Source of the DNA: Sediminibacter sp. Hel_I_10
Lineage (GTDB): Bacteria > Bacteroidota > Bacteroidia > Flavobacteriales > Flavobacteriaceae
Direction of reading: 5' to 3'
Assembly: GCF_000688335.1 (NCBI RefSeq)
Contig: NZ_JHZX01000001.1
Location: 868,001-932,000, forward strand
DNA: 64,000 nt
The notes under the pieces are model-generated. The model saw only the letters and a program-made list of their open reading frames with translations, made no database searches and was not told where the DNA came from. A program made the position numbers and the translations under genes. This document shows, one piece after another, positions 1 through 64,000 of this stretch (positions are counted from its first letter, which is position 1; every line of letters begins with the position of its first letter).

Positions 1-2571
1 GGAAATGATCCCTTGATTGTTCTAAACAACATTCCTTTTTCTGGAGGTCTTAATGATATAAACCCCAATGATATAGAAAGTTTAGAGATCCTAAAAGATG
101 CATCGGCAACCGCAATTTATGGTTCACGGGGTGCTAATGGAGTCATTTTAATAACTACAAAATCAGGTACAAAAGGCCAAAAACCACAAATACGTTATAA
201 TACCTATTATGCGGTCAAGGATGTATTTGCTAAATTCCCAATGATGAATGCTGCGCAACTCATACAATTACGTGCTGACGTGGCTGCTAACAATGGTGGG
301 ACACCAATTTTCGGTTTAGGTGGTGATGAATCTTTAGGCAATGATACCGATTGGCAAGATTTGCTCTACAAAAATGGATTGCAGACATCTCACGATATCA
401 GTGTTCAGGGAGGAAGTGAAAATGGTTCCTATAATGTTGGACTGGGTTATTTTCAGGAAACATCTGTTATTCCCGGTGACTCTTTCGATAGGTATACCTT
501 ACGGGTACAACTCGATCAAAATATAGGAGATCATATACGTTTTGGGATTAACTCGTTGACTAACTTTAGTGAAACCAGCAGCATCGTTGGTATAAATCTG
601 GGCGCATCTCCTTTGCTTAGTCCATTTGATGAGGACGGTAACTTTTTAGAATCTGTACGCCTTCAAACCCAAGCAGATAATATTTGGGTACCTACCAGAA
701 ACGAAATTGGCCGAACAGGGAAAAGAAGAGCGAATGAACAATTGGACTTTGGTAGCTATAACAACATTTATGGTGAAGTAGATATCCCTGGAATTGAGGG
801 CTTAAAATATCGCTTAAATGTGGGATTGAACTATCGTTCCTCCAGAGACGGTAATTTTACCGGAGAGGGCGTGTTTAACTTTAATCCAATAAATCCATCT
901 TCAGCAAGTTACAACAGCTCTATTTTAAGAGATTATCTTATCGAAAATCAGTTGATTTATGATAGAAATTTTGGAAAGCATAAAGTTAATTTCGTAGGTT
1001 TATTTTCCTCGCAAAACACAAAATTTGACAATATAGGTTTCAGTGCTCGAAATATACCGGATGAGACCTCATTATGGTATAACCTTGATGACGACACTAT
1101 ACTTACTGAAGATATCTTAGGTTATGGTACCGGATATAGTGAAAGTGGGCTGCTATCCTTGATGGGTAGGATTTTGTATCAATACGATAATCGCTATTTA
1201 TTGACGGCTACTTTACGTAGAGACGGTTCATCTCGATTGGCTCAGGGTAATGAATGGTTTACGTTTCCTGCGGTTTCTTTAGGATGGAACGTAAGCAATG
1301 AAGCCTTTATGGAAAACGCAACTTGGGCTAACCTTATCAAATTGCGCGCAGGGTACGGAGAAACCGCAAACCAGGCGGTTACTCCCTTCTCTACGTTAGG
1401 AAGCTTAGGCCAAGTAAACTATAATTTTGGACCTAATTTTGCCACAGGTTATTTTGTAAGTGGATTACCCGGCCCTGATTTAACTTGGGAATTTTCGGAA
1501 ACTTATAACTTTGGTTTGGATTTTGGATTCTTAAACAATCGCCTATCGGGAAGTGTGGAATATTATTTAACCAAGACCCGTGACCTGATATTGAACGAGC
1601 CATTACCACCTACTGGTGGAGTTGATAATGTATTCCGTAATATCGGTACCACAGAAAACAAAGGTTTAGAGGTTGCGCTAAATGGAGTGATTTTTGACAA
1701 TCCTGACGGTTTTTCTTGGGATGTAGGTGTTAACTTTTACACCAATAGAAATGAAATTACTGCACTTACAGAAGGTGTAGAAAGAAATGAGGGAGCGCTC
1801 TGGTTTGTAGGTTCTCCGCTCAATGTGATCTATGATTTTGAAAATATCGGACTTTGGAATCAGTCAGATCCTAACTTTCAGTACCTGGATATTTTAGAAC
1901 CTGGAGGAAATGAAGGTATGATAAAGGTGCGTTATACGGGTGAATATAACGAAGACGGCTCTCCTGTTCGCGCCATAGGTCCAGACGATAGGAAGATTAT
2001 TGATCCTACTCCCGATTTTCAGGGTGGTTTTAATACTCGTTTTGCATATAAAAACTTTGACTTGAATATGGTAGGTGCGTTTCAAAGCGGTGGTATAGTC
2101 GTTAGTACTCTATATTCTTCAAGCGGTTATTTAAATTTATTAACTGGTAGAAACAATAATGTGGATGTAGATTATTGGACTCCAACTAATACAGATGCTA
2201 AATATCCTGCACCTGGAGGTATTCAAAGTGGGGACAACCAAAAATATTCGAGTACATTAGGCTATTTTGATGGCTCTTACTTAAAAATCAGGGCAATGAC
2301 CTTAGGATATAATATTGATCAAAATGTTCTTGATAACACGGGGATCAAAAGGCTGCGTCTTTACGCCACGGTACAAAATCCCTTTGTTTTATTTTCCCCT
2401 TTTCACGATGAATCTGGACTTGATCCTGAGACCAACTCTGGGGTAAATGGCGACGGAACACGTCAAAATGTAGCGGTTGATACAGGTAATATCTCTGATG
2501 GTATACCAACTATTGGAGCCAATGCACCTACAACGAGAAACTTTTTGCTAGGACTAAACGTAACATTTTAA
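1..2571 (+). CDS. SusC/RagA-family TonB-dependent transporter (5' end outside window)
   Basis: This is the outer-membrane channel of the PUL, which imports xylan oligosaccharides captured by SusD, powered by TonB. The frame is open from base 1, so the signal peptide, carboxypeptidase-like domain, TonB box and start of the plug lie upstream of the window. The first visible residues are the end of the plug domain, with the family signature of residues reading [18 protein letters not shown] followed by [11 protein letters not shown]. The remaining roughly 800 residues are the beta-barrel, ending in the aromatic terminal strand LGLNVTF expected for an outer-membrane protein. susD starts 5 bp after the stop, as in classical SusCD pairs. 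A TTG codon at base 13 is not a real start. Family assignment is certain; substrate is inferred from the neighbouring xylanases. Confidence 0.97.
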
Positions 2572-2576
2572 AAAAA

Positions 2577-4496
2577 ATGACTATGAAAAAAATTAAGTAT
2601 TTATCAATTGCAATTTTAGCTATTGCTTTTATTGTAACATCTTGTTCTGAAGATATTCTAGAAGAAACGCCGAGAGACCGTTTTACCCCAGAGTTCTTTC
2701 AAACTGAGCAGGGTGTAGAAGGGGGGTTAACCTACTTGTACCAAAATATGAGAAATATTTATGGTGACGGGTATTATCTGAACATGACCGAAACAGGAAC
2801 CGATGAGTATGCTGCTGCACAGAGCGCCGATAATAACTTTTTCGATTTTGATCTCACTGACCAAGGAAATTTAAGCTCGCAAAGTGGTTTTGCGGTAGGT
2901 GTGGTTTGGGGTAACTCCTATCGCGCCATAAATACGGCAAGTGGAATTATTGAAAATGCTGCAGCTGTTGGACTGGATGAATCCTTAATAGGGGAAGCTC
3001 AATTCTTCCGTGCTTGGTATTATTTTTTATTGGTTCAAACCTATGGAGGTGTACCTTTAGATCTAGGCTCTGGAGAACTACAATTCAATCAATCTGCGAC
3101 AAGAACGTCGGTTCGTAATACGGTTCCCGAAGTGTATGCTCGAGCTATACTTCCAGATTTAGAAGCTGCTGTAGACGCTTTACCAGATACTCAAAGAATT
3201 ACTGGTGCTGTTACTAAAAATGTGGCAAGGTTGTATCTAGCACAAGCTTATTTAACTTATGCTTGGTGGCTCGAAAACCCTAATAATATTCCAACTTATC
3301 CCGACACTCCACGAACCGATCCTAATGGAAATGGCGCTGGATATTATTTTCAGCAAGCCTATAATACCGCTATTTTAGGGATTGAAAACCCTGGGCCTTA
3401 CGAGTTACTCGATTACTTTTACGATGTGCACGTAGCGACCAACGATCGTCATAATGAGATGCTTTTATATGCAGACCGTACCGAGGAAAGTCAAATATAT
3501 AATGGTGCAGATATAGGTTTTAGTGGTACCGGTGGCAGTGCCAATACTGCTGCTTGGATGGCAACTTCTAATTATACGACCATCAGTGTTGACGGTGTGG
3601 CCGCAGTACAACGCGAGGCTGCTCAAAGTTATGGACGACCTTGGACGCGTATGGCGCCTCCCATTAATGTTTTTGAAGAAACCTTTGACGACAAGGACAA
3701 TGATTCCCGATACGACGCTACATTTGTGAGTAGCTATAGAGGAAACTGGGATAAGGCAGGTGATACTACACCAACTCTTACGGCTGCTAACGGACTGGAA
3801 ATAGCTCCAGGCGACGCGGTAATCTCTTTCTTGGATGAATATAATCCAAACGTGACTTATGTAAATGGAGGAAATATAGGTGGTGGTGAAATACCGGGGA
3901 GATCCGATTATGTTATCAACCTAAATGAAATAAATAGAAGGTTTTATCCAGGTTTATGGAAATTAGGAACTTATCGTACAGATAATGAAGGCGGTTTGGG
4001 GTCACCCAATGGTGCCATAACTCGCCCCTATCCAATTGCAAAATATTCTGAATTTTATCTTGTTGCGGCTGAAGCTGCTGTAAAAGGCGCAAGTGGCGGC
4101 TATACTGCTAGACAATTAGTAAATGTCTTACGGGCACGTGCTGGAATGTGGCGTTTTGACAATGGTGAACAGGAAGAACGTATTGAAGACAATAGTACTA
4201 CTTTGGTAAACGCAACGCCAGCAGTTATCGATATAGATTATATTCTTGCAGAGCGTTCTCGTGAATATTTTGGTGAAGGGAAAAGATGGTTTGATTTAGT
4301 ACGTACTCAAAAATGGCAAGAATATGCCTCTAGTTACCAAATTGGTGGGAATGATGCTTCTGATCACAGTCCTACAACAACAAATAGAACCATTGAGGAC
4401 TATCATTATTTAAGACCTGTTCCATTAAACCAAATAGATCTTTTAAATATGAGCGCTGCTGAAAAGGCAGCATACCAAAACCCAGGGTATCAATAA
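2577..4496 (+). CDS. SusD/RagB-family surface glycan-binding lipoprotein
   Basis: This protein forms the lid of the SusC transporter and binds oligosaccharides at the cell surface. It has 639 residues, somewhat longer than many SusD proteins. The N-terminus has a lysine-rich start, a hydrophobic stretch and a lipobox ending VTSC; the residues after Cys are SEDILEE, an acidic tag consistent with export of the lipoprotein to the surface. Typical SusD features are the early PRDRFTPEFFQTE motif, the FRAWYYFLLVQTYGGVP segment near residues 145-160, and the C-terminal AERSREYFGEGKRWFDLVR motif near residue 565. Two in-frame ATGs are possible (2577 and 2583); the second gives a more usual MKK start. 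The gene follows susC by 5 bp and is clearly co-transcribed. A decayed copy of its 3' part lies at about 15490-15850. Confidence 0.97.
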   Translation: MTMKKIKYLSIAILAIAFIVTSCSEDILEETPRDRFTPEFFQTEQGVEGGLTYLYQNMRNIYGDGYYLNMTETGTDEYAAAQSADNNFFDFDLTDQGNLSSQSGFAVGVVWGNSYRAINTASGIIENAAAVGLDESLIGEAQFFRAWYYFLLVQTYGGVPLDLGSGELQFNQSATRTSVRNTVPEVYARAILPDLEAAVDALPDTQRITGAVTKNVARLYLAQAYLTYAWWLENPNNIPTYPDTPRTDPNGNGAGYYFQQAYNTAILGIENPGPYELLDYFYDVHVATNDRHNEMLLYADRTEESQIYNGADIGFSGTGGSANTAAWMATSNYTTISVDGVAAVQREAAQSYGRPWTRMAPPINVFEETFDDKDNDSRYDATFVSSYRGNWDKAGDTTPTLTAANGLEIAPGDAVISFLDEYNPNVTYVNGGNIGGGEIPGRSDYVINLNEINRRFYPGLWKLGTYRTDNEGGLGSPNGAITRPYPIAKYSEFYLVAAEAAVKGASGGYTARQLVNVLRARAGMWRFDNGEQEERIEDNSTTLVNATPAVIDIDYILAERSREYFGEGKRWFDLVRTQKWQEYASSYQIGGNDASDHSPTTTNRTIEDYHYLRPVPLNQIDLLNMSAAEKAAYQNPGYQ

Positions 4497-4544
4497 TATA
4501 TAAAATATATACATTTGAGTTAGTCTAATAGATTCAAATTATAC

Positions 4545-4577
4545 AAAAAGAGGCCGTTAATACAACAGCCTCTTTTT
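4545..4577 (+). terminator. Rho-independent terminator after susCD
   Basis: A 10-bp perfect stem (AAAAAGAGGC at 4545-4554 with GCCTCTTTTT at 4568-4577) encloses a 13-base loop and runs into a T-rich tract. It sits about 50 bp after the susD stop and probably ends the susCD transcript. Confidence 0.85.
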
Positions 4578-4580
4578 ATT

Positions 4581-4930
4581 TTTTGTAGCATCTTCTTCCT
4601 CTACCTTAGTTAAAGAATGATGTTTTTGAAAATCTGACTTTCTTAAAGTCATGATCACCCAAAACCATTTTCATTCAAAGACCCCAGGCCATTTGCATGC
4701 AGACGACAGCAATCAATTAGACGATGTGATCATAGAGAGTGGAATATGCTAAGCATGAATATAAGCGGCTATCGTTATATTGTAAAAATAGGACAGCAAT
4801 ATCTATATATCTAACACTCTCAATTTGAATAATGGTCATGATTATTTTAATGCCACTGCTCAAATTCAAAAAATATTCTAACTTGGAACCACTTCTTGCG
4901 GACTTTTACTCCGATGTCTTAAAATCAATC
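4581..4930. other. Non-coding stretch without recognised content
   Basis: Between the susD terminator and the operator region of the next gene I see no open frame of useful length on either strand, no RNA gene and no repeat. Short translated pieces are broken by stops in all frames. It could be a decayed gene, but I could not match it to anything. Confidence 0.4.
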
Positions 4931-4931
4931 A

Positions 4932-4941
4932 TAATCGGTTA
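4932..4941. promoter_or_regulatory. Second, weaker operator-like site
   Basis: TAATCGGTTA differs from the PUL operator CAATCGGTTG only at the two outer bases and lies 56 bp upstream, centre to centre, of the perfect copy at 4988. It may be an auxiliary repressor site, or a chance resemblance. Confidence 0.35.
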
Positions 4942-4987
4942 CAAAAGCAATTCTTTAAAAAAAGAAATTATGTTAAAACAATTAACA

Positions 4988-5025
4988 CAATCGGTTGTAT
5001 TTTTAATTTAAAGTATGTATATTTA
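4988..5025 (+). promoter_or_regulatory. PUL operator overlapping a promoter, upstream of the glycan-binding protein gene
   Basis: CAATCGGTTG occupies 4988-4997. It is an imperfect palindrome with a central CG, a layout seen in many LacI-family operators. Its TTG (4995-4997) also serves as a -33 element: after exactly 20 bases comes TATATTTA (5018-5025), close to the Bacteroidota -7 consensus TAnnTTTG. Transcription would begin near 5032, leaving a leader of about 165 bases before the gene at 5198. The same arrangement recurs upstream of the GH95 gene. The regulator itself is not in the window. Confidence 0.65.
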
Positions 5026-5197
5026 CGTTAAATGCTTTTTTTGGTCGTATGATTATCAATACGGTAAAATTACAATTACTTAAATAATTCAGCGATAATA
5101 TTTGGTTTTGATCATTTAAATCAATTTAGCTCTGAAATATCATTAAATCATTTTTTTAAAACACTAGTATTTTATAATTTAATTAAACAATAAAAAT

Positions 5198-6232
5198 ATG
5201 TTAAAAGCTTTAAGATTAGTAGGTGCATTTTTAGCTGTTTTCGCAATTAGCTCTTTAGTAAGCTGTGAAGATGATTCAGATTTTGTCCCGGTAGTTATCA
5301 ACAGTGTTTCTCCTGAAGAGCTATTTGTTGGTGAAGAGGTAATTCTACAAGGCGAAAATTTCAACTCAGTTTTATTTGTGTTTGTGGATAATGACCAGTT
5401 TCCTTATGAGCTGGATGGAAATACTATTACATTTATAGCACCTACCACCGGAGGCGCCGGAGAACGAACGCTGACACTAGTGATGGCAGATGGTTACATC
5501 GTTACTGAAGAAATCAACTTGAATATAAGACCAATCCCTATTATACAAGGCTTATCGACCAATGCTGCTCAAGAAGGAGAAGAAGTTACTCTAAGAGGAC
5601 TATCTTTTGACAATCTTCAAAACGTAAGAATAGGTGACATAGACGCAAATGTTGTTTCATCCACGGCAACAGAACTAGTCATAACGGTGCCTTCTGGACT
5701 TACCATAAACGAAGCAAGTAACATCACAGTCGTAACAGATGGTGGTGAAGCCGTAGCACCAGGGAAATTTTGGATAAGTGATAATCTACTTCTTAATGGA
5801 GGACTCGAAGCTGGAGATGGTGATGAGTTTGTAAATTGGTCAAAATTCAATGGAGCAGATTTAATGACTGCTACAACTGAAGCTGAAGAGGCGTTTTTTG
5901 GAAGATCTTTACGTGCTGTTGGATTTGGAGGTGATGCATGGAGAACACAGATAGCTAGTGCCGCAACTGCCTTAGAAGTTGATGCTAGTTACACACTGTC
6001 AATGTTAATAAAAGCACAACAAGGCACTCCTGGAAACGGCGGGAATATGAGATTTTCAACCACGCCCGAGGCCCTTTACAGTGCTAATTATGAAATCACT
6101 ACAGAATGGCAACAAATTGAGTGGACATTTACAGCTAACACTAATCCAGCAAGTGTTGTGTTAGACCTTGGGGTTACAGAAAATGCAGTATATTTTATTG
6201 ACAACATCACATTAGTACCTACCTTAGATTAG
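5198..6232 (+). CDS. Surface glycan-binding lipoprotein with IPT/TIG and CBM4/9-like domains
   Basis: This is probably the SusE-position binding protein that holds xylan at the surface next to SusCD. The N-terminus ends in a lipobox LVSC followed by EDDSD, a strong acidic export tag. Residues about 30-110 and 112-192 read as two IPT/TIG immunoglobulin-like domains (each beginning with a PVVINSVSPEE- or PIPIIQGLS-type strand and containing VTL/VIL..G..F). The C-terminal 145 residues begin LLNGGLEAGDGD and finish VYFIDNITLVPTLD, the pattern of carbohydrate-binding modules of the CBM4/9/16 type common on xylanases. It has no catalytic residues. It has its own operator-controlled promoter and a terminator just downstream, so it can be expressed separately from susCD. 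Confidence 0.88.
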   Translation: MLKALRLVGAFLAVFAISSLVSCEDDSDFVPVVINSVSPEELFVGEEVILQGENFNSVLFVFVDNDQFPYELDGNTITFIAPTTGGAGERTLTLVMADGYIVTEEINLNIRPIPIIQGLSTNAAQEGEEVTLRGLSFDNLQNVRIGDIDANVVSSTATELVITVPSGLTINEASNITVVTDGGEAVAPGKFWISDNLLLNGGLEAGDGDEFVNWSKFNGADLMTATTEAEEAFFGRSLRAVGFGGDAWRTQIASAATALEVDASYTLSMLIKAQQGTPGNGGNMRFSTTPEALYSANYEITTEWQQIEWTFTANTNPASVVLDLGVTENAVYFIDNITLVPTLD

Positions 6233-6300
6233 TTTTAAAATAGGCGACATTACATATATATGGTATCAGTTTAGTACTGGCACTAATTGATTAAAATAAT

Positions 6301-6327
6301 AAGGCCGTCATTCGATGGCCTTTTTTC
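6301..6327 (+). terminator. Rho-independent terminator after the glycan-binding protein gene
   Basis: AAGGCC at 6301-6306 pairs with GGCCTT, with an added CAT/ATG pairing across a small bulge, and is followed by a run of T. It lies about 70 bp after the stop codon and only some 30 bp before the next start, so expression of the FG-GAP gene may depend on read-through. Confidence 0.75.
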
Positions 6328-6355
6328 TATTTTGGTATATAATTAAACTATAGAA

Positions 6356-9300
6356 ATGACTTCTGAAAAATGGCTTTTTATTTCATTTATTACATTGCTA
6401 ATCAGCTGCAATGATTTCAATGGCAAAGAGAAAAAATCTCCTGATACTACTACTTTGTTTACACTGGTAGAAAATTCGACAACAGGTATAGATTTTAAAA
6501 ACACGGTTAAGCAAGACATCAATTTTAATTACCTAGAATATGTATATGCATTCAACGGCGCAGGAGTTTCTATAGGAGACATAAACAATGATGGTTTAGA
6601 GGATATCTATTTTACTTCAAATCAAAATTCCAATAAACTATACATCAATAAGGGTGATTTCAAATTTGTTGACGAAACGGCAAAAGCGGGTCTGGAAGAT
6701 AATGAGGGATGGTCAACCGGAGTCTCTATGATAGATATTAACAACGATGGTTGGCTGGATATTTATGTATGTAAATCCGCATCTTTAAGAAATGATGAAC
6801 TTCGAAAAAATAAACTCTTTATCAACCAAAAAGACGGTACGTTTAAAAACGAAGCAAAACAATGGGGTTTGGATCAAAATGGTTTTTCTATCCAATCCTA
6901 TTTCTTTGATTCTGATAAAGATGGAGATCTAGACATGTATTTGGTTAATCATCGCTCAGATTTTGACCAAAGCGGTAAGATTGAGAGTGGTTCCGAAAGG
7001 AAGTATTTTAGGGAAACATCAGACCATTTATTTAGAAATGATGGCAACAAATTCACAGATGTTACACTTCAAGCAAAACTCATGAATAAAACATGGGGAT
7101 TAAGTGCATCTATTGGAGATTTTAACAATGATGGTTGGCTTGATGTGTATGTCGCCAATGATTTTATACATCCTGATTATTTATATATTAATAACCAAGA
7201 TGGTACTTTTTCAAACCAAATTAATACGAGGTTGAAACATATTCCATTAAATGGGATGGGATCTGATTATGCTGACATTAATAATGACTTTTTACCAGAT
7301 CTTATAGTCTTGGATATGCTTGCTGAAGATCACCGACGGGGAAAAGAAAATATGGCTTCCATGAATACGGAAGGCTTTTGGAAAATGATAAATTCAGGGT
7401 ATTTGCATTCCTATATGGCTAATACCCTTCAATTGAATAATGGTAACGGTTCTTTTAGCGATATTGGCCAATTGGCAGGAATCTCTAAAACAGATTGGAG
7501 CTGGGCGCCATTAATTGCTGATTTTGATAACGATGGATACAAGGACATTTTTGTTTCTAATGGTATTGAAAGAGAATTAGGTAATCAAGATTATAAAAGA
7601 GAATCCCTTAGACAGCAAAAGGAAAAAGGAGCTATGACAATTGAAGATATAACGAGTATTATGCCTTCTGAAAAAATCGCAAACTATATTTATAAAAATA
7701 ATGGTGATTTATCATTTAAAAAAATGACTGAAGAATGGGGCTTAAGTAAAAAAATAAATACCAATGGTGCGGCCTATGCCGATCTAGATAACGATGGTGA
7801 TTTGGATTTAGTAATGAACAATATGTCTGATCAGGCAGCAGTTTATAAAAATAATTCAACCAACAATTACATTAACATTAAGCTTATCGGGGATAAAAAC
7901 AATATGAACGCCGTTGGTGCAAAAGTTAGAGTCTTTTCAAAGGAAAAAAAACAATACCAAGAGTTTTTTCCATCTAGGGGCTATCAGTCATCCATGGGAT
8001 ATCAAATAAATTTTGGTTTGGGTGATGAGGAAACCATAGATCGCATTGAAGTCATTTGGGGAGATAATTCAGTATTGGCTATGGACGATATTGAAGTGAA
8101 CCAGTCCCTTACATTCAATAAAAAAGACTTTAAGTTTGATGGAATTGTTCCAGAGAAAGTCACTAAAAGTTTTGTAACAGTCAATCCCTATAGTTTAGGA
8201 ATTACCTACAAGCATCAAGAAAATAGCTTTAATGATTTTGATTTGCAAACTTTGCTGCCCCAAAAGCAGTCCCAAAAAGGTCCTGCCCTATCTGTAGCTG
8301 ATGTTAATGGGGATGGCCTTGAGGATTTTTACGTCGGTGGTGCATTGAATCAAGCAGGGGAATTATACATTCAAACTCAAAACGGAACATATAAAAGAAC
8401 CAATGAAGCCTTGTTTTCAAGAGAACGTGGATACGAAGATAACACCTCCTTTTTCTTTGATGCCGATAATGATGGAGACTTGGATCTGTATGTTGGCAGT
8501 GGTGGCTACGAAATTGGAGAGAATAATCCATTGCTTCAAGATAGACTTTACACAAATGATGGAAACGGTACTTTTTCAAAATCCAACCAACTGCCCAAGA
8601 TGTTAGGAATCACTAAAGCTATTGCCGCTAATGACATTGATGGGGATGGAGATTTAGATTTGATTGTTGGTGGGCAGGTAATTCCTGGAAAATACCCCCT
8701 TTCATCCAAGACCTATTTACTGAGAAATAACAATGGAAGCTATATGGACGCCACAGAGGAACTGGCCCCAGAACTTAAAGATATAGGCATAGTAAACGAC
8801 CTCCTTTTTACGGATTATGATGGCGACGGCGACAAGGATTTAGCTGTTGTTGGGGAATGGTTTCCAATTACCTTTTTCAACAACCAAAACGGAAAATTCA
8901 CTAAAGCTCCAAATACTTCATTAAATGAGACTGAGGGCTGGTGGAATACCATTACTGAAGTGGATTTGGATAAAGATGGAAAAATGGATTATCTGGTGGG
9001 TAATTTGGGGGATAACAACAAGTTTCATCCCACAAAAGAAAAGCCGCTCCATATTTATTCTACAAATTTTGATGAGGATGGCAAATATGATATGATTCTA
9101 AGCAAATACTACAAAGGCAATCTGGTTCCTATTAGAGGGAAGGAATGCTCTACAGAACAAAATCCTTTTGTAAGTAAAAAGATCCAGACCTATAAAGAAT
9201 TCGCAAATTCTACCCTGATTGATATCTATGGCGAAAAGGAGTTAAATGCAGCTTATCATAAGACAGCATTTGAGTTTAGTAGTCTTTATCTCAGGAACAA

Positions 9301-9640
9301 GGGCAACGGCTCATTCGAAATTCAAAAGCTACCCACAACAGCTCAGTTTGGTCCTACAATGGCCTTTGAGATAATCGATGTGAACCAAGATGGTCATTTG
9401 GATGTCTTAGGCGTTGGAAACATATACGAGGCAGAAGTGGAAACCATTCGCTATGATGCTAACACAGGCTATATCCTTTTAGGAGATTCAAAAGGGAATC
9501 TTTCACCATATATGGATCATAGCTTTTTTACCGAAGGCAATGTGAAAGCCATGAAAAAAATAACGATTAATGGCGAACAATGCTATTTGATTACTAATAA
9601 TGGTGGGCCTCTGACTATTTTTAAAATCAATAAAGGCTAG
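6356..9640 (+). CDS. FG-GAP/VCBS repeat lipoprotein with central ASPIC/UnbV domain
   Basis: This is a large secreted lipoprotein (1094 residues) of the CRTAC1-like family often found beside SusCD pairs in marine Bacteroidota. Its exact role is unknown; binding glycan or organising the surface complex is an inference. The signal peptide ends in LLISC. Many calcium-type loops of the form D-x-N-x-D-G-x-x-D (for example DINNDGLEDIYF, DLDNDGDLDLVM, DIDGDGDLDLIV) mark beta-propeller FG-GAP repeats in two blocks, about residues 70-490 and 640-1080. Between them (about 500-595) lies an ASPIC/UnbV domain with the GAKVRV and INFGLG segments. Its stop codon shares three bases with the stop of the opposing gene. 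Confidence 0.9.
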   Translation: MTSEKWLFISFITLLISCNDFNGKEKKSPDTTTLFTLVENSTTGIDFKNTVKQDINFNYLEYVYAFNGAGVSIGDINNDGLEDIYFTSNQNSNKLYINKGDFKFVDETAKAGLEDNEGWSTGVSMIDINNDGWLDIYVCKSASLRNDELRKNKLFINQKDGTFKNEAKQWGLDQNGFSIQSYFFDSDKDGDLDMYLVNHRSDFDQSGKIESGSERKYFRETSDHLFRNDGNKFTDVTLQAKLMNKTWGLSASIGDFNNDGWLDVYVANDFIHPDYLYINNQDGTFSNQINTRLKHIPLNGMGSDYADINNDFLPDLIVLDMLAEDHRRGKENMASMNTEGFWKMINSGYLHSYMANTLQLNNGNGSFSDIGQLAGISKTDWSWAPLIADFDNDGYKDIFVSNGIERELGNQDYKRESLRQQKEKGAMTIEDITSIMPSEKIANYIYKNNGDLSFKKMTEEWGLSKKINTNGAAYADLDNDGDLDLVMNNMSDQAAVYKNNSTNNYINIKLIGDKNNMNAVGAKVRVFSKEKKQYQEFFPSRGYQSSMGYQINFGLGDEETIDRIEVIWGDNSVLAMDDIEVNQSLTFNKKDFKFDGIVPEKVTKSFVTVNPYSLGITYKHQENSFNDFDLQTLLPQKQSQKGPALSVADVNGDGLEDFYVGGALNQAGELYIQTQNGTYKRTNEALFSRERGYEDNTSFFFDADNDGDLDLYVGSGGYEIGENNPLLQDRLYTNDGNGTFSKSNQLPKMLGITKAIAANDIDGDGDLDLIVGGQVIPGKYPLSSKTYLLRNNNGSYMDATEELAPELKDIGIVNDLLFTDYDGDGDKDLAVVGEWFPITFFNNQNGKFTKAPNTSLNETEGWWNTITEVDLDKDGKMDYLVGNLGDNNKFHPTKEKPLHIYSTNFDEDGKYDMILSKYYKGNLVPIRGKECSTEQNPFVSKKIQTYKEFANSTLIDIYGEKELNAAYHKTAFEFSSLYLRNKGNGSFEIQKLPTTAQFGPTMAFEIIDVNQDGHLDVLGVGNIYEAEVETIRYDANTGYILLGDSKGNLSPYMDHSFFTEGNVKAMKKITINGEQCYLITNNGGPLTIFKINKG

Positions 9641-11925
9641 TTATGCTTATGCAAAGGCATCGTTTTGTTAAATGAAAATTCAGGCAAATCTAGCTTTTGA
9701 ATTTCCCCTCCTTCTATAATTTTAATAGTTTGATTTACCTCTACATTTTTGAAAACAGAAATTAGTCTGGTTTGGTGGGGCCACTTGACCTCAACCTTTT
9801 TGATAACTTTAGCTTTTCCCAATCCAATTTCGGCCATTAAACTGTTACCACCAAAGCTAGCGCCAGAATCAACTGTATTGTAAATTTTGCGCTCTTTATG
9901 ATTCTCCTCGATCGAGATAATGATTTTGGCACCAATGGCAGATCTGTTGCTTTGCTTACCTTCCAAAACAATATTGATCCAGTTATTTTCATTTCCAATA
10001 GGATTTTCAAAAAGCAAATTTCTAAAAACATCCCCTTCAACTGCTCCTCCCATAACGGCATAAATATCTTGATCACCGTCCATATCCATATCTCCAAAAC
10101 CAATCGCATGCCCTTTTTGTATGTGTCCAAAACCACCACTATAGGTCACATCTTCAAAGCGCTTCCCACCTACATTACGATACATCTTATTTGGAACGAT
10201 TGAAAAAAAGTCAGGATCTCCAGTCGCCAAATAAAAGTCTAGATAACCATCATTGTCCAAGTCTCCAAAATTGCATCCCATTGTTGCAATGGGTTCTGTC
10301 AAATTACTTGCCATGGAGACTTCGCTAAACGTATTGTCCCCATTGTTTTGATATAAAAAGGGTCTATATTCAGCCGTATTTGATCTAATATTTCTAAGCA
10401 TCATCTCAGCTGGCAGAATTTCTGAAGAAGAATATCCTGAAACGAAAATATCTTCGTAACCATCGTTATTATAATCGAAAAACCAGGTTGGAAAACTTAA
10501 TTTCGGTTCTGAAACTCTTGCATTTACAGCTAATTTAAAAGATGGTTTTCCAGAGTTCTCTGTAGTGTTAATGTACAAGGTATTTAAACCATCGTAATTA
10601 GAGAGATATAAATCTGGATATAAATCATTGTTTATATCGCCACTAGCCACCCCTTTAAAGAATCCTGGAATGGTAATACCCGCCTCTTTAGCAATATCCT
10701 TAAAGGTACCATCACCATTGTTTAAAAACAGCTCACAATAACTCTGCTTGGCTTCAGACCATTCGTTCGCAATAAAAAGATCGAGCCAGCCATCCAAATT
10801 TACATCTACCCAAACCGCCGTTTGTGTTGGGTTGAGCGAATAGATACCTGAAGATTTTGTAGTATCTGTGAATGTGCCATCACCGTTATTCCTCATCAAG
10901 GAATTTGGCAAACTTCCATATATGGATAACCACGCCCCCCTTAAAATTATGAAATCTAAATGTCCATCATTATCGTAATCTGCATGCCTCAAATTTAATC
11001 CACCAGTTACGCCTTCAAGGCCGGCTTCTTTCGTTTTGTCTGTAAATCCTCCTACTCCATCGTTTTCAAAATATCTGATTTGGTCATCAAAACCCCATGA
11101 AGACGCAATAATATCTAAATAACCATCGCCATTGAAGTCATCAACACAGGTCCCGCCAGACTTAAGATTAACATCAACACCCAGACTCATTGCAATATCC
11201 TTAAACTGCATAATTTTTCCGGACTTTGAGAAATGAGACTCTGGAATTCTGAATTTTTTTGGCACCTGTTCTGGATATTGTCCCAAAGTCATATGAGCGA
11301 TATTCAAGAGATATTGACATTCAAGATCTTGTGGATTTAACTCAAGAAGTTCTTCAAGCATCGCAATGGATTGCTCGGCTCCTTCCTTTATAATATGTTG
11401 GCCTTTAGGACTTATGGGAATAATGCAAGATTCTTCATTATGATTAGCAAAACAATTATCCTGTTCTGCCTTTCGCATGTAAGCGATTGCCATTTGCTTT
11501 TTGATGTAGTAAACCGATTCTGACTTGGATGGCACATCAATGTTATCAAGTGCCATTAATACCTCTTTTAAGACGTTAATTGATTCTTCTGTTTTTCCCG
11601 CGTTCAGCAATTCTAAACCATACGAAAATAAAATATTTAGTCTCTCATTTCCTCGTGTCGATTGAAGCCTTTTTTCAATTGCAGACACCTTAGCATTATT
11701 GAAAATATATGGTACGCTTTCTACATTGAATGACGCTACTCTCTTTTCGATATCGTCAATCATCTCTTGGGTAGCGTTCTTCTTATTTTTAGTAACGAGC
11801 TTCGTTTCTGTTTCAATTTTATTAGTTTTCTTGCAACTAAAACATATTAATATTACTAAAATCGAGAGTTTAGCAATATTATTTTTGATGTGATAGAATT
11901 GATTCTTGTATAGACTTAATTCCAT
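9637..11925 (-). CDS. FG-GAP/UnbV lipoprotein with N-terminal TPR-like region
   Basis: A second CRTAC1-like secreted protein of 762 residues, distinct from its convergent neighbour. An N-terminal hydrophobic segment ends in ICFSC, a lipobox, so it is probably a lipoprotein. Residues about 60-220 are helical and resemble tetratricopeptide repeats (for example GLELLNAGKTEESINVLKEV). FG-GAP repeats with D-x-N-x-D-G loops fill residues about 240-650 (DFNGDGYLDII, DYDNDGHLDFI, DMDMDGDQDIYA). The ASPIC/UnbV domain closes the protein (about 660-740; GAKIIISI, EIGLGKAKVIKKVEVKWP). The stop overlaps the stop of the plus-strand gene in the four bases CTAG. Function is unknown; the PUL context suggests a surface role in glycan handling. 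Confidence 0.88.
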   Translation of the reverse strand: MELSLYKNQFYHIKNNIAKLSILVILICFSCKKTNKIETETKLVTKNKKNATQEMIDDIEKRVASFNVESVPYIFNNAKVSAIEKRLQSTRGNERLNILFSYGLELLNAGKTEESINVLKEVLMALDNIDVPSKSESVYYIKKQMAIAYMRKAEQDNCFANHNEESCIIPISPKGQHIIKEGAEQSIAMLEELLELNPQDLECQYLLNIAHMTLGQYPEQVPKKFRIPESHFSKSGKIMQFKDIAMSLGVDVNLKSGGTCVDDFNGDGYLDIIASSWGFDDQIRYFENDGVGGFTDKTKEAGLEGVTGGLNLRHADYDNDGHLDFIILRGAWLSIYGSLPNSLMRNNGDGTFTDTTKSSGIYSLNPTQTAVWVDVNLDGWLDLFIANEWSEAKQSYCELFLNNGDGTFKDIAKEAGITIPGFFKGVASGDINNDLYPDLYLSNYDGLNTLYINTTENSGKPSFKLAVNARVSEPKLSFPTWFFDYNNDGYEDIFVSGYSSSEILPAEMMLRNIRSNTAEYRPFLYQNNGDNTFSEVSMASNLTEPIATMGCNFGDLDNDGYLDFYLATGDPDFFSIVPNKMYRNVGGKRFEDVTYSGGFGHIQKGHAIGFGDMDMDGDQDIYAVMGGAVEGDVFRNLLFENPIGNENNWINIVLEGKQSNRSAIGAKIIISIEENHKERKIYNTVDSGASFGGNSLMAEIGLGKAKVIKKVEVKWPHQTRLISVFKNVEVNQTIKIIEGGEIQKLDLPEFSFNKTMPLHKHN

Positions 11926-12000
11926 AACATTTTTAGAATTTTAAATAAAAATTAAGCTAGTTATCCACTCGTTGTTGATTGTATAATTATAATCTATTTA

Positions 12001-13329
12001 CTAATTAGTTACAAAAGTTGTTATACTATTTGGTGGCAAATCATATAAATACGCCTCTATACTTGGTTCAATACTAACAGCTTCTTGAGTCTCCAAGTTT
12101 TGAGAAGCACTAGTTATATATGGAGTAACAGTGGTGCTATTTGTTCCCGTTAATACAATCTGCTGTTCTACGGTTTGCTCAGATTGATTTATGGCAACAA
12201 CAACAATTTTTCCCTCACCCGAATATGCACTAATGGAAATACCCGTTTGAGGATTCTCATCTGCACCTATTCTTGTATAACCAGGCTTTATGAATTTTGA
12301 AAAATTTGACATTACATAGCCGCGCTTAGTGACAACCCCATTAGACGTTCCTTCTTCACCATCACCTATAAAGCTGTAATACCTTTTACCGTACCACCAC
12401 ACATAAGCATTGTATTGACCTATAGTCATACAATTGTGGATTTCCCGGCCAACTAACAAGGCGTCAGGCCACAGATTTGCACTTCGGTCACTGGATGTAT
12501 AGTGTTCTGTCATCCACAGTTCTTTCCCTTTTTCCATAGCCAAAGGATAAGGGTAATTATCTAGCGCTGTACCATAAATATGTCCTCCAACAATATCTAC
12601 ATTGTCTACCGCTACAGGGTCATTTAGGGTCAGGTCTGTATGTTCATGCCTGAACTGAAAAGACTCAGAGGGCATTAGTTTAGTATTGGTTATAAGGCCT
12701 CCATAATCCCTCATAAAATCACGTACTTGAGCGGCAGACCAGTTACAAGACTCATATGAGACTTCATAATCACCTTCATTCTGAATACTTATAACTTCCA
12801 AGGGAACACCATTAGCATCCATGTATGATGCAAAATCATTGAGGTAGTTGGCATAATCTTCATAGGATTCTGTCTTCAATGACCCTCCTATTAAATCATT
12901 ATTGGTCTTCATATCTGCAGGTGGACTCCATGGTGTAGCCATAACCAAAGCTCCTCTATTTGATGCCATTTGTGCATGATTAAGCTCAATAGCCCTAGAA
13001 TTATCATCTGGGGCAACACGTATTCTCAGAATTGATAACCCAATCTCTCCCTCATCATTTCCATATAATTTGTCCATATCGTTAGCGCTAAGGGGACTAT
13101 TCAATCTAAAAACTGTTGCGGCACCAAATCCACTTATGTCTTGTTTCGTTTCTGAAGACATAATTGTAGAAGCATCTGATTGTAAAACTGTAGGATCTGA
13201 AGGTCCTGCGGGAATTATGGGCCCGCCAACTCTTACACCGTTACTATCATCACTGCTGCTACAACTTAAACCCAAGGCCATTAGAATGAACATTAAAATT
13301 TGTGTAATCGTTTTCATCTTTATCATCAT
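12001..13329 (-). CDS. GH30 (subfamily 8-like) glucuronoxylan endo-xylanase lipoprotein
   Basis: This enzyme probably cleaves the xylan backbone at positions set by a methylglucuronic acid side group. It has a lipobox LSC at residue 23 followed by SSSDDSNG, suggesting surface display. The (beta/alpha)8 fold carries the acid/base Glu185 in SIQNEGDY and the nucleophile Glu275 in LWMTEHY. The side chains known from subfamily 8 enzymes to hold glucuronate are conserved as Trp312, Arg316 and Tyr318 in the WWYGKRYY segment. A beta-sandwich follows to residue 442. The usual WSPPAWMK is WSPPADMK here, so a subsite Trp is replaced by Asp. A start at the fifth codon (MKTITQ) is equally possible. It lies about 430 bp downstream of the GH10 gene on the same strand. 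Confidence 0.92.
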   Translation of the reverse strand: MMIKMKTITQILMFILMALGLSCSSSDDSNGVRVGGPIIPAGPSDPTVLQSDASTIMSSETKQDISGFGAATVFRLNSPLSANDMDKLYGNDEGEIGLSILRIRVAPDDNSRAIELNHAQMASNRGALVMATPWSPPADMKTNNDLIGGSLKTESYEDYANYLNDFASYMDANGVPLEVISIQNEGDYEVSYESCNWSAAQVRDFMRDYGGLITNTKLMPSESFQFRHEHTDLTLNDPVAVDNVDIVGGHIYGTALDNYPYPLAMEKGKELWMTEHYTSSDRSANLWPDALLVGREIHNCMTIGQYNAYVWWYGKRYYSFIGDGEEGTSNGVVTKRGYVMSNFSKFIKPGYTRIGADENPQTGISISAYSGEGKIVVVAINQSEQTVEQQIVLTGTNSTTVTPYITSASQNLETQEAVSIEPSIEAYLYDLPPNSITTFVTN

Positions 13330-13610
13330 AATCTAATTTTAATTTACTCTTTATGTTATTTATTTTGAATTTACTCTCACTATTATCTGCTTCGGTTATA
13401 TGCTCAGATTAAAAAGCATCATAATAATATTGAGATCTATAGTCAATAGAATTCTATGTCATATTCATAAGATCACTTTTAAACCAGCTATCAAGCTTTA
13501 CTAAATGCATTAATTACCATCCCGAATATGGACATATTCCAAATTCGCTAAACCTCCTATCATTAAGATGATATTATTAAAAATTTTAGGTTAATAACCC
13601 GTAAAATCAG

Positions 13611-13636
13611 GCCGACTATATTTTGTCTTAGTCGGC
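13611..13636. terminator. Strong hairpin between the GH10 and GH30 genes
   Basis: GCCGACTA (13611-13618) and TAGTCGGC (13629-13636) form a perfect 8-bp GC-rich stem around a 10-base loop. It has no clear T-tract on either strand. It lies about 125 bp downstream of the GH10 stop, so it may end or stabilise that transcript, or act as a processing site between the two xylanase messages. Nothing else is visible in 13330-13759. Confidence 0.45.
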
Positions 13637-13759
13637 ACACGATTAATTCCGAGATTTACCGCTCAGGCTATAGAGAAAATTTACGAAATCCTATTTTTTG
13701 AAAGTCATAATCTTCTCTTCAGTGATTTATCTATATTGAATCTGTATCCACCGAATTTT

Positions 13760-14908
13760 TTAAAGTCCATCTGCAAATCCACGATGCGAAATCTTAAACT
13801 CATAATTTGAATTATAAAGTAATAGCCAGTCAGTTCCGCCGTCGTATCTCCAACTATCTTGATCTCTCATTCCCCAAATAGTAATTCCATATTGTTTATC
13901 GGAAGGCACGATAGAATTATACTCAGAAGAGACATGGTTGTAAAATAATTCTTGTTCTTGAGCACGCTCTAAAGTTAAGCTAGTTATATCTTCATTTGAA
14001 TTTACCTGTATATCCAGTTCGGAAATATGAACCAATAAGCCAGAATTAGTAACATCTGTGATTGCCAATGAAATTTCCTGTAGAGAAGGCCACGCAAGAC
14101 CAAGGTGCATTTGCATACCAATACCATCTATGGGTATGGCTGGCACACTATTTTGAAAATCGCTTACCATTGATAAAATCGAACTGCGTTTATTAGTTTG
14201 ACCTGCAATATTATAATCGTTGTAAAAAAGCTTAACGTCAGGGTCTGCCTCACGTGCCCATTGAAATATCTTTTTAATATAATCTGATCCCATTTTTTGG
14301 GTAAAGAGACTATTTCTCAAATCTCCACTGTCATCAAAATATTCATTCACTACATCCCACCCAGTAACAATTGAGTTCCCATCGGCATCCTTTTCTTCTG
14401 CGAAATGTTCTACAGTGGTTTTTACATAGTTTTCTATATGTGCCTCAAACTCATCATTGGTTCCAGCAAAGTTTTCGAGCCAATCTGGTATGGCATAATC
14501 AGGGTGCCAAACCAAGGCATGTCCATGAACTCTCATTCCGTTGGCTTTTGCGTAGGCAACAATAGCGTTACCATCACTAAAATCAAAAGTATCTGGACCT
14601 ATGAAAATGTTGTTCATTTTCATGTCATTTTCTGCAGTGATACTGTTATAATCAGTATTCAAAAGTGTTTTAAATTGGGCTTCCGACGAAGAATCTAAAC
14701 GAGCAGCCGACACAATATTTCCTATAGGAAAGCTAGCTATATCTTTTAGGTTCTCAGTAGGAATATACAATAATGGATCTCCCGAGACTACCTCATCATC
14801 ATCGGTTCCGCCAGAGGGACCGCCTACAGTAGGTCCGTTACTATCATCAGAACTACAGCCCACAGAAAACAGACAAACAACAACTAGTTTTAAAAAATTA
14901 TTTTTCAT
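13760..14908 (-). CDS. GH10 endo-1,4-beta-xylanase lipoprotein
   Basis: This is the main backbone-cutting xylanase. The signal peptide ends SVGC (Cys18) and is followed by SSDDSNG, an acidic tag consistent with surface location; a Gly/Asp-rich linker then leads to the catalytic domain at about residue 48. The GH10 fold shows all expected motifs: TAENDMKM (91-98), HGHALVWH (128-135), the acid/base Glu189 in WDVVNE, and the nucleophile Glu297 in HISELDIQ. The domain runs to the C-terminus with no extra CBM. The first 30 residues after the Cys closely resemble those of the GH30 enzyme. An operator-like site with one mismatch and a good promoter lie about 130-170 bp upstream. Confidence 0.96.
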   Translation of the reverse strand: MKNNFLKLVVVCLFSVGCSSDDSNGPTVGGPSGGTDDDEVVSGDPLLYIPTENLKDIASFPIGNIVSAARLDSSSEAQFKTLLNTDYNSITAENDMKMNNIFIGPDTFDFSDGNAIVAYAKANGMRVHGHALVWHPDYAIPDWLENFAGTNDEFEAHIENYVKTTVEHFAEEKDADGNSIVTGWDVVNEYFDDSGDLRNSLFTQKMGSDYIKKIFQWAREADPDVKLFYNDYNIAGQTNKRSSILSMVSDFQNSVPAIPIDGIGMQMHLGLAWPSLQEISLAITDVTNSGLLVHISELDIQVNSNEDITSLTLERAQEQELFYNHVSSEYNSIVPSDKQYGITIWGMRDQDSWRYDGGTDWLLLYNSNYEFKISHRGFADGL

Positions 14909-15030
14909 TTTATCAATTTCTATTTCAATTAGAATTATAGCAAATTTTATTACGATCCTGTGTAAGAATACAACACTGTGTAATGATTTAAATTAAAGGA
15001 TATGCAATTGGTTTTATAAATTTGAAAAAT

Positions 15031-15079
15031 GAAAAATAATTAAAAAAAGCATTATTCACAACATTTGTGCAACCGATTT
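15031..15079 (-). promoter_or_regulatory. Operator-like site and promoter for the GH10 gene
   Basis: On the minus strand AAATCGGTTG (15079-15070) matches the PUL operator at 9 of 10 bases. Just downstream, TTG (15061-15059) is separated by 20 bases from TATTTTTC (15038-15031), close to the -7 consensus TAnnTTTG. Transcription would start near 15025, about 115 bases before the GH10 start codon. Here the operator lies just upstream of, not within, the -33 element. Confidence 0.5.
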
Positions 15080-15172
15080 CGTAAAATCGTAAAAAATACA
15101 TAATAAATTAGTGGATTCTACAAGGTAAAACTAGCAATCCCTCTCTTCTTTAAAGGTTAATATTATCTGCCC

Positions 15173-15199
15173 GCTTAGGACACATATGCTTAGGACACA
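15173..15199 (+). repeat. Short 12-bp direct repeat
   Basis: GCTTAGGACACA occurs twice (15173-15184 and 15188-15199), separated by three bases. It lies in non-coding DNA between the GH10 promoter and the susD relic, and may be a trace of past rearrangement. Confidence 0.7.
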
Positions 15200-15383
15200 C
15201 CAAATATTCATACCAAAAAAATAGCTATATTTCACTCAATTCCTGCATTTAAACAAACAAAACACATGTACCTACTTATAATAGCAAGATTACTTAATAG
15301 TTAAGCGTCGTTTGAGATAATTCCAATACCTACTCTGGTTAGAAAATGAAAATCAAATTAAATTCTTCATTTTAAAATTCAAA

Positions 15384-15393
15384 CAATCGGTTG
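15384..15393. promoter_or_regulatory. Perfect copy of the PUL operator upstream of the susD relic
   Basis: CAATCGGTTG, identical to the sites at 4988 and 40376. The -7 box expected 20 bases downstream is poorly preserved (TATCCTAA at 15414), so the promoter may have decayed together with the gene it served. It could still influence the haloperoxidase operon, whose first start is at 15972. Confidence 0.55.
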
Positions 15394-15489
15394 TATAAAT
15401 CTATTTTAAATAGTATCCTAATTTGATTATTTTTACGTGATGATTGAGGCATGTTAGTTTCACTATTAAAACAAATCACATATAGAAGT

Positions 15490-15850
15490 CAATTCAAAGG
15501 AACTTATAGAACCTATAATCCAGTAGGCCTTAGAGTAACAAATGTTGCAGTAGCACATCCGTTGCCAATTGGTGAATTATCAGAATTACATTTTATCACT
15601 AATTAAGCGGCAGTAAAAGTTGCATCAGGAAGCACCCCCTTTACTAGCTAAATCAACGTGATTTGTGCCCTTCCTTGAAAATGGAGATTCCTTAGCGGAG
15701 AACAAGAATTGAGGGTGAAAGATAATAGTGCCGTTCTAGTAAATGAAACTATAAATTTGAACATTTATTTAACTTTAGTGGAGCGTTCTCGAGACTATTT
15801 TGGTAAAGGCTAAGGTTGTTATCATGCAGTTCGTACTCAAAAAATGGATT
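15490..15850 (+). pseudogene. Decayed fragment of a susD gene
   Basis: This stretch aligns by eye with the 3' part of the intact susD gene (about 3955-4317), over nearly the same length. Recognisable pieces in order are: GTYRTYNP for GTYRTDNE; an ELSELHFI segment for YSEFYLV; AAVKVASG for AAVKGASG; a run like ENGDSLAENK for DNGEQEER; VERSRDYFGKG for AERSREYFGEG; and VRTQK identical. Frameshifts and stop codons break the frame (for example TAA at 15603-15605 and TAA after GKG at about 15811), so it is not translated. It is a paralogue remnant, not a sequencing error in the intact gene. The remains of a paired susC were not seen. Confidence 0.85.
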
Positions 15851-15971
15851 AAGTTCGTTTTATGTTAAGAAATAGATTTAGTTATATTTATTAATCAAGA
15901 AGAGATCATGAACTTTATACGACATCATCAAACATTTCATAAATTCAATATAGAATTGTAAAAATTAAAAC

Positions 15972-17441
15972 ATGAAAACATCATTTTCTTTTCTAATTGT
16001 CATTTTAATTCTTTTCGGGTGTAAAAACAATCAAGCTCAAAAGAATCAAGATTCCCTAAAGCTAACAGAACCTAGGGGTGTTGAAAATATTGCCTATAAA
16101 TGGGGACATATGGCATTAGTGGCTCAAGCTAACGATACCCAAAAATTCAAACCAAGGCCTACAGTAACCTCTCGTTATTTGGGATTGATATTCGTTTCTG
16201 TTTTTGATGCTTGGTCAATATATGATGAAAAAGCCATTCCTGTATATCTTGAGGGTGTGGATAAAAGATCATTAAAAGAACAAACGCTTAAGAATAAAGA
16301 AATAGCTATTAGCTACGCCGCGTTTAGAACCTTAAATGAATATTACTCATCAGACAAAGAGTTATTCGCTAATTTTATGAGAGAATTAGGACTGGACCCA
16401 AATAATCAATCATTAGATCCTGCTACTCCTGAGGGAATTGGTAATTTAGCTGCAAAAGCAGTTATTGAAGCCCGAAAGGGAGATGGCTCAAATCAGTATG
16501 GTGAAGAAGAAGGATCTAATGGAAAGCCATATTTCAATTATGTGAAATACGCTCCTGTTAATTCAGTGGATGAAAATATAGATCCAAACCGTTGGCAACC
16601 CAAAAATTTTTCGGATGGAAAAGGAGGTCAATTTGCGCCTGGATGTCTAACGCCTTTTTGGGATAAGGTAGACCCCATAGCCTTAAAATCTGGAGATCAA
16701 TTTCGACCAGGTCCACCTCCCATGATAGGTTCTAAACAGCTGGAAATTGAAGTTAAGGAACTTATTGATCTGCAAGCCAACTTAACTGATCACCAGAAGG
16801 CATTGGTTGAATTCATGAGAGATGGCCCCCAATCCGTCCAACAAGCTGGTCACTGGTTGAAATTTGCCCAAGATGTGTCTCGCAGAGATAATCACAAACT
16901 TGATGAAGATGTTAAAATGTATTTCTATAATCAAATTGTTGCGATGGATGCTTTTATTGCTTCTTGGGATTCAAAAATGTATTATGACTTTGCAAGACCC
17001 TATGCACTGGTTCATGAATATTACGGTGGAGAAAAAATAAAGGCATGGGGTGGAGTCGGAAAAGGCATGGTGGAAATGGATGGAAGCCAATGGCGGCCCT
17101 ATTCACCAGATACATTCTTATGTCCACCATTTCCAAGTTATACTTCTGGTCACAGTACTATTAGTGGAGCCTGTGCAGAAGCCTTAAGACTGTGGACGGG
17201 AAGCGACAAATTTGGTTCGGAAGTTCAATTGGTTGCTGGAGCAATGACCGAGCCTGATAATTTGGGGGACACCATCACATTAGAATTTCCAACATTTACA
17301 AAAACAGCGGAAATGGCAGGTATGTCTCGGGTTTTAGGCGGTTATCACATTCAAGCAGATAACGTTGCTGGATTGGAATTGGGTAGAAATGTAGCGAACG
17401 AAGCATGGACATTTTATAAATTACATGTTGGTGAATTATAA
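15972..17441 (+). CDS. Vanadium-dependent haloperoxidase-like lipoprotein (PAP2 superfamily)
   Basis: This enzyme belongs to the family using a vanadate cofactor and hydrogen peroxide to oxidise halides, or to related phosphatases with the same pocket. The signal peptide ends LFGC, a lipobox, so it is exported and anchored. The complete vanadate/phosphate-binding set is present: Lys335-x6-Arg342-Pro, PSYTSGH with His394, and Ser452-Arg453-x5-His459. The length (489 residues) fits the bacterial haloperoxidase-like group. It heads a three-gene run with an SGNH esterase 67 bp downstream and an aldo/keto reductase. A haloperoxidase is not a standard part of xylan PULs. Whether it halogenates, dephosphorylates or does something else cannot be told from sequence; the fold assignment is firm. 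Confidence 0.88.
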   Translation: MKTSFSFLIVILILFGCKNNQAQKNQDSLKLTEPRGVENIAYKWGHMALVAQANDTQKFKPRPTVTSRYLGLIFVSVFDAWSIYDEKAIPVYLEGVDKRSLKEQTLKNKEIAISYAAFRTLNEYYSSDKELFANFMRELGLDPNNQSLDPATPEGIGNLAAKAVIEARKGDGSNQYGEEEGSNGKPYFNYVKYAPVNSVDENIDPNRWQPKNFSDGKGGQFAPGCLTPFWDKVDPIALKSGDQFRPGPPPMIGSKQLEIEVKELIDLQANLTDHQKALVEFMRDGPQSVQQAGHWLKFAQDVSRRDNHKLDEDVKMYFYNQIVAMDAFIASWDSKMYYDFARPYALVHEYYGGEKIKAWGGVGKGMVEMDGSQWRPYSPDTFLCPPFPSYTSGHSTISGACAEALRLWTGSDKFGSEVQLVAGAMTEPDNLGDTITLEFPTFTKTAEMAGMSRVLGGYHIQADNVAGLELGRNVANEAWTFYKLHVGEL

Positions 17442-17507
17442 CTGCGCAAGTAGTTATAATTCATTTTTAAACCATTATAATCACGTTTTTTAATTAAAAA
17501 TCAATCA

Positions 17508-18428
17508 ATGACATATTATTTAAAACTGCTGCTCATCCTTGGTGTTCTAATTCCTTCCTTTGCCATAAGCCAGCAAAAGGCCAAAGATACTATCAAAGTT
17601 TTTTACCTTGGAGGACAATCGAATATGGATGGCTATGGATACAATTCTGATTTACCTCCATCGTTAAACAAAGAATTCAAAGATGTCTTTATCTTTCACG
17701 GGAATTCCGTTCCAGATGAACAAGAAAATGGAGGATTGGGGAAATGGGAAACATTAAAACCAGGACATGGCACTGACTTTACATTGAATTCTGATAAAAA
17801 TAAGCTCTCCAATCGGTTCGGTATTGAATTATCATTTGCAAAAAAATTACAGGAGTTATATCCAAATCAAAAATTCGCCTTTATAAAATATTCCAGAGGT
17901 GGTACTTCCATCGATACGCTTGCCGCTGGTCCATTTGGGTCATGGGATGTGGATTACAAAGGCACCAATGGAATCAACCAATATGACCATTTCTTGACGA
18001 CACTGCAAACAGCACTAAGTACGAATGACATCGATGGCGACGGCAAAGAAGATCTTCTGATTCCTTCTGGAATTCTCTGGATGCAAGGAGAGAGTGATGC
18101 AGCATACACAGAACAAATTGCCAACAATTATTATAATCATCTCAAACGTCTAATGGATTTGATGCGCGCTAACTTCCACTCTGATGATTTACCTGTAGTC
18201 ATAGGAAAAATATCAGATTCTTGGAATGACAAGGATGGCAAGGTTTGGGATTATGGTGAACTGGTTCAATATGCACAGGAAAAATATGTGAAAACTGATA
18301 AAAATGCTGCAATAGTGCGTAGCACCAGATATTATAAGTATTCAGACCGGTGGCATTATGATAGTGAGGGCTATATCGATTTAGGAGAAAAATTTGCAGA
18401 AGCTATATTTCATTTACAAAAGAAATAA
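17508..18428 (+). CDS. SGNH carbohydrate esterase (SASA/CE6-like), probable acetyl-xylan esterase
   Basis: This enzyme probably removes acetyl groups from xylan or its oligosaccharides. It has a signal peptide (hydrophobic residues 4-19, cleavage before QQK). The nucleophile Ser38 sits in the GGQSNM block of the sialate-O-acetylesterase (SASA, DUF303) family; the oxyanion block WMQGESDA follows near residue 200, and the C-terminal DRWHYDSEGY supplies the catalytic His and Asp. The 306-residue size suits a single-domain enzyme. The gene follows the haloperoxidase by 67 bp and precedes the aldo/keto reductase by 45 bp. A related domain forms the N-terminus of the large esterase fusion at 19464. 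Substrate is inferred from context. Confidence 0.85.
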   Translation: MTYYLKLLLILGVLIPSFAISQQKAKDTIKVFYLGGQSNMDGYGYNSDLPPSLNKEFKDVFIFHGNSVPDEQENGGLGKWETLKPGHGTDFTLNSDKNKLSNRFGIELSFAKKLQELYPNQKFAFIKYSRGGTSIDTLAAGPFGSWDVDYKGTNGINQYDHFLTTLQTALSTNDIDGDGKEDLLIPSGILWMQGESDAAYTEQIANNYYNHLKRLMDLMRANFHSDDLPVVIGKISDSWNDKDGKVWDYGELVQYAQEKYVKTDKNAAIVRSTRYYKYSDRWHYDSEGYIDLGEKFAEAIFHLQKK

Positions 18429-18472
18429 ATAGCGCGCTATAAATATATCATACTAAAAACAAATATAAAAAC

Positions 18473-19456
18473 ATGCATAAAAGAACATTAGGCAAAAATG
18501 GCCTCGAAATTAGTGAAGTTGGTTTAGGGTGTTGGCAAATCGGGGCTAATTGGGGCGATGAAATCGGTAAACAAGAAGCCTTTAAAATTTTAGATGCAGC
18601 CGTGGATAATGGCGTTACTTTTTTTGATACCGCTGATGTTTATGGCGATGGAAGAAGTGAGGAATTAATAGGAGCGTTTTTAAAGAACTCCAAAGCTGAT
18701 ATTAAAGTGGCAACAAAATTTGGTAGAGGTTCCAATGTTTTTCCTGACAACTATACTGAAAAAGCCTTAATTGAAAGTGTAAATGCTTCTTGTAAACGAC
18801 TTGGTGTGGATTCATTAGATTTAATTCAACTACACTGCATTCCTCTTGAAGCATTAAAACAAGGTGACATATTTGAATGGTTACGGAAGCTTCAAAAAGA
18901 AGGAAAAATCAAACATTTTGGTGCCAGTGTAGAAAGTGTTGAGCAAGGATTGATTTGCCTCAATGAAGAAGGCCTTCAATCGCTTCAGGTCATTTATAAT
19001 ATTTTCAGACAAAAGTTAACGGATGAATTATTACCACAAGCCAAAGAAAAAGAGGTTGGCATTATCGTTCGTTTGCCATTAGCTAGTGGTTTACTCACCG
19101 GAAAATTCACCAAACAAACCCACTTTAAGGAAAATGACCATAGAAATTTCAACCAAGATGGCGATGCCTTTAACGTGGGTGAAACCTTTGCTGGACTTCC
19201 CTTTAAAATTGGAGTCGAATTGGCGGATGAGTTAAAATCATTTGCTCCAGAAAACTACTCCATGACAGACATGGCGCTTCGATGGATTCTAGACCACGAG
19301 GCGGTCTCAACCATCATTCCTGGGGCAAGTTCACCTAAACACATAAAGAACAATGCAAAAGCAAGCGAGCTATCACCTCTTCCTGATGAATTAATGAATA
19401 AACTAGAATCGTTCTATAAGGAGAAGGTACATCAGCATATTCGTGGGGTTTACTAG
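18473..19456 (+). CDS. Aldo/keto reductase
   Basis: A cytoplasmic NAD(P)H-dependent oxidoreductase of 327 residues with no signal peptide. The family tetrad is visible: Asp and Tyr in DTADVYGDGRSEE (about residues 52-57), Lys in ATKFGRG (about 82) and His in LIQLHCIP (about 120). The C-terminal IIPGASSPKHIKNN segment binds the cofactor phosphate and adenine. It may reduce a sugar or an aldehyde released during degradation; the exact substrate cannot be read. It ends only 7 bp before the stop of the convergent esterase gene, with no clear terminator between them. Confidence 0.9.
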   Translation: MHKRTLGKNGLEISEVGLGCWQIGANWGDEIGKQEAFKILDAAVDNGVTFFDTADVYGDGRSEELIGAFLKNSKADIKVATKFGRGSNVFPDNYTEKALIESVNASCKRLGVDSLDLIQLHCIPLEALKQGDIFEWLRKLQKEGKIKHFGASVESVEQGLICLNEEGLQSLQVIYNIFRQKLTDELLPQAKEKEVGIIVRLPLASGLLTGKFTKQTHFKENDHRNFNQDGDAFNVGETFAGLPFKIGVELADELKSFAPENYSMTDMALRWILDHEAVSTIIPGASSPKHIKNNAKASELSPLPDELMNKLESFYKEKVHQHIRGVY

Positions 19457-19463
19457 AGTAGTG

Positions 19464-22208
<2,745 letters not shown>

Positions 22209-22223
22209 TCAGAATAAACGAGA

Positions 22224-23969
22224 CTATTTCACTATTGGCATCGCATCATTAGCCGAAGTCGCATACAAACCGATTAAAGCGCCTGTAAAGCCACCAGCAA
22301 CATCCGTTGACAAAATATCTCCGGAAACGGTGCCACCGACAGTTTCAAAATTGGCTCCGTCTAGTGAATAGCCAAATTCATATGTATCACCTTTCGCTGT
22401 AATCTGAAGATTGATAGTTTTATCCAACTCGATTTTTTTACTTGCCACTATTTCGGAAATAATATCGCCTCTTCGTGATGGCCAGCTATTCTTTTGAAGT
22501 ACTACATAATAATCTTTATCTTTTTTAGTGACTCCGAAAACATAATTAGAACCCTCATTTTGAAGTGCCACAACTCCCGCTAAATCAGTTTCTGATTTTG
22601 GTTTATAATCCAAAGTGGTCGTGAATGTAAAACTGTTATGTTGTTGTCTGTGAAATAAGGTTGAAGTCGGTTTTTTCTCTTTGATGTTCGTATCAAACGG
22701 ATTGATTTGTAAGCCTTTTTTTGAAGTGGACATAAAGGCTTCACGTGGACCTCTTAATCCAATCCAACGGTAATCCAGTTTATCAGAACTAAAATTTTCT
22801 GTAAACGTAAAATTACCATTAGGCACAAATCCATTGGTTCCTGTTTTATTTTCGACACCTTCTGGCATTTCCAATTTCGGTTCTAATGGAATCAATCCAT
22901 TTTCAAATACAGGAAATTCGCCAGACCAATCGACTGGAAGTATAAACGTCTCGCGGCCGGTATTCACTCTATTTTCTTCATTTGGACGCACCGCTAAAAA
23001 CACACCGTAATACTGGTCGTTTGGTCCTTTGACCAAATCGGCATGACCTGCCCAATCCACTTTGTTTTTTCGATCTCTAGGAAAAAATCTTTGGGTAAGT
23101 ATTGGATTGCTTGGCGCAGGAATAAACGGCCCTCTAGGACTGTCACTTTTGAAAATAACTTCCGTATGATTTCCACCGGTTCCGCCTTCAGCGCACATCA
23201 AATAATAGCTTCCATCTTTTTTATAAAGATGTGGCGCTTCAATCCAAATTGGTTTTTTTGAAAGGTCCACACCACCATCCACGATAATTTTATCAGTTCC
23301 TGGAATTACCTTATCATTTTCAACGTCATAATCCCAAACTTTTATAACACGGTGTCCGTTGTAGAGTTCCTTGCCTTTGTCAGGCGCATCATTATGAACG
23401 ATGTAGCCTTTACCATTATCATCAAAGAATATACTAGGGTCAATCCCTCCAAAATCAAGTTTTATCGGGCTGCCCCAACCTTTTTTAGGATCTTTTGTTT
23501 TCACAACGATGTTTCCTAATCCTCCTGAAAACGCCGTCACAATCATATAAAAGGTGTCGTTATGCGGATTATAAGTAATCCCCGGAGCATAAACCCCTTC
23601 GCTTATCCCAGTCACATTCGGATTGAATTCTTCCACATTATTCAACACACCTCCCAAATCTGTCCAATTGACCAAATCTTTGGAATGGAAAATTGGCACT
23701 CCCGGAAACATCGCAAATGAGGAACAGACCATATAATAATCGTCGCCTTTGCGCGTAATGGCTGGGTCTGGATAACATCCTTGTAAAATGGGCGTGTAAA
23801 ATTCGTTCGATTCTAGCGGGTTATCTTTATAAATTTGGTCATTTCCTTGGTAGGTAACTGAGGTAAATAGTGCTGGATTCTTCGATGCTTTTTTTGATTG
23901 ACTGTGTGCAGTCGTAAAGGATGCTAATCCAGCCATTGCAGAGAGCAATATAAGTTGTGTTTTTTTCAT
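22224..23969 (-). CDS. GH43 beta-xylosidase/arabinofuranosidase with C-terminal beta-sandwich
   Basis: An exo-acting enzyme trimming xylose or arabinose from xylo-oligosaccharides. I chose the ATG at 23969, which starts MKKTQLIL and a signal peptide ending AHSQS; the upstream ATG at 24002 would overlap the preceding gene. Numbered from that upstream ATG, the five-bladed propeller has the base Asp79 in YPDPAI, the pKa modulator Asp188 in GIDPSIFF and the acid Glu255 in WIEAPHLY. The C-terminal part (about residues 370-592) is the concanavalin-like domain typical of GH43 beta-xylosidases (LYRRQQHNSF-like strand, GVVALQNEGSNYVFGV). It lacks a lipobox, so it is probably periplasmic. It sits 25 bp downstream of another GH43 gene. 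Confidence 0.9.
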   Translation of the reverse strand: MKKTQLILLSAMAGLASFTTAHSQSKKASKNPALFTSVTYQGNDQIYKDNPLESNEFYTPILQGCYPDPAITRKGDDYYMVCSSFAMFPGVPIFHSKDLVNWTDLGGVLNNVEEFNPNVTGISEGVYAPGITYNPHNDTFYMIVTAFSGGLGNIVVKTKDPKKGWGSPIKLDFGGIDPSIFFDDNGKGYIVHNDAPDKGKELYNGHRVIKVWDYDVENDKVIPGTDKIIVDGGVDLSKKPIWIEAPHLYKKDGSYYLMCAEGGTGGNHTEVIFKSDSPRGPFIPAPSNPILTQRFFPRDRKNKVDWAGHADLVKGPNDQYYGVFLAVRPNEENRVNTGRETFILPVDWSGEFPVFENGLIPLEPKLEMPEGVENKTGTNGFVPNGNFTFTENFSSDKLDYRWIGLRGPREAFMSTSKKGLQINPFDTNIKEKKPTSTLFHRQQHNSFTFTTTLDYKPKSETDLAGVVALQNEGSNYVFGVTKKDKDYYVVLQKNSWPSRRGDIISEIVASKKIELDKTINLQITAKGDTYEFGYSLDGANFETVGGTVSGDILSTDVAGGFTGALIGLYATSANDAMPIVK

Positions 23970-23994
23970 TTTATTTCTATTTATTTTTCGTGTT

Positions 23995-25344
23995 TTATTC
24001 AAATTTTATCCAGTCTACTTCAGTTTTAGAATCATCTTTAGAGACAATGATTAGATTTTGAGTGTACGCTTTGAATTTGTTCAAAGTGATTTTTAATTCT
24101 TTCCAATTATCTAATTTAGGAATAGTGACAGTCGCAATAAGAGTTCCATTCATGGAATCTGTACGAATTTCCAAGGTTCCTCCGTTCTCTGATTTCGTTT
24201 TTATGACGACTGATTTTAAGCGTTTTTTACCAAAATCAACCGTATTGTATTTTATCCACGCATTAGAGTTGCTGAATACTGTTTTCCAACCTTTAAAAGT
24301 ATCGGTGGAATCTATAAAATCAATGGCGGCACCTTTTTCACTAATCTGGCTATACCTGTCTATTTGAATTTCTTTGGAAGCCTTTGAAACTCCAATTCCT
24401 CTCAAGGTCGGAATTACTTTTTGAATAGTCCCATCTGCATTGAAGCTTAAACTATCGGCTCTGATGGACCTTGCTTTGTCAAAATTGGGCGAGTAGTCAT
24501 TGTGATGGTAAAACAGATACCATTGGTTTTTGAAGTTTATGATGGATTGATGGTTGGTCCAGCAGCCCGTTGACGATTCATCCATAATAACGCCCGCTAC
24601 TTTAAATGGACCTAAAGGATTATCTGAAATCGCATATTCCAGACGTTCTGTTTTGTTTTCAACATGGGGATAAGTCAAATAATAAATACCGTTTCGTTCA
24701 AAAACATAAGGGCCTTCCTTTAAGCCTTTCGTTGGAAGTTCTCCTAAAGTCATCACTTCAGAATCCAACTCCAGCATATTATCTTTTAGCTTGGCTCCAA
24801 AAATGTTGCCTTGAGACCAATACAAATAGGCTTGTCCGTCTTTATCGATAAACACATTTGGGTCAATCCCTTTGACATTCTTAATGGGCATTGGTTCGGT
24901 TGTATAGGGTCCTTCAGGTTTATCGGCAATCGCCACACCAATTGTGAAACCCTTGATATCCGTAAATGAATCTTTAACTGTTGATGGAAAATAAAAATAG
25001 TACTTGCCGTTTCGTTCAATGCAATCCGGTGCCCACATGCTATAACTATCAGGTTTTACCCAATCCACTTTATTTTGCTGAACGATGGTGCCGTGGTCCG
25101 TCCAATCCGTCAGGTTTTCCGAAGAAAATACATGGTAATCTTCCATGCAGAACCAATCCAATCGTCCTCTATCTTCTGTCGCCAAAATATCGTGGGAAGG
25201 AAACACATATACTTTATCCCCAAAAACACGAGCAGAAGGGTCTGCCGTAAATTGATTTCTAATCAGAGGATTTTGTGCATACGAACTACTGAAAGCAAAA
25301 ACTAGCACTGCTATTTTGACTGAAATCTGATTTCTGAAATTCAT
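23995..25344 (-). CDS. GH43 glycosidase with CBM6-like C-terminus
   Basis: Probably an arabinofuranosidase or xylosidase acting on arabinoxylan side chains. The ATG at 25344 (MNFRNQ) starts a signal peptide ending SYAQN and leaves 8 bp after the upstream stop; an ATG at 25371 would overlap that gene. Numbered from that longer start, the catalytic Asp44 lies in FTADPSAR, Asp170 in GIDPNVF and Glu219 in LKEGPYVF. Residues about 325-458 form a jelly-roll similar to CBM6 (TVDFGKKRLKSVVIKTKS, GTLEIRTDS, NWKELKI), which in other enzymes binds xylan. The protein resembles its upstream neighbour in both domains, pointing to a tandem duplication followed by divergence. Confidence 0.9.
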   Translation of the reverse strand: MNFRNQISVKIAVLVFAFSSSYAQNPLIRNQFTADPSARVFGDKVYVFPSHDILATEDRGRLDWFCMEDYHVFSSENLTDWTDHGTIVQQNKVDWVKPDSYSMWAPDCIERNGKYYFYFPSTVKDSFTDIKGFTIGVAIADKPEGPYTTEPMPIKNVKGIDPNVFIDKDGQAYLYWSQGNIFGAKLKDNMLELDSEVMTLGELPTKGLKEGPYVFERNGIYYLTYPHVENKTERLEYAISDNPLGPFKVAGVIMDESSTGCWTNHQSIINFKNQWYLFYHHNDYSPNFDKARSIRADSLSFNADGTIQKVIPTLRGIGVSKASKEIQIDRYSQISEKGAAIDFIDSTDTFKGWKTVFSNSNAWIKYNTVDFGKKRLKSVVIKTKSENGGTLEIRTDSMNGTLIATVTIPKLDNWKELKITLNKFKAYTQNLIIVSKDDSKTEVDWIKFE

Positions 25345-25352
25345 AGTTATCT

Positions 25353-26708
25353 TTATTTTGAGAACATCCAATAATCAAAAAACAAAATCTGGCTCGCAGC
25401 TTTTCCCTTGAATATAAAATACAGGTCGTGAACACCTGAAACGTTTTTGATATCAATCGTTCGTAATTCCCATCTATCATTACCGCCAGTCATAGGCACT
25501 TTTATCGTTCCTAGTAGCTCGCCTTCTTTACTGTCCAATCTTATTTCCATAGACACATCAGAATTATGAGTAGTACCGATTCGCGCCGTAAATTTTGAAG
25601 CGCTTTCTTTTTGGAAATCAACCGCCTTCACTTTAGTATATGCGTCATTATAGTCGGCTGTGATAAAATTACCAACCATCCTATTTTCCATAGATTTTAC
25701 GCCTTCTGACCAGGCAATCGTTTCGGCCTCATTTTTCACATATGGATTTAAGGTACCCAAACTTTGTTTGATGCCTTCAGTCATATTCATCTGAACGATG
25801 GAGCCATCTGGATTAAATTTGAGTTCTTCCACACAAACAGAACGGGTAAAACCACCACCACCTGGTAGTGCGCCATTATGATAGAAGAAATAGCTTTTCC
25901 CTTTGAAATCAATGACTCCGGGATGGTTGGTAAAAGCGCCGCCTTGGGTTGGCATTACAATTCCTTTATAAGTCCAAGGTCCGTTGATATTGGTGCTTGT
26001 AGAATAGCCGATATGCTCCGGAATTGGACCCGCAGCAAAGAATAAATAATACAGATTGTTGCGTTTATACATCCACGGTCCTTCTTCATAGGTCGTAGGT
26101 CTTTGTTCATTGACTTTTCCTTCACGTTTACCAAATGCTTCTATAGTATTCGGGATTTGTTTGATGTCGCCATCCAAGGTCATCATATCTTCGGTCAACT
26201 TTACGTAATAGCAAACTGGATTTCCCCAAAACATATAAGCCTGACCATCATCATCAATAAAAATCGTGGGGTCAATATCAGCACTCGTATTGGAAATTAA
26301 TGGTTTGCCCAATGGGTCTATAAACGGCCCATACGGACTATTGCCAACCGCCACCCCAATACCATTTTTACCTTGACGGTCTGTAATTGGGACGTACATA
26401 TAAAACTTGCCATCACGGGCAACACATTGAGGCGCCCAAGCATTTTTTTTGGCCCAGTCAAAATCTTTATAGGATAGTATAGCGCCGTGGTCAGTCCAAT
26501 TGACCATGTCTTCAGTTGTATATAACCTCCAGTCGTCCATCGTAAACCAGGTAGACTCATCCTCATCATGGCTGGTGTACAAATACACTTTGCCATTGTG
26601 TACCATCGGCGCAGGGTCGGCGGTATAATTGGTTTGTACGATCGGATTTTGCGAACTTAAAACCGAATAATTTATAATACTTAATAGGAAGATTAATGTG
26701 TTTTTCAT
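25353..26708 (-). CDS. GH43 glycosidase with CBM6-like C-terminus (paralogue)
   Basis: A second GH43-CBM6 enzyme, 451 residues. The signal peptide ends VLSSQN. Catalytic residues are Asp31 in YTADPAPM, Asp146 in DIDPTIF and Glu209 in YEEGPWMY. The C-terminal 130 residues are CBM6-like ([40 protein letters not shown]). This layout is shared with arabinoxylan arabinofuranohydrolases and xylosidases, but which linkage is cut cannot be decided by reading. It starts 5 bp after the stop of the GH97 gene, showing tight co-transcription, and is followed after 8 bp by its paralogue. Confidence 0.9.
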
Positions 26709-26713
26709 ATTTA

Positions 26714-28669
26714 TTAATTCGTGATTACAAATCCTCCATTTGATTGTATGGTTATTGAAAGTTCTCCATTTTTAGCAATTGAAATCTCATCCATGAAAGT
26801 GCTTTTATTTTTGTCATCGTTATAAACATTTATTTTACTTCCTGCCAACATTGGAAGATTCAACTTTAATTTTTTGGCGGAAGTTTCCGCATTGACGCCA
26901 GCGATGTACCATTTTTCGCCATGTCTACGAGCCACAACACTGTATTTTCCGGGATAGCCATCAATGAAAACGGTTTCATCCCAAGTGGTTGGAAGATTTC
27001 TTAAAAAATCGAGTTGATATTTTGGAACGTCTTCCAAGTTGTTCGGTGTTAATCCGAAAATCTGAACTGGGTTTTGATACAAGACACTGGTCGCCAATTG
27101 AAATGCATTCGAGGTTAATCGCTCTTGACCCTTTTCGTTGCCTTTGTTCAGAAATGTATTTAACAGTACACCGCCATATTCCATGCTCGCAACCGAATTC
27201 CGAATAAATGGATGCAAGGATGCGTAAAATGCTTCCTTGTCGCGTGCATCTTGGGTAAAAATTAACATCTCCGAAGCGATGACGGCTTCACTTCCGACAA
27301 AATTCGGGTACATACGTTCCCAACCGCGAGGGAGTGTGGCGCCGTGAAAAATAATCATCAGTCCATAATCATTCGCATCGGATAGAATGTCTTCATACAA
27401 ACGCATGGTATCTTGCTTATCGCCACCAAAAAAATCAACTTTCAATCCTTTTACACCTGCTTCCTTGAGCCATTTCATTTCTTTTTTTCTGGCGATGGAG
27501 GTATTCATCTTACTGATTGGCGTCATAAACGTATCATTGGTCACACCGTTGGAATTATACCAAAGAAACACATCCACACCTTTCGATTTAGCATATTGAA
27601 TCAACTCTTTCATTTTATCATAACCAATATCCCTATCCCACCAAGCATCGATTAAAATGTATTCAAAATCCATGGCAGCGGCCAAGTCGATATATGTTTT
27701 TTGGTCCTCATAATTCATACTATTGTCTTGCCAGACAATCCAACTCCATGTGCCACGTCCATATTTATACTCTTGCGATGGCTCATATAGTGGCTCCACC
27801 ACGCTATAAGAAATGGTCGTTTCTACAATAGGTTTTAGCGTTTCGCCAACTGTAATCGTTCGCCATGGCGTGACTCCCGGAAGACCAATTTGAGCGCCCG
27901 TGCTTCCAAAACCATTGTTATTTTTCATATCGGGATACGCAACGCTAAAAACACCATCCTCAAAGCTGCTTAAGTGAGACCCGCAATACGCACTGGAAAC
28001 GCCCGTTTCTGACAACAATGCCCAACCATTTTCTCCAATTCGAAAAAGTCCAGGGAAGACATATCCGGTTTCAGAAGTATTTGTTTCCATAGCAACATCT
28101 GCAGTATAACCACTTTCATAACTTGGAGCGGTACGAGCAAATCCGGTCATGGAACCCATCATTGGCGAAAGAAAACTCGTTGTGTTCGTTGGAAATCGAT
28201 ACCCCGTAAGCTCTTTTTCAACCACACAAGCCATGGTTTTATCCCAAATTGACAATTCGTATCTAAAAGCGATGTCATTATTACTAACTTGAAAAACGAT
28301 GGACAACTGTTTTTTATCTGAATTTTCGAGCGTAAACTTTAAGGTGTTGGCTTGATACTTAATTGACGATTGTTTTATTTTTTCCTGCTCAAAATTCTTT
28401 TCAACGGTGTCTTTGGAAGAGGCTACAAACCCTAAATTTTTAGTGAAGTCACCTTCATTGGTTATTAATCCTAAAGGCGAATTTTCAAGGATTGGTTGAT
28501 TGTTATAAGTGACCTTATAGATAGCGTTTCCATTGTCAACAGAAACCTTCACTTGTAATTTTCCATCAGGACTTATGACTTCAGCATTTTGTGAAATGAC
28601 TGCTGATGACATCAATAGGAAACCTATAACCAGATGTTTTTTCATGCTTGTAAAAAATTCCTTCTTCAT
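26714..28669 (-). CDS. GH97 alpha-glycosidase, retaining (alpha-galactosidase-like) type
   Basis: A calcium-dependent exo-glycosidase of family GH97, with an N-terminal beta-supersandwich (about residues 28-290), a central (beta/alpha)8 barrel (about 300-560) and a C-terminal beta domain. The segment [12 protein letters not shown] offers Asp412 as nucleophile and GSEAVIASE offers Glu461 as acid/base, the arrangement of the retaining alpha-galactosidase branch and not of the inverting SusB alpha-glucosidases. The start ATG overlaps the GH127 stop in ATGA, implying translational coupling; ATG at codon 9 is an alternative with a cleaner signal peptide (SSAVISQN). In a xylan PUL it could remove alpha-galactose from side chains, which is an inference. 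Confidence 0.9.
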
Positions 28670-31065
28670 TCTAAATTTGCTTTCTTGGTTAAACGGACAT
28701 GATAAATCTCGCTGGTACTACTATTCGGCTGTGCTTGAAAACGAACCCTGATTTTATCCTTTCCTTGTATCATCGCATTTGGAATAGGATATTCTGTTTC
28801 GATAAACTGACTGATATTGCTATGATTGGACGTATCTACGGATGCCAATTTTTCATCATCAATATAAATATCAAATTTTTTGGTGCCCCAATAAAATTCC
28901 CAATAGCGAAGTATCAATACAAGGTCGGTAGCAGATTGGGTGGACATTAAATAACTAAAATTACCGCCATCTCTGGCCGCTCTCCAAAACTCATCTTGTG
29001 AATTACCCGAAAAGGAATTGGAAGTTTCCATATAATGGTCACTTTCGGGTTGTTGCTCGCCAGTGCCCACAAAATCGACCGTACGTTTTTCGAGCTCTAA
29101 CTTTTTCGTTTCGATAGTCGCCAAGGAATCCACATAACTTTTGTAACCTGAATTGGTCAATGACAACCAATACATCATATAGCGCGAATCATGAATTTTA
29201 TAAAAAGGCTTCAAATTAGTAGCCAGCGGATTTTGCATCTCGACATTCAACTTAAAATTTAAAGGGTTGCCTTTTATAGGCTCTAATTTTTCAGCAATAT
29301 GCTGCATATCGTCTTCCACCAAAATCGGAGCTTTGTTCAATGCTAAACGTTCGCCACCCGGATACTGTCCAAAACGACTGTCATCTGCAATCAAGCCTTT
29401 TAAATCTTGGGTTCCTGTTTCTGCTCCCAATAAAATCGGTCCGTGCAAAAACGCAATGTATTGCGGCACATTTGGAATTTGCTCCACCGTATTCTGCATT
29501 GGCAACATGAGTTTGACGACATCGCCTTTTTTCCAGTTCCTGTTAATGCTGATGTAAGAAGACGGTTTGTTTGTGTAATCAACGTTTTTACCATTCACTG
29601 AAATTTTTAAAGCACCTTCCTTAACCCAATTCGGATAGCGAAGCATTAAGTTGAAATTTGCGGTTCCTTCGGTTATGGTCAAGGTCGTTTGTTCTTCATT
29701 AGGAAAATTAGTTTCCTGTTTTAATGTGATGCCTTTGTCTTTCCAATCTAATTCTGAAGCGATAAAAAGATTCAAATACAAGAAATCTTTCGAATGGGTA
29801 TAAATAAATTGATTGTATTTCCCATGGTTTTCCATTCCCGTCCCGACACAACACCACATGGCTTCGTTAGGTGCGGAATACACGCGATAATGGCGTGGAC
29901 GTGCAGAGGTAAAATAGACATAGCCACCATGTTCTGGATGTTGGGTAGACAGAATATGATTGTATAAAGTCCGTTCGTAATAATCAGCGTATTTAGCTTC
30001 TGGATGTACGCGGAACAAATCTTCCGTCAGCTTCAACATGTTATAAGAATTACAGGATTCTGGTCCGTCATCTTCAGTCACATAATCAATGCTTGCCGCC
30101 TTGCTCGGGAAATGTTCTTTTCTGCTATTTCCACCAAAGGCCAAACTGCGATTGTTGACGACAGTTTCCCAGAAAAAACGTCCGGCATTGTTATATTTTT
30201 CGTTGTTATCCAACTCGGCAATTCTTTCAAAACCAACAATCTTTGGGATGATGGTATTTGCGTGCTTATTGTCGAGATGGTCAATGCCTTCTGAAAGTGG
30301 CTCCAAAATCGCTTTATGTGAATAGCGTTTGGCGGCCATCAAATATTTTTCTTCGCCTGTCATTTGGTAGGCATCTGCAAAAACTTCAGGCATACCTCCA
30401 TGTTCCATATTTAACATAGATTCCATCTGTTCGTCGGAAAGTTTTGATGTGATATCAATTCCCCAATCGCAGAATTTCAGAAACATCGTTTTGGCTTCTT
30501 CATTATCAGCATATAACCAAGCATCCCTTAAGCCGGCGTACATTTTATGAAGATTATAAAAAGGTGCCCAAGCTGAATTATATAAGCTGAAATCGCCTTT
30601 TTTGAAGGCTGGCCATAATTTTGCGCTATTGGGAAAACCTCCAGCATAGCCGACTCCCCACTCTGGATGATTGATGGCATTCGCTTCCTGACATTCATTA
30701 ACTTCAGAAATGATGTATTCCATTCGCTTTTTACATGCTTCATTTCCTGTTGCAGCGTAATTTATCGCCATAGCAGACAAATAATGGCCACCAACATGCC
30801 CATCGAGACCTTCCCAATTTGGGTACGAAGGTGCTTTAGGTTCCAGACCGGCTTCTTTTCTGTAAGGAGCCATAAACCTATCCACATCGTATTTCAATAA
30901 GACATCAATATTAAGGTCACGCGCATCTTTAAATGGACCATCCAATAAGGTTACGTCTTCCAAAGGAAACTCGTTGGGATATAATTTTTCCTGCGCTTGA
31001 ATGGAATTCACACCTAGCCAAGAGCTTATTAAAAAGAGTACTATTTTATTCTGAAACTTCATCAT
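28666..31065 (-). CDS. GH127 (DUF1680) beta-L-arabinofuranosidase-like enzyme
   Basis: A secreted exo-enzyme, 799 residues with a signal peptide ending SIQAQE. The fold is the (alpha/alpha)6 barrel of GH127, starting LEDVTLLDGPFKDARD. The zinc-thiolate active site is complete: Glu336 and Cys338 in GPESCNSYN, and the Cys405-Cys406 pair in MWCCVGTGMENH, where the first Cys of the pair corresponds to the known nucleophile. A C-terminal beta-rich extension (about residues 640-799) ends in a galactose-binding-like module. Family members release beta-L-arabinofuranose, but others have different specificities. The gene follows GH3 by 7 bp and is translationally coupled to GH97. A second GH127 gene lies 4 kb upstream in the same run. 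Confidence 0.92.
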   Translation of the reverse strand: MMKFQNKIVLFLISSWLGVNSIQAQEKLYPNEFPLEDVTLLDGPFKDARDLNIDVLLKYDVDRFMAPYRKEAGLEPKAPSYPNWEGLDGHVGGHYLSAMAINYAATGNEACKKRMEYIISEVNECQEANAINHPEWGVGYAGGFPNSAKLWPAFKKGDFSLYNSAWAPFYNLHKMYAGLRDAWLYADNEEAKTMFLKFCDWGIDITSKLSDEQMESMLNMEHGGMPEVFADAYQMTGEEKYLMAAKRYSHKAILEPLSEGIDHLDNKHANTIIPKIVGFERIAELDNNEKYNNAGRFFWETVVNNRSLAFGGNSRKEHFPSKAASIDYVTEDDGPESCNSYNMLKLTEDLFRVHPEAKYADYYERTLYNHILSTQHPEHGGYVYFTSARPRHYRVYSAPNEAMWCCVGTGMENHGKYNQFIYTHSKDFLYLNLFIASELDWKDKGITLKQETNFPNEEQTTLTITEGTANFNLMLRYPNWVKEGALKISVNGKNVDYTNKPSSYISINRNWKKGDVVKLMLPMQNTVEQIPNVPQYIAFLHGPILLGAETGTQDLKGLIADDSRFGQYPGGERLALNKAPILVEDDMQHIAEKLEPIKGNPLNFKLNVEMQNPLATNLKPFYKIHDSRYMMYWLSLTNSGYKSYVDSLATIETKKLELEKRTVDFVGTGEQQPESDHYMETSNSFSGNSQDEFWRAARDGGNFSYLMSTQSATDLVLILRYWEFYWGTKKFDIYIDDEKLASVDTSNHSNISQFIETEYPIPNAMIQGKDKIRVRFQAQPNSSTSEIYHVRLTKKANLE

Positions 31066-31072
31066 TGCGTTT

Positions 31073-33694
31073 TTACTGTATGGTCACTTTCGTCATTTTT
31101 AAATCTTTTGAATCTGAACTGTTTCCATAGAAAACTTCATAGTCGCCTGGCGAAACCCTCATGGCGACAGCATCTGCATCATAAAATTCAAAGGAAGATG
31201 CCGGCAAATCGATAGTTATGGTTTCCGTTTTTCCAGCTTTTACTTCAACACGTTTAAATCCTTTCAATGTTTTAAGTGGACCATCGACATCATTCACTTT
31301 ATGTACATACACTTGAAGGATTTCGGTGCCATCAACCTTACTCGTATTTTTTACTGGAATTTTCATTTGAACCGATTCATCAGTCTTGATAGTCGTTTTA
31401 TTCAAACTTGCAGTACCAATGTTGAATGAGGAATAATTCAATCCGAATCCAAAGGGAAACAAGGCATCCTCCATATAACGGTAGGTGCGGCCTTTCATGG
31501 AATAATCCTCAAAATCGCCCAAAGCATCCGAATTTTTGTAGAAGGTTACAGGAAGTTTTCCGGCAGGATTATAATCGCCAAAAAGTACATCTGCAACGGC
31601 TTGGCCACCAGATTCACCGCCATACCAAGCTTGAAGAATGGCATCACAGCTTTTTGTTTCATCCAATAAGGCAATCGCAGAACCAGAACAATTTACAAAC
31701 ACCACTTTTTTACCAGCATCTTTCAAGGCTTGTAAACATTTTTTCTGAACAGATGGCAATTCGATATTGGTACGGTCGCCACCTTTAAAACCTGGGTAAG
31801 AAACCGGCATTTCCTCGCCTTCCAATAAGGTTGAAAGTCCGCCGACAAAAACAACGGTGTCAATGCCTTCCAATTTTTTAATCAATCCACTAAAATCGAT
31901 GTCAAATTCTTTTCCAAAATCAAATTCCAAATTGGCTTGCCAGTCATTGGACTGTGCAAACAGAATCTCAATGTTATAGGTTTTGCCTGCTTCCACCTTA
32001 AAAGGAAGTCGTCCAGGGATGGTGCGCCAGTTGGTATATTTACTAATGGACTCGCCATTTACCAATAATTCAAACGCTCCAGTCGCTCCTGTTTTGAACA
32101 CTAATGTATCCGTTTCTTTCGCTACAAATTCGCCTTCATATTTAGCTGAAAAGTCCTCCAATTTTACGCCAGTTGCGAATTCATGGTTTCCAGCAGTTGT
32201 CAATTTTAAAGGATTTGTAATTTGGGTTGTGGCAATTACAGGTCCGGTTCTATCAGGGGTATTCCAATAGGTAGCTTTAAAGCCTTTTTTTCCGTCGAAA
32301 CTAATTTCAGGAAAATAACTAGTTGTCACTTTATCATCCACCAAATCACTGGCCTTGTCATAGAACACGCTTCCTTCGGAAACTTTAGATTTAATGCCAT
32401 CGAGAATAGTAATAGTTTGATTCGGGGTACCGTTGTAATTTCCCCAAAGCATTGGCTCGTTATCAGCGTTTGGACCAATGACTGCAATCTTGTTGATTGA
32501 TTTCTTTAAAGGAAGAATGTTATTTTTATTCTGGAGCAGCGTCATTGATTTTCTAGCCATTTCGAGCGCCAACTCCTGATGTTCCTTACTATTTAAGACC
32601 GATGCAGGAATTTGAGCCCAAGGCACAATGGCATCATCGTCCATTTCTCCCAAATCAAAACGACCAATTAAGACACGCTCCAAACTTTTATTGACGTCGG
32701 CTTCTTTTATTAAATCATTGGCAACCGCTTCAGGCAAGGTTTTGAAGGGATAGTTTTCCCAAACACATTCCACATCCGTTCCTGCCAAAACAGCTTTAGC
32801 AGCTGCATGTTCGGCATCAGAAGACACATTATGAGAGGTAAAGAAATCGGTAACGGCACCACAGTCTGACACCACCATATATTCATAACCCCATTCATCA
32901 CGCAGGATGCGTTGCAACAATCTTGTGTTACCACAACAGGGCTCATCATCCAATCGCTGATAGGCACACATCACTTGTCGCACATCAGCATCCTGAACCA
33001 AGGCTTTGAAGGCAGGTAAATAGGTTTCGTATAATTCGCGGGGATTGACATCATTCAAATTAAGTTCGTGTCTGCTCCATTCTGGACCAGAGTGCACCGC
33101 AAAATGTTTAGCACATGCTAATATTTTTCGATATTTGGAATCTGCAGGGCCTTGCAGTCCTTTCACAACAGAAACACCCATCAACGAAGTCAAATAAGGG
33201 TCTTCGCCATAGGTTTCTTGGCCACGACCCCAGCGCGGGTCGCGAAAAATGTTCACATTTGGGGTCCAAACGGATAGACTCAAAAACCGTTTATTTTCGT
33301 TTCCATCTGCAATCCATTGATTGTACTTGGCACGCCCTTCATCAGAAACCGCGTCAAAAACACGATACACCAAATCGTTATCAAAGGAAGCTGCCATGCC
33401 TATCGGTTCCGGAAACACAGTTACGTTATCATTATTTGCATACCCATGAAGTGCCTCACTCCACCAGTTGAATTTCTTTATTCCCAATCTTGGAATGGCA
33501 TCGGATTGGTCGCACATTAAGGTGGCTTTTTCTTCCAGCGTCAAGCGTGAAATCAAATCCTTAGCACGTTCTGCAGAACTCAATTCAGGATTTTGAAACG
33601 GTAATTCTTGTGCGCTTACTTGCAACATTCCAAATAAACAGATGCAAAGCATCCAAATCGTTTTTGTTTCCTGTTTTGTTCTGTTGAAATTCAT
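31073..33694 (-). CDS. GH3 beta-xylosidase with inserted PA14 domain
   Basis: An exo-enzyme releasing xylose (or glucose) from the non-reducing end of oligosaccharides, 873 residues. The signal peptide ends QVSAQE. The N-terminal barrel has the nucleophile Asp277 in YMVVSDCGAV, with the substrate-binding KHF..H motif at about 196-201. The second domain begins IAVIGPNADNE at about residue 405. A PA14 module (about 460-600; FKATYWNTPDRTGP to NLEFDFGKE) is inserted into that domain, and a fibronectin-III-like domain closes the protein (about 780-873). The xylan context, and the SDC motif instead of SDW, favour a beta-xylosidase. It precedes GH127 by 7 bp. Confidence 0.94.
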   Translation of the reverse strand: MNFNRTKQETKTIWMLCICLFGMLQVSAQELPFQNPELSSAERAKDLISRLTLEEKATLMCDQSDAIPRLGIKKFNWWSEALHGYANNDNVTVFPEPIGMAASFDNDLVYRVFDAVSDEGRAKYNQWIADGNENKRFLSLSVWTPNVNIFRDPRWGRGQETYGEDPYLTSLMGVSVVKGLQGPADSKYRKILACAKHFAVHSGPEWSRHELNLNDVNPRELYETYLPAFKALVQDADVRQVMCAYQRLDDEPCCGNTRLLQRILRDEWGYEYMVVSDCGAVTDFFTSHNVSSDAEHAAAKAVLAGTDVECVWENYPFKTLPEAVANDLIKEADVNKSLERVLIGRFDLGEMDDDAIVPWAQIPASVLNSKEHQELALEMARKSMTLLQNKNNILPLKKSINKIAVIGPNADNEPMLWGNYNGTPNQTITILDGIKSKVSEGSVFYDKASDLVDDKVTTSYFPEISFDGKKGFKATYWNTPDRTGPVIATTQITNPLKLTTAGNHEFATGVKLEDFSAKYEGEFVAKETDTLVFKTGATGAFELLVNGESISKYTNWRTIPGRLPFKVEAGKTYNIEILFAQSNDWQANLEFDFGKEFDIDFSGLIKKLEGIDTVVFVGGLSTLLEGEEMPVSYPGFKGGDRTNIELPSVQKKCLQALKDAGKKVVFVNCSGSAIALLDETKSCDAILQAWYGGESGGQAVADVLFGDYNPAGKLPVTFYKNSDALGDFEDYSMKGRTYRYMEDALFPFGFGLNYSSFNIGTASLNKTTIKTDESVQMKIPVKNTSKVDGTEILQVYVHKVNDVDGPLKTLKGFKRVEVKAGKTETITIDLPASSFEFYDADAVAMRVSPGDYEVFYGNSSDSKDLKMTKVTIQ

Positions 33695-33705
33695 ATGCTC
33701 TTTTA

Positions 33706-35277
33706 TTATTGTTTTGAAATCGTATCGCTAATATGGAAATAATCAAAATCGACATAGCCGTCTATATGTTTTGTGGCATAGTTGAACAGTCCAAATCGGT
33801 AGCCCATAAAATGTGGCAGCGTGTAAGGCATGTTGATGGATTCTCCAATAGGTTTCCAAGTTTTCCCATCGAGACTGTAGAAGAATTTCGCTTTGTCAGC
33901 TCTTTCGTTAAAATCGCATTCCGCTTTTAAGTAAATTTTGTTTTGATTTAAAGGAATACTTTGCATTTCTTTTGCTTCGCCTTTTGGCGCTGACATCATG
34001 ACTATTTTTTTCTGGCCGTTTTCAAACTTTACACCCACCAATCCGAATTCTTTCTGCAATAAACAAAGCCCAGCAAAATCGCCTTCCTTCATTTTTGAAA
34101 TATCCAAGAGTGTTGAACCTGTACTTTCTGGACCAATAGTGCGCTGGGTCAACGTATTTTTCGCTTGAACGAACCTGGAATCGATTCGTCCTGTTTTCAA
34201 TCGTAAATAACCTTCGCGTTCTCTGACCGACCAAAGTGAATTATCTGGATTATGGTTCCACTGCCAAACCAGAGGTAAATCCGCTTCTTTCTTCTTGCGT
34301 TTGAAATCATCTGAATGCACAATTCCCGGAATCAGACCTTTGCTTGCTGGTAAATCCAACTGTTGCGGTACTTTGCCATCGTTCCCTATAATCGGCCAGC
34401 CATCTTCCCATGTCACAGGCACCAAATAAGGAATGCGCCCGACCCCTCCATTATCTTTAAATAAATAGGAAAACCATCTGCCGTCCGGCGTATCTATAAG
34501 TCCACCTTGGGCAACTCCCAAGTCTTGCAGACCCACTTTACCTTCCCAAGGACCTGTAATATTATCAGCGCGATGAATAATCACGGTGCGCATGCCACCT
34601 TGTGGCCATGTAATATTGAACAAGTAGTATTTACCGTTGATTTTATAAAGTTGAGAACCTTCCGCACCCAACATAATATTGTCGCCGGCCGGTGCGCTTG
34701 CATTTTCAATAAGTACTTTTTGGGTATCTTCCTTAACGCCTGAAAGGTCGTCTTTCAATTCGATAATATTGAGTTTGCCAGCTCCCCAAACCATATAGGT
34801 TTTTCCATCGTCATCAAAAAATATGGAATGGTCATGGTATGAAGGTTGAAATTCTATGGTTGTCCATGGACCTTTTTCAAGATTTTCAGTCACATAAATG
34901 TGCGTTTTACCTGTGGTTGCAGAAAAGGTGCTCACATAAAATTTTTCATTATGGTAGCGCAGGCAACTCGCCCATGAGCCGCGACCATACATGTTCTTCC
35001 CATTATCTAAATCGAGTTCATCGGAATGTCCAAGCGTATCATACCCATAATTGATAAGTTCCCAATTCACTAAATCGTTCGACTTCATGATAGGCAAGCC
35101 AGGACTCATGTGCATCGTGGTGCTACTCATATAATAGGTGTCGCCAACTCGTAGCATCGATGCATCTGGCACATCGGCATAGATGATGGGGTTTTGAGCT
35201 TTTTTATCTTGCGCGCTTGAAGTAATGCCTATAAAAAAGCTTAAAATCAGTATGCACTTGAAAAGTACGTTCATCAA
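33706..35277 (-). CDS. GH43 beta-xylosidase-like enzyme with C-terminal beta-sandwich
   Basis: An exo-acting xylosidase/arabinofuranosidase, 523 residues, signal peptide ending TSSAQD. The propeller carries Asp38 in DVPDASML, Asp149 in YHDHSIFFDDDG and Glu206 in LGAEGSQLY. Residues about 320-523 are the concanavalin-like domain (PLVWQWNHNPDNSLW, YRFGLFNYA) that shapes the active site of GH43 beta-xylosidases. It differs from the other three GH43 proteins of the operon (YADVPDAS instead of YPDP or ADP), so it belongs to another subfamily. Spacing is 11 bp to GH3 downstream and 27 bp from GH127 upstream. Confidence 0.9.
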   Translation of the reverse strand: MMNVLFKCILILSFFIGITSSAQDKKAQNPIIYADVPDASMLRVGDTYYMSSTTMHMSPGLPIMKSNDLVNWELINYGYDTLGHSDELDLDNGKNMYGRGSWASCLRYHNEKFYVSTFSATTGKTHIYVTENLEKGPWTTIEFQPSYHDHSIFFDDDGKTYMVWGAGKLNIIELKDDLSGVKEDTQKVLIENASAPAGDNIMLGAEGSQLYKINGKYYLFNITWPQGGMRTVIIHRADNITGPWEGKVGLQDLGVAQGGLIDTPDGRWFSYLFKDNGGVGRIPYLVPVTWEDGWPIIGNDGKVPQQLDLPASKGLIPGIVHSDDFKRKKKEADLPLVWQWNHNPDNSLWSVREREGYLRLKTGRIDSRFVQAKNTLTQRTIGPESTGSTLLDISKMKEGDFAGLCLLQKEFGLVGVKFENGQKKIVMMSAPKGEAKEMQSIPLNQNKIYLKAECDFNERADKAKFFYSLDGKTWKPIGESINMPYTLPHFMGYRFGLFNYATKHIDGYVDFDYFHISDTISKQ

Positions 35278-35304
35278 TTTGTATTGTTTTGTATGCTCTA
35301 AAAA

Positions 35305-37620
35305 TTAGTCTTTCAAAATTCGTAATTCGTAAAATCTCGGTGTCGGTTTGTCATTTGTGGAGGACATTTTCACGTTGACAAGTTCGTTGTCGCTCAATTT
35401 TATTCGAATGGTTTTATTTTCTGATGAAATGATTTCTGCAGGTATCTCATTGATAGATATGTCAATGTTCTCTAATGTGATGTCGTCCAATGCTGAAATA
35501 TCCAAAAATTGGCCTTCACGGTTTTTGTTTGATAATTGGTAAGACATGTAACCGCGCGTGCTTCTCCAAAATCGGTCCTCATCATATCCAGAGTAACTTT
35601 TTTCCCCTTTGTATAAATGCCCCACTTCTGGCTGCTGCTCGCCGCAACTCACTTTGTCAACCGTTTTTGCTTCCAAAGCTGCGGCGTCTAATTCTTGCTG
35701 TTTTAAGATGGCCTGTTTCTCTTTATATTCACCGGCACTATAGGTTTGAAAGTACATCTGATAGCGTGCATCATGCACTTCAAAAAATGGTTGAAGCTCC
35801 AAAGAATCCAAACTATAATGAAGGTTTTCAAGCTCTTTTGCTTGAGATAAATAACTGTCTTTATCACCAACTAAGGCATAAGCTTCATCCAACGGAATGT
35901 ATTTTCCGTGAGTCGCATGCCCCATTCGACTATCGTCTGCAAATAATCCGTCTAAATCTTCGGTTGAGGTCTTGGCAGCCAAAACGATAGGACCGTCCAC
36001 AAACGCCACCCAATTGGAACCATCGGGTAAATTTTCTAGATGAGTCGAGGTTTTAAATCTGACGGTAATTTTATCGCCAGACTTCCATTTTCTTTCAATG
36101 CTTCTATACGTCGAAGGCTTGTCATTCATCTTTTGAACCTTTCCATTGACTAAAATTTCAAAATTTTCTGCCCATTCGGGTTGACGAATGTTTACAATGA
36201 ATTTCTGCTTATTTTTTAAATTTAAAATGATTTCTGATTGATTTTCATACGGAAATTTCGTGCTTTGGGTTAAAGAAATCCCTTTTTCTTCCCAGTTCAA
36301 AGTAGATGGAATAAACAGATTTACAAACACATCATTCTGGTTATGACTATAAATGAGTTCGCTGTATTTGGTGTGATTTTCTAAACCAGAACCCACGCAG
36401 CACCACATACTAGTCTCTGGTTGCGAATAGACGCGATAATGATTGGGACGGATGGGCGTGAAATATACAAATCCGCCTTTTTCGGGAAGCTGGCTCGACA
36501 GAATATGATTGTAAAGCGTGCGCTCGTAAAAATCTAAATAACTCACATCATTATGGTCTAGAAACAAGGCTTTGCTTAAGCGGACCATATTGTAGGAATT
36601 GCAGGTTTCTGGACCCTGATTGGACTTTACCATTCCGCTAAAATCATCCACCGGATTAAAATGTTCAGCAACACTGTTGCCACCAAAAGCAACACTGCGG
36701 GTTTGAGTCACATCTCTCCAGAAAAATTGGACAGCTTCAGCCAATTCCTTGTCATCAGTCAATTCTGCTACTTTTTCATAACCCAACACTTTTGGGATTT
36801 GGGTGTTGGCGTGTAAACCGGTTAGCTTATCTTCTTCATTCAATAAAGGTTCTAAAAAGGCTTTATGAGTTAGTTTTTCGGCGGTTTTTAAATATGTTTC
36901 ATTGTTTGTCATCATGTATAAATCCGCAAAAGATTCATTGATGCCGCCATGCTCCGTTTTTAAAATATTTTGAATTTGTGCTTCGGAAAGCGGTGCAATC
37001 AAATCCACGAACCAATCTCCTAATTTTATGACGATGGATTTCGCCTGTTCACTATCGGTAAAGCGGTAGGCATCTATCAGGCCCGCAAATAGTTTATGAA
37101 TATTATAAAGCGGCACCCAAGTGTTATTCAGTCCAAAACCACTGCCATCGATATCGCCTGTGTGAATACGCTCCCAGAAAACTTTCCCTTCCGGTATTCC
37201 TCCTACATAGCCATTGTCATTTGCGTTTTGGCATCGCTCCAATTCCGAAAGCATATAATCTAGGCGCGTTTTTAATTCCTCATTACCCGTGGACGCATAT
37301 AGCATGGCAAGCGCGGACAAATAATGCCCGGCAATATGGCCGTCCAAACCTATACTTTCCCAATTGCCATAACGCTCATCTTTAACTGGCAAACCAGCGT
37401 CAATTAAATAAGGCGCCAACAATCTGTCGGGCTCCAATTCCAAAATGTAGGTCATATCCACATCTTGGGCATTTTTGAACGGTCCATCCGTTAGTCTTAC
37501 GTCCTGTAAATCGAAGGACTGCATTTGCGAAAAACCAATTGAAGATATTAGGAATGCCAACACAAAACCCATTGATTTTGCGATTGTGAAAATTGAAGTA
37601 TGTATGTTTTGAATCTGCAT
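35305..37620 (-). CDS. GH127 (DUF1680) beta-L-arabinofuranosidase-like enzyme, second copy
   Basis: A second secreted GH127 enzyme, 771 residues, signal peptide ending SSIGFSQ. The active-site set is intact: Glu338 and Cys340 in GPETCNSYN and the Cys407-Cys408 pair in MWCCVGSGLENH. It shares domain order with the other GH127 (DVRLTDGPFKNAQDVD at the start, a C-terminal beta-rich region after about residue 650), but the two differ over most of their length, so they likely cut different linkages. It lies 16 bp downstream of the GH95 gene. Confidence 0.92.
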   Translation of the reverse strand: MQIQNIHTSIFTIAKSMGFVLAFLISSIGFSQMQSFDLQDVRLTDGPFKNAQDVDMTYILELEPDRLLAPYLIDAGLPVKDERYGNWESIGLDGHIAGHYLSALAMLYASTGNEELKTRLDYMLSELERCQNANDNGYVGGIPEGKVFWERIHTGDIDGSGFGLNNTWVPLYNIHKLFAGLIDAYRFTDSEQAKSIVIKLGDWFVDLIAPLSEAQIQNILKTEHGGINESFADLYMMTNNETYLKTAEKLTHKAFLEPLLNEEDKLTGLHANTQIPKVLGYEKVAELTDDKELAEAVQFFWRDVTQTRSVAFGGNSVAEHFNPVDDFSGMVKSNQGPETCNSYNMVRLSKALFLDHNDVSYLDFYERTLYNHILSSQLPEKGGFVYFTPIRPNHYRVYSQPETSMWCCVGSGLENHTKYSELIYSHNQNDVFVNLFIPSTLNWEEKGISLTQSTKFPYENQSEIILNLKNKQKFIVNIRQPEWAENFEILVNGKVQKMNDKPSTYRSIERKWKSGDKITVRFKTSTHLENLPDGSNWVAFVDGPIVLAAKTSTEDLDGLFADDSRMGHATHGKYIPLDEAYALVGDKDSYLSQAKELENLHYSLDSLELQPFFEVHDARYQMYFQTYSAGEYKEKQAILKQQELDAAALEAKTVDKVSCGEQQPEVGHLYKGEKSYSGYDEDRFWRSTRGYMSYQLSNKNREGQFLDISALDDITLENIDISINEIPAEIISSENKTIRIKLSDNELVNVKMSSTNDKPTPRFYELRILKD

Positions 37621-37636
37621 TTGTTTATTGTTATAT

Positions 37637-40102
37637 CTATGATTTTATAATGAATTGGTACGAATTTCCTTTTTCAGTTGGGATATCATACAAAAACGTT
37701 TCTTTTAATTGTAAAGGTCGAATCGTGGATGCTTCCGAAATGATTGGTTCTTTAATTTTTGGCACTACAAAAAATGAATTCGGATTTTCGTCTGAAGCTT
37801 TATTTAATTTATTTCCGGACTCGAACTTCATTTCATTTGGAATTCGCAACCGCAGATTTCCACCAAGATTGGAAGTGATTTTTACTGAAACCAATTCGCC
37901 ATTTTTCCAAATCATGTCTTCGATTGTAAATCCGCCTCTTGTTTTTAAACCAGAAACCATACCATCTTTCAAATTATCTGGAAGCGCAGGAATTAAATGA
38001 ATGGCACCATCGGAGCTTTGCATCAGCATTTCGGTTATTCCAGAGGTACAACCAAAATTCCCATCAATTTGAAATGGCGGATGTGCATCAAATAGATTGT
38101 TATACGTTCCGCCGCCACTTTCGATAGTGCCGACTGGCGATAATTGATTTTGAATCAGTTGATAAGCTTTGTTACCATCTTGCATTTTCGCCCACCAATT
38201 CACTTTCCATCCCATACTCCAACCCGTGGAGATATCGCCTCTTTGTAACAATGTGTTTTTTGCTGCGGCAAAAAGTTTTGGATTTTTGTAGGGCGAAATT
38301 TGATTCGATGGAAACAATCCGTACAAATGCGAAATATGTCGGTGCTTATCCTCTGGGCTATCCACATCGTCTAGCCATTCCTGAAGTTGATTATGTTTAC
38401 CAATCTGCATCGGCGGCAATCGTTGCCTTAAACCTTCCAGTTTTGCAATGAAATCTTTGTCCTTGTTAAGCACTTTGGCAGCTTCAATCGTAGCGCTAAA
38501 CACATCGAACACCAGCTGATTGTCCATGGTAGAACCCGCAGTAATGGAGGCGCCTGGATGTTCTTTGGGTGCGTTTTCAGGAGAATTACCTGGAGCGACC
38601 ACCAACCATTTATTTTTTGGATGTTCGACTAAAAAGTCTACATAAAATTCCGCTGCACCTTTCAGAGAAGGATAAGCGGATTCTAGATAGGTTTTATCGC
38701 CAGTGTATAGATAATGCTCCCATAAATGCTGGCTCAACCAAGCCCCGCCTCCGTTCCAGATGCCCCAAAAGGAACCATCGACAGGGCCCGTAATTCTCCA
38801 AATATCTGTATTGTGATGCGCCACCCAACCTTTTGCCCCATACATCACTTTTGCCGTTTCCTTACCAGTTTCGGAAAGTTCCATGACCATTTTTAAAAGC
38901 GGTTCATGCATTTCTGAAAGACTGGTCTTTTCTGCCGGCCAATAGTTCATCTCAGTATTGATATTGATGGTGTATTTACTATCCCAAGCTGGGTTCATAT
39001 TGCCATTCCAAATGCCTTGCAGATTGGCGGGCTGTCCACCAGGTTGGGATGAAGAGATCAGTAAATAGCGTCCGTATTGGTAATAAAGAGTCAAAAACGA
39101 AGGGTCTGAAACATCCTTAAAGTTCTTAAGTCGTTCATCCGTTGGAAATTTGCTCGCTTCGGTAGAACCTAAATCAAGTTGCACTCGGTAAAAGTATTTT
39201 TGATAGGCAGAGATGTGTTCAGATTTAAGTGTTTCAAAATCCTTGTTGAAGGCTTTGTCCAAATACTCTTTTGCACGCATCTCTTCGTCGCCACTCAAGT
39301 CATTGTAATTGTTGAAGTTGGAGGCAATGGAAACAAATATTATAACAGAATTGGCTTTTTCAATAGCAACCGAGTTGTCCTTTTGTTTTAGGCTTCCGCC
39401 ATCTATTTTTATTTTGGCAAGAGCGTTAAATTCGACCTTCCCTTCAACGCCTTCATGGTCACTAGTCGTTCCCCAAAGTGAAAGTTCATTATCTCCATTA
39501 ACTTTAATCTCTTGTTTATTATGCTGGCTAGTAAATACCGTCGAAAATGATATCTTGTTTGGAGTATCCGCTGAAAGCCTTATAGCCATTACCCTATCAG
39601 CAAAGGATGTGAACGCTTCGCGGGTATAGGTGACGCCATCAAGCTTATAGCTCGTTTTGGTAATAGCTTTTTCAATATCTAGTTCTCGGTAATAATCAGA
39701 ATAGTCAGTATGACCATTAAACGTCAATTCCAAACTCCCAACGGGTTGAAACTTTTGGCCGTGAGACTTTTTTGTGATTATTTTTTCATTGGCTAAATTT
39801 TCAGCCGCTTGGTATTGGCCGTCAAAAATCAGCTGTCTCACTTCTGGCATAGCTGCCAAAGCATTAGGATTGTCATTCCGATTTGGGCTTCCGCTCCACA
39901 CTGTATGCTCATTCAATTGAAAGATTTCCTTTTCAACATTACCATAGACCATGGCTGCCTGAAATCCATTCCCAATGGGGAGGGCATTTTCCCAAACCGT
40001 TCCAGAAGGCTTATTGTACCACAGTTTTAATTCCTTGCTATCTTGGCAGAAAGCCTGAATAACGGAAATTAAACAAATAAAAACACATGCGAATTTAGCC
40101 AT
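37637..40102 (-). CDS. GH95 alpha-L-fucosidase/alpha-L-galactosidase-like enzyme
   Basis: The first gene of the long minus-strand run. GH95 enzymes release terminal alpha-L-fucose or alpha-L-galactose; the latter decorates some complex cereal xylans and would suit this locus, but the choice is an inference. Family motifs are NKPSGTVWENALPIGNG near the N-terminus, INTEMNYWPAE at about residue 350 with the catalytic-loop Asn, APGNSPENA, and QIDGNFGCTSGITEML with the conserved Asp. The preferred start is the ATG that encodes MAKFACVF, about 10 codons inside the longest frame (which opens with TTG at 40132). The signal peptide ends IQAFCQD; the residues before this Cys do not form a good lipobox. 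An operator-promoter lies about 250 bp upstream. Confidence 0.9.
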   Translation of the reverse strand: MAKFACVFICLISVIQAFCQDSKELKLWYNKPSGTVWENALPIGNGFQAAMVYGNVEKEIFQLNEHTVWSGSPNRNDNPNALAAMPEVRQLIFDGQYQAAENLANEKIITKKSHGQKFQPVGSLELTFNGHTDYSDYYRELDIEKAITKTSYKLDGVTYTREAFTSFADRVMAIRLSADTPNKISFSTVFTSQHNKQEIKVNGDNELSLWGTTSDHEGVEGKVEFNALAKIKIDGGSLKQKDNSVAIEKANSVIIFVSIASNFNNYNDLSGDEEMRAKEYLDKAFNKDFETLKSEHISAYQKYFYRVQLDLGSTEASKFPTDERLKNFKDVSDPSFLTLYYQYGRYLLISSSQPGGQPANLQGIWNGNMNPAWDSKYTININTEMNYWPAEKTSLSEMHEPLLKMVMELSETGKETAKVMYGAKGWVAHHNTDIWRITGPVDGSFWGIWNGGGAWLSQHLWEHYLYTGDKTYLESAYPSLKGAAEFYVDFLVEHPKNKWLVVAPGNSPENAPKEHPGASITAGSTMDNQLVFDVFSATIEAAKVLNKDKDFIAKLEGLRQRLPPMQIGKHNQLQEWLDDVDSPEDKHRHISHLYGLFPSNQISPYKNPKLFAAAKNTLLQRGDISTGWSMGWKVNWWAKMQDGNKAYQLIQNQLSPVGTIESGGGTYNNLFDAHPPFQIDGNFGCTSGITEMLMQSSDGAIHLIPALPDNLKDGMVSGLKTRGGFTIEDMIWKNGELVSVKITSNLGGNLRLRIPNEMKFESGNKLNKASDENPNSFFVVPKIKEPIISEASTIRPLQLKETFLYDIPTEKGNSYQFIIKS

Positions 40103-40347
40103 TGATACGTATACTCTATTTAATAATAACAATCAATAAAAATAAGTGTAATTAGAACACTTTTAAGATAAGTTATAATTTCACTTCAAAATCTGAAACC
40201 GACTCAAATTACATTGAAAACGTAATGAAAATCAAGTTAGAGATAAAACAACTATCCTGATCATTTAAAGATTGTATACAAACGCGTTATTACGACTAAA
40301 AAAGGTGTATTGACATTTAATCATAATAACTATGAAAAGCACAAAAA

Positions 40348-40385
40348 CAAATGTAATAAATACACTTAATATAAGCAATCGGTTG
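40348..40385 (-). promoter_or_regulatory. PUL operator overlapping the promoter of the ten-gene exo-enzyme run
   Basis: CAATCGGTTG lies at 40376-40385. Read on the minus strand, the TTG at 40378-40376 is followed after exactly 20 bases by TACATTTG (40355-40348), a perfect match to the Bacteroidota -7 consensus TAnnTTTG. Geometry is identical to the site at 4988. Transcription should start near 40341, giving a leader of about 240 bases before the GH95 start. A repressor bound here would cover the -33 element. Confidence 0.75.
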
Positions 40386-40427
40386 TCTTAAATAAATTTC
40401 CTTTGTACTCAATACTTGAAAATTTTA

Positions 40428-40447
40428 GTGAAGTGAAGTGAAGTGAA
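40428..40447 (+). repeat. Four tandem copies of GTGAA
   Basis: A pentanucleotide repeat, four perfect units, lying upstream of the GH95 promoter in non-coding DNA. No function is apparent. Confidence 0.8.
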
Positions 40448-40931
40448 GTTTCGGCTAATAGCTATGCACTCTTATTGATCAATTAGGACAAAATCTCATG
40501 AAGATCTTACATTTTGATTTTAAGTAGAATATTTCCTTTTTGTGGTTTTTAAGCTTGGATAAGATGAGTATGAACAGGAATGAAATATAATCGTAGAAGC
40601 ACTTACAGGACACTTCTTGAAAGTGATCTATAATTACAAAAAGCATATAGAGTATTATCTAGGATCCGCTGTGCTCAACGGATGTCGTGTTTGATTTGAA
40701 TGATCTTATTCGTCAAGAGAGTTGACGAGGAACAAATCACTACCTTTTAGAAGGTCTTGTATAGACACTCTTAAAACGATTCAGCATTAAATATAGAAAC
40801 TAGATGTCTTTTCTGGAGTAAAAATGTCTTTAGTACAAGCATGAAGGCTCTAAAAAAGACTAGCCTAAGATTTCACAAAAGCTAAGAAGCTATGGATAAA
40901 CAAGCCTCAAGCGAAGTCATTTAAAAAATTG
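40448..40931. other. Non-coding stretch between the PUL and the tRNA cluster
   Basis: I see no credible open frame, RNA gene, insertion sequence or inverted repeat in these 480 bases. It forms the junction between the accessory PUL and the core genes. Confidence 0.5.
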
Positions 40932-41006
40932 TCGGGATGACAGGATTTGAACCTGCGACCACACGGCCCCCAGCCGTGTACGCTAACCGGACTGCGCCAC
41001 ATCCCG
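40932..41006 (-). tRNA. tRNA-Pro (anticodon GGG)
   Basis: The minus strand folds into a complete cloverleaf: acceptor CGGGATG pairing with CATCCCG, anticodon stem CACGG/CCGTG around loop CTGGGGG (anticodon GGG), and a T arm with GGTTCAAATCC. CCA is not encoded. Its 3' end faces the PUL. Confidence 0.95.
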
Positions 41007-41033
41007 TATTATTTTCTAATTAAAAGTAACAAA

Positions 41034-41056
41034 AAAGCCACTAAAAAAGTGGCTTT
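41034..41056 (-). terminator. Rho-independent terminator between the two tRNA-Pro genes
   Basis: AAAGCCACT (41034-41042) pairs with AGTGGCTTT (41048-41056); on the minus strand the stem is followed by six T. It would end a transcript coming from tRNA-Pro(UGG). Confidence 0.75.
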
Positions 41057-41131
41057 ATCTTTAGCATTCTTATCAAGAAGAATTTGCTATTTTTTCGATC
41101 ATTATAACACCGTTATAACCACCTAATTGTG

Positions 41132-41206
41132 TCGGGGTGGCAGGATTCGAACCTGCGACCTCCGCGTCCCAAACGCGGCGCGATAACCGGGCTACGCTAC
41201 ACCCCG
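41132..41206 (-). tRNA. tRNA-Pro (anticodon TGG)
   Basis: Cloverleaf on the minus strand with acceptor CGGGGTG/CACCCCG, anticodon stem CCGCG/CGCGG around loop TTTGGGA (anticodon TGG), and T arm GGTTCGAATCC. Confidence 0.95.
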
Positions 41207-41241
41207 AATTGGTTATCTTTATTTAAAAAATGAGAACTTTG

Positions 41242-41330
41242 CGGAGAGACAGGGATTCGAACCCTGGGTACCTATTTCTAGGTACGACGATTTAGCAAAC
41301 CGCTCCTTTCGGCCACTCAGGCACCTCTCC
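41242..41330 (-). tRNA. tRNA-Ser (anticodon GCT)
   Basis: The minus strand gives a type II tRNA of about 89 bases with acceptor GGAGAGG, anticodon loop TTGCTAA (anticodon GCT), a long variable arm with GTACCTA/TAGGTAC pairing, and T arm GGTTCGAATCC. It reads AGC/AGT codons. Confidence 0.95.
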
Positions 41331-41428
41331 AATTGTATATGAACTTAGCATTCTCTTCAAATGCGGATGCAAATGTAAGATATCATCATTAACATAACAA
41401 CTATTTTTAATACTTTTTTTAATGAAAA

Positions 41429-43474
41429 TTATTCAGGGTATTCAATGCGCAAATGAAAGATATTGGCAAGCTTCGTCTTTAAGATTTTCTTTATGGCTTG
41501 AATCTCCTTAAAAGTGATGTTGGCATTAAGAAACTGCCCATCATCCATCTGTTTTGCTATAATGCTCTCCACAAACTTATCTATTTTTATAGACGATGGC
41601 TCTTTTAAACTTTTTGAGGCTGCCTCTACGCTATCACACATCATTAGAATGGCTGTTTCCTTGCTAAAGGGCTTTGGCCCCGGGTATCTGAAGTCATCCT
41701 CTTCAACGGTTTCATCTAGTCCTTTTTCCTTCATATAAAAATAATACACCAAACTTGTGCCATGATGGGTTCTAATAAAATCGATCACACGGTCTGGTAG
41801 GTTATTTTTCTTTGCTATTTCAATCCCATCCAACACATGATCAATAATGATCTTTGCACTTTCTCTAGTGGATAACTCATCATGAGGATTTAGACCTGTG
41901 GCTTGATTTTCGGTAAAAAAAGTTGGATTCTTCATTTTACCAATATCATGATACAGAGCTCCTACTCTTATCAACATGGCGTTGGCTCCAATTTCGTTCG
42001 CTGAAGCTTCTGCTAAATTTGCCACATTTAACGAGTGGTGAAATGTCCCTGGCGCTTTATTAGAAAGTTCTTTTAAGAGTTTGGTATTGGTGTCTGATAG
42101 CTCTAAAAGCGAAACATCTGAAACCAACCCAAAGAGTTTTTCATAAATATATATGAGAGGCTGTACAAATAACGTTGCCAAACCACAAATGATAAATAAA
42201 CCGAATGTAGCCAGATCCATATTAGCAATACTGCCTTCATGGATTACAAAAAAGGCAAAATAGGCAATCATATAAATCAATGTAATTTGACCTACAGAAA
42301 TAAATAGATTTGCGCGTTTATATAATTCTGAAACCGTTAGAATCGTCACAATACCGGCAATAATCTGAAGAAAGACGTACTCATTATTGTTAGGCACAAT
42401 AAATCCTAATAACAATACGGTCAACACATGGGCAAATAAACCTAAGCGTGCGTCAAAAAAGGCTTTCAACACCAAGGGCAAAATACATAGCGGAACCACA
42501 TACACATACTTTGAATCATAATTGACAATTAAAGTCGTCAATAAAATCATCAAAAGGATATTGAAGAAAATAAAGGTCACTTTGGTGTTATCCAAAAAGA
42601 CTTCAATTCTATATTTCCGAAGGAATAACAGCAGCATTAACAATGCTAAAGACACTAACAAAGCATAGGCAAATATGACCAAATTATAATCTGAGGCGCT
42701 CCAAATTTGAGATTCATACTCCGCCTCTAACGATTTCAAGATGTCATATTTATTACCCTCAACAATCTCACCTTTTGAAATAATGAGCGTTCCTTTTTCG
42801 ATGCTCCCTCTAACCTTAGAAATAGCATCTAGTTTTTCGGCTAGAGCATTTTGGGTAAGTGATTTATTTAAGGTTAAATCTGGCTTTACAATATCAAAAA
42901 ACAGCGATACAAAAGCTGTTTTAAAAGTACCATAACCTTCATCTTCAAGCTTCTTTTCAATGATGCTTTTAAACTCATTAATAGCAGTTAAATCAGAAAA
43001 CAAAGCCCTTGTGCTTTGGGTTTGTCCTTTGAGCAAAATGACTTCTTTGTCTTCCACATATTCATAACCCTCATCAAGTAAACCAAACTCATAGACCTCG
43101 TCAAGAGCAGATTGCCCAACTTTATATAATCTCGGATTCGATCGTTTTACACTATCTGGAAAAGCCGCTTTAAACTGTCGCTCATAATTGGCATACACAC
43201 TTTCTTCAACAGATTCTAGAATATCAAAATAAATAGGACTGATCTTGGATGCCTCTACTTGCTCATTTTGAATTTCTTCAGCAGACTTTTTAATGGCAAA
43301 ATTAAAAGGCGCCAATAAATTCTCTGATTGCCAAGGTTTGCCCTTATCAAAATTATACTTAAACCTACCGCTCTTCGGAAATAGATATACGATAAGAAAT
43401 GTTGTACTTAAAAACAACAATATCTTATACAAAAGCGCGTGGTTCTTATACCACTTATTTACCAGATCCTTCAT
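41429..43474 (-). CDS. 7TM receptor-HD phosphohydrolase (PgpH-like cyclic dinucleotide phosphodiesterase)
   Basis: An inner-membrane enzyme that in characterised relatives hydrolyses cyclic di-AMP. One transmembrane helix (about residues 14-32) is followed by an extracytoplasmic 7TMR-HDED domain (to about 265), then about seven transmembrane helices (about 270-455) and a cytoplasmic HD domain. HD residues are visible in HSLNVANLAE and in ALYHDIGKMKN (His-Asp near residue 508), with further metal-site residues in IIDHVLDG and RTHHGTSLV. The 681-residue length is normal. In flavobacteria this gene is usually listed as an HDIG-domain protein; the cyclic di-AMP role is from family knowledge. Confidence 0.9.
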   Translation of the reverse strand: MKDLVNKWYKNHALLYKILLFLSTTFLIVYLFPKSGRFKYNFDKGKPWQSENLLAPFNFAIKKSAEEIQNEQVEASKISPIYFDILESVEESVYANYERQFKAAFPDSVKRSNPRLYKVGQSALDEVYEFGLLDEGYEYVEDKEVILLKGQTQSTRALFSDLTAINEFKSIIEKKLEDEGYGTFKTAFVSLFFDIVKPDLTLNKSLTQNALAEKLDAISKVRGSIEKGTLIISKGEIVEGNKYDILKSLEAEYESQIWSASDYNLVIFAYALLVSLALLMLLLFLRKYRIEVFLDNTKVTFIFFNILLMILLTTLIVNYDSKYVYVVPLCILPLVLKAFFDARLGLFAHVLTVLLLGFIVPNNNEYVFLQIIAGIVTILTVSELYKRANLFISVGQITLIYMIAYFAFFVIHEGSIANMDLATFGLFIICGLATLFVQPLIYIYEKLFGLVSDVSLLELSDTNTKLLKELSNKAPGTFHHSLNVANLAEASANEIGANAMLIRVGALYHDIGKMKNPTFFTENQATGLNPHDELSTRESAKIIIDHVLDGIEIAKKNNLPDRVIDFIRTHHGTSLVYYFYMKEKGLDETVEEDDFRYPGPKPFSKETAILMMCDSVEAASKSLKEPSSIKIDKFVESIIAKQMDDGQFLNANITFKEIQAIKKILKTKLANIFHLRIEYPE

Positions 43475-43606
43475 AGATACTATGTCTCTCCATAAACCTT
43501 AATGTTTAAAAGATGTGATTTACAGACAATTTCAAAAGTAAGAAAATATAATGGTATTAGGTTTTGATGTTATTGATATGATGCCAAAAATTCATTTAAA
43601 AATGAG

Positions 43607-43614
43607 TAGTTTTG
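43607..43614 (+). promoter_or_regulatory. -7 promoter element for the thiolase gene
   Basis: TAGTTTTG matches TAnnTTTG and lies 25 bp before the thiolase start codon. No convincing -33 TTG is seen at the expected distance, so this is a partial promoter call. Confidence 0.4.
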
Positions 43615-43638
43615 TAAAAATTAAAATTACAGCAAATC

Positions 43639-44817
43639 ATGAGTAGAGATGTAGTAATCGTGTCGGCGGCAAGAACGCCTATCGGAAGTTTTTTAGGAAA
43701 ACTATCAACCGTTGCAGCCCCTCGTTTGGGAGCAACTGCCATAAAAGGCGCCTTAGATAAAATAAACCTCAAACCAGAATTGGTTGAAGAAGTTATAATG
43801 GGTCATGTTGTACAAGCTGGAGCTGGACAAGCACCTGCAAGACAAGCAGCCATTTATGCTGGAATACCAGATACAGTACCATGCTCAACAGTTAATAAAG
43901 TTTGTGCCTCTGGTATGAAAGCCGTAATGCAAGCTGCACAATCTATAGCTTTAGGAGATACAGATATTGTAGTTGCAGGAGGCATGGAGAACATGAGCTT
44001 GATTCCGCATTATTACCACGCCCGTACAGGAACCAAATTTGGACCCGCCACCCTAGAAGATGGTATGCAAAAAGACGGGTTGGTTGATGCATATGACAAC
44101 AATGCTATGGGGGTTTGTGCCGATTTATGTGCTTCGGAATATGAATTTTCACGTGAAGATCAAGATCATTTTGCCATTCAATCCTATCAACGTTCTGCAA
44201 AAGCATGGAGCGATGGTAAATTTGATGATGAAGTTGTACCTGTAGAAGTGCCTCAACGTCGTGGAGACGCCATAATGGTTTCCGAAGATGAAGAATATAC
44301 CAACGTCAAATTAGAAAAAATACCGGCATTAAGACCCGCTTTCTCTAAGGATGGAACGGTTACTGCTGCTAACGCTTCTACTATAAACGATGGTGCTGGC
44401 GCTGTTGTTTTGATGAGTCGCGAAAAAGCTGAAGAACTCGGTTTAAAACCTTTAGCTACAATTAGGAGTTTTGCTGATGCTGCACAAGAACCTAAGTGGT
44501 TTACAACTGCTCCAGCCAAAGCACTTCCCAAGGCTTTAGATAAAGCTGGACTCAGTGTAAAAGACGTTGACTTTTTTGAGTTTAATGAGGCCTTTTCTGT
44601 AGTTGGGCTAGCAAACATGAAAATTCTAGGACTTACAGATAAAAACGTCAATGTAAATGGTGGTGCTGTTTCATTAGGCCATCCTTTAGGGTGTTCTGGA
44701 GTAAGAATATTAATTACTTTGCTCAGTGTACTTAAACAAAATGATGCCAAAATAGGAGCAGCAGCTATTTGTAATGGCGGTGGTGGAGCTTCGGCAATAG
44801 TTATAGAACGTAATTGA
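43639..44817 (+). CDS. Acetyl-CoA C-acetyltransferase (thiolase)
   Basis: This enzyme condenses two acetyl-CoA to acetoacetyl-CoA, or the reverse, in the cytoplasm. The three catalytic residues are present: Cys89 in NKVCASGMKAV, His348 in GHPLGCSG and Cys378 in CNGGGGAS. The length of 392 residues is standard. The biosynthetic-type annotation (AtoB/ThlA-like) is favoured by size and by the lack of an attached FadB-type gene. It lies 15 bp upstream of the NlpC/P60 gene, possibly on one transcript. Confidence 0.95.
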   Translation: MSRDVVIVSAARTPIGSFLGKLSTVAAPRLGATAIKGALDKINLKPELVEEVIMGHVVQAGAGQAPARQAAIYAGIPDTVPCSTVNKVCASGMKAVMQAAQSIALGDTDIVVAGGMENMSLIPHYYHARTGTKFGPATLEDGMQKDGLVDAYDNNAMGVCADLCASEYEFSREDQDHFAIQSYQRSAKAWSDGKFDDEVVPVEVPQRRGDAIMVSEDEEYTNVKLEKIPALRPAFSKDGTVTAANASTINDGAGAVVLMSREKAEELGLKPLATIRSFADAAQEPKWFTTAPAKALPKALDKAGLSVKDVDFFEFNEAFSVVGLANMKILGLTDKNVNVNGGAVSLGHPLGCSGVRILITLLSVLKQNDAKIGAAAICNGGGGASAIVIERN

Positions 44818-44832
44818 TATATCCTCCTGTTG

Positions 44833-45582
44833 ATGCTTTACGCCATTTGCAACCTAAGTATTGTTCCCTTAAGAGCAGAGCCATCTGATAAAAGTGAATT
44901 GGTTTCACAAGTACTCTATGGTGAATTTTTTAAGGTTTTAGAACAGCGTAAATCTTGGAGTAAAATTCGATTGGCTTTCGATACTTATGAAGGTTGGATA
45001 GATAATAAGCAATATCAAGAGATTTCAGAGTCAGATTATCAGGAATTGAATGATCAGGTCCCTGTTTTAAGCAAGGATCTCATTGAGTTTGTTCATGACG
45101 AAGAACAAAATTTACATACGGTGCCTATGGGGGCCGTTTTAAATGGTGTTAATTTACTGCAGCACAAGTTTGATGGAAAGACGATTTCATCTCAACAAGG
45201 AAAAGACAGTCTCTTAAATACGGCTTTTTTATATTTGAACGCACCCTATCTCTGGGGCGGAAAGACACCTTTTGGTATTGATTGTTCTGGATTTACTCAA
45301 ATGGTTTATTTGCTAAATGGTTATCTACTGAAACGTGATGCGTCGCAACAAGCCATGCAAGGACAAGCCTTGAGTTTTATAGAGGAAAGTGAGCCAGGAG
45401 ATCTCGCCTTTTTTGACAATGCTGAAGGTGATATCATTCATGTAGGCATCATCATGGAAAATAATTACATCATTCATGCTCATGGAAAAGTAAGAATTGA
45501 CAGATTGGACCATTCAGGCATTTACAATGCTGAAAAAAACAAACATACTCATAAACTAAGAGTCATAAAAAAAATCGTTTAA
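44833..45582 (+). CDS. NlpC/P60 (C40) cell-wall peptidase with SH3-like domain
   Basis: A likely peptidoglycan endopeptidase acting on stem peptides containing D-Glu and diamino acids. The N-terminal 60 residues form a bacterial SH3-like domain (VPLRAEPSDKSELVSQVLYGE, KIRLAFDTYEGWI). The NlpC/P60 domain covers about residues 115-250, with Cys in FGIDCSGFTQ, His in DIIHVGIIM and a third polar residue in YIIHAHGK. I chose the ATG at 44833; a TTG one codon earlier is also possible. No signal peptide is seen, as is common for this flavobacterial family, so its route outward is unclear. It starts 15 bp after the thiolase gene. Confidence 0.88.
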   Translation: MLYAICNLSIVPLRAEPSDKSELVSQVLYGEFFKVLEQRKSWSKIRLAFDTYEGWIDNKQYQEISESDYQELNDQVPVLSKDLIEFVHDEEQNLHTVPMGAVLNGVNLLQHKFDGKTISSQQGKDSLLNTAFLYLNAPYLWGGKTPFGIDCSGFTQMVYLLNGYLLKRDASQQAMQGQALSFIEESEPGDLAFFDNAEGDIIHVGIIMENNYIIHAHGKVRIDRLDHSGIYNAEKNKHTHKLRVIKKIV

Positions 45583-45648
45583 AGCTAAGATCTAGGCTTA
45601 AATTAATCCTAAATCGCATCAATATCTTTATTAAGAATAAAGCAAAAT

Positions 45649-45684
45649 AAAAAGAGCGATTTGTTTACACAGATCGCTCTTTTT
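45649..45684. terminator. Bidirectional rho-independent terminator
   Basis: A 12-bp stem (45649-45660 with 45673-45684; core GAGCGAT/ATCGCTC) flanked by A and T tracts serves both the NlpC/P60 gene and the convergent TPR gene. Confidence 0.9.
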
Positions 45685-45706
45685 TATACATCAATTTTAC
45701 TGAAAC

Positions 45707-46984
45707 TTAATTTCCAGCTTCCATTTCAGCTACTTTAGCTTTCATGGCCTTGAACTTTTCAGTTTCAGAGGTTACGCTGTAAATATTCATAAGTGTTTTA
45801 GCAGCTTGAATATTTTGTGGCTTTAATTTCAAAGCAGTCTCTAAATAAGGAATTGCAGATTTATAGATTTTAACTCGTTGTGATCTTAACTCATCATAAC
45901 GCGCATTATCTTTAGACGATGTTCCTAGAGAGTTCATCTCTTCAACAATCTCGCTCTCTTGACCTAATATCAGTACAGACATATTCACGTAAGCGTCAGC
46001 ATAAGAAGGATCGAGTTCAATAGCTTTTTCATAATAAGATTTAGCCGCTTCATTTTCGCCTGCTTCCGCAGCAATAACCCCTAAGTTATATTGTAACTCT
46101 GCATTTTTAGGATCTTTAGAGGTAGCTTCTTCCATAAGCTCTTTAAAACGTTTTTTATTTCCCATTTTAAGCTGAACGTTAGCCTCAGAAATTAACAGTC
46201 CCAAATCATCAGGATTTTGCTCTCTTGCATCTTTCATAGCAGCTGCTGCTTTAGCATTATCCCCATTGCTTAAATGAATCAAAGCAATGTTCTTGACCAC
46301 CTCTGCAGATTTAGATTCTGTTTTTCTATCTTTTGGAGCTATATGAGTGCCTTGTCTAACAGACAGATCTCTTATAGTTTTATTATCAAAGTTCTCTTCT
46401 TCTCCAGTTTCTTTACTGGTCGCATAGTACTCCATTCCCTCTCCAGTAAAGCCTAAATCTCTAAGCTCTTCATAGAATTTAAGAGAAGAATCATAATCTT
46501 GAGCAGTTACAGCTGTAGACGCTGCATAATAAAGATATAATGTGTCTTTTGGGGACATTCTATAAGCCTTATCAAATCCTTGGGAGGATTTGATGTAATC
46601 TTTACTTTGAAGGGCTGCATTAGCCTTTGTTAAAAAATTATTTAACATTTTAGTTTTCACTTCTTCAATATCGTCTGTATATTTCTTTTTTCCAGACTCC
46701 TCTTCAATACTTTCTGCCATCTCAAAACTTTCAATGGCCTTGTCAATGTCTTCATTGGTTCCAGTGCCATTTGCATATAACGCTTGGCCTTTAAGAAAGT
46801 AAAATTCTGCTCTCATCTTTTCATCTTCATTACTTATTAAAGATTCGGCAGAAGCGATTGAAGATTTTGCATCGGCAAAATTTCCAGATTTTATGGCCTT
46901 TTCAGCATCTCTTAGTTCTCTTTTTTGTCCAAAGGAAACTATACTAACCAAAAGTGCTGAGGCAACTATAATTCTTGTTTTCAT
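45707..46984 (-). CDS. Tetratricopeptide repeat protein, exported
   Basis: A 425-residue protein with a signal peptide (ending VSFGQK) and TPR motifs through most of its length, for example NAELQYNLGVIAAEAGENEAAKSYYEKAIELDPSYADAY at about residues 295-335 shown here only as a position guide by its ends NAELQY and DPSYADAY. TPR proteins mediate protein contacts; the partner is unknown. It starts just downstream of gyrA on the same strand with a 36-bp gap and may be co-transcribed with it. Confidence 0.85.
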   Translation of the reverse strand: MKTRIIVASALLVSIVSFGQKRELRDAEKAIKSGNFADAKSSIASAESLISNEDEKMRAEFYFLKGQALYANGTGTNEDIDKAIESFEMAESIEEESGKKKYTDDIEEVKTKMLNNFLTKANAALQSKDYIKSSQGFDKAYRMSPKDTLYLYYAASTAVTAQDYDSSLKFYEELRDLGFTGEGMEYYATSKETGEEENFDNKTIRDLSVRQGTHIAPKDRKTESKSAEVVKNIALIHLSNGDNAKAAAAMKDAREQNPDDLGLLISEANVQLKMGNKKRFKELMEEATSKDPKNAELQYNLGVIAAEAGENEAAKSYYEKAIELDPSYADAYVNMSVLILGQESEIVEEMNSLGTSSKDNARYDELRSQRVKIYKSAIPYLETALKLKPQNIQAAKTLMNIYSVTSETEKFKAMKAKVAEMEAGN

Positions 46985-47020
46985 TACGAGTTAATTTTTA
47001 GTGTTATCTGTTTTAATTAA

Positions 47021-49582
47021 TTATTCTTCTTCTGAATTATCAATAGTTGTGCCATCCTCACTATCATCTGTGATGATGTCAGGGTTTAGGTTCACCTCAT
47101 CCAATTCAATATCTTCCTCTTCTTCCTTCATGACCTTGGCCACCGCAGCAATAGAGTCGCCTTCTCTCAAATTGATCAATTTCACACCTTGAGTTGCGCG
47201 TCCCATAATCCTTAAGTTTTCAAGAGACATTCTAATTGCAATTCCTGATCTATTAATAATCATCAAATCATCATCATCAGTAACGCTCTTAATGGTTACA
47301 AGGTGTCCAGTTTTCTCTGTAATGGATATGGTTTTAACACCTTTACCACCACGGTTTGTAATCCTGTATACCGCTTCTCCATCTTCTGGATCATCGATGT
47401 AACTTCGTTTACCGTAGCCTTTTTCAGAAACAACCAGAACCGATTCTTCTTGAGAGTTTTCAATAGCGATCATACCAACAACCTCATCCTTGTCATTCGC
47501 TAATCGAATACCTCTAACCCCAGATGCATTTCTGCCCATAGGTCTCGTTTTGGCTTCTTCAAAACGAATGGCTTTACCAGATTTTAAGGCCAGCATCACT
47601 TGGCTATTTCCAGTTGTGAGTTTAGCTTCTAAAAGTTCATCATCATCCTTAATAGTAATAGCATTAATACCATTAGTTCTAGGACGTGAGTATTGCTCTA
47701 AAGAGGTCTTTTTAACTTGACCTTTTTTGGTGGCCATAATGACATAATGACTGTTGATGTAATCTTCGTCCTTAAGGTCTTGTGTACATATAAAAGCTTT
47801 AACTCTATCATCTTGCTCAATGTTGATCAAGTTCTGAATAGCTCTTCCTTTAGAAGTTTTACTTCCTTCAGGAATTTCATACACTCGCATCCAAAAACAT
47901 TTCCCTTTTTGGGTAAAGAACAACATGTATTGGTGATTGGTACCAACAAATAAATATTCTAAGAAATCCTCATTTCGAGTAGTAGAGGCTTTTTGCCCTA
48001 CGCCTCCTCTATTTTGAGTTTTATATTCAGTTAATGACGTTCTTTTAATATATCCAGCGTGGGAGATAGTAATGACTACTTGCTCATCTGGAATCATGTC
48101 TTCGATACTCAAATCGCCACCAGCATACTCAATTACAGAACGACGCTCATCACCGTATTTCTCTTTGATAACAGCAAGTTCTTCTTTGATGATCTCCATT
48201 CTACGATCCTTATTGGCAAGAATATCCTTAAGATCTTCGATGGTCTTCATCAATTCATCATACTCAGTTCGAAGTTTGTCTTGCTCCAAACCTGTAAGCT
48301 GACGCAATCTCATTTCGACTATAGCCTTGGCCTGAATTTCTGAAAGCTCAAAACGCTCTATCAATTTTTCGCGTGCTTCATCAGCATTAGAAGATGCTCT
48401 AATCAAGGCAATGACCTCATCAATATTGTCTGAAGCAATAATAAGACCTTCAAGAATATGAGCACGCTCTTCTGCCTTACGCAATTCATAAGTGGTTCGT
48501 CTAACAACAACTTCATGTCTGTGCTCCACGAAGTAATGAATCATATCTTTTAGATTCAATAGCTGTGGGCGCCCTTTTACCAATGCAATATTATTAACGC
48601 TAAAAGAAGACTGCAATGCTGTGTATTTATACAGCATATTTATAACGATGTTCGGTATGGCATCACGTTTAAGCACGTATACAATGCGCATTCCGTTTCT
48701 ATCAGATTCATCCCTGATTAAAGAGATGCCCTCAATTTTTTTATCATTAACCAAATCCGCAGTCTTTTTAATCATGTCTGCTTTGTTGACTTGGTAAGGT
48801 ATTTCAGTAACAATGATGCACTCACGGCCTTGAACTTCTTCTATGCGAGCTTTACCTCTCATCACCACACGTCCGCGGCCTGTTTTAAAAGCTTCTCTTA
48901 CACCGTCATACCCATAAATGATCCCTCCTGTTGGGAAATCTGGAGCTTTTACGTGCTGAATAAGCTCATCAATCTCTATATCATTGTTTTCAATGTAGGC
49001 AATGGTACCATCAACCACTTCTGCTAAATTATGAGGTGGCATATTGGTAGCCATACCAACGGCTATCCCTGAAGCACCGTTAACCAAAAGACCTGGTATT
49101 CTCGTAGGAAGCACCGTAGGCTCTTTTAAGGTATCATCAAAGTTAAGCTGAAGATCAACCGTTTCCTTATCGATATCTGCTAACATCTCTTCGGAAATCT
49201 TTCTCATACGAGCTTCCGTATAACGCATGGCTGCAGGGCTATCTCCATCAATAGAACCAAAGTTTCCTTGGCCATCGACTAACATGTAACGCAAACTCCA
49301 TTCTTGAGCCATACGAACCATAGCATCGTACACAGAGGTATCACCGTGTGGGTGATATTTACCCAGTACTTCACCAACAATTCTGGCCGACTTTTTATGG
49401 GCGGTATTAGACCTAACTCCTAATTCGTGCATTCCAAACAAAACCCTTCTATGCACTGGTTTTAAACCATCTCTTACGTCTGGCAACGCACGTGACACAA
49501 TGACTGACATTGAATAATCAATGTAAGCCGATTTCATTTCATCTTCAATGTTAATAGGAATCAATTTCTCTCCCTCTTCCAT
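47021..49582 (-). CDS. gyrA: DNA gyrase subunit A
   Basis: The DNA-cutting and rejoining subunit of gyrase, which introduces negative supercoils together with GyrB. The 853-residue protein begins [20 protein letters not shown] and has the winged-helix region with [10 protein letters not shown], the quinolone-resistance region [10 protein letters not shown], and the active-site Tyr in RYTEARM. The C-terminal beta-pinwheel starts after about residue 500 and contains a GyrA-box-like QNRGGVG, which sets it apart from ParC. The tail is strongly acidic ([12 protein letters not shown]-like composition). The position equivalent to E. coli Ser83 is Thr. Confidence 0.97.
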
Positions 49583-49839
49583 ATATATGTTTTAATTAGA
49601 CTTTTGTAAGTTTTCAAATCGTGCTAAGATAAGTAATTTGGGCAGTTTTCAGGTCTTTAGAAGGTCGTTTTTCAGAAGTTTTTATTAACAACAATTTGAG
49701 GTTTTTTTAATAAGTAGTTTGTCAAAAACTTTGAATTCGCCCTGATTTTTCATCCCTTGCTAAGGTACATCGCAATTAAGGTATAGTTTTTGCCTTTATT
49801 TGGTAGATTTTATTATTTTTAATGCAGAAAGAAATTACT

Positions 49840-52392
49840 ATGGATGATAATTTTTCCCCAAGAGTTAAGGACGTAATAGCATTTAGCAAGGAAGAGGCCT
49901 TACGATTAGGTCACGACTTTATAGGTACTGAACATTTAATGCTCGGGCTACTTCGTGATGGCAATGGTAAAGCAATAGATATCTTATCTGCGCTTGAGAT
50001 TGATCTCAATCATTTAAGGCGCAAAGTAGAAATCTTAAGCCCTGCTAACTCAAACATTACGGTGTCTTCAAACGAAAAAAAGAACCTGCACCTTACAAGA
50101 CAAGCAGAACGTGCTCTTAAAACAACCTTTTTAGAGGCCAAACTGTTTCAAAGCACGTCTATTAATACAGCACATCTTTTATTGTGCATACTAAGAAACG
50201 AAAATGATCCCACTACTAAACTGCTCAATAAGTTGAAAGTGGATTATGACAATGTTAAAGAACAATTCAAGTCTATGATCACAAATGATGACGACTATTT
50301 AGAAATTCCAAAAGCCGAATCTTTTTCAGAAGATGATGGCGATGATGGTGGAGATGCGAAACAAAATCCGTTTGGCCAATCTTCTACTAAATCGAACAAA
50401 AAATCAAAAACACCTGTATTAGACAACTTTGGTAGAGACCTAACAGTTATGGCCGAAGATGGAAAACTAGACCCTGTTGTGGGTAGAGAGGAAGAAATAC
50501 AGAGAGTTTCACAAATTTTAAGTCGAAGAAAAAAGAACAATCCTTTATTAATCGGAGAACCTGGTGTAGGTAAATCGGCCATTGCCGAAGGTCTTGCACT
50601 TCGTATCGTAAAGAGAAAGGTGTCACGTATTTTATTCAATAAGCGCGTGGTGACCTTAGATTTGGCGAGCTTAGTTGCCGGTACAAAATACCGAGGTCAG
50701 TTTGAGGAACGTATGAAAGCCGTCATGAACGAACTAGAAAAAAATGATGACATCATTTTGTTCATTGATGAAATTCATACCATAGTTGGAGCTGGCGGTG
50801 CCACCGGTAGCTTAGATGCTTCAAACATGTTTAAACCCGCTTTAGCAAGAGGTGAAATACAATGTATAGGCGCTACAACTTTAGATGAATATAGACAATA
50901 CATCGAGAAAGATGGCGCCTTAGAGCGACGTTTTCAAAAAGTGATTGTAGAGCCAACCACGGTTGAGCAAACTATAGAAATCTTAAACAACATTAAAGGT
51001 AAATATGAAGAACATCATAATGTTGATTACACGCCAGAAGCTATTGAAGCTTGTGTGAAGTTGACCAACAGATATATGACAGAGCGATTTTTACCAGACA
51101 AGGCCATTGATGCGCTAGATGAAGCTGGTTCTCGTGTTCATATCACCAATATCGAAGTTCCTAAACAAATTCTAGAGCTCGAAAAGAAACTAGAAGAGGT
51201 TAAGGAAACCAAGAATACCGTAGTCAAAAAACAAAAATACGAAGAGGCTGCGAAGTTAAGAGATGACGAAAAACAACTGGAAAAAGATTTGGCCATTGCC
51301 CAAGAAAAATGGGAAGAAGAAACCAAACAGCATCGCGAAATAGTTACAGATGACAACGTGGCTGATGTCGTTTCTATGATGACTGGTATTCCTGTAAACA
51401 GAATTGCTCAAACCGAAAGCAACAAGCTGGCAAAATTACCTGAGCTCATCAAAGGCAAAGTTATTGGCCAAGATGACGCTGTAGCTAAAGTTGTTAAAGC
51501 GATCCAACGGAATAGAGCGGGATTAAAAGATCCTAACAAACCCATTGGTTCCTTTATCTTTTTAGGTCAAACAGGTGTTGGTAAAACTCAACTTGCCAAA
51601 GTTTTGGCTAGAGAATTATTTGACAGTGAAGATGCGCTTGTTAGAATTGACATGAGTGAATACATGGAGAAATTTGCCATCTCAAGATTAGTTGGTGCAC
51701 CTCCGGGATACGTTGGTTATGAAGAAGGTGGTCAGCTTACAGAGAAAGTAAGACGTAAGCCTTATGCTGTTATTCTACTTGATGAGATAGAAAAAGCACA
51801 TCCAGATGTATTTAATATGCTATTGCAAGTACTGGATGATGGTTATTTGACCGATAGTTTAGGTAGAAAAATCGATTTTAGAAATACCATTATCATTATG
51901 ACTTCTAACATTGGGGCCAGAAAACTAAAAGACTTTGGTCAAGGTGTTGGTTTTGGAACTGCTGCTAAAATTGCACAGGCCGATGACAATACGAGAAGTG
52001 TTATCGAGAACGCACTTAAAAAAGCATTTGCTCCAGAATTCTTAAACAGAATTGATGACGTGATGGTGTTTAACGCTCTTGAAAAAGAGGATATTAATAA
52101 AATTATTGATATTGAGTTACAGCACTTAATCATTAGAATTAAAGATTTAGGTTATGAGCTTGTACTTACCGATGTCGCAAAAGGCTACATTGCTGAAAAA
52201 GGATTTGACAAGCAATACGGAGCAAGACCGTTAAAGCGTGCTATTCAAAAGTACGTTGAAGACACACTTGCTGAAGAAATCATTAATTCTCAATTACATG
52301 AAGGCGATAGTATTTTAATGGATCTAGATGCCGAAAAAAATGAGTTAACCATTAACATTCAGAAGGCTGAGGAAAAAGCCAAACCTGAATAA
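49840..52392 (+). CDS. clpC: ClpC-type AAA+ chaperone/unfoldase of the Clp protease
   Basis: This unfolds proteins and feeds them to ClpP. I chose the ATG at 49840, giving [13 protein letters not shown] as in relatives; an ATG six codons upstream is also in frame. The protein has a Clp-N domain (1-145), a first AAA+ module with Walker [10 protein letters not shown] and Walker B LFIDEIH, a UVR-type coiled-coil segment ([16 protein letters not shown]), and a second AAA+ module with Walker [10 protein letters not shown] and [11 protein letters not shown], then a ClpB-D2-small domain. The acidic spacer [10 protein letters not shown] before the first AAA+ module is a local feature. It is divergent from gyrA. 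Confidence 0.95.
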
Positions 52393-52413
52393 TCATAAGT
52401 TCACTTTTTATTA

Positions 52414-52454
52414 AAAAAACGTATGCTTTCATAAAAAAGAAGCATACGTTTTTT
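52414..52454 (+). terminator. Rho-independent terminator after clpC
   Basis: A 15-bp perfect stem, 52414-52428 with 52440-52454 (core CGTATGCTT/AAGCATACG) and flanking A/T tracts, lies about 20 bp after the clpC stop. Confidence 0.92.
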
Positions 52455-52483
52455 ATTTCAAGAACAATAGCTATATTTAATCC

Positions 52484-52849
52484 ATGGCTGAAATTTTAAA
52501 ACTAGAATTCTGCAAAGTCCATATCGAAAATGGCTACATGATTGTGATAGTTGATGAAGGGCAAATGATTGATATTGAAAAAAGCGATATTCTTGAAGCT
52601 GTTGCTCAAGATTATTTTAAAGGCAATCCTTTTGTTTACATCACACATCGCATCAACTCATACGGAGTTGATCCAAATGTTTATAAATCGGTATCACAAA
52701 TAAAGAATCTACTCGGCTTTTGTGTGGTTTCTTCAAATTATATGGCTAAATCCAATGCCATGATTGAAAAATTATTTCTAAATAAACCTTTTGAGGTTTT
52801 TGATCATTTGGACGAAGCGAAAGAATGGGCCGATTCTTTGGCAGTATGA
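52484..52849 (+). CDS. Small conserved protein, SpoIIAA/STAS-like
   Basis: A 121-residue cytoplasmic protein without signal peptide. The alternating strand-helix pattern (YMIVIVDEGQMIDIEKSD, FVYITHRI, FCVVSSNYMAKSN, LDEAKEWADSL at the end) resembles the SpoIIAA-like/STAS-like group found widely in Bacteroidota, but no diagnostic residue is available and function is unknown. It starts 30 bp after the clpC terminator and ends 4 bp before the stop of the convergent hutH gene. Confidence 0.7.
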   Translation: MAEILKLEFCKVHIENGYMIVIVDEGQMIDIEKSDILEAVAQDYFKGNPFVYITHRINSYGVDPNVYKSVSQIKNLLGFCVVSSNYMAKSNAMIEKLFLNKPFEVFDHLDEAKEWADSLAV

Positions 52850-52853
52850 TTTT

Positions 52854-54365
52854 TTAATCAAAAATCAATTCGTTTTCAACTGATAACTCCGTGATAAATT
52901 TTATTGAGTTCTGCATTAAGTCATGTAAAATCTCATCTTCCTTTACAAAACCTATTTGGCTGCGATATGCCTTTAAAAATCCCTCAATCATTTCCGAAGA
53001 GCGCAAAGCCCCCCTAAAAAACAGAGCTTGAGAACCGTTTAAGAGTTCTATAGCTAAAATGCGCTTTACATTTTCAACCAAAGTGTACGCTTGTACTGCG
53101 GCATTAGCCCCCATGCTCACATGGTCTTCTTGACCGTTACTAGAAACAATACTATCTATACTCGCAGGGCTTGCCAACTGTTTGTTAGCACTTACAATAC
53201 TAGCAGCAGTATATTGCGGAATCATAAACCCAGAATTTAGCCCAGGATTATCAACAAGAAACATAGGTAGTCCCCGTAACCCTGATACTAATTGATACGT
53301 TCTGCGCTCAGAAATATTCCCAAGTTCAGCCATGGCTATTTTAAGATAGTCAAGCGCAAGAGCTAGTGGCTGCCCATGAAAATTTCCTCCAGAAATAATT
53401 TCATCGTCACCTACAAAAATATTCGGGTTGTCTGTTACCGCATTAATCTCTGTAAGAAACGTTTTTTTAACAAACTCAAGCGTATCTTTTGTGGCACCGT
53501 GTACTTGAGGCATGCATCTAAAAGAATAAGGATCTTGTACATGTGCCTTGGTCTGAACAATCAGTTCACTTCCTTCTAAAAACCCCCTAATTCGCTCTGC
53601 TGTTTTTAATTGCCCCTTATGTGGCCTTACCAAATGCACCAAAGCATTAAAAGGTTCAATGCGCCCATCAAAAGCTTCCAAAGAAATACTTCCTATCAAA
53701 TCTGCCAAATAAGATAATTTATAAGACTCTAAAAGTAGATGTATTCCATAAGCACTCATAAACTGAGTGCCATTAAGCAATGCTAGTCCTTCTTTTGATT
53801 TTAATACAATGGGCGACCAGCCAAAAGCATCCATAACTTCTGCAGTAGCACATATCTTGCCATCATAATTAACTTCCCCTTTACCCAATAAAGGAAGCGC
53901 TAAATGCGCAAGAGGCGCCAAATCTCCAGATGCTCCCAGAGATCCCTGAGTATAAACTACAGGTAAAATATCATTATTATAAAAATCAACAAGGCGTTGT
54001 ACCGTCTCTAATTGCACACCGCTATGTCCATAACTTAACGATTGTATTTTAAGAAACAACATCAATTTTACAATCGGTTTTGGAACATTCTCACCAATAC
54101 CGCAGGCATGGGACATCACTAAGTTTTCTTGTAATTTCACAAGTTTATCCTTAGATATTTTTACATTATACAATGAGCCAAACCCTGTGTTTATACCATA
54201 AATTGCGGTTTCCCCAGTATTTATTTTTTCATCTAAATAAGCTCTACATTTTAAAATCTTTTCAACGGATTCTTCTGAGAGCTCCACCTTACGGTCAAAA
54301 AAAATAATATCTCTTATAGTAGAAATTTCCAATCTTTCAGAGGATATATAATGTATGTCTTTCAT
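52854..54365 (-). CDS. hutH: Histidine ammonia-lyase
   Basis: Catalyses the first step of histidine breakdown, forming trans-urocanate and ammonia. The self-forming MIO cofactor triad Ala145-Ser146-Gly147 lies in QGSLGASGDLAPLAHL. Other family motifs are YGINTGFGSLYNV near residue 56, DNPNIF near 315, and QEDHVSMGANAA near 405. The 503-residue length is usual for the family. No other hut gene is adjacent, so the pathway genes must lie elsewhere. The related aromatic aminomutases and tyrosine lyases share the fold, but the overall motif pattern reads as HutH. Confidence 0.92.
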   Translation of the reverse strand: MKDIHYISSERLEISTIRDIIFFDRKVELSEESVEKILKCRAYLDEKINTGETAIYGINTGFGSLYNVKISKDKLVKLQENLVMSHACGIGENVPKPIVKLMLFLKIQSLSYGHSGVQLETVQRLVDFYNNDILPVVYTQGSLGASGDLAPLAHLALPLLGKGEVNYDGKICATAEVMDAFGWSPIVLKSKEGLALLNGTQFMSAYGIHLLLESYKLSYLADLIGSISLEAFDGRIEPFNALVHLVRPHKGQLKTAERIRGFLEGSELIVQTKAHVQDPYSFRCMPQVHGATKDTLEFVKKTFLTEINAVTDNPNIFVGDDEIISGGNFHGQPLALALDYLKIAMAELGNISERRTYQLVSGLRGLPMFLVDNPGLNSGFMIPQYTAASIVSANKQLASPASIDSIVSSNGQEDHVSMGANAAVQAYTLVENVKRILAIELLNGSQALFFRGALRSSEMIEGFLKAYRSQIGFVKEDEILHDLMQNSIKFITELSVENELIFD

Positions 54366-54382
54366 GTGTTCTATTTACTGTT

Positions 54383-54413
54383 CAAATTTGAGTAATACCT
54401 AACTACTAACCAA
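54383..54413 (-). promoter_or_regulatory. Promoter of hutH
   Basis: On the minus strand TTG (54413-54411) is followed after 20 bases by CAAATTTG (54390-54383), seven of eight positions of the Bacteroidota -7 pattern when the n positions are ignored. It sits 18 bp before the start codon. Confidence 0.5.
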
Positions 54414-54461
54414 GAAATGTTAATAATTATTAAATTTTCTTATTCAATCTACTAATACTCT

Positions 54462-54469
54462 ATTTTTGG
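54462..54469 (+). promoter_or_regulatory. -7 promoter element for the TlpA-like gene
   Basis: TATTTTTG matches TAnnTTTG and lies 19 bp upstream of the start codon at 54489. The -33 region has only TTC at a similar distance. Confidence 0.45.
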
Positions 54470-54488
54470 GCGAATTAAAATTTAAAAC

Positions 54489-55907
54489 ATGAAACGATTA
54501 CTTATTGCGTTTACAGCGCTATCTATATTGGCTTGTGAAAAAGAAGCGAACGTAGATTACGCTTTATTAACTGGAAAAATTGAAAACACTAAGGCCCAAA
54601 AGGCCAAGTTGGCCGCTGGTGATTATGAGACTGAGATAAATATTAATGCAGATGGCACTTTTACAGATACCCTAAGAATTCCTGAAAATGGATTTTATGC
54701 GTTATCTATAGGTCGAGAATTTACACCAATGTATCTAAGCAAAGGTGACAGTATCAATGTATTGATTGACGCTATGAAGTTTGATGAAAGTGTGATGTAC
54801 TCCGGTACTGGCGCCGCAGAAAACAATTATTTAGCTCAAAAAACAAGAGATAACCAATCTGTCATGGCTAACTCAGTAGAATTTTACTCACTCGATGAGT
54901 CTTCTTATAAGGCTAAGGTGGATGACATCAAAAAAACAAATCAAACCGCTTTAGAAGCGCTCGAAGAAGCTGATAAGGATTTCTTGTTAACAGAAAAGCA
55001 AAATTTGGTCTATGATCAGTATGCCATGTTACAATCCTATGAGCAAAGCCATGCGTATTATGCAAAAAAACAAGGTTTTGAGGTATCTTCTGAATTTTTT
55101 CCTGAAGAACTGAAGTCTATGACCTACGATGATGCGAAAGCCTACAGAAACTCGCAAAGTTATAAGCAAATGGCCTTTAAAGCAACAATGGACGATATGT
55201 TTGAAACTATTGGAGACGATATTTCATCTATAACTACGGAAGATTTAAGCGCTATTAAAGAAATTAAGATCCCTGCTTTAAAAACAGATGTGATAAGTTA
55301 TTTAGGAGGCTTTTTGGTCTCTCCAGGAAATGAAAACATGGAGGAGATATACAATCTGTTTGTAAGCAACACCAATGATGAAGACGTTAAGAAGAGTTTA
55401 ACCGAAACTTATGAAAAAAACAAAAATTTGGTTAAAGGCATGCCTTCTCCAAAATTTGTAAACTATGAGAACCATAAAGGTGGCACTACATCTCTTGATG
55501 ATCTTAAAGGAAAATATGTTTACATTGACGTTTGGGCAACATGGTGCGGACCATGTAAACGTGAAATCCCGTTCTTAAAAGAAGTTGAAGGTAAATTTCA
55601 CAACGAAAACATTGAGTTTGTAAGCACATCTATTGACAGAGCTGCAGACCATGACAAATGGGTAGCAATGGTAAATGATATGGAGTTAGGCGGTATGCAA
55701 ATTTTTGCTGACAATGACTGGCAATCAAAATTTATCCAGGACTATGCCATCAACAGTATCCCTAGGTTTTTATTAATTGATCCTCAAGGAAATATTGTTA
55801 ATGCAGATGCGCCTAGACCATCTGACCCAAAATTGACTGCAATGCTTGAAACGCAATTGGGAATGTCTTCAGAGACAACAGATTCCAATTCAAAAGTACA
55901 GATGTAA
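54489..55907 (+). CDS. TlpA-like thiol-disulfide oxidoreductase lipoprotein
   Basis: A periplasmic thioredoxin-fold lipoprotein, 472 residues. The signal peptide ends LACE with Cys at residue 16. Residues about 22-110 form a beta-rich DUF4369-like domain; a helical middle region follows; the C-terminal thioredoxin domain (about 320-460) has the active-site motif WATWCGPCKREIP and the cis-Pro in INSIPRF. Such proteins reduce or oxidise disulfides of exported proteins, for example in cytochrome c maturation. It stands alone between hutH and the NAD(P)HX repair gene. Confidence 0.9.
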   Translation: MKRLLIAFTALSILACEKEANVDYALLTGKIENTKAQKAKLAAGDYETEININADGTFTDTLRIPENGFYALSIGREFTPMYLSKGDSINVLIDAMKFDESVMYSGTGAAENNYLAQKTRDNQSVMANSVEFYSLDESSYKAKVDDIKKTNQTALEALEEADKDFLLTEKQNLVYDQYAMLQSYEQSHAYYAKKQGFEVSSEFFPEELKSMTYDDAKAYRNSQSYKQMAFKATMDDMFETIGDDISSITTEDLSAIKEIKIPALKTDVISYLGGFLVSPGNENMEEIYNLFVSNTNDEDVKKSLTETYEKNKNLVKGMPSPKFVNYENHKGGTTSLDDLKGKYVYIDVWATWCGPCKREIPFLKEVEGKFHNENIEFVSTSIDRAADHDKWVAMVNDMELGGMQIFADNDWQSKFIQDYAINSIPRFLLIDPQGNIVNADAPRPSDPKLTAMLETQLGMSSETTDSNSKVQM

Positions 55908-55921
55908 ATCACAAGACTATT

Positions 55922-55958
55922 AAAAAAAGCGCTACCTCATAAAGGTGGCGCTTTTTTT
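55922..55958. terminator. Bidirectional rho-independent terminator
   Basis: A 15-bp stem with one G-T pair, 55922-55936 with 55944-55958 (core GCGCTACC/GGTGGCGC), flanked by A and T runs. It serves the TlpA-like gene and the convergent NAD(P)HX repair gene. Confidence 0.9.
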
Positions 55959-55965
55959 TTATGAT

Positions 55966-57522
55966 TTATTTTTTGCCCTCTGCTTCTGCCTCTTCCACTT
56001 GAGGGCCTTCTGGTTGGGCAAACAAATCAAGATAAGCTGTCCCTAAACTCTTTATAATATGAGAAGCAGTTAGGCTTTGATAGCCCAAGTCTTCAATGGC
56101 TAAATCTGCAGATTTGCCATGAAGATACACCCCAAAAATTGCTGCAGACAAAGGCTTATAACCTTGAGAAATAAGACCAGTGATTACTCCCGTTAAAACA
56201 TCTCCCGAACCTGCTGTTGCCATACCAGGGTTTCCTGTGGTATTGACATAGCATTTGTCTTTATAAACTGTTATTGTATTTGCGCCTTTAAGCACAATTA
56301 CCAAATCATGTTTTGAGGAAAAAGCCTTTGCTTTTTTGAGTTTATCAAAATCATCTTTCCATTTGCCAATAAGTCGTTCTAACTCCTTTGGATGTGGCGT
56401 TATTACGGTTTTGGATGGTAATAATTTTAAAAATGGCGCATTTTTAGAGATGATGTTTAGGCCATCGGCATCCGCGACTAATGGTATTTTATTCGATTTT
56501 AAAAAGCCTTCTAATGCATGAGCTGTTACCTCTGAAGTTCCCATACCTGTCCCTAAGCCTATAACCGTAGGCTCAATATCAAATTGAATGTTTGAAATTT
56601 CATTTTCAGCCGTATCAGTTAAGACCATTGCCTCAGGAAACGCGGTCTGTATAATCTGATAGCCGCATTTAGGTACATAAGCAGTGACCAAACCTGCACC
56701 AATTGCCAAAGCACTTTTAGAAGATAATAAAGCAGCTCCAATTTTTCCGTAGCTACCCCCTATTATCAAACTATGCCCATAAGTACCCTTATGAGAAAAC
56801 TTTTCTCTTGGTTGGTAAAGAGGTAACACCTCATTTTTACCAATAAGCTCTACCTCGGTTTCTGTGGCCATCAAATAGTCACGGTCAATTCCAATATCTA
56901 AAACTTCCCATTGTCCTGAAAATTTTGCAGTTTCTGGAAGAAAAAATACCAGCTTAGGAGCTTGAAAACTTAGAGTATAATTGGCCCAAACAACACCTTC
57001 TTCTTGTTCTGGTGTTTTATCTGTATAAACGCCAGATGGCATATCAATAGCCAAAGTAAAAGCCTCGCTTTTTTTAAAATGTTGAAAAAGATTTTTAACC
57101 CAGGTGTCGGCTGGCCTATTTAAACCAATTCCGAAAACAGCATCTACAATGATATCATCCTTGCCAATATCTGGGAGGTCAGAATCGGCATTCAGCATAT
57201 GAGGCCATTTTTTAGTGGTGTCCTTGATGCGATCATAATTCACTAAAAAATCCTTGGAGCGCTTGTCACTATAATTAACAACGTAAGTGTGTACATTATA
57301 GCCATGTGTATTTAAATGCCTAGCAACAACCAAGCCATCACCTCCATTATTTCCTATGCCGCAAAACACATGTATGGGCACTTGAGCGCCTTGCATTCTC
57401 ACATGCAACCAATTGAAGATTTGCGTTCCGGCGCGTTCCATTAACTCTGTAGAACTTATGTTTTGCTTTTTTGCTGTTAATTGATCCCCTTCGTAAATTT
57501 GGGCTTTAGAAAAAATCTTCAT
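55966..57522 (-). CDS. nnr: Bifunctional NAD(P)H-hydrate epimerase / ADP-dependent NAD(P)H-hydrate dehydratase
   Basis: Repairs damaged hydrated NADH and NADPH. The N-terminal YjeF_N epimerase domain (about 1-215) has GIGNNGGDGLVVARHL, followed by DAVFGIGLNRP. The C-terminal ribokinase-like dehydratase (about 220-500) has GGSYGKIGAALL, VIGLGTGMG, TPHPKELERL and the anion-hole motif NPGMATAGSGDVLTG. The 518-residue fused layout equals that of E. coli Nnr. The tail is acidic. It is transcribed divergently from thrA. Confidence 0.93.
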   Translation of the reverse strand: MKIFSKAQIYEGDQLTAKKQNISSTELMERAGTQIFNWLHVRMQGAQVPIHVFCGIGNNGGDGLVVARHLNTHGYNVHTYVVNYSDKRSKDFLVNYDRIKDTTKKWPHMLNADSDLPDIGKDDIIVDAVFGIGLNRPADTWVKNLFQHFKKSEAFTLAIDMPSGVYTDKTPEQEEGVVWANYTLSFQAPKLVFFLPETAKFSGQWEVLDIGIDRDYLMATETEVELIGKNEVLPLYQPREKFSHKGTYGHSLIIGGSYGKIGAALLSSKSALAIGAGLVTAYVPKCGYQIIQTAFPEAMVLTDTAENEISNIQFDIEPTVIGLGTGMGTSEVTAHALEGFLKSNKIPLVADADGLNIISKNAPFLKLLPSKTVITPHPKELERLIGKWKDDFDKLKKAKAFSSKHDLVIVLKGANTITVYKDKCYVNTTGNPGMATAGSGDVLTGVITGLISQGYKPLSAAIFGVYLHGKSADLAIEDLGYQSLTASHIIKSLGTAYLDLFAQPEGPQVEEAEAEGKK

Positions 57523-57846
57523 GTAATTCTTTTTAATGACTTAGTGTATTATTAATATTTCACGATTTATTAGCCTAAAAAACAAGAATATGGGGCTGCA
57601 ATCAAAAAAATCGCAAAATACTTTGATAAGTTTTTTTATTACTGTAAAAATAATACTTTTGAAAGGTTTATTGCGGTCTATAAAGGATTTTAATGCGTCG
57701 TAAAATGGGATTAAATCGGTCACTTTTATGTGCTCAAAACTCTTTTTTGCCCACTATTTCAATAAAAGAAACTACAAGAACTATTGGTTTTTCTGACAAG
57801 TATTCAGAATGCTATAAACAATCACAACACCAAACACTACTCTATA

Positions 57847-60291
57847 ATGAACGTCTTAAAATTTGGAGGCACCTCTGTTGGCTCTGTAAAAAACATAAAT
57901 AGTGTGATTGGCATTTTGCAGGATTATGCAAAAGAGGAATCATTGGTTGCGGTGGTCTCTGCGGTAGGAGGTATTACCGACCGACTTTTAAAAGCTGGCC
58001 AACTTGCGCAAGCCAAGGATGAACGTTATATTTTAGAATTTGATGCCATCAAGGAGGTTCACGTTAACATACTTTCAGAGTTAATGTCTTCGGAACACAA
58101 TAGCAGTGTGAATCATTTGGAAGCAAAATTACAGCTGCTCAAACAGCTTTTGGATGGTATTTTTCTTATTAATGAACTATCTCCCAAAACTTCAGATAAA
58201 CTCGTGAGTTTTGGAGAGCTTCTATCCTCATTTATTATTGCCGAAACCCTTAAAAGTAGAGGTGTTGATGCCGTAAGAAAGAATAGTCAGGATTTGATTG
58301 TGACCAACTCCAATTTCACAAAGGCCGAAGTGCTCTACAAACAGACCAATACTAACATTAACGCTTACTTTTCCGAAGCAAAACAACAAATTACCATTTT
58401 GCCTGGATTTATTTCAAAATCCTTATCCGGAGAAATTACGACTTTGGGCAGAGGCGGATCAGATTTTACAGCAGCTATCGTTGCAGCTGCTCTTAAAGTA
58501 AATCGTTTAGAGATTTGGACCGATGTTAGCGGCATGTACACCACAAACCCTAAACTTGTAAAACACGCATTTCCTATAGAGCACCTTTCATATCAAGAAG
58601 CCATGGAGCTTTCTCATTTTGGAGCCAAGGTTCTATATCCACCAACCGTACAGCCGGTATTGGATGCCAACATACCTATTCATATCAAAAACACCTTAGA
58701 GCCTCAAGCTGATGGCACCAAAATATCTAACGATCATGTTATGAGCTCAAACCCTGTAAAGGGCATTTCCAATATTAGCAATATTGCTTTGTTAACGCTG
58801 CAAGGCAACGGCATGGTAGGGATTCCAGGCTTTTCAAAACGATTGTTTGAAACCTTGGCTACCGAAAAAATCAATGTTATTTTTATTACCCAAGCGTCAT
58901 CTGAACATTCCATTTGCTTCGGAATTGACGCCCATGATGCTGATCTCGCAAAATCGTCCATTGATCAAACCTTCGAGAATGAGATTTCACTTCACAAAAT
59001 CGATCCATTAATTGTTGAAACAGAATTATCGATTATTGCCCTAGTAGGTGATAACATGAAAAGTCATCAGGGCGTGAGCGGAAAAATGTTTAGCACATTA
59101 GGAAAAAATAATATCAATATTAGAGCCATTGCCCAAGGTGCTTCAGAAAAAAACATTTCGGCCGTAATTGCTGAAAAAGATGTCAAAAAAGCACTGAACA
59201 CCTTACACGAACGTTTTTTTGAAACACAGACCAAACAGCTTAATGTCTATATCACTGGCGTTGGTAATGTGGGCGAAAGATTGATTGAACAAATCAAAAA
59301 GCAAAAGTCTTACTTAAAAGATCAACTTAAAATCAATATCAAAGTTGTTGGTCTCTCTAATAGTAGAACGATGCTACTCAACGATTCTGGCATTCACCTA
59401 AAGGATTGGAAAGCACAATTAGCAGACGGAGAAACGGCTTCTCTAGATGGTTTTTTGGAGCGCGCTAAAAGCTTCAACCTTAGAAACAGTATTTTTGTGG
59501 ATATCACGGCCAATGATGCTGTAGCAAAATTATATCCGCACTATCTTAAACAGAGTATTGCTGTTGTGGCCTGTAATAAAATTGCCTGCTCTAGTGACTC
59601 TCATACGTATAAAGAACTTAAGGAACTTTCTAGAAAATACAACGCCCCCTTTTTGTTTGAAACCAATGTGGGAGCAGGACTTCCTGTAATTGACACCCTT
59701 AACAACTTGATTGCTTCTGGAGATCAAATCACCTCCATCCAAGCTGTGCTATCGGGTAGTCTTAATTTTGTTTTCAATAATTTTAATGCCAACACCAAAT
59801 TTCATGATGTTGTAAAGCAAGCTCAAAAAGAAGGCTATACTGAACCAGACCCTAGAATTGATTTGAGCGGTGTAGATGTTGCACGTAAAATATTGATTTT
59901 AGCGCGAGAAGGTGGTACAGAAATGAATCTTGAAGATATTGAAAATGATGCTTTCTTAACCAAGCAAAATCTTGAAAGTGGCAGCGTATCAGATTTCTAC
60001 GAGACACTTATTGATGATGAGCAACACTTTCAAAAACTATTTGCCTCTGCACAGCGTAATGCCTCACAGTTAAAATATGTTGCCGAATTTGATGGCCATC
60101 ACGCAAAAGTAGGACTTAAGGAAATTCCAGCGGGACATCCTTTTTACAATCTAGAAGGAAAAGATAACATTGTTATGTTTTACACACAGCGTTATCCAGA
60201 ACAACCCATGATTATTAAGGGAGCTGGTGCCGGCGCAGGTGTAACGGCTTCTGGTCTATTTGCAGATATCATTAGAACACTTAATAAATAG
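57847..60291 (+). CDS. thrA: Fused aspartokinase / homoserine dehydrogenase
   Basis: Catalyses the first and third steps from aspartate to homoserine. I chose the ATG at 57847, giving MNVLKFGGTSVGSV, the normal aspartokinase start; a longer frame opens 63 bp upstream. The kinase domain (about 1-285) has KFGGTS and the TLGRGGSDFTAA segment; two ACT domains (about 300-455) bind the inhibitor threonine; the homoserine dehydrogenase part (about 460-814) has GVGNVGERL for cofactor binding and the GSLNFVFN, GYTEPDPRIDLSG segments. It heads thrA-thrB-thrC. The 323 bp between this gene and the divergent nnr hold no clear attenuator. Confidence 0.96.
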   Translation: MNVLKFGGTSVGSVKNINSVIGILQDYAKEESLVAVVSAVGGITDRLLKAGQLAQAKDERYILEFDAIKEVHVNILSELMSSEHNSSVNHLEAKLQLLKQLLDGIFLINELSPKTSDKLVSFGELLSSFIIAETLKSRGVDAVRKNSQDLIVTNSNFTKAEVLYKQTNTNINAYFSEAKQQITILPGFISKSLSGEITTLGRGGSDFTAAIVAAALKVNRLEIWTDVSGMYTTNPKLVKHAFPIEHLSYQEAMELSHFGAKVLYPPTVQPVLDANIPIHIKNTLEPQADGTKISNDHVMSSNPVKGISNISNIALLTLQGNGMVGIPGFSKRLFETLATEKINVIFITQASSEHSICFGIDAHDADLAKSSIDQTFENEISLHKIDPLIVETELSIIALVGDNMKSHQGVSGKMFSTLGKNNINIRAIAQGASEKNISAVIAEKDVKKALNTLHERFFETQTKQLNVYITGVGNVGERLIEQIKKQKSYLKDQLKINIKVVGLSNSRTMLLNDSGIHLKDWKAQLADGETASLDGFLERAKSFNLRNSIFVDITANDAVAKLYPHYLKQSIAVVACNKIACSSDSHTYKELKELSRKYNAPFLFETNVGAGLPVIDTLNNLIASGDQITSIQAVLSGSLNFVFNNFNANTKFHDVVKQAQKEGYTEPDPRIDLSGVDVARKILILAREGGTEMNLEDIENDAFLTKQNLESGSVSDFYETLIDDEQHFQKLFASAQRNASQLKYVAEFDGHHAKVGLKEIPAGHPFYNLEGKDNIVMFYTQRYPEQPMIIKGAGAGAGVTASGLFADIIRTLNK

Positions 60292-60336
60292 ATTTATGAC
60301 CTTCGGAAATCTTCATCAACTATTTAAAACAAATAA

Positions 60337-61263
60337 GTGAATACAGATAGCATAAAAATTTTCGCCCCAGCTACAGTAGCAAATGTCTCTTGTGGTTTTG
60401 ATGTGTTAGGCTTTTGTCTAGATACCATTGGCGATGAGATGGTGATTAGAAAAACAAGTCAAAAAGGCATTTTTATTTCTAAAATTGAAGGCTACGACTT
60501 GCCTTTTGAAGCCGAAAAAAATGTAGCAGGAGTATCGGCATTAGCACTTTTGAAAGACGCTCAATTAGACCATGGCTTTGAGCTTGAAATCTATAAAAAC
60601 ATTAAACCTGGAAGCGGTGTTGGTAGCAGTGCTGCAAGTGCTGTTGGTAGTGTATTTGGCATGAATGAACTTCTTGGAAGGCCATATAACAAGACCCAAT
60701 TGACAAATTTTGCCATGAAAGGCGAAGCTTTAGCCAGCAAATGTGAACATGCCGATAATATTGCCCCGGCTATTTTCGGCGGATTTACTTTGGTAAAGTC
60801 TGTTGCGCCTCTTGAAATCTTACAATTGCCAACTCCAAAAGATTTATTTGCTGTGATCATCCATCCACAAATTGAAATAAAAACTGCGGAAGCTCGGGCT
60901 ATTCTTCCAAAAAACATTGCATTACAAGATGCCATCACCCAATGGTCGAACGTTGGCAGTTTGGTACATGCGTTACATACTAATGATTATGAGTTATTAA
61001 GTAAATCTTTGATAGACGTTGTGGTCGAGCCTTTTAGAAGCCAATTGATTCCGCATTTTGATGCCGTTAGACAATCAGCTTTAGGACATGGTGCTTTAGG
61101 TTGTGGGATTTCAGGCTCTGGACCTTCGATCTTTAGTTTGTGCTTCGGAAATGAGAACGCCCAAAGTGTCGCCAAAGCTATCAAAAACATATATTTTGAA
61201 ACCGGAATTTCTTTTGAGGTTTATGTGTCGAAGATCAATACGGAAGGCATTAAGATTCTTTGA
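60337..61263 (+). CDS. thrB: Homoserine kinase
   Basis: Phosphorylates homoserine in threonine synthesis. This GHMP-family kinase of 308 residues has the N-terminal APATVANVSCGFDVLG segment, the ATP loop PGSGVGSSAASAVG (about residues 89-102) and the C-terminal GCGISGSGPSIFSL motif. The start codon is GTG at 60337, 45 bp after the thrA stop. The normal partner thrC is separated from it by an inserted cassette of about 560 bp. Confidence 0.95.
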   Translation: MNTDSIKIFAPATVANVSCGFDVLGFCLDTIGDEMVIRKTSQKGIFISKIEGYDLPFEAEKNVAGVSALALLKDAQLDHGFELEIYKNIKPGSGVGSSAASAVGSVFGMNELLGRPYNKTQLTNFAMKGEALASKCEHADNIAPAIFGGFTLVKSVAPLEILQLPTPKDLFAVIIHPQIEIKTAEARAILPKNIALQDAITQWSNVGSLVHALHTNDYELLSKSLIDVVVEPFRSQLIPHFDAVRQSALGHGALGCGISGSGPSIFSLCFGNENAQSVAKAIKNIYFETGISFEVYVSKINTEGIKIL

Positions 61264-61272
61264 GAAAAAATT

Positions 61273-61342
61273 GACAAAAGACAGAGGACTGAAGACTGAA
61301 GACTGAAGACTGAAGACTGAAGACTGAAGACTGAAGACTGAA
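61273..61342 (+). repeat. Heptanucleotide tandem array (GACTGAA)8 with two degenerate units
   Basis: Eight perfect GACTGAA units occupy 61287-61342. Two decayed units in the same register precede them (GACAAAA at 61273, GACAGAG at 61280). The array begins 10 bp after the thrB stop. It could change copy number by slippage. It forms the left flank of the four-helix-bundle gene; inverted units of the same heptamer form the right flank. Confidence 0.95.
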
Positions 61343-61407
61343 GATATAAAACAAAAGACGACGAGACTATTTATCAATAAAAATCATTATGAAATAAATA
61401 GAGTATT

Positions 61408-61764
61408 ATGAATAGATTCAAGTTTGAGAAATTGATAATTTGGCAAAAAGCTATGGATTTTGGAGAAGAAATTGATCAAATCTCTGAAAGTTTTCCAGTT
61501 AAAGAAAAATTTAATTTATCATCTCAAATAAGAAGAGCATCAGATTCTATAGCTTTGAATATTTCAGAAGGCTCAATAGGTCAATCTAATCCAGAACAGT
61601 ATAAATTTGTAGGGTATTCAATAAGATCCCTTGCGGAAGTTGTAACCTGTTTATTTAAGGCCAAAAGAAGAAATTACATTACTTCTGAAAAATTTGATTC
61701 CTTTTACTTACAGTCTCATACTTTAATGAATATGATGATTGCTTTTAGAAAAAATTTAAAATAA
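61408..61764 (+). CDS. Four-helix-bundle protein (23S rRNA intervening-sequence family)
   Basis: A 118-residue helical protein of the family often called four-helix bundle or 23S rRNA-IVS protein (PF05635/TIGR02436). Typical features are the opening FKFEKLIIWQKAMDF, the central LSSQIRRASDSIALNISEG and the NPEQYKFVGYSIRSLAEV segment. The function of free-standing members is not established; the Avd protein of diversity-generating retroelements has this fold, but I see no reverse transcriptase or template repeat here. It interrupts the thr operon and is bracketed by heptamer repeats in opposite orientation, so it looks like an inserted cassette. Confidence 0.9.
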   Translation: MNRFKFEKLIIWQKAMDFGEEIDQISESFPVKEKFNLSSQIRRASDSIALNISEGSIGQSNPEQYKFVGYSIRSLAEVVTCLFKAKRRNYITSEKFDSFYLQSHTLMNMMIAFRKNLK

Positions 61765-61783
61765 AAAATCCAATGATAGAATT

Positions 61784-61818
61784 GAAGCGCATAAAGCTTC
61801 GGTCTTCAGTCATCGGTC
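61784..61818 (+). repeat. Inverted heptamer units and small hairpin flanking the cassette on the right
   Basis: Three heptamers, TTCGGTC, TTCAGTC and ATCGGTC (61798-61818), are the reverse complement of GACTGAA-type units (consensus GACYGAW). Just before them GAAGC (61784-61788) and GCTTC (61796-61800) form a short hairpin. Together with the left array this gives an inverted arrangement around the four-helix-bundle gene, ending 8 bp before the true thrC start. Confidence 0.85.
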
Positions 61819-61826
61819 TACATTTT

Positions 61827-63122
61827 ATGAATTACTACAGTTTAAACAGAAAAGCACCAGATACTAATTTCGAAAACGCCGTTATCAAAGGGCTTGCGCC
61901 TGACAGAGGCTTGTATTTTCCGAAGCATATAGAACCATTACCTAAGTCTTTTTTTGAGGATATTGACAACAAATCCTATAAAGAGATTGCTTATGAAGCC
62001 ATTACACAATTTGTAAGTCCGGAAATTCCAGAAGACGTTTTAAAAGGTATTGTAGAAGACACATTATCATTTGATTTTCCTGTTGTAAAACTCGATGACC
62101 ATATTTCAACATTAGAATTATTTCACGGACCAACCATGGCTTTTAAAGACGTTGGTGCACGTTTTATGGCAAGATGCCTAGGCTATTTCAACAAAAATAA
62201 CACCAATGAGGTTACCGTTTTGGTCGCCACTTCTGGAGATACTGGCGGGGCTGTTGCTCATGGTTTTCTTGGCGTTAAAGGAGTTAATGTGGTCATTCTT
62301 TATCCGTCTGGGAAAGTAAGTGACATACAAGAAAAACAATTGACAACACTTGGTCAAAATATTACCGCATTAGAAGTTGATGGCGTTTTTGACGATTGCC
62401 AGGATATGGTTAAAAAAGCATTTTTGGATGAGGAACTCACCAATACCATGCAACTCACCTCGGCCAACTCCATTAATGTGGCGCGATGGTTACCTCAGCT
62501 GTTCTATTTTATGTTTGCCTACAAGCAACTCCATAAGCACCACAAGGACATCGTGTTTTCCATCCCTAGTGGAAACTTCGGAAACATCTGTGCTGGAATG
62601 GTCGCTCAACAATTAGGTTTACCTATCAAACATTTTATTGCATCTAATAATGCCAATAATGTGGTGACAGAATATCTAAAAACAGAACTTTACAAGCCAA
62701 AACCTTCCGTAGCCACCATAAGCAACGCTATGGATGTAGGCAACCCTAGTAACTTTATAAGAATAAGGGAAATTTATAAGGACAACTTTGAAGCTCTTAA
62801 AAAGAATCTCTCTTCCTTTAGTTATGATGATGCACAAACCAAAGCAGCCTTGGTAGAAATTTACCAACGTTACGATTACATTGCAGATCCGCACGGTGCT
62901 GTTGGCTACTTGGGTTGTAAAGACTACCTGAAAGACCATCCCAATGCCCATTGTGTATTTTTAGAAACGGCACACCCTACCAAGTTTTTGGATGTTGTTG
63001 AAGACGTCATTGAGACCAAAGTAGCGCTTCCTGAACAAATACAAGCAGTTATTGGCAAAGAGAAAGTGGCGACTCAAATTGCCAGTTATGAAGATTTGAA
63101 AGCGTTTTTATTGAAACGTTAG
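61827..63122 (+). CDS. thrC: Threonine synthase
   Basis: Converts O-phosphohomoserine to threonine with PLP in the cytoplasm. The preferred start is the ATG at 61827, giving MNYYSLNRKAPDTNF; the longer open frame from 61773 adds 18 codons derived from the inserted repeat. The PLP-binding Lys lies in HGPTMAFKDVGARF (about residue 103), with the phosphate-binding loop ATSGDTGGAV (about 134-143) and the NANNVV segment. The length of about 431 residues is typical. It completes thrABC, but its link to thrB transcription is now interrupted by the cassette. Confidence 0.95.
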   Translation: MNYYSLNRKAPDTNFENAVIKGLAPDRGLYFPKHIEPLPKSFFEDIDNKSYKEIAYEAITQFVSPEIPEDVLKGIVEDTLSFDFPVVKLDDHISTLELFHGPTMAFKDVGARFMARCLGYFNKNNTNEVTVLVATSGDTGGAVAHGFLGVKGVNVVILYPSGKVSDIQEKQLTTLGQNITALEVDGVFDDCQDMVKKAFLDEELTNTMQLTSANSINVARWLPQLFYFMFAYKQLHKHHKDIVFSIPSGNFGNICAGMVAQQLGLPIKHFIASNNANNVVTEYLKTELYKPKPSVATISNAMDVGNPSNFIRIREIYKDNFEALKKNLSSFSYDDAQTKAALVEIYQRYDYIADPHGAVGYLGCKDYLKDHPNAHCVFLETAHPTKFLDVVEDVIETKVALPEQIQAVIGKEKVATQIASYEDLKAFLLKR

Positions 63123-63171
63123 AATCAAGCAGATTTCGTTCGAATTGTTGACTAAAAAAAACCATTGATTA

Positions 63172-64000
63172 TTAATCTAAACTCGGCAAATCCAATCCAT
63201 TCAAAACGCTTTTTTGTTTCATTAACTGTTCAATCTCCTGGGCCTTACGTGGCGCTTCCGCAGAAAGGTTTACGGGACCATTTGCTGTAATTAAAATATC
63301 ATCTTCAATACGAACGGCAATACCATGCCATTTTGGATCACAAGCACTTCCTTCGGGAATATAAATACCGGGTTCTACAGTAATCACCATGTGCGCTTCT
63401 AACCTTCCATATAATCCTGGATCGTGAACATCCAGACCAATATGGTGTGAGGTTCCATGAGGAAAATACTGTCTTGCCTCACGTTCATTCTTGGCAATAC
63501 CCAAATCGATCAAGCCTTGATATACCACTTGACGCGCTGCGGTATCAGGAGATTGCATGCTATTACCAATAACCGTTGCTTTTATACCAGCTTCTTGAGC
63601 CTTATAAACGATATCATAAATGGCTCTTTGCTCTGTATTGAATTTTCCATTTGCAGGAATCGTACGAGTAACATCTGCGGTATATCCATGATATTCGGCA
63701 CCAAGATCCATCAGCACCAAATCATTTTCAACCTTCATTTTTGAATTCTCAACGTAATGCAGCACACAACCATTATTACCCGCGCCAACAATACTTGGGT
63801 AGCCTTCGTATTCGCTACCATAGGTTTTATAAATGTATTCATGCACACCTTGTATTTCTGTTTCAGACATGCCCGGGTGCATGGCTTTCATAATTTCCCG
63901 TTGCCCCATAGCTGAAATTCTAACGGCTTTTTTAAGCAAAACCAACTCCTCGGGAGTCTTGATTTCACGAAGTCCAGCCATCAATGTTGAAATGATCTTA
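63172..64000 (-). CDS. Xaa-Pro aminopeptidase (M24), N-terminal part outside window
   Basis: Removes N-terminal residues preceding proline. The frame is still open at the right window edge (residues KIISTL precede MAGLREIKTPEEL), so only the catalytic pita-bread domain is visible, about 276 residues. All five metal ligands of the two-metal site can be found: Asp in LMDLGAEYHG, Asp in TADVTRTIP, His in SHHIGLDVHD, Glu in TVEPGIYIP and Glu in VRIEDDIL. The missing N-terminal domain should be about 150-170 residues. An ATG at 63984 is not a likely true start. Confidence 0.92.
   Translation of the reverse strand, partial: KIISTLMAGLREIKTPEELVLLKKAVRISAMGQREIMKAMHPGMSETEIQGVHEYIYKTYGSEYEGYPSIVGAGNNGCVLHYVENSKMKVENDLVLMDLGAEYHGYTADVTRTIPANGKFNTEQRAIYDIVYKAQEAGIKATVIGNSMQSPDTAARQVVYQGLIDLGIAKNEREARQYFPHGTSHHIGLDVHDPGLYGRLEAHMVITVEPGIYIPEGSACDPKWHGIAVRIEDDILITANGPVNLSAEAPRKAQEIEQLMKQKSVLNGLDLPSLD

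Follow-up and report, generated by a model that had tools for sequence, protein, structure and literature searches.

A predicted LacI-type repressor and its operator at the promoters of a glucuronoarabinoxylan locus in Sediminibacter sp. Hel_I_10

HTCS- and ECF-controlled PULs resemble the locus of Sediminibacter sp. Hel_I_10 described here in their hemicellulose-degrading gene sets and SusC/D-type uptake; they differ from it in that their regulators, as excerpts of PMC10766802 present them, sense at the membrane or in the periplasm and activate. The same excerpts also describe arabinanase and xylanase genes under the LacI-family repressors AraR and XylR (PMC10766802), and according to excerpts of PMC12125979 Bacteroides ovatus, Prevotella bryantii and Xanthomonas campestris run their xylan systems with LacI-family or HTCS regulators; the likeness of these LacI-run beta-1,4-xylan and xylanase systems to ours is at the family level, as the excerpts offer neither operator nor orthology nor geometry for comparison. 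The sux CUT locus of Xanthomonas likewise has a LacI-type repressor (SuxR), an inner-membrane MFS transporter and a TonB-dependent receptor, whose gene is over-expressed without sucrose in the suxR mutant (PMC1790865, excerpt), but it serves sucrose instead of xylan and lies outside Bacteroidota; the comparison covers gene content and regulator type. Within Bacteroidota, KdgR, UxaR, UxuR and UxmR of Bacteroides are uronate-linked members of the LacI family, although the excerpted account assigns them to uronate pathways and not to a SusC/D xylan locus (PMC3878776). The xylan PULs of Gramella flava JLT2011 are also flavobacterial, xylan-induced and annotated with lacI; the likeness is one of annotation and induction, and no operator or repressor test appears in the excerpted text (PMC5306329).

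The window, by which we mean the whole stretch of 64,000 nucleotides analysed (contig NZ_JHZX01000001.1, positions 868,001 to 932,000), begins with the 3' part of susC followed by susD (1..4496, plus strand), whose operator lies outside it. The initial annotation had reported three exact copies of CAATCGGTTG, one 9/10 copy before GH10 and a weaker copy at 4932, and all five were recovered. The exact copies lie at 4988-4997 and 15384-15393 (plus strand) and at 40376-40385 (minus strand, CAACCGATTG), none within ORFs taken as genes; the 9/10 copy (AAATCGGTTG on the minus strand) is at 15070-15079, and the weak one (TAATCGGTTA, 8/10, plus strand, 4932..4941) stands 56 bp upstream of the exact 4988 site and is of uncertain function as an operator. 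At 4988 and 40376 the TTG of the site, a putative -33 element, is indeed exactly 20 bases from a -7 box both times (TATATTTA at 5018..5025, plus strand, and TACATTTG at 40348..40355, minus strand), and the site at 15384 has, as had been implied, no good box at N19-20 (3/6 letters). The window count of copies with up to one mismatch (8 against 4.27 expected) was dropped as evidence, not being significant alone, with 10 of 100 shuffles reaching 8.

The 4988 operator is followed first by the gene for an IPT/TIG and CBM_4_9 protein (5198..6232, plus strand), and the same site stands before the orthologous gene in relatives G178 and G175. Putative targets of the 15070 site, whose identical 10-mer occurs within the alignable region of G178, are GH10 (13760-14908) and a GH30/XynC-like gene with all family scores below cut-off (12001-13329), both on the minus strand. 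No counterpart of the exact 15384 site was detected in G178; its targets here may be the VCPO/PAP2-like, SASA esterase and aldo/keto reductase genes (15972..19456, plus strand). The operator at 40376 precedes a minus-strand enzyme run (GH95, GH127, GH43, GH3, GH127, GH97, three GH43 and an esterase/SASA gene; 19464..40132) that, judging from its spacing, is a putative operon, and it also precedes GH95 in G178 and G136.

Two further exact sites of the same locus were found upstream of the window, one before GH67 and one before susC. The GH67 promoter heads the gene set GH67-SDR-uxuA-GH115-GH10-transporter-GH43, and the susC/susD operator, at genome position 867160 (window -840), reads TTG-N20-TACATTTG, with the geometry of the window promoters. 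The locus as a whole has the content of a PUL (SusC, SusD, GH10, GH43, GH67, GH115, GH3, GH95, GH97 and GH127), and no HTCS or ECF gene was found among the ORFs scanned in it. The -33 consensus of Bacteroidota promoters is TTTG/TTG. Their -7 consensus is given as TAnnTTTG in an excerpt of PMC9723704. The geometry described by the initial annotation at two promoters stands there and proved wider than noted, with a -7 box of at least 5/6 letters at N19 or N20 at four exact sites of the locus (two inside and two outside the window) out of five, consistent with putative sigma-A promoters (P(>=4) = 5e-5 against 20,000 single-letter shuffles, which do not keep dinucleotides).

The whole-genome motif scan that had been proposed located CAAYCGRTTG at 14 places in 4.1 Mb. 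Five of these are in non-coding DNA of the locus (7,261 non-coding bases in the 97 kb examined), for which the Poisson P of ~1e-11 is post hoc and depends on the ORF choice made; of the other nine, eight are inside ORFs and just one (509943, L002) is outside. The composite pattern CAAYCGRTTG-N19-21-TAnnTTT was confined to three of the five locus sites (four hits, one being the opposite strand of 867160, and one hit for the reversed-pattern control).

The initial statement that the window is without a regulator gene was correct for the 34 window ORFs scanned, among which no DNA-binding family was reported (of six further ORF rows, two repeat others with a different start and four are nested inside genes); a regulator within the window was sought and none was found. 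The statement does not hold for the locus. The suggested search for a LacI gene upstream of susC led to a LacI-family gene at genome positions 849349-850380, 17.6-18.7 kb upstream of the window. Its protein, P0001, has the N-terminal HTH (PF00356, 40.2 bits, cut-off 27) and the periplasmic-binding-protein-like sugar domain (PF13377, 103 bits, cut-off 26.5) of LacI/GalR regulators, shares its domain order with CcpA, PurR and other repressors of the family, and aligns near full length to CcpA and PurR. It differs from the described members in falling below all NCBIfam cut-offs (18 models match, none at cut-off; the best named LacI subfamily, CytR, scores 215.4 bits against 436, which leaves P0001 outside the named subfamilies such as CytR, RbsR, PurR and CcpA) and in having an operator and target set of its own. 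We take P0001 to be of PurR length, with no room for a LacI-type tetramer helix. CAAYCGRTTG is an even palindrome with a central CG, the operator type of most LacI proteins according to excerpts of PMC4052901, and it stands before GH67 and lacI of the orthologs. In this genome no operator precedes lacI, unlike in all seven named relatives described below.

Orthologs of this lacI (E <= 1e-95) were detected in 33 of 397 sampled Flavobacteriaceae genomes, our own included. In all seven named ortholog loci (four Flavobacterium, two Maribacter and Neptunitalea) exact sites occur beyond the called ORFs, and they total 21. Twenty further loci of 20 kb each, drawn from 20 of the 32 genomes that carry lacI besides our own, contain 33 exact sites in 31.4 kb of intergenic DNA versus three in 368 kb of called ORFs, and the reversed-pattern control gave none and two, respectively; exact sites are thus more than 100-fold denser between genes at ortholog loci. 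The three sites in called ORFs (L128, L135, L136), near lacI and at most ~110 bases from ORF starts, may reflect over-long ORF calls. In a set of 62 sites, whose core the search pattern predetermines, the informative flanks are mostly C, then G/A, before the core.

The operator upstream of GH67 tracks the ortholog. Exact CAAYCGRTTG precedes 26 of 31 GH67 genes in lacI-positive genomes (25/30 without our own genome; 29/31 when up to one mismatch is allowed) versus 0 of 20 comparison genes (Fisher 7e-10, kinship ignored). The test used 51 of the 55 GH67 rows, omitting the second G328 copy and weak rows of G228, G343 and G399; the lacI-positive G115 and G180 have no GH67 row, and in G317 and G321, among the 31, lacI and GH67 are on separate contigs. 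The comparison set comprises 19 genes from 18 ortholog-free genomes and the second copy of the lacI-positive G131, on another contig, without which the count is 0/19. The operator recurs across orthologs with the exceptions of G131 and G328, two lacI-positive genomes of one genus in which it is lacking before GH67, yet the recognition helix resembles the others. On these comparisons, the case that operator and LacI protein form a cognate pair is strong. Neither GH67 nor a close lacI is present in any of the 22 genus mates, but the PUL of G175 has the same 7TMR-HD/thiolase/NlpC/TPR/gyrA flank on the same side as here, at a distance of 17 called ORFs. As this arrangement is also compatible with loss, horizontal transfer was not adopted as an explanation.

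Among relatives, 21 of 81 oriented sites from 27 loci have the operator/-33 geometry versus 3.9% in shuffles that do not keep dinucleotides (none of 1000 exceeding 11%), a comparison in which diverging genes are counted in both directions and relatives are not independent. The overlap is a promoter-specific minority: it recurs in other genera chiefly before susC and GH67 and occurs at none of 14 lacI promoters. A second peak, of 11%, shows in the spacing profile at N10. Operator and box are retained at the GH67, susC, IPT/CBM and GH95 promoters of G178 and at some of these in G175, G136, G266, G249 and G082; the overlap is lacking before GH67 in G082 and at the susC site that is nearest in G136. 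Paired operators before susC are 310, 313 and 316 bp apart in L024, L025 and L027 and 321 bp apart in L130; DNA looping through such pairs was not adopted, as the spacings span a full helical turn and P0001 presumably has no tetramer helix.

A LacI-type repressor, its gene lying a short way beyond the window, most probably binds this 10-base site. The presence of lacI in the locus, the tracking of the ortholog by the operator before GH67 in other genera and the recurring distance of 19-20 bases support the initial proposal that a single LacI-like repressor acts through an operator overlapping -33. From the computed gene, sites, geometry, conservation and co-occurrence, we infer a mode of binding and repression in which P0001 would bind CAAYCGRTTG at at least five promoters of one glucuronoarabinoxylan locus, controlling the GH67 run, susCD, the IPT/CBM protein, GH10 and the GH95-first enzyme run. 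Of the five exact sites, four have a 3' TTG that could be the -33 element, placed 19-20 bases ahead of a TAnnTTTG-type box, so that RNA polymerase would there contend with the repressor for one stretch of DNA. With xylan present, short xylo-oligosaccharides, perhaps glucuronylated, would reach the cytoplasm through the MFS_2 transporter, as suggested by the neighbouring GH43, which has no evident signal peptide (read by eye); oligosaccharide bound to the repressor would release it and turn on the genes for binding, import and degradation together. We put the probability that a LacI repressor blocks polymerase at -33 across the locus and is released by a cytoplasmic xylan product at about 0.86.

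Activation or dual regulation by the same protein has a small share of the remaining probability. PckR, a LacI protein, is predicted in excerpts of PMC4052901 to act both ways, and some sites are far upstream or have no box at N19-20 (4932, 15384 and the upstream member of the Flavobacterium susC pairs), whereas at the susC, GH67, IPT/CBM and GH95 promoters of this genome the site covers -33, where a bound dimer would block polymerase. Still less probable is binding by a GntR-type protein with a periplasmic-binding-like domain instead of LacI; its gene (L015:6077-7063) belongs to this region, where it is grouped in one run with the xylB, xylA, transketolase and transaldolase genes, but no site with up to one mismatch occurs between it and the next upstream neighbour, and both the co-occurrence of the GH67 motif with lacI and the central-CG palindrome, typical of LacI proteins in the excerpts of PMC4052901, argue against it. 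That the motif is a mere -33-like promoter element or a chance repeat with no regulator we consider barely credible: shuffles can reach the one-mismatch count of the window, and ortholog-free genus mates still have 2-11 copies of CAATCGGTTG per genome, but the co-occurrence of the full palindrome before GH67 with the lacI ortholog contradicts such a reading, and the intergenic excess at ortholog loci opposes it.

Repression by LacI, the preferred reading, makes for a new regulon run by a known kind of switch, the notable point being local LacI control of a SusC/D locus. Among the literature matches listed, those for the motif string included no title on bacterial gene regulation, and those by topic no description of the regulon in titles or opening abstracts. 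The odds lean slightly towards a broader view, namely that a self-contained LacI operator cassette, widespread in Flavobacteriaceae, governs glucuronoxylan PULs, with the operator in the -33 region of the main structural promoters, surface capture genes answering to a sensor in the cytoplasm, and the regulator, its operators and the enzymes gained or lost together between close relatives. Accounts of PUL control centre mostly on activation by HTCS or ECF regulators, with which the LacI case contrasts. For the xylan loci of a large bacterial family, the locus offers a regulator, an operator and a promoter geometry that can be put to the test, and a recurring operator that may double as a core promoter element would be a ready-made template for inducible promoters in Flavobacteriaceae.

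Judged by its gene content, this is a predicted glucuronoarabinoxylan locus, the upstream part of which was read from the 33 kb fetched before the window (stretch L015). There, genes for transaldolase, transketolase, XylA, XylB and a GntR regulator carrying a sugar-binding-like domain are followed by a GH10 split over two frames, FG-GAP/ASPIC and DUF255 genes, a LacI-family gene (contig 849349-850380), Sde182-like, SASA esterase and GH3 genes, then GH67-SDR-UxuA-GH115-GH10-MFS_2-GH43 and susC; the window holds susD, the IPT/TIG and CBM_4_9 protein (IPT/CBM), FG-GAP proteins, a GH30/XynC-like gene whose profile scores miss their cut-offs, GH10, a VCPO-like gene, esterases and GH43/GH97/GH127/GH3/GH95. 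The two overlapping frames of the split GH10 (L015:7224-8006 and 7868-8395) cover profile positions 2-215 and 212-310, a pattern suggestive of a frameshift in the gene. The GntR-type protein with a periplasmic-binding-like domain (L015:6077-7063), whose gene is grouped with those for XylB, XylA, transketolase and transaldolase, probably acts as an independent xylose regulator at a site of its own. Three large FG-GAP/UnbV-ASPIC genes accompany the locus (window 6356-11925 and L015:8470-11808), and the VCPO/PAP2-like protein (window 15972-17441), which has a lipoprotein-like start, is also present in the relative G178 (82%).

The initial annotation had reported three exact operators in the window (4988, 15384 and 40376), a 9/10 site (15070) and a weak one (4932), all of which were recovered at these positions; its two -7 boxes each lie exactly 20 bases beyond the operator TTG, the putative -33 element by the promoter consensus. 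Copies with at most one mismatch number 8 in the window versus 4.27 expected, and 10 of 100 shuffles reach 8; this count is ordinary, and the case rests on the whole genome and the relatives. Scanning the 4,106,053-base contig, of which the window is bases 868001-932000, located CAAYCGRTTG in 14 places, five of them in the xylan locus (856171, 867160, 872988, 883384 and 908376), all intergenic with respect to mechanically called ORFs; eight of the nine places outside the locus fall within ORFs and one (L002) does not. A genome-wide search for motif plus box, of the kind that the annotation had proposed, found TAnnTTT at spacing 19-21 only behind 867160, 872988 and 908376, with four matches in all, one being the opposite strand of 867160, and one in the reversed control. 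At the GH67 promoter (856171) the -7 box is TATCTTCG, at spacing N19. A short tandem repeat of GAAGT units (window about 40430-40450) adjoins the 40376 operator, and the sites at 15070 and 15384 are spaced by 314 bp, start to start.

The claim that the window carries no regulator gene was borne out, a scan of 34 window ORFs having reported no DNA-binding family; upstream of susC, where the annotation had suggested looking, lies the LacI-family gene at 849349-850380. PF00356 matches seven places in the genome, of which one, at 849370, is inside the xylan locus. All LacI-family features open to testing were present in the protein (P0001), and the named NCBIfam models that match it all score below their cut-offs. 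An ortholog at E <= 1e-95 occurs in 33 of 397 genomes of the family, this one included, and 20 of the 32 others entered the locus comparison. These 20 loci contain 33 exact sites in 31,367 intergenic bases versus 3 in 368,453 called-ORF bases, with at least one site in 17 loci and none in L129, L131 and L132. In seven named genomes (four Flavobacterium, 69-71% identity; two Maribacter, 59%; Neptunitalea, 51%), the exact operator precedes both lacI (7/7) and GH67 (7/7), outside called ORFs. Three of the Flavobacterium loci extend to susC, and in each the operator stands immediately in front of that gene; the Neptunitalea locus has no operator directly before susC, and one is found in front of the SASA gene that lies upstream of susC. 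Paired exact operators before susC, 310-321 bp apart, were seen in four loci (L024:15336 and 15646; L025:14937 and 15250; L027:17121 and 17437; L130:6705 and 7026). Neither GH67 nor a close lacI ortholog was found in any of 22 genus mates (G001-G022), and in G175, from another genus, the 7TMR-HD/thiolase/gyrA flank seen here also accompanies the PUL, which lies on the same side of it at a distance of 17 called ORFs.

The GH67 upstream comparison is, at the sequence level, the discriminating test for which protein would read the site. In lacI-positive genomes, this one included, the exact operator stands upstream of 26 of 31 GH67 genes, and of 29 when one mismatch is allowed, compared with 0 of 20 comparison genes (19 from ortholog-free genomes and one unlinked second copy), even at one mismatch; because the sequences are related, the Fisher value of 7e-10 is only a guide. 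The two misses, G131 and G328, belong to the same genus. The LacI ortholog of each (L158, L170) shows about 70% identity and keeps the usual recognition helix, and a one-mismatch site is found instead before xylB (L131:4176 and L132:4123).

The best box scores at N19-20, out of 6, are 5 for GH67, 6 for susC, 5 for IPT/CBM, 3 for VCPO and 6 for GH95; four of five sites scoring at least 5 arose with a frequency of 5e-5 in 20,000 letter shuffles. Across 27 loci of relatives, the box geometry is present at 21 of 81 oriented sites versus 3.9% in shuffles (maximum 11%), distributed as susC 7/11, GH67 7/21, GH43 2/3, GH10 2/2, GH3 2/19, lacI 0/14 and other 1/11. A further bump at spacing 10 (11%) may reflect the similarity of lacI upstream regions among close relatives. 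In G178, whose LacI is 90% identical, the GH67, susC, IPT/CBM and GH95 promoters all retain the operator together with a box at N19 or N20; the arrangement is also kept at susC and IPT/CBM in G175, GH67 and GH95 in G136, GH67 and susC in G266, GH67 and a susC-like gene in G249, and susC in G082, and is not kept at GH67 of G082 or the nearest susC site of G136. The predicted overlap of operator and -33 element is a recurring design of the main structural promoters, not the rule of every site.

Canonical control of hemicellulases is described in a review as involving hybrid two-component systems, ECF sigma factors and catabolite repression, with AraR and XylR also named as LacI-family repressors (PMC10766802). 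Elsewhere, a Bacteroides reconstruction assigns LacI regulators to uronate pathways (PMC3878776), LacI-family or hybrid two-component control is given for beta-1,4-xylan systems known from two gut Bacteroidota and from Xanthomonas (PMC12125979), a xylan-induced Gramella xylan PUL has an annotated lacI (PMC5306329), and a TonB-receptor locus of Xanthomonas is under an experimentally tested LacI repressor, SuxR (PMC1790865). With these precedents the principle is already known; this regulon, the CAAYCGRTTG motif and the promoter geometry were not found among the literature matches listed.

We infer a mechanism in which low expression without inducer would allow some xylan to be cut, and the oligosaccharides would pass through SusCD and the MFS_2 transporter into the cytoplasm and bind the repressor. 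By the usual argument for blocking by a LacI dimer, the dimer bound to CAAYCGRTTG would cover the -33 contact of RNA polymerase. The GH43 adjoining MFS_2 has no signal peptide, its N-terminus being judged by eye, which fits oligosaccharides in the cytoplasm. The xylose operon in this genome has no operator in front, which favours an oligosaccharide over xylose as the ligand. Since GH67 and GH115 begin with signal-like stretches, likewise judged by eye, glucuronic acid may come off before the cytoplasm, and the ligand may therefore be plain xylo-oligosaccharide.
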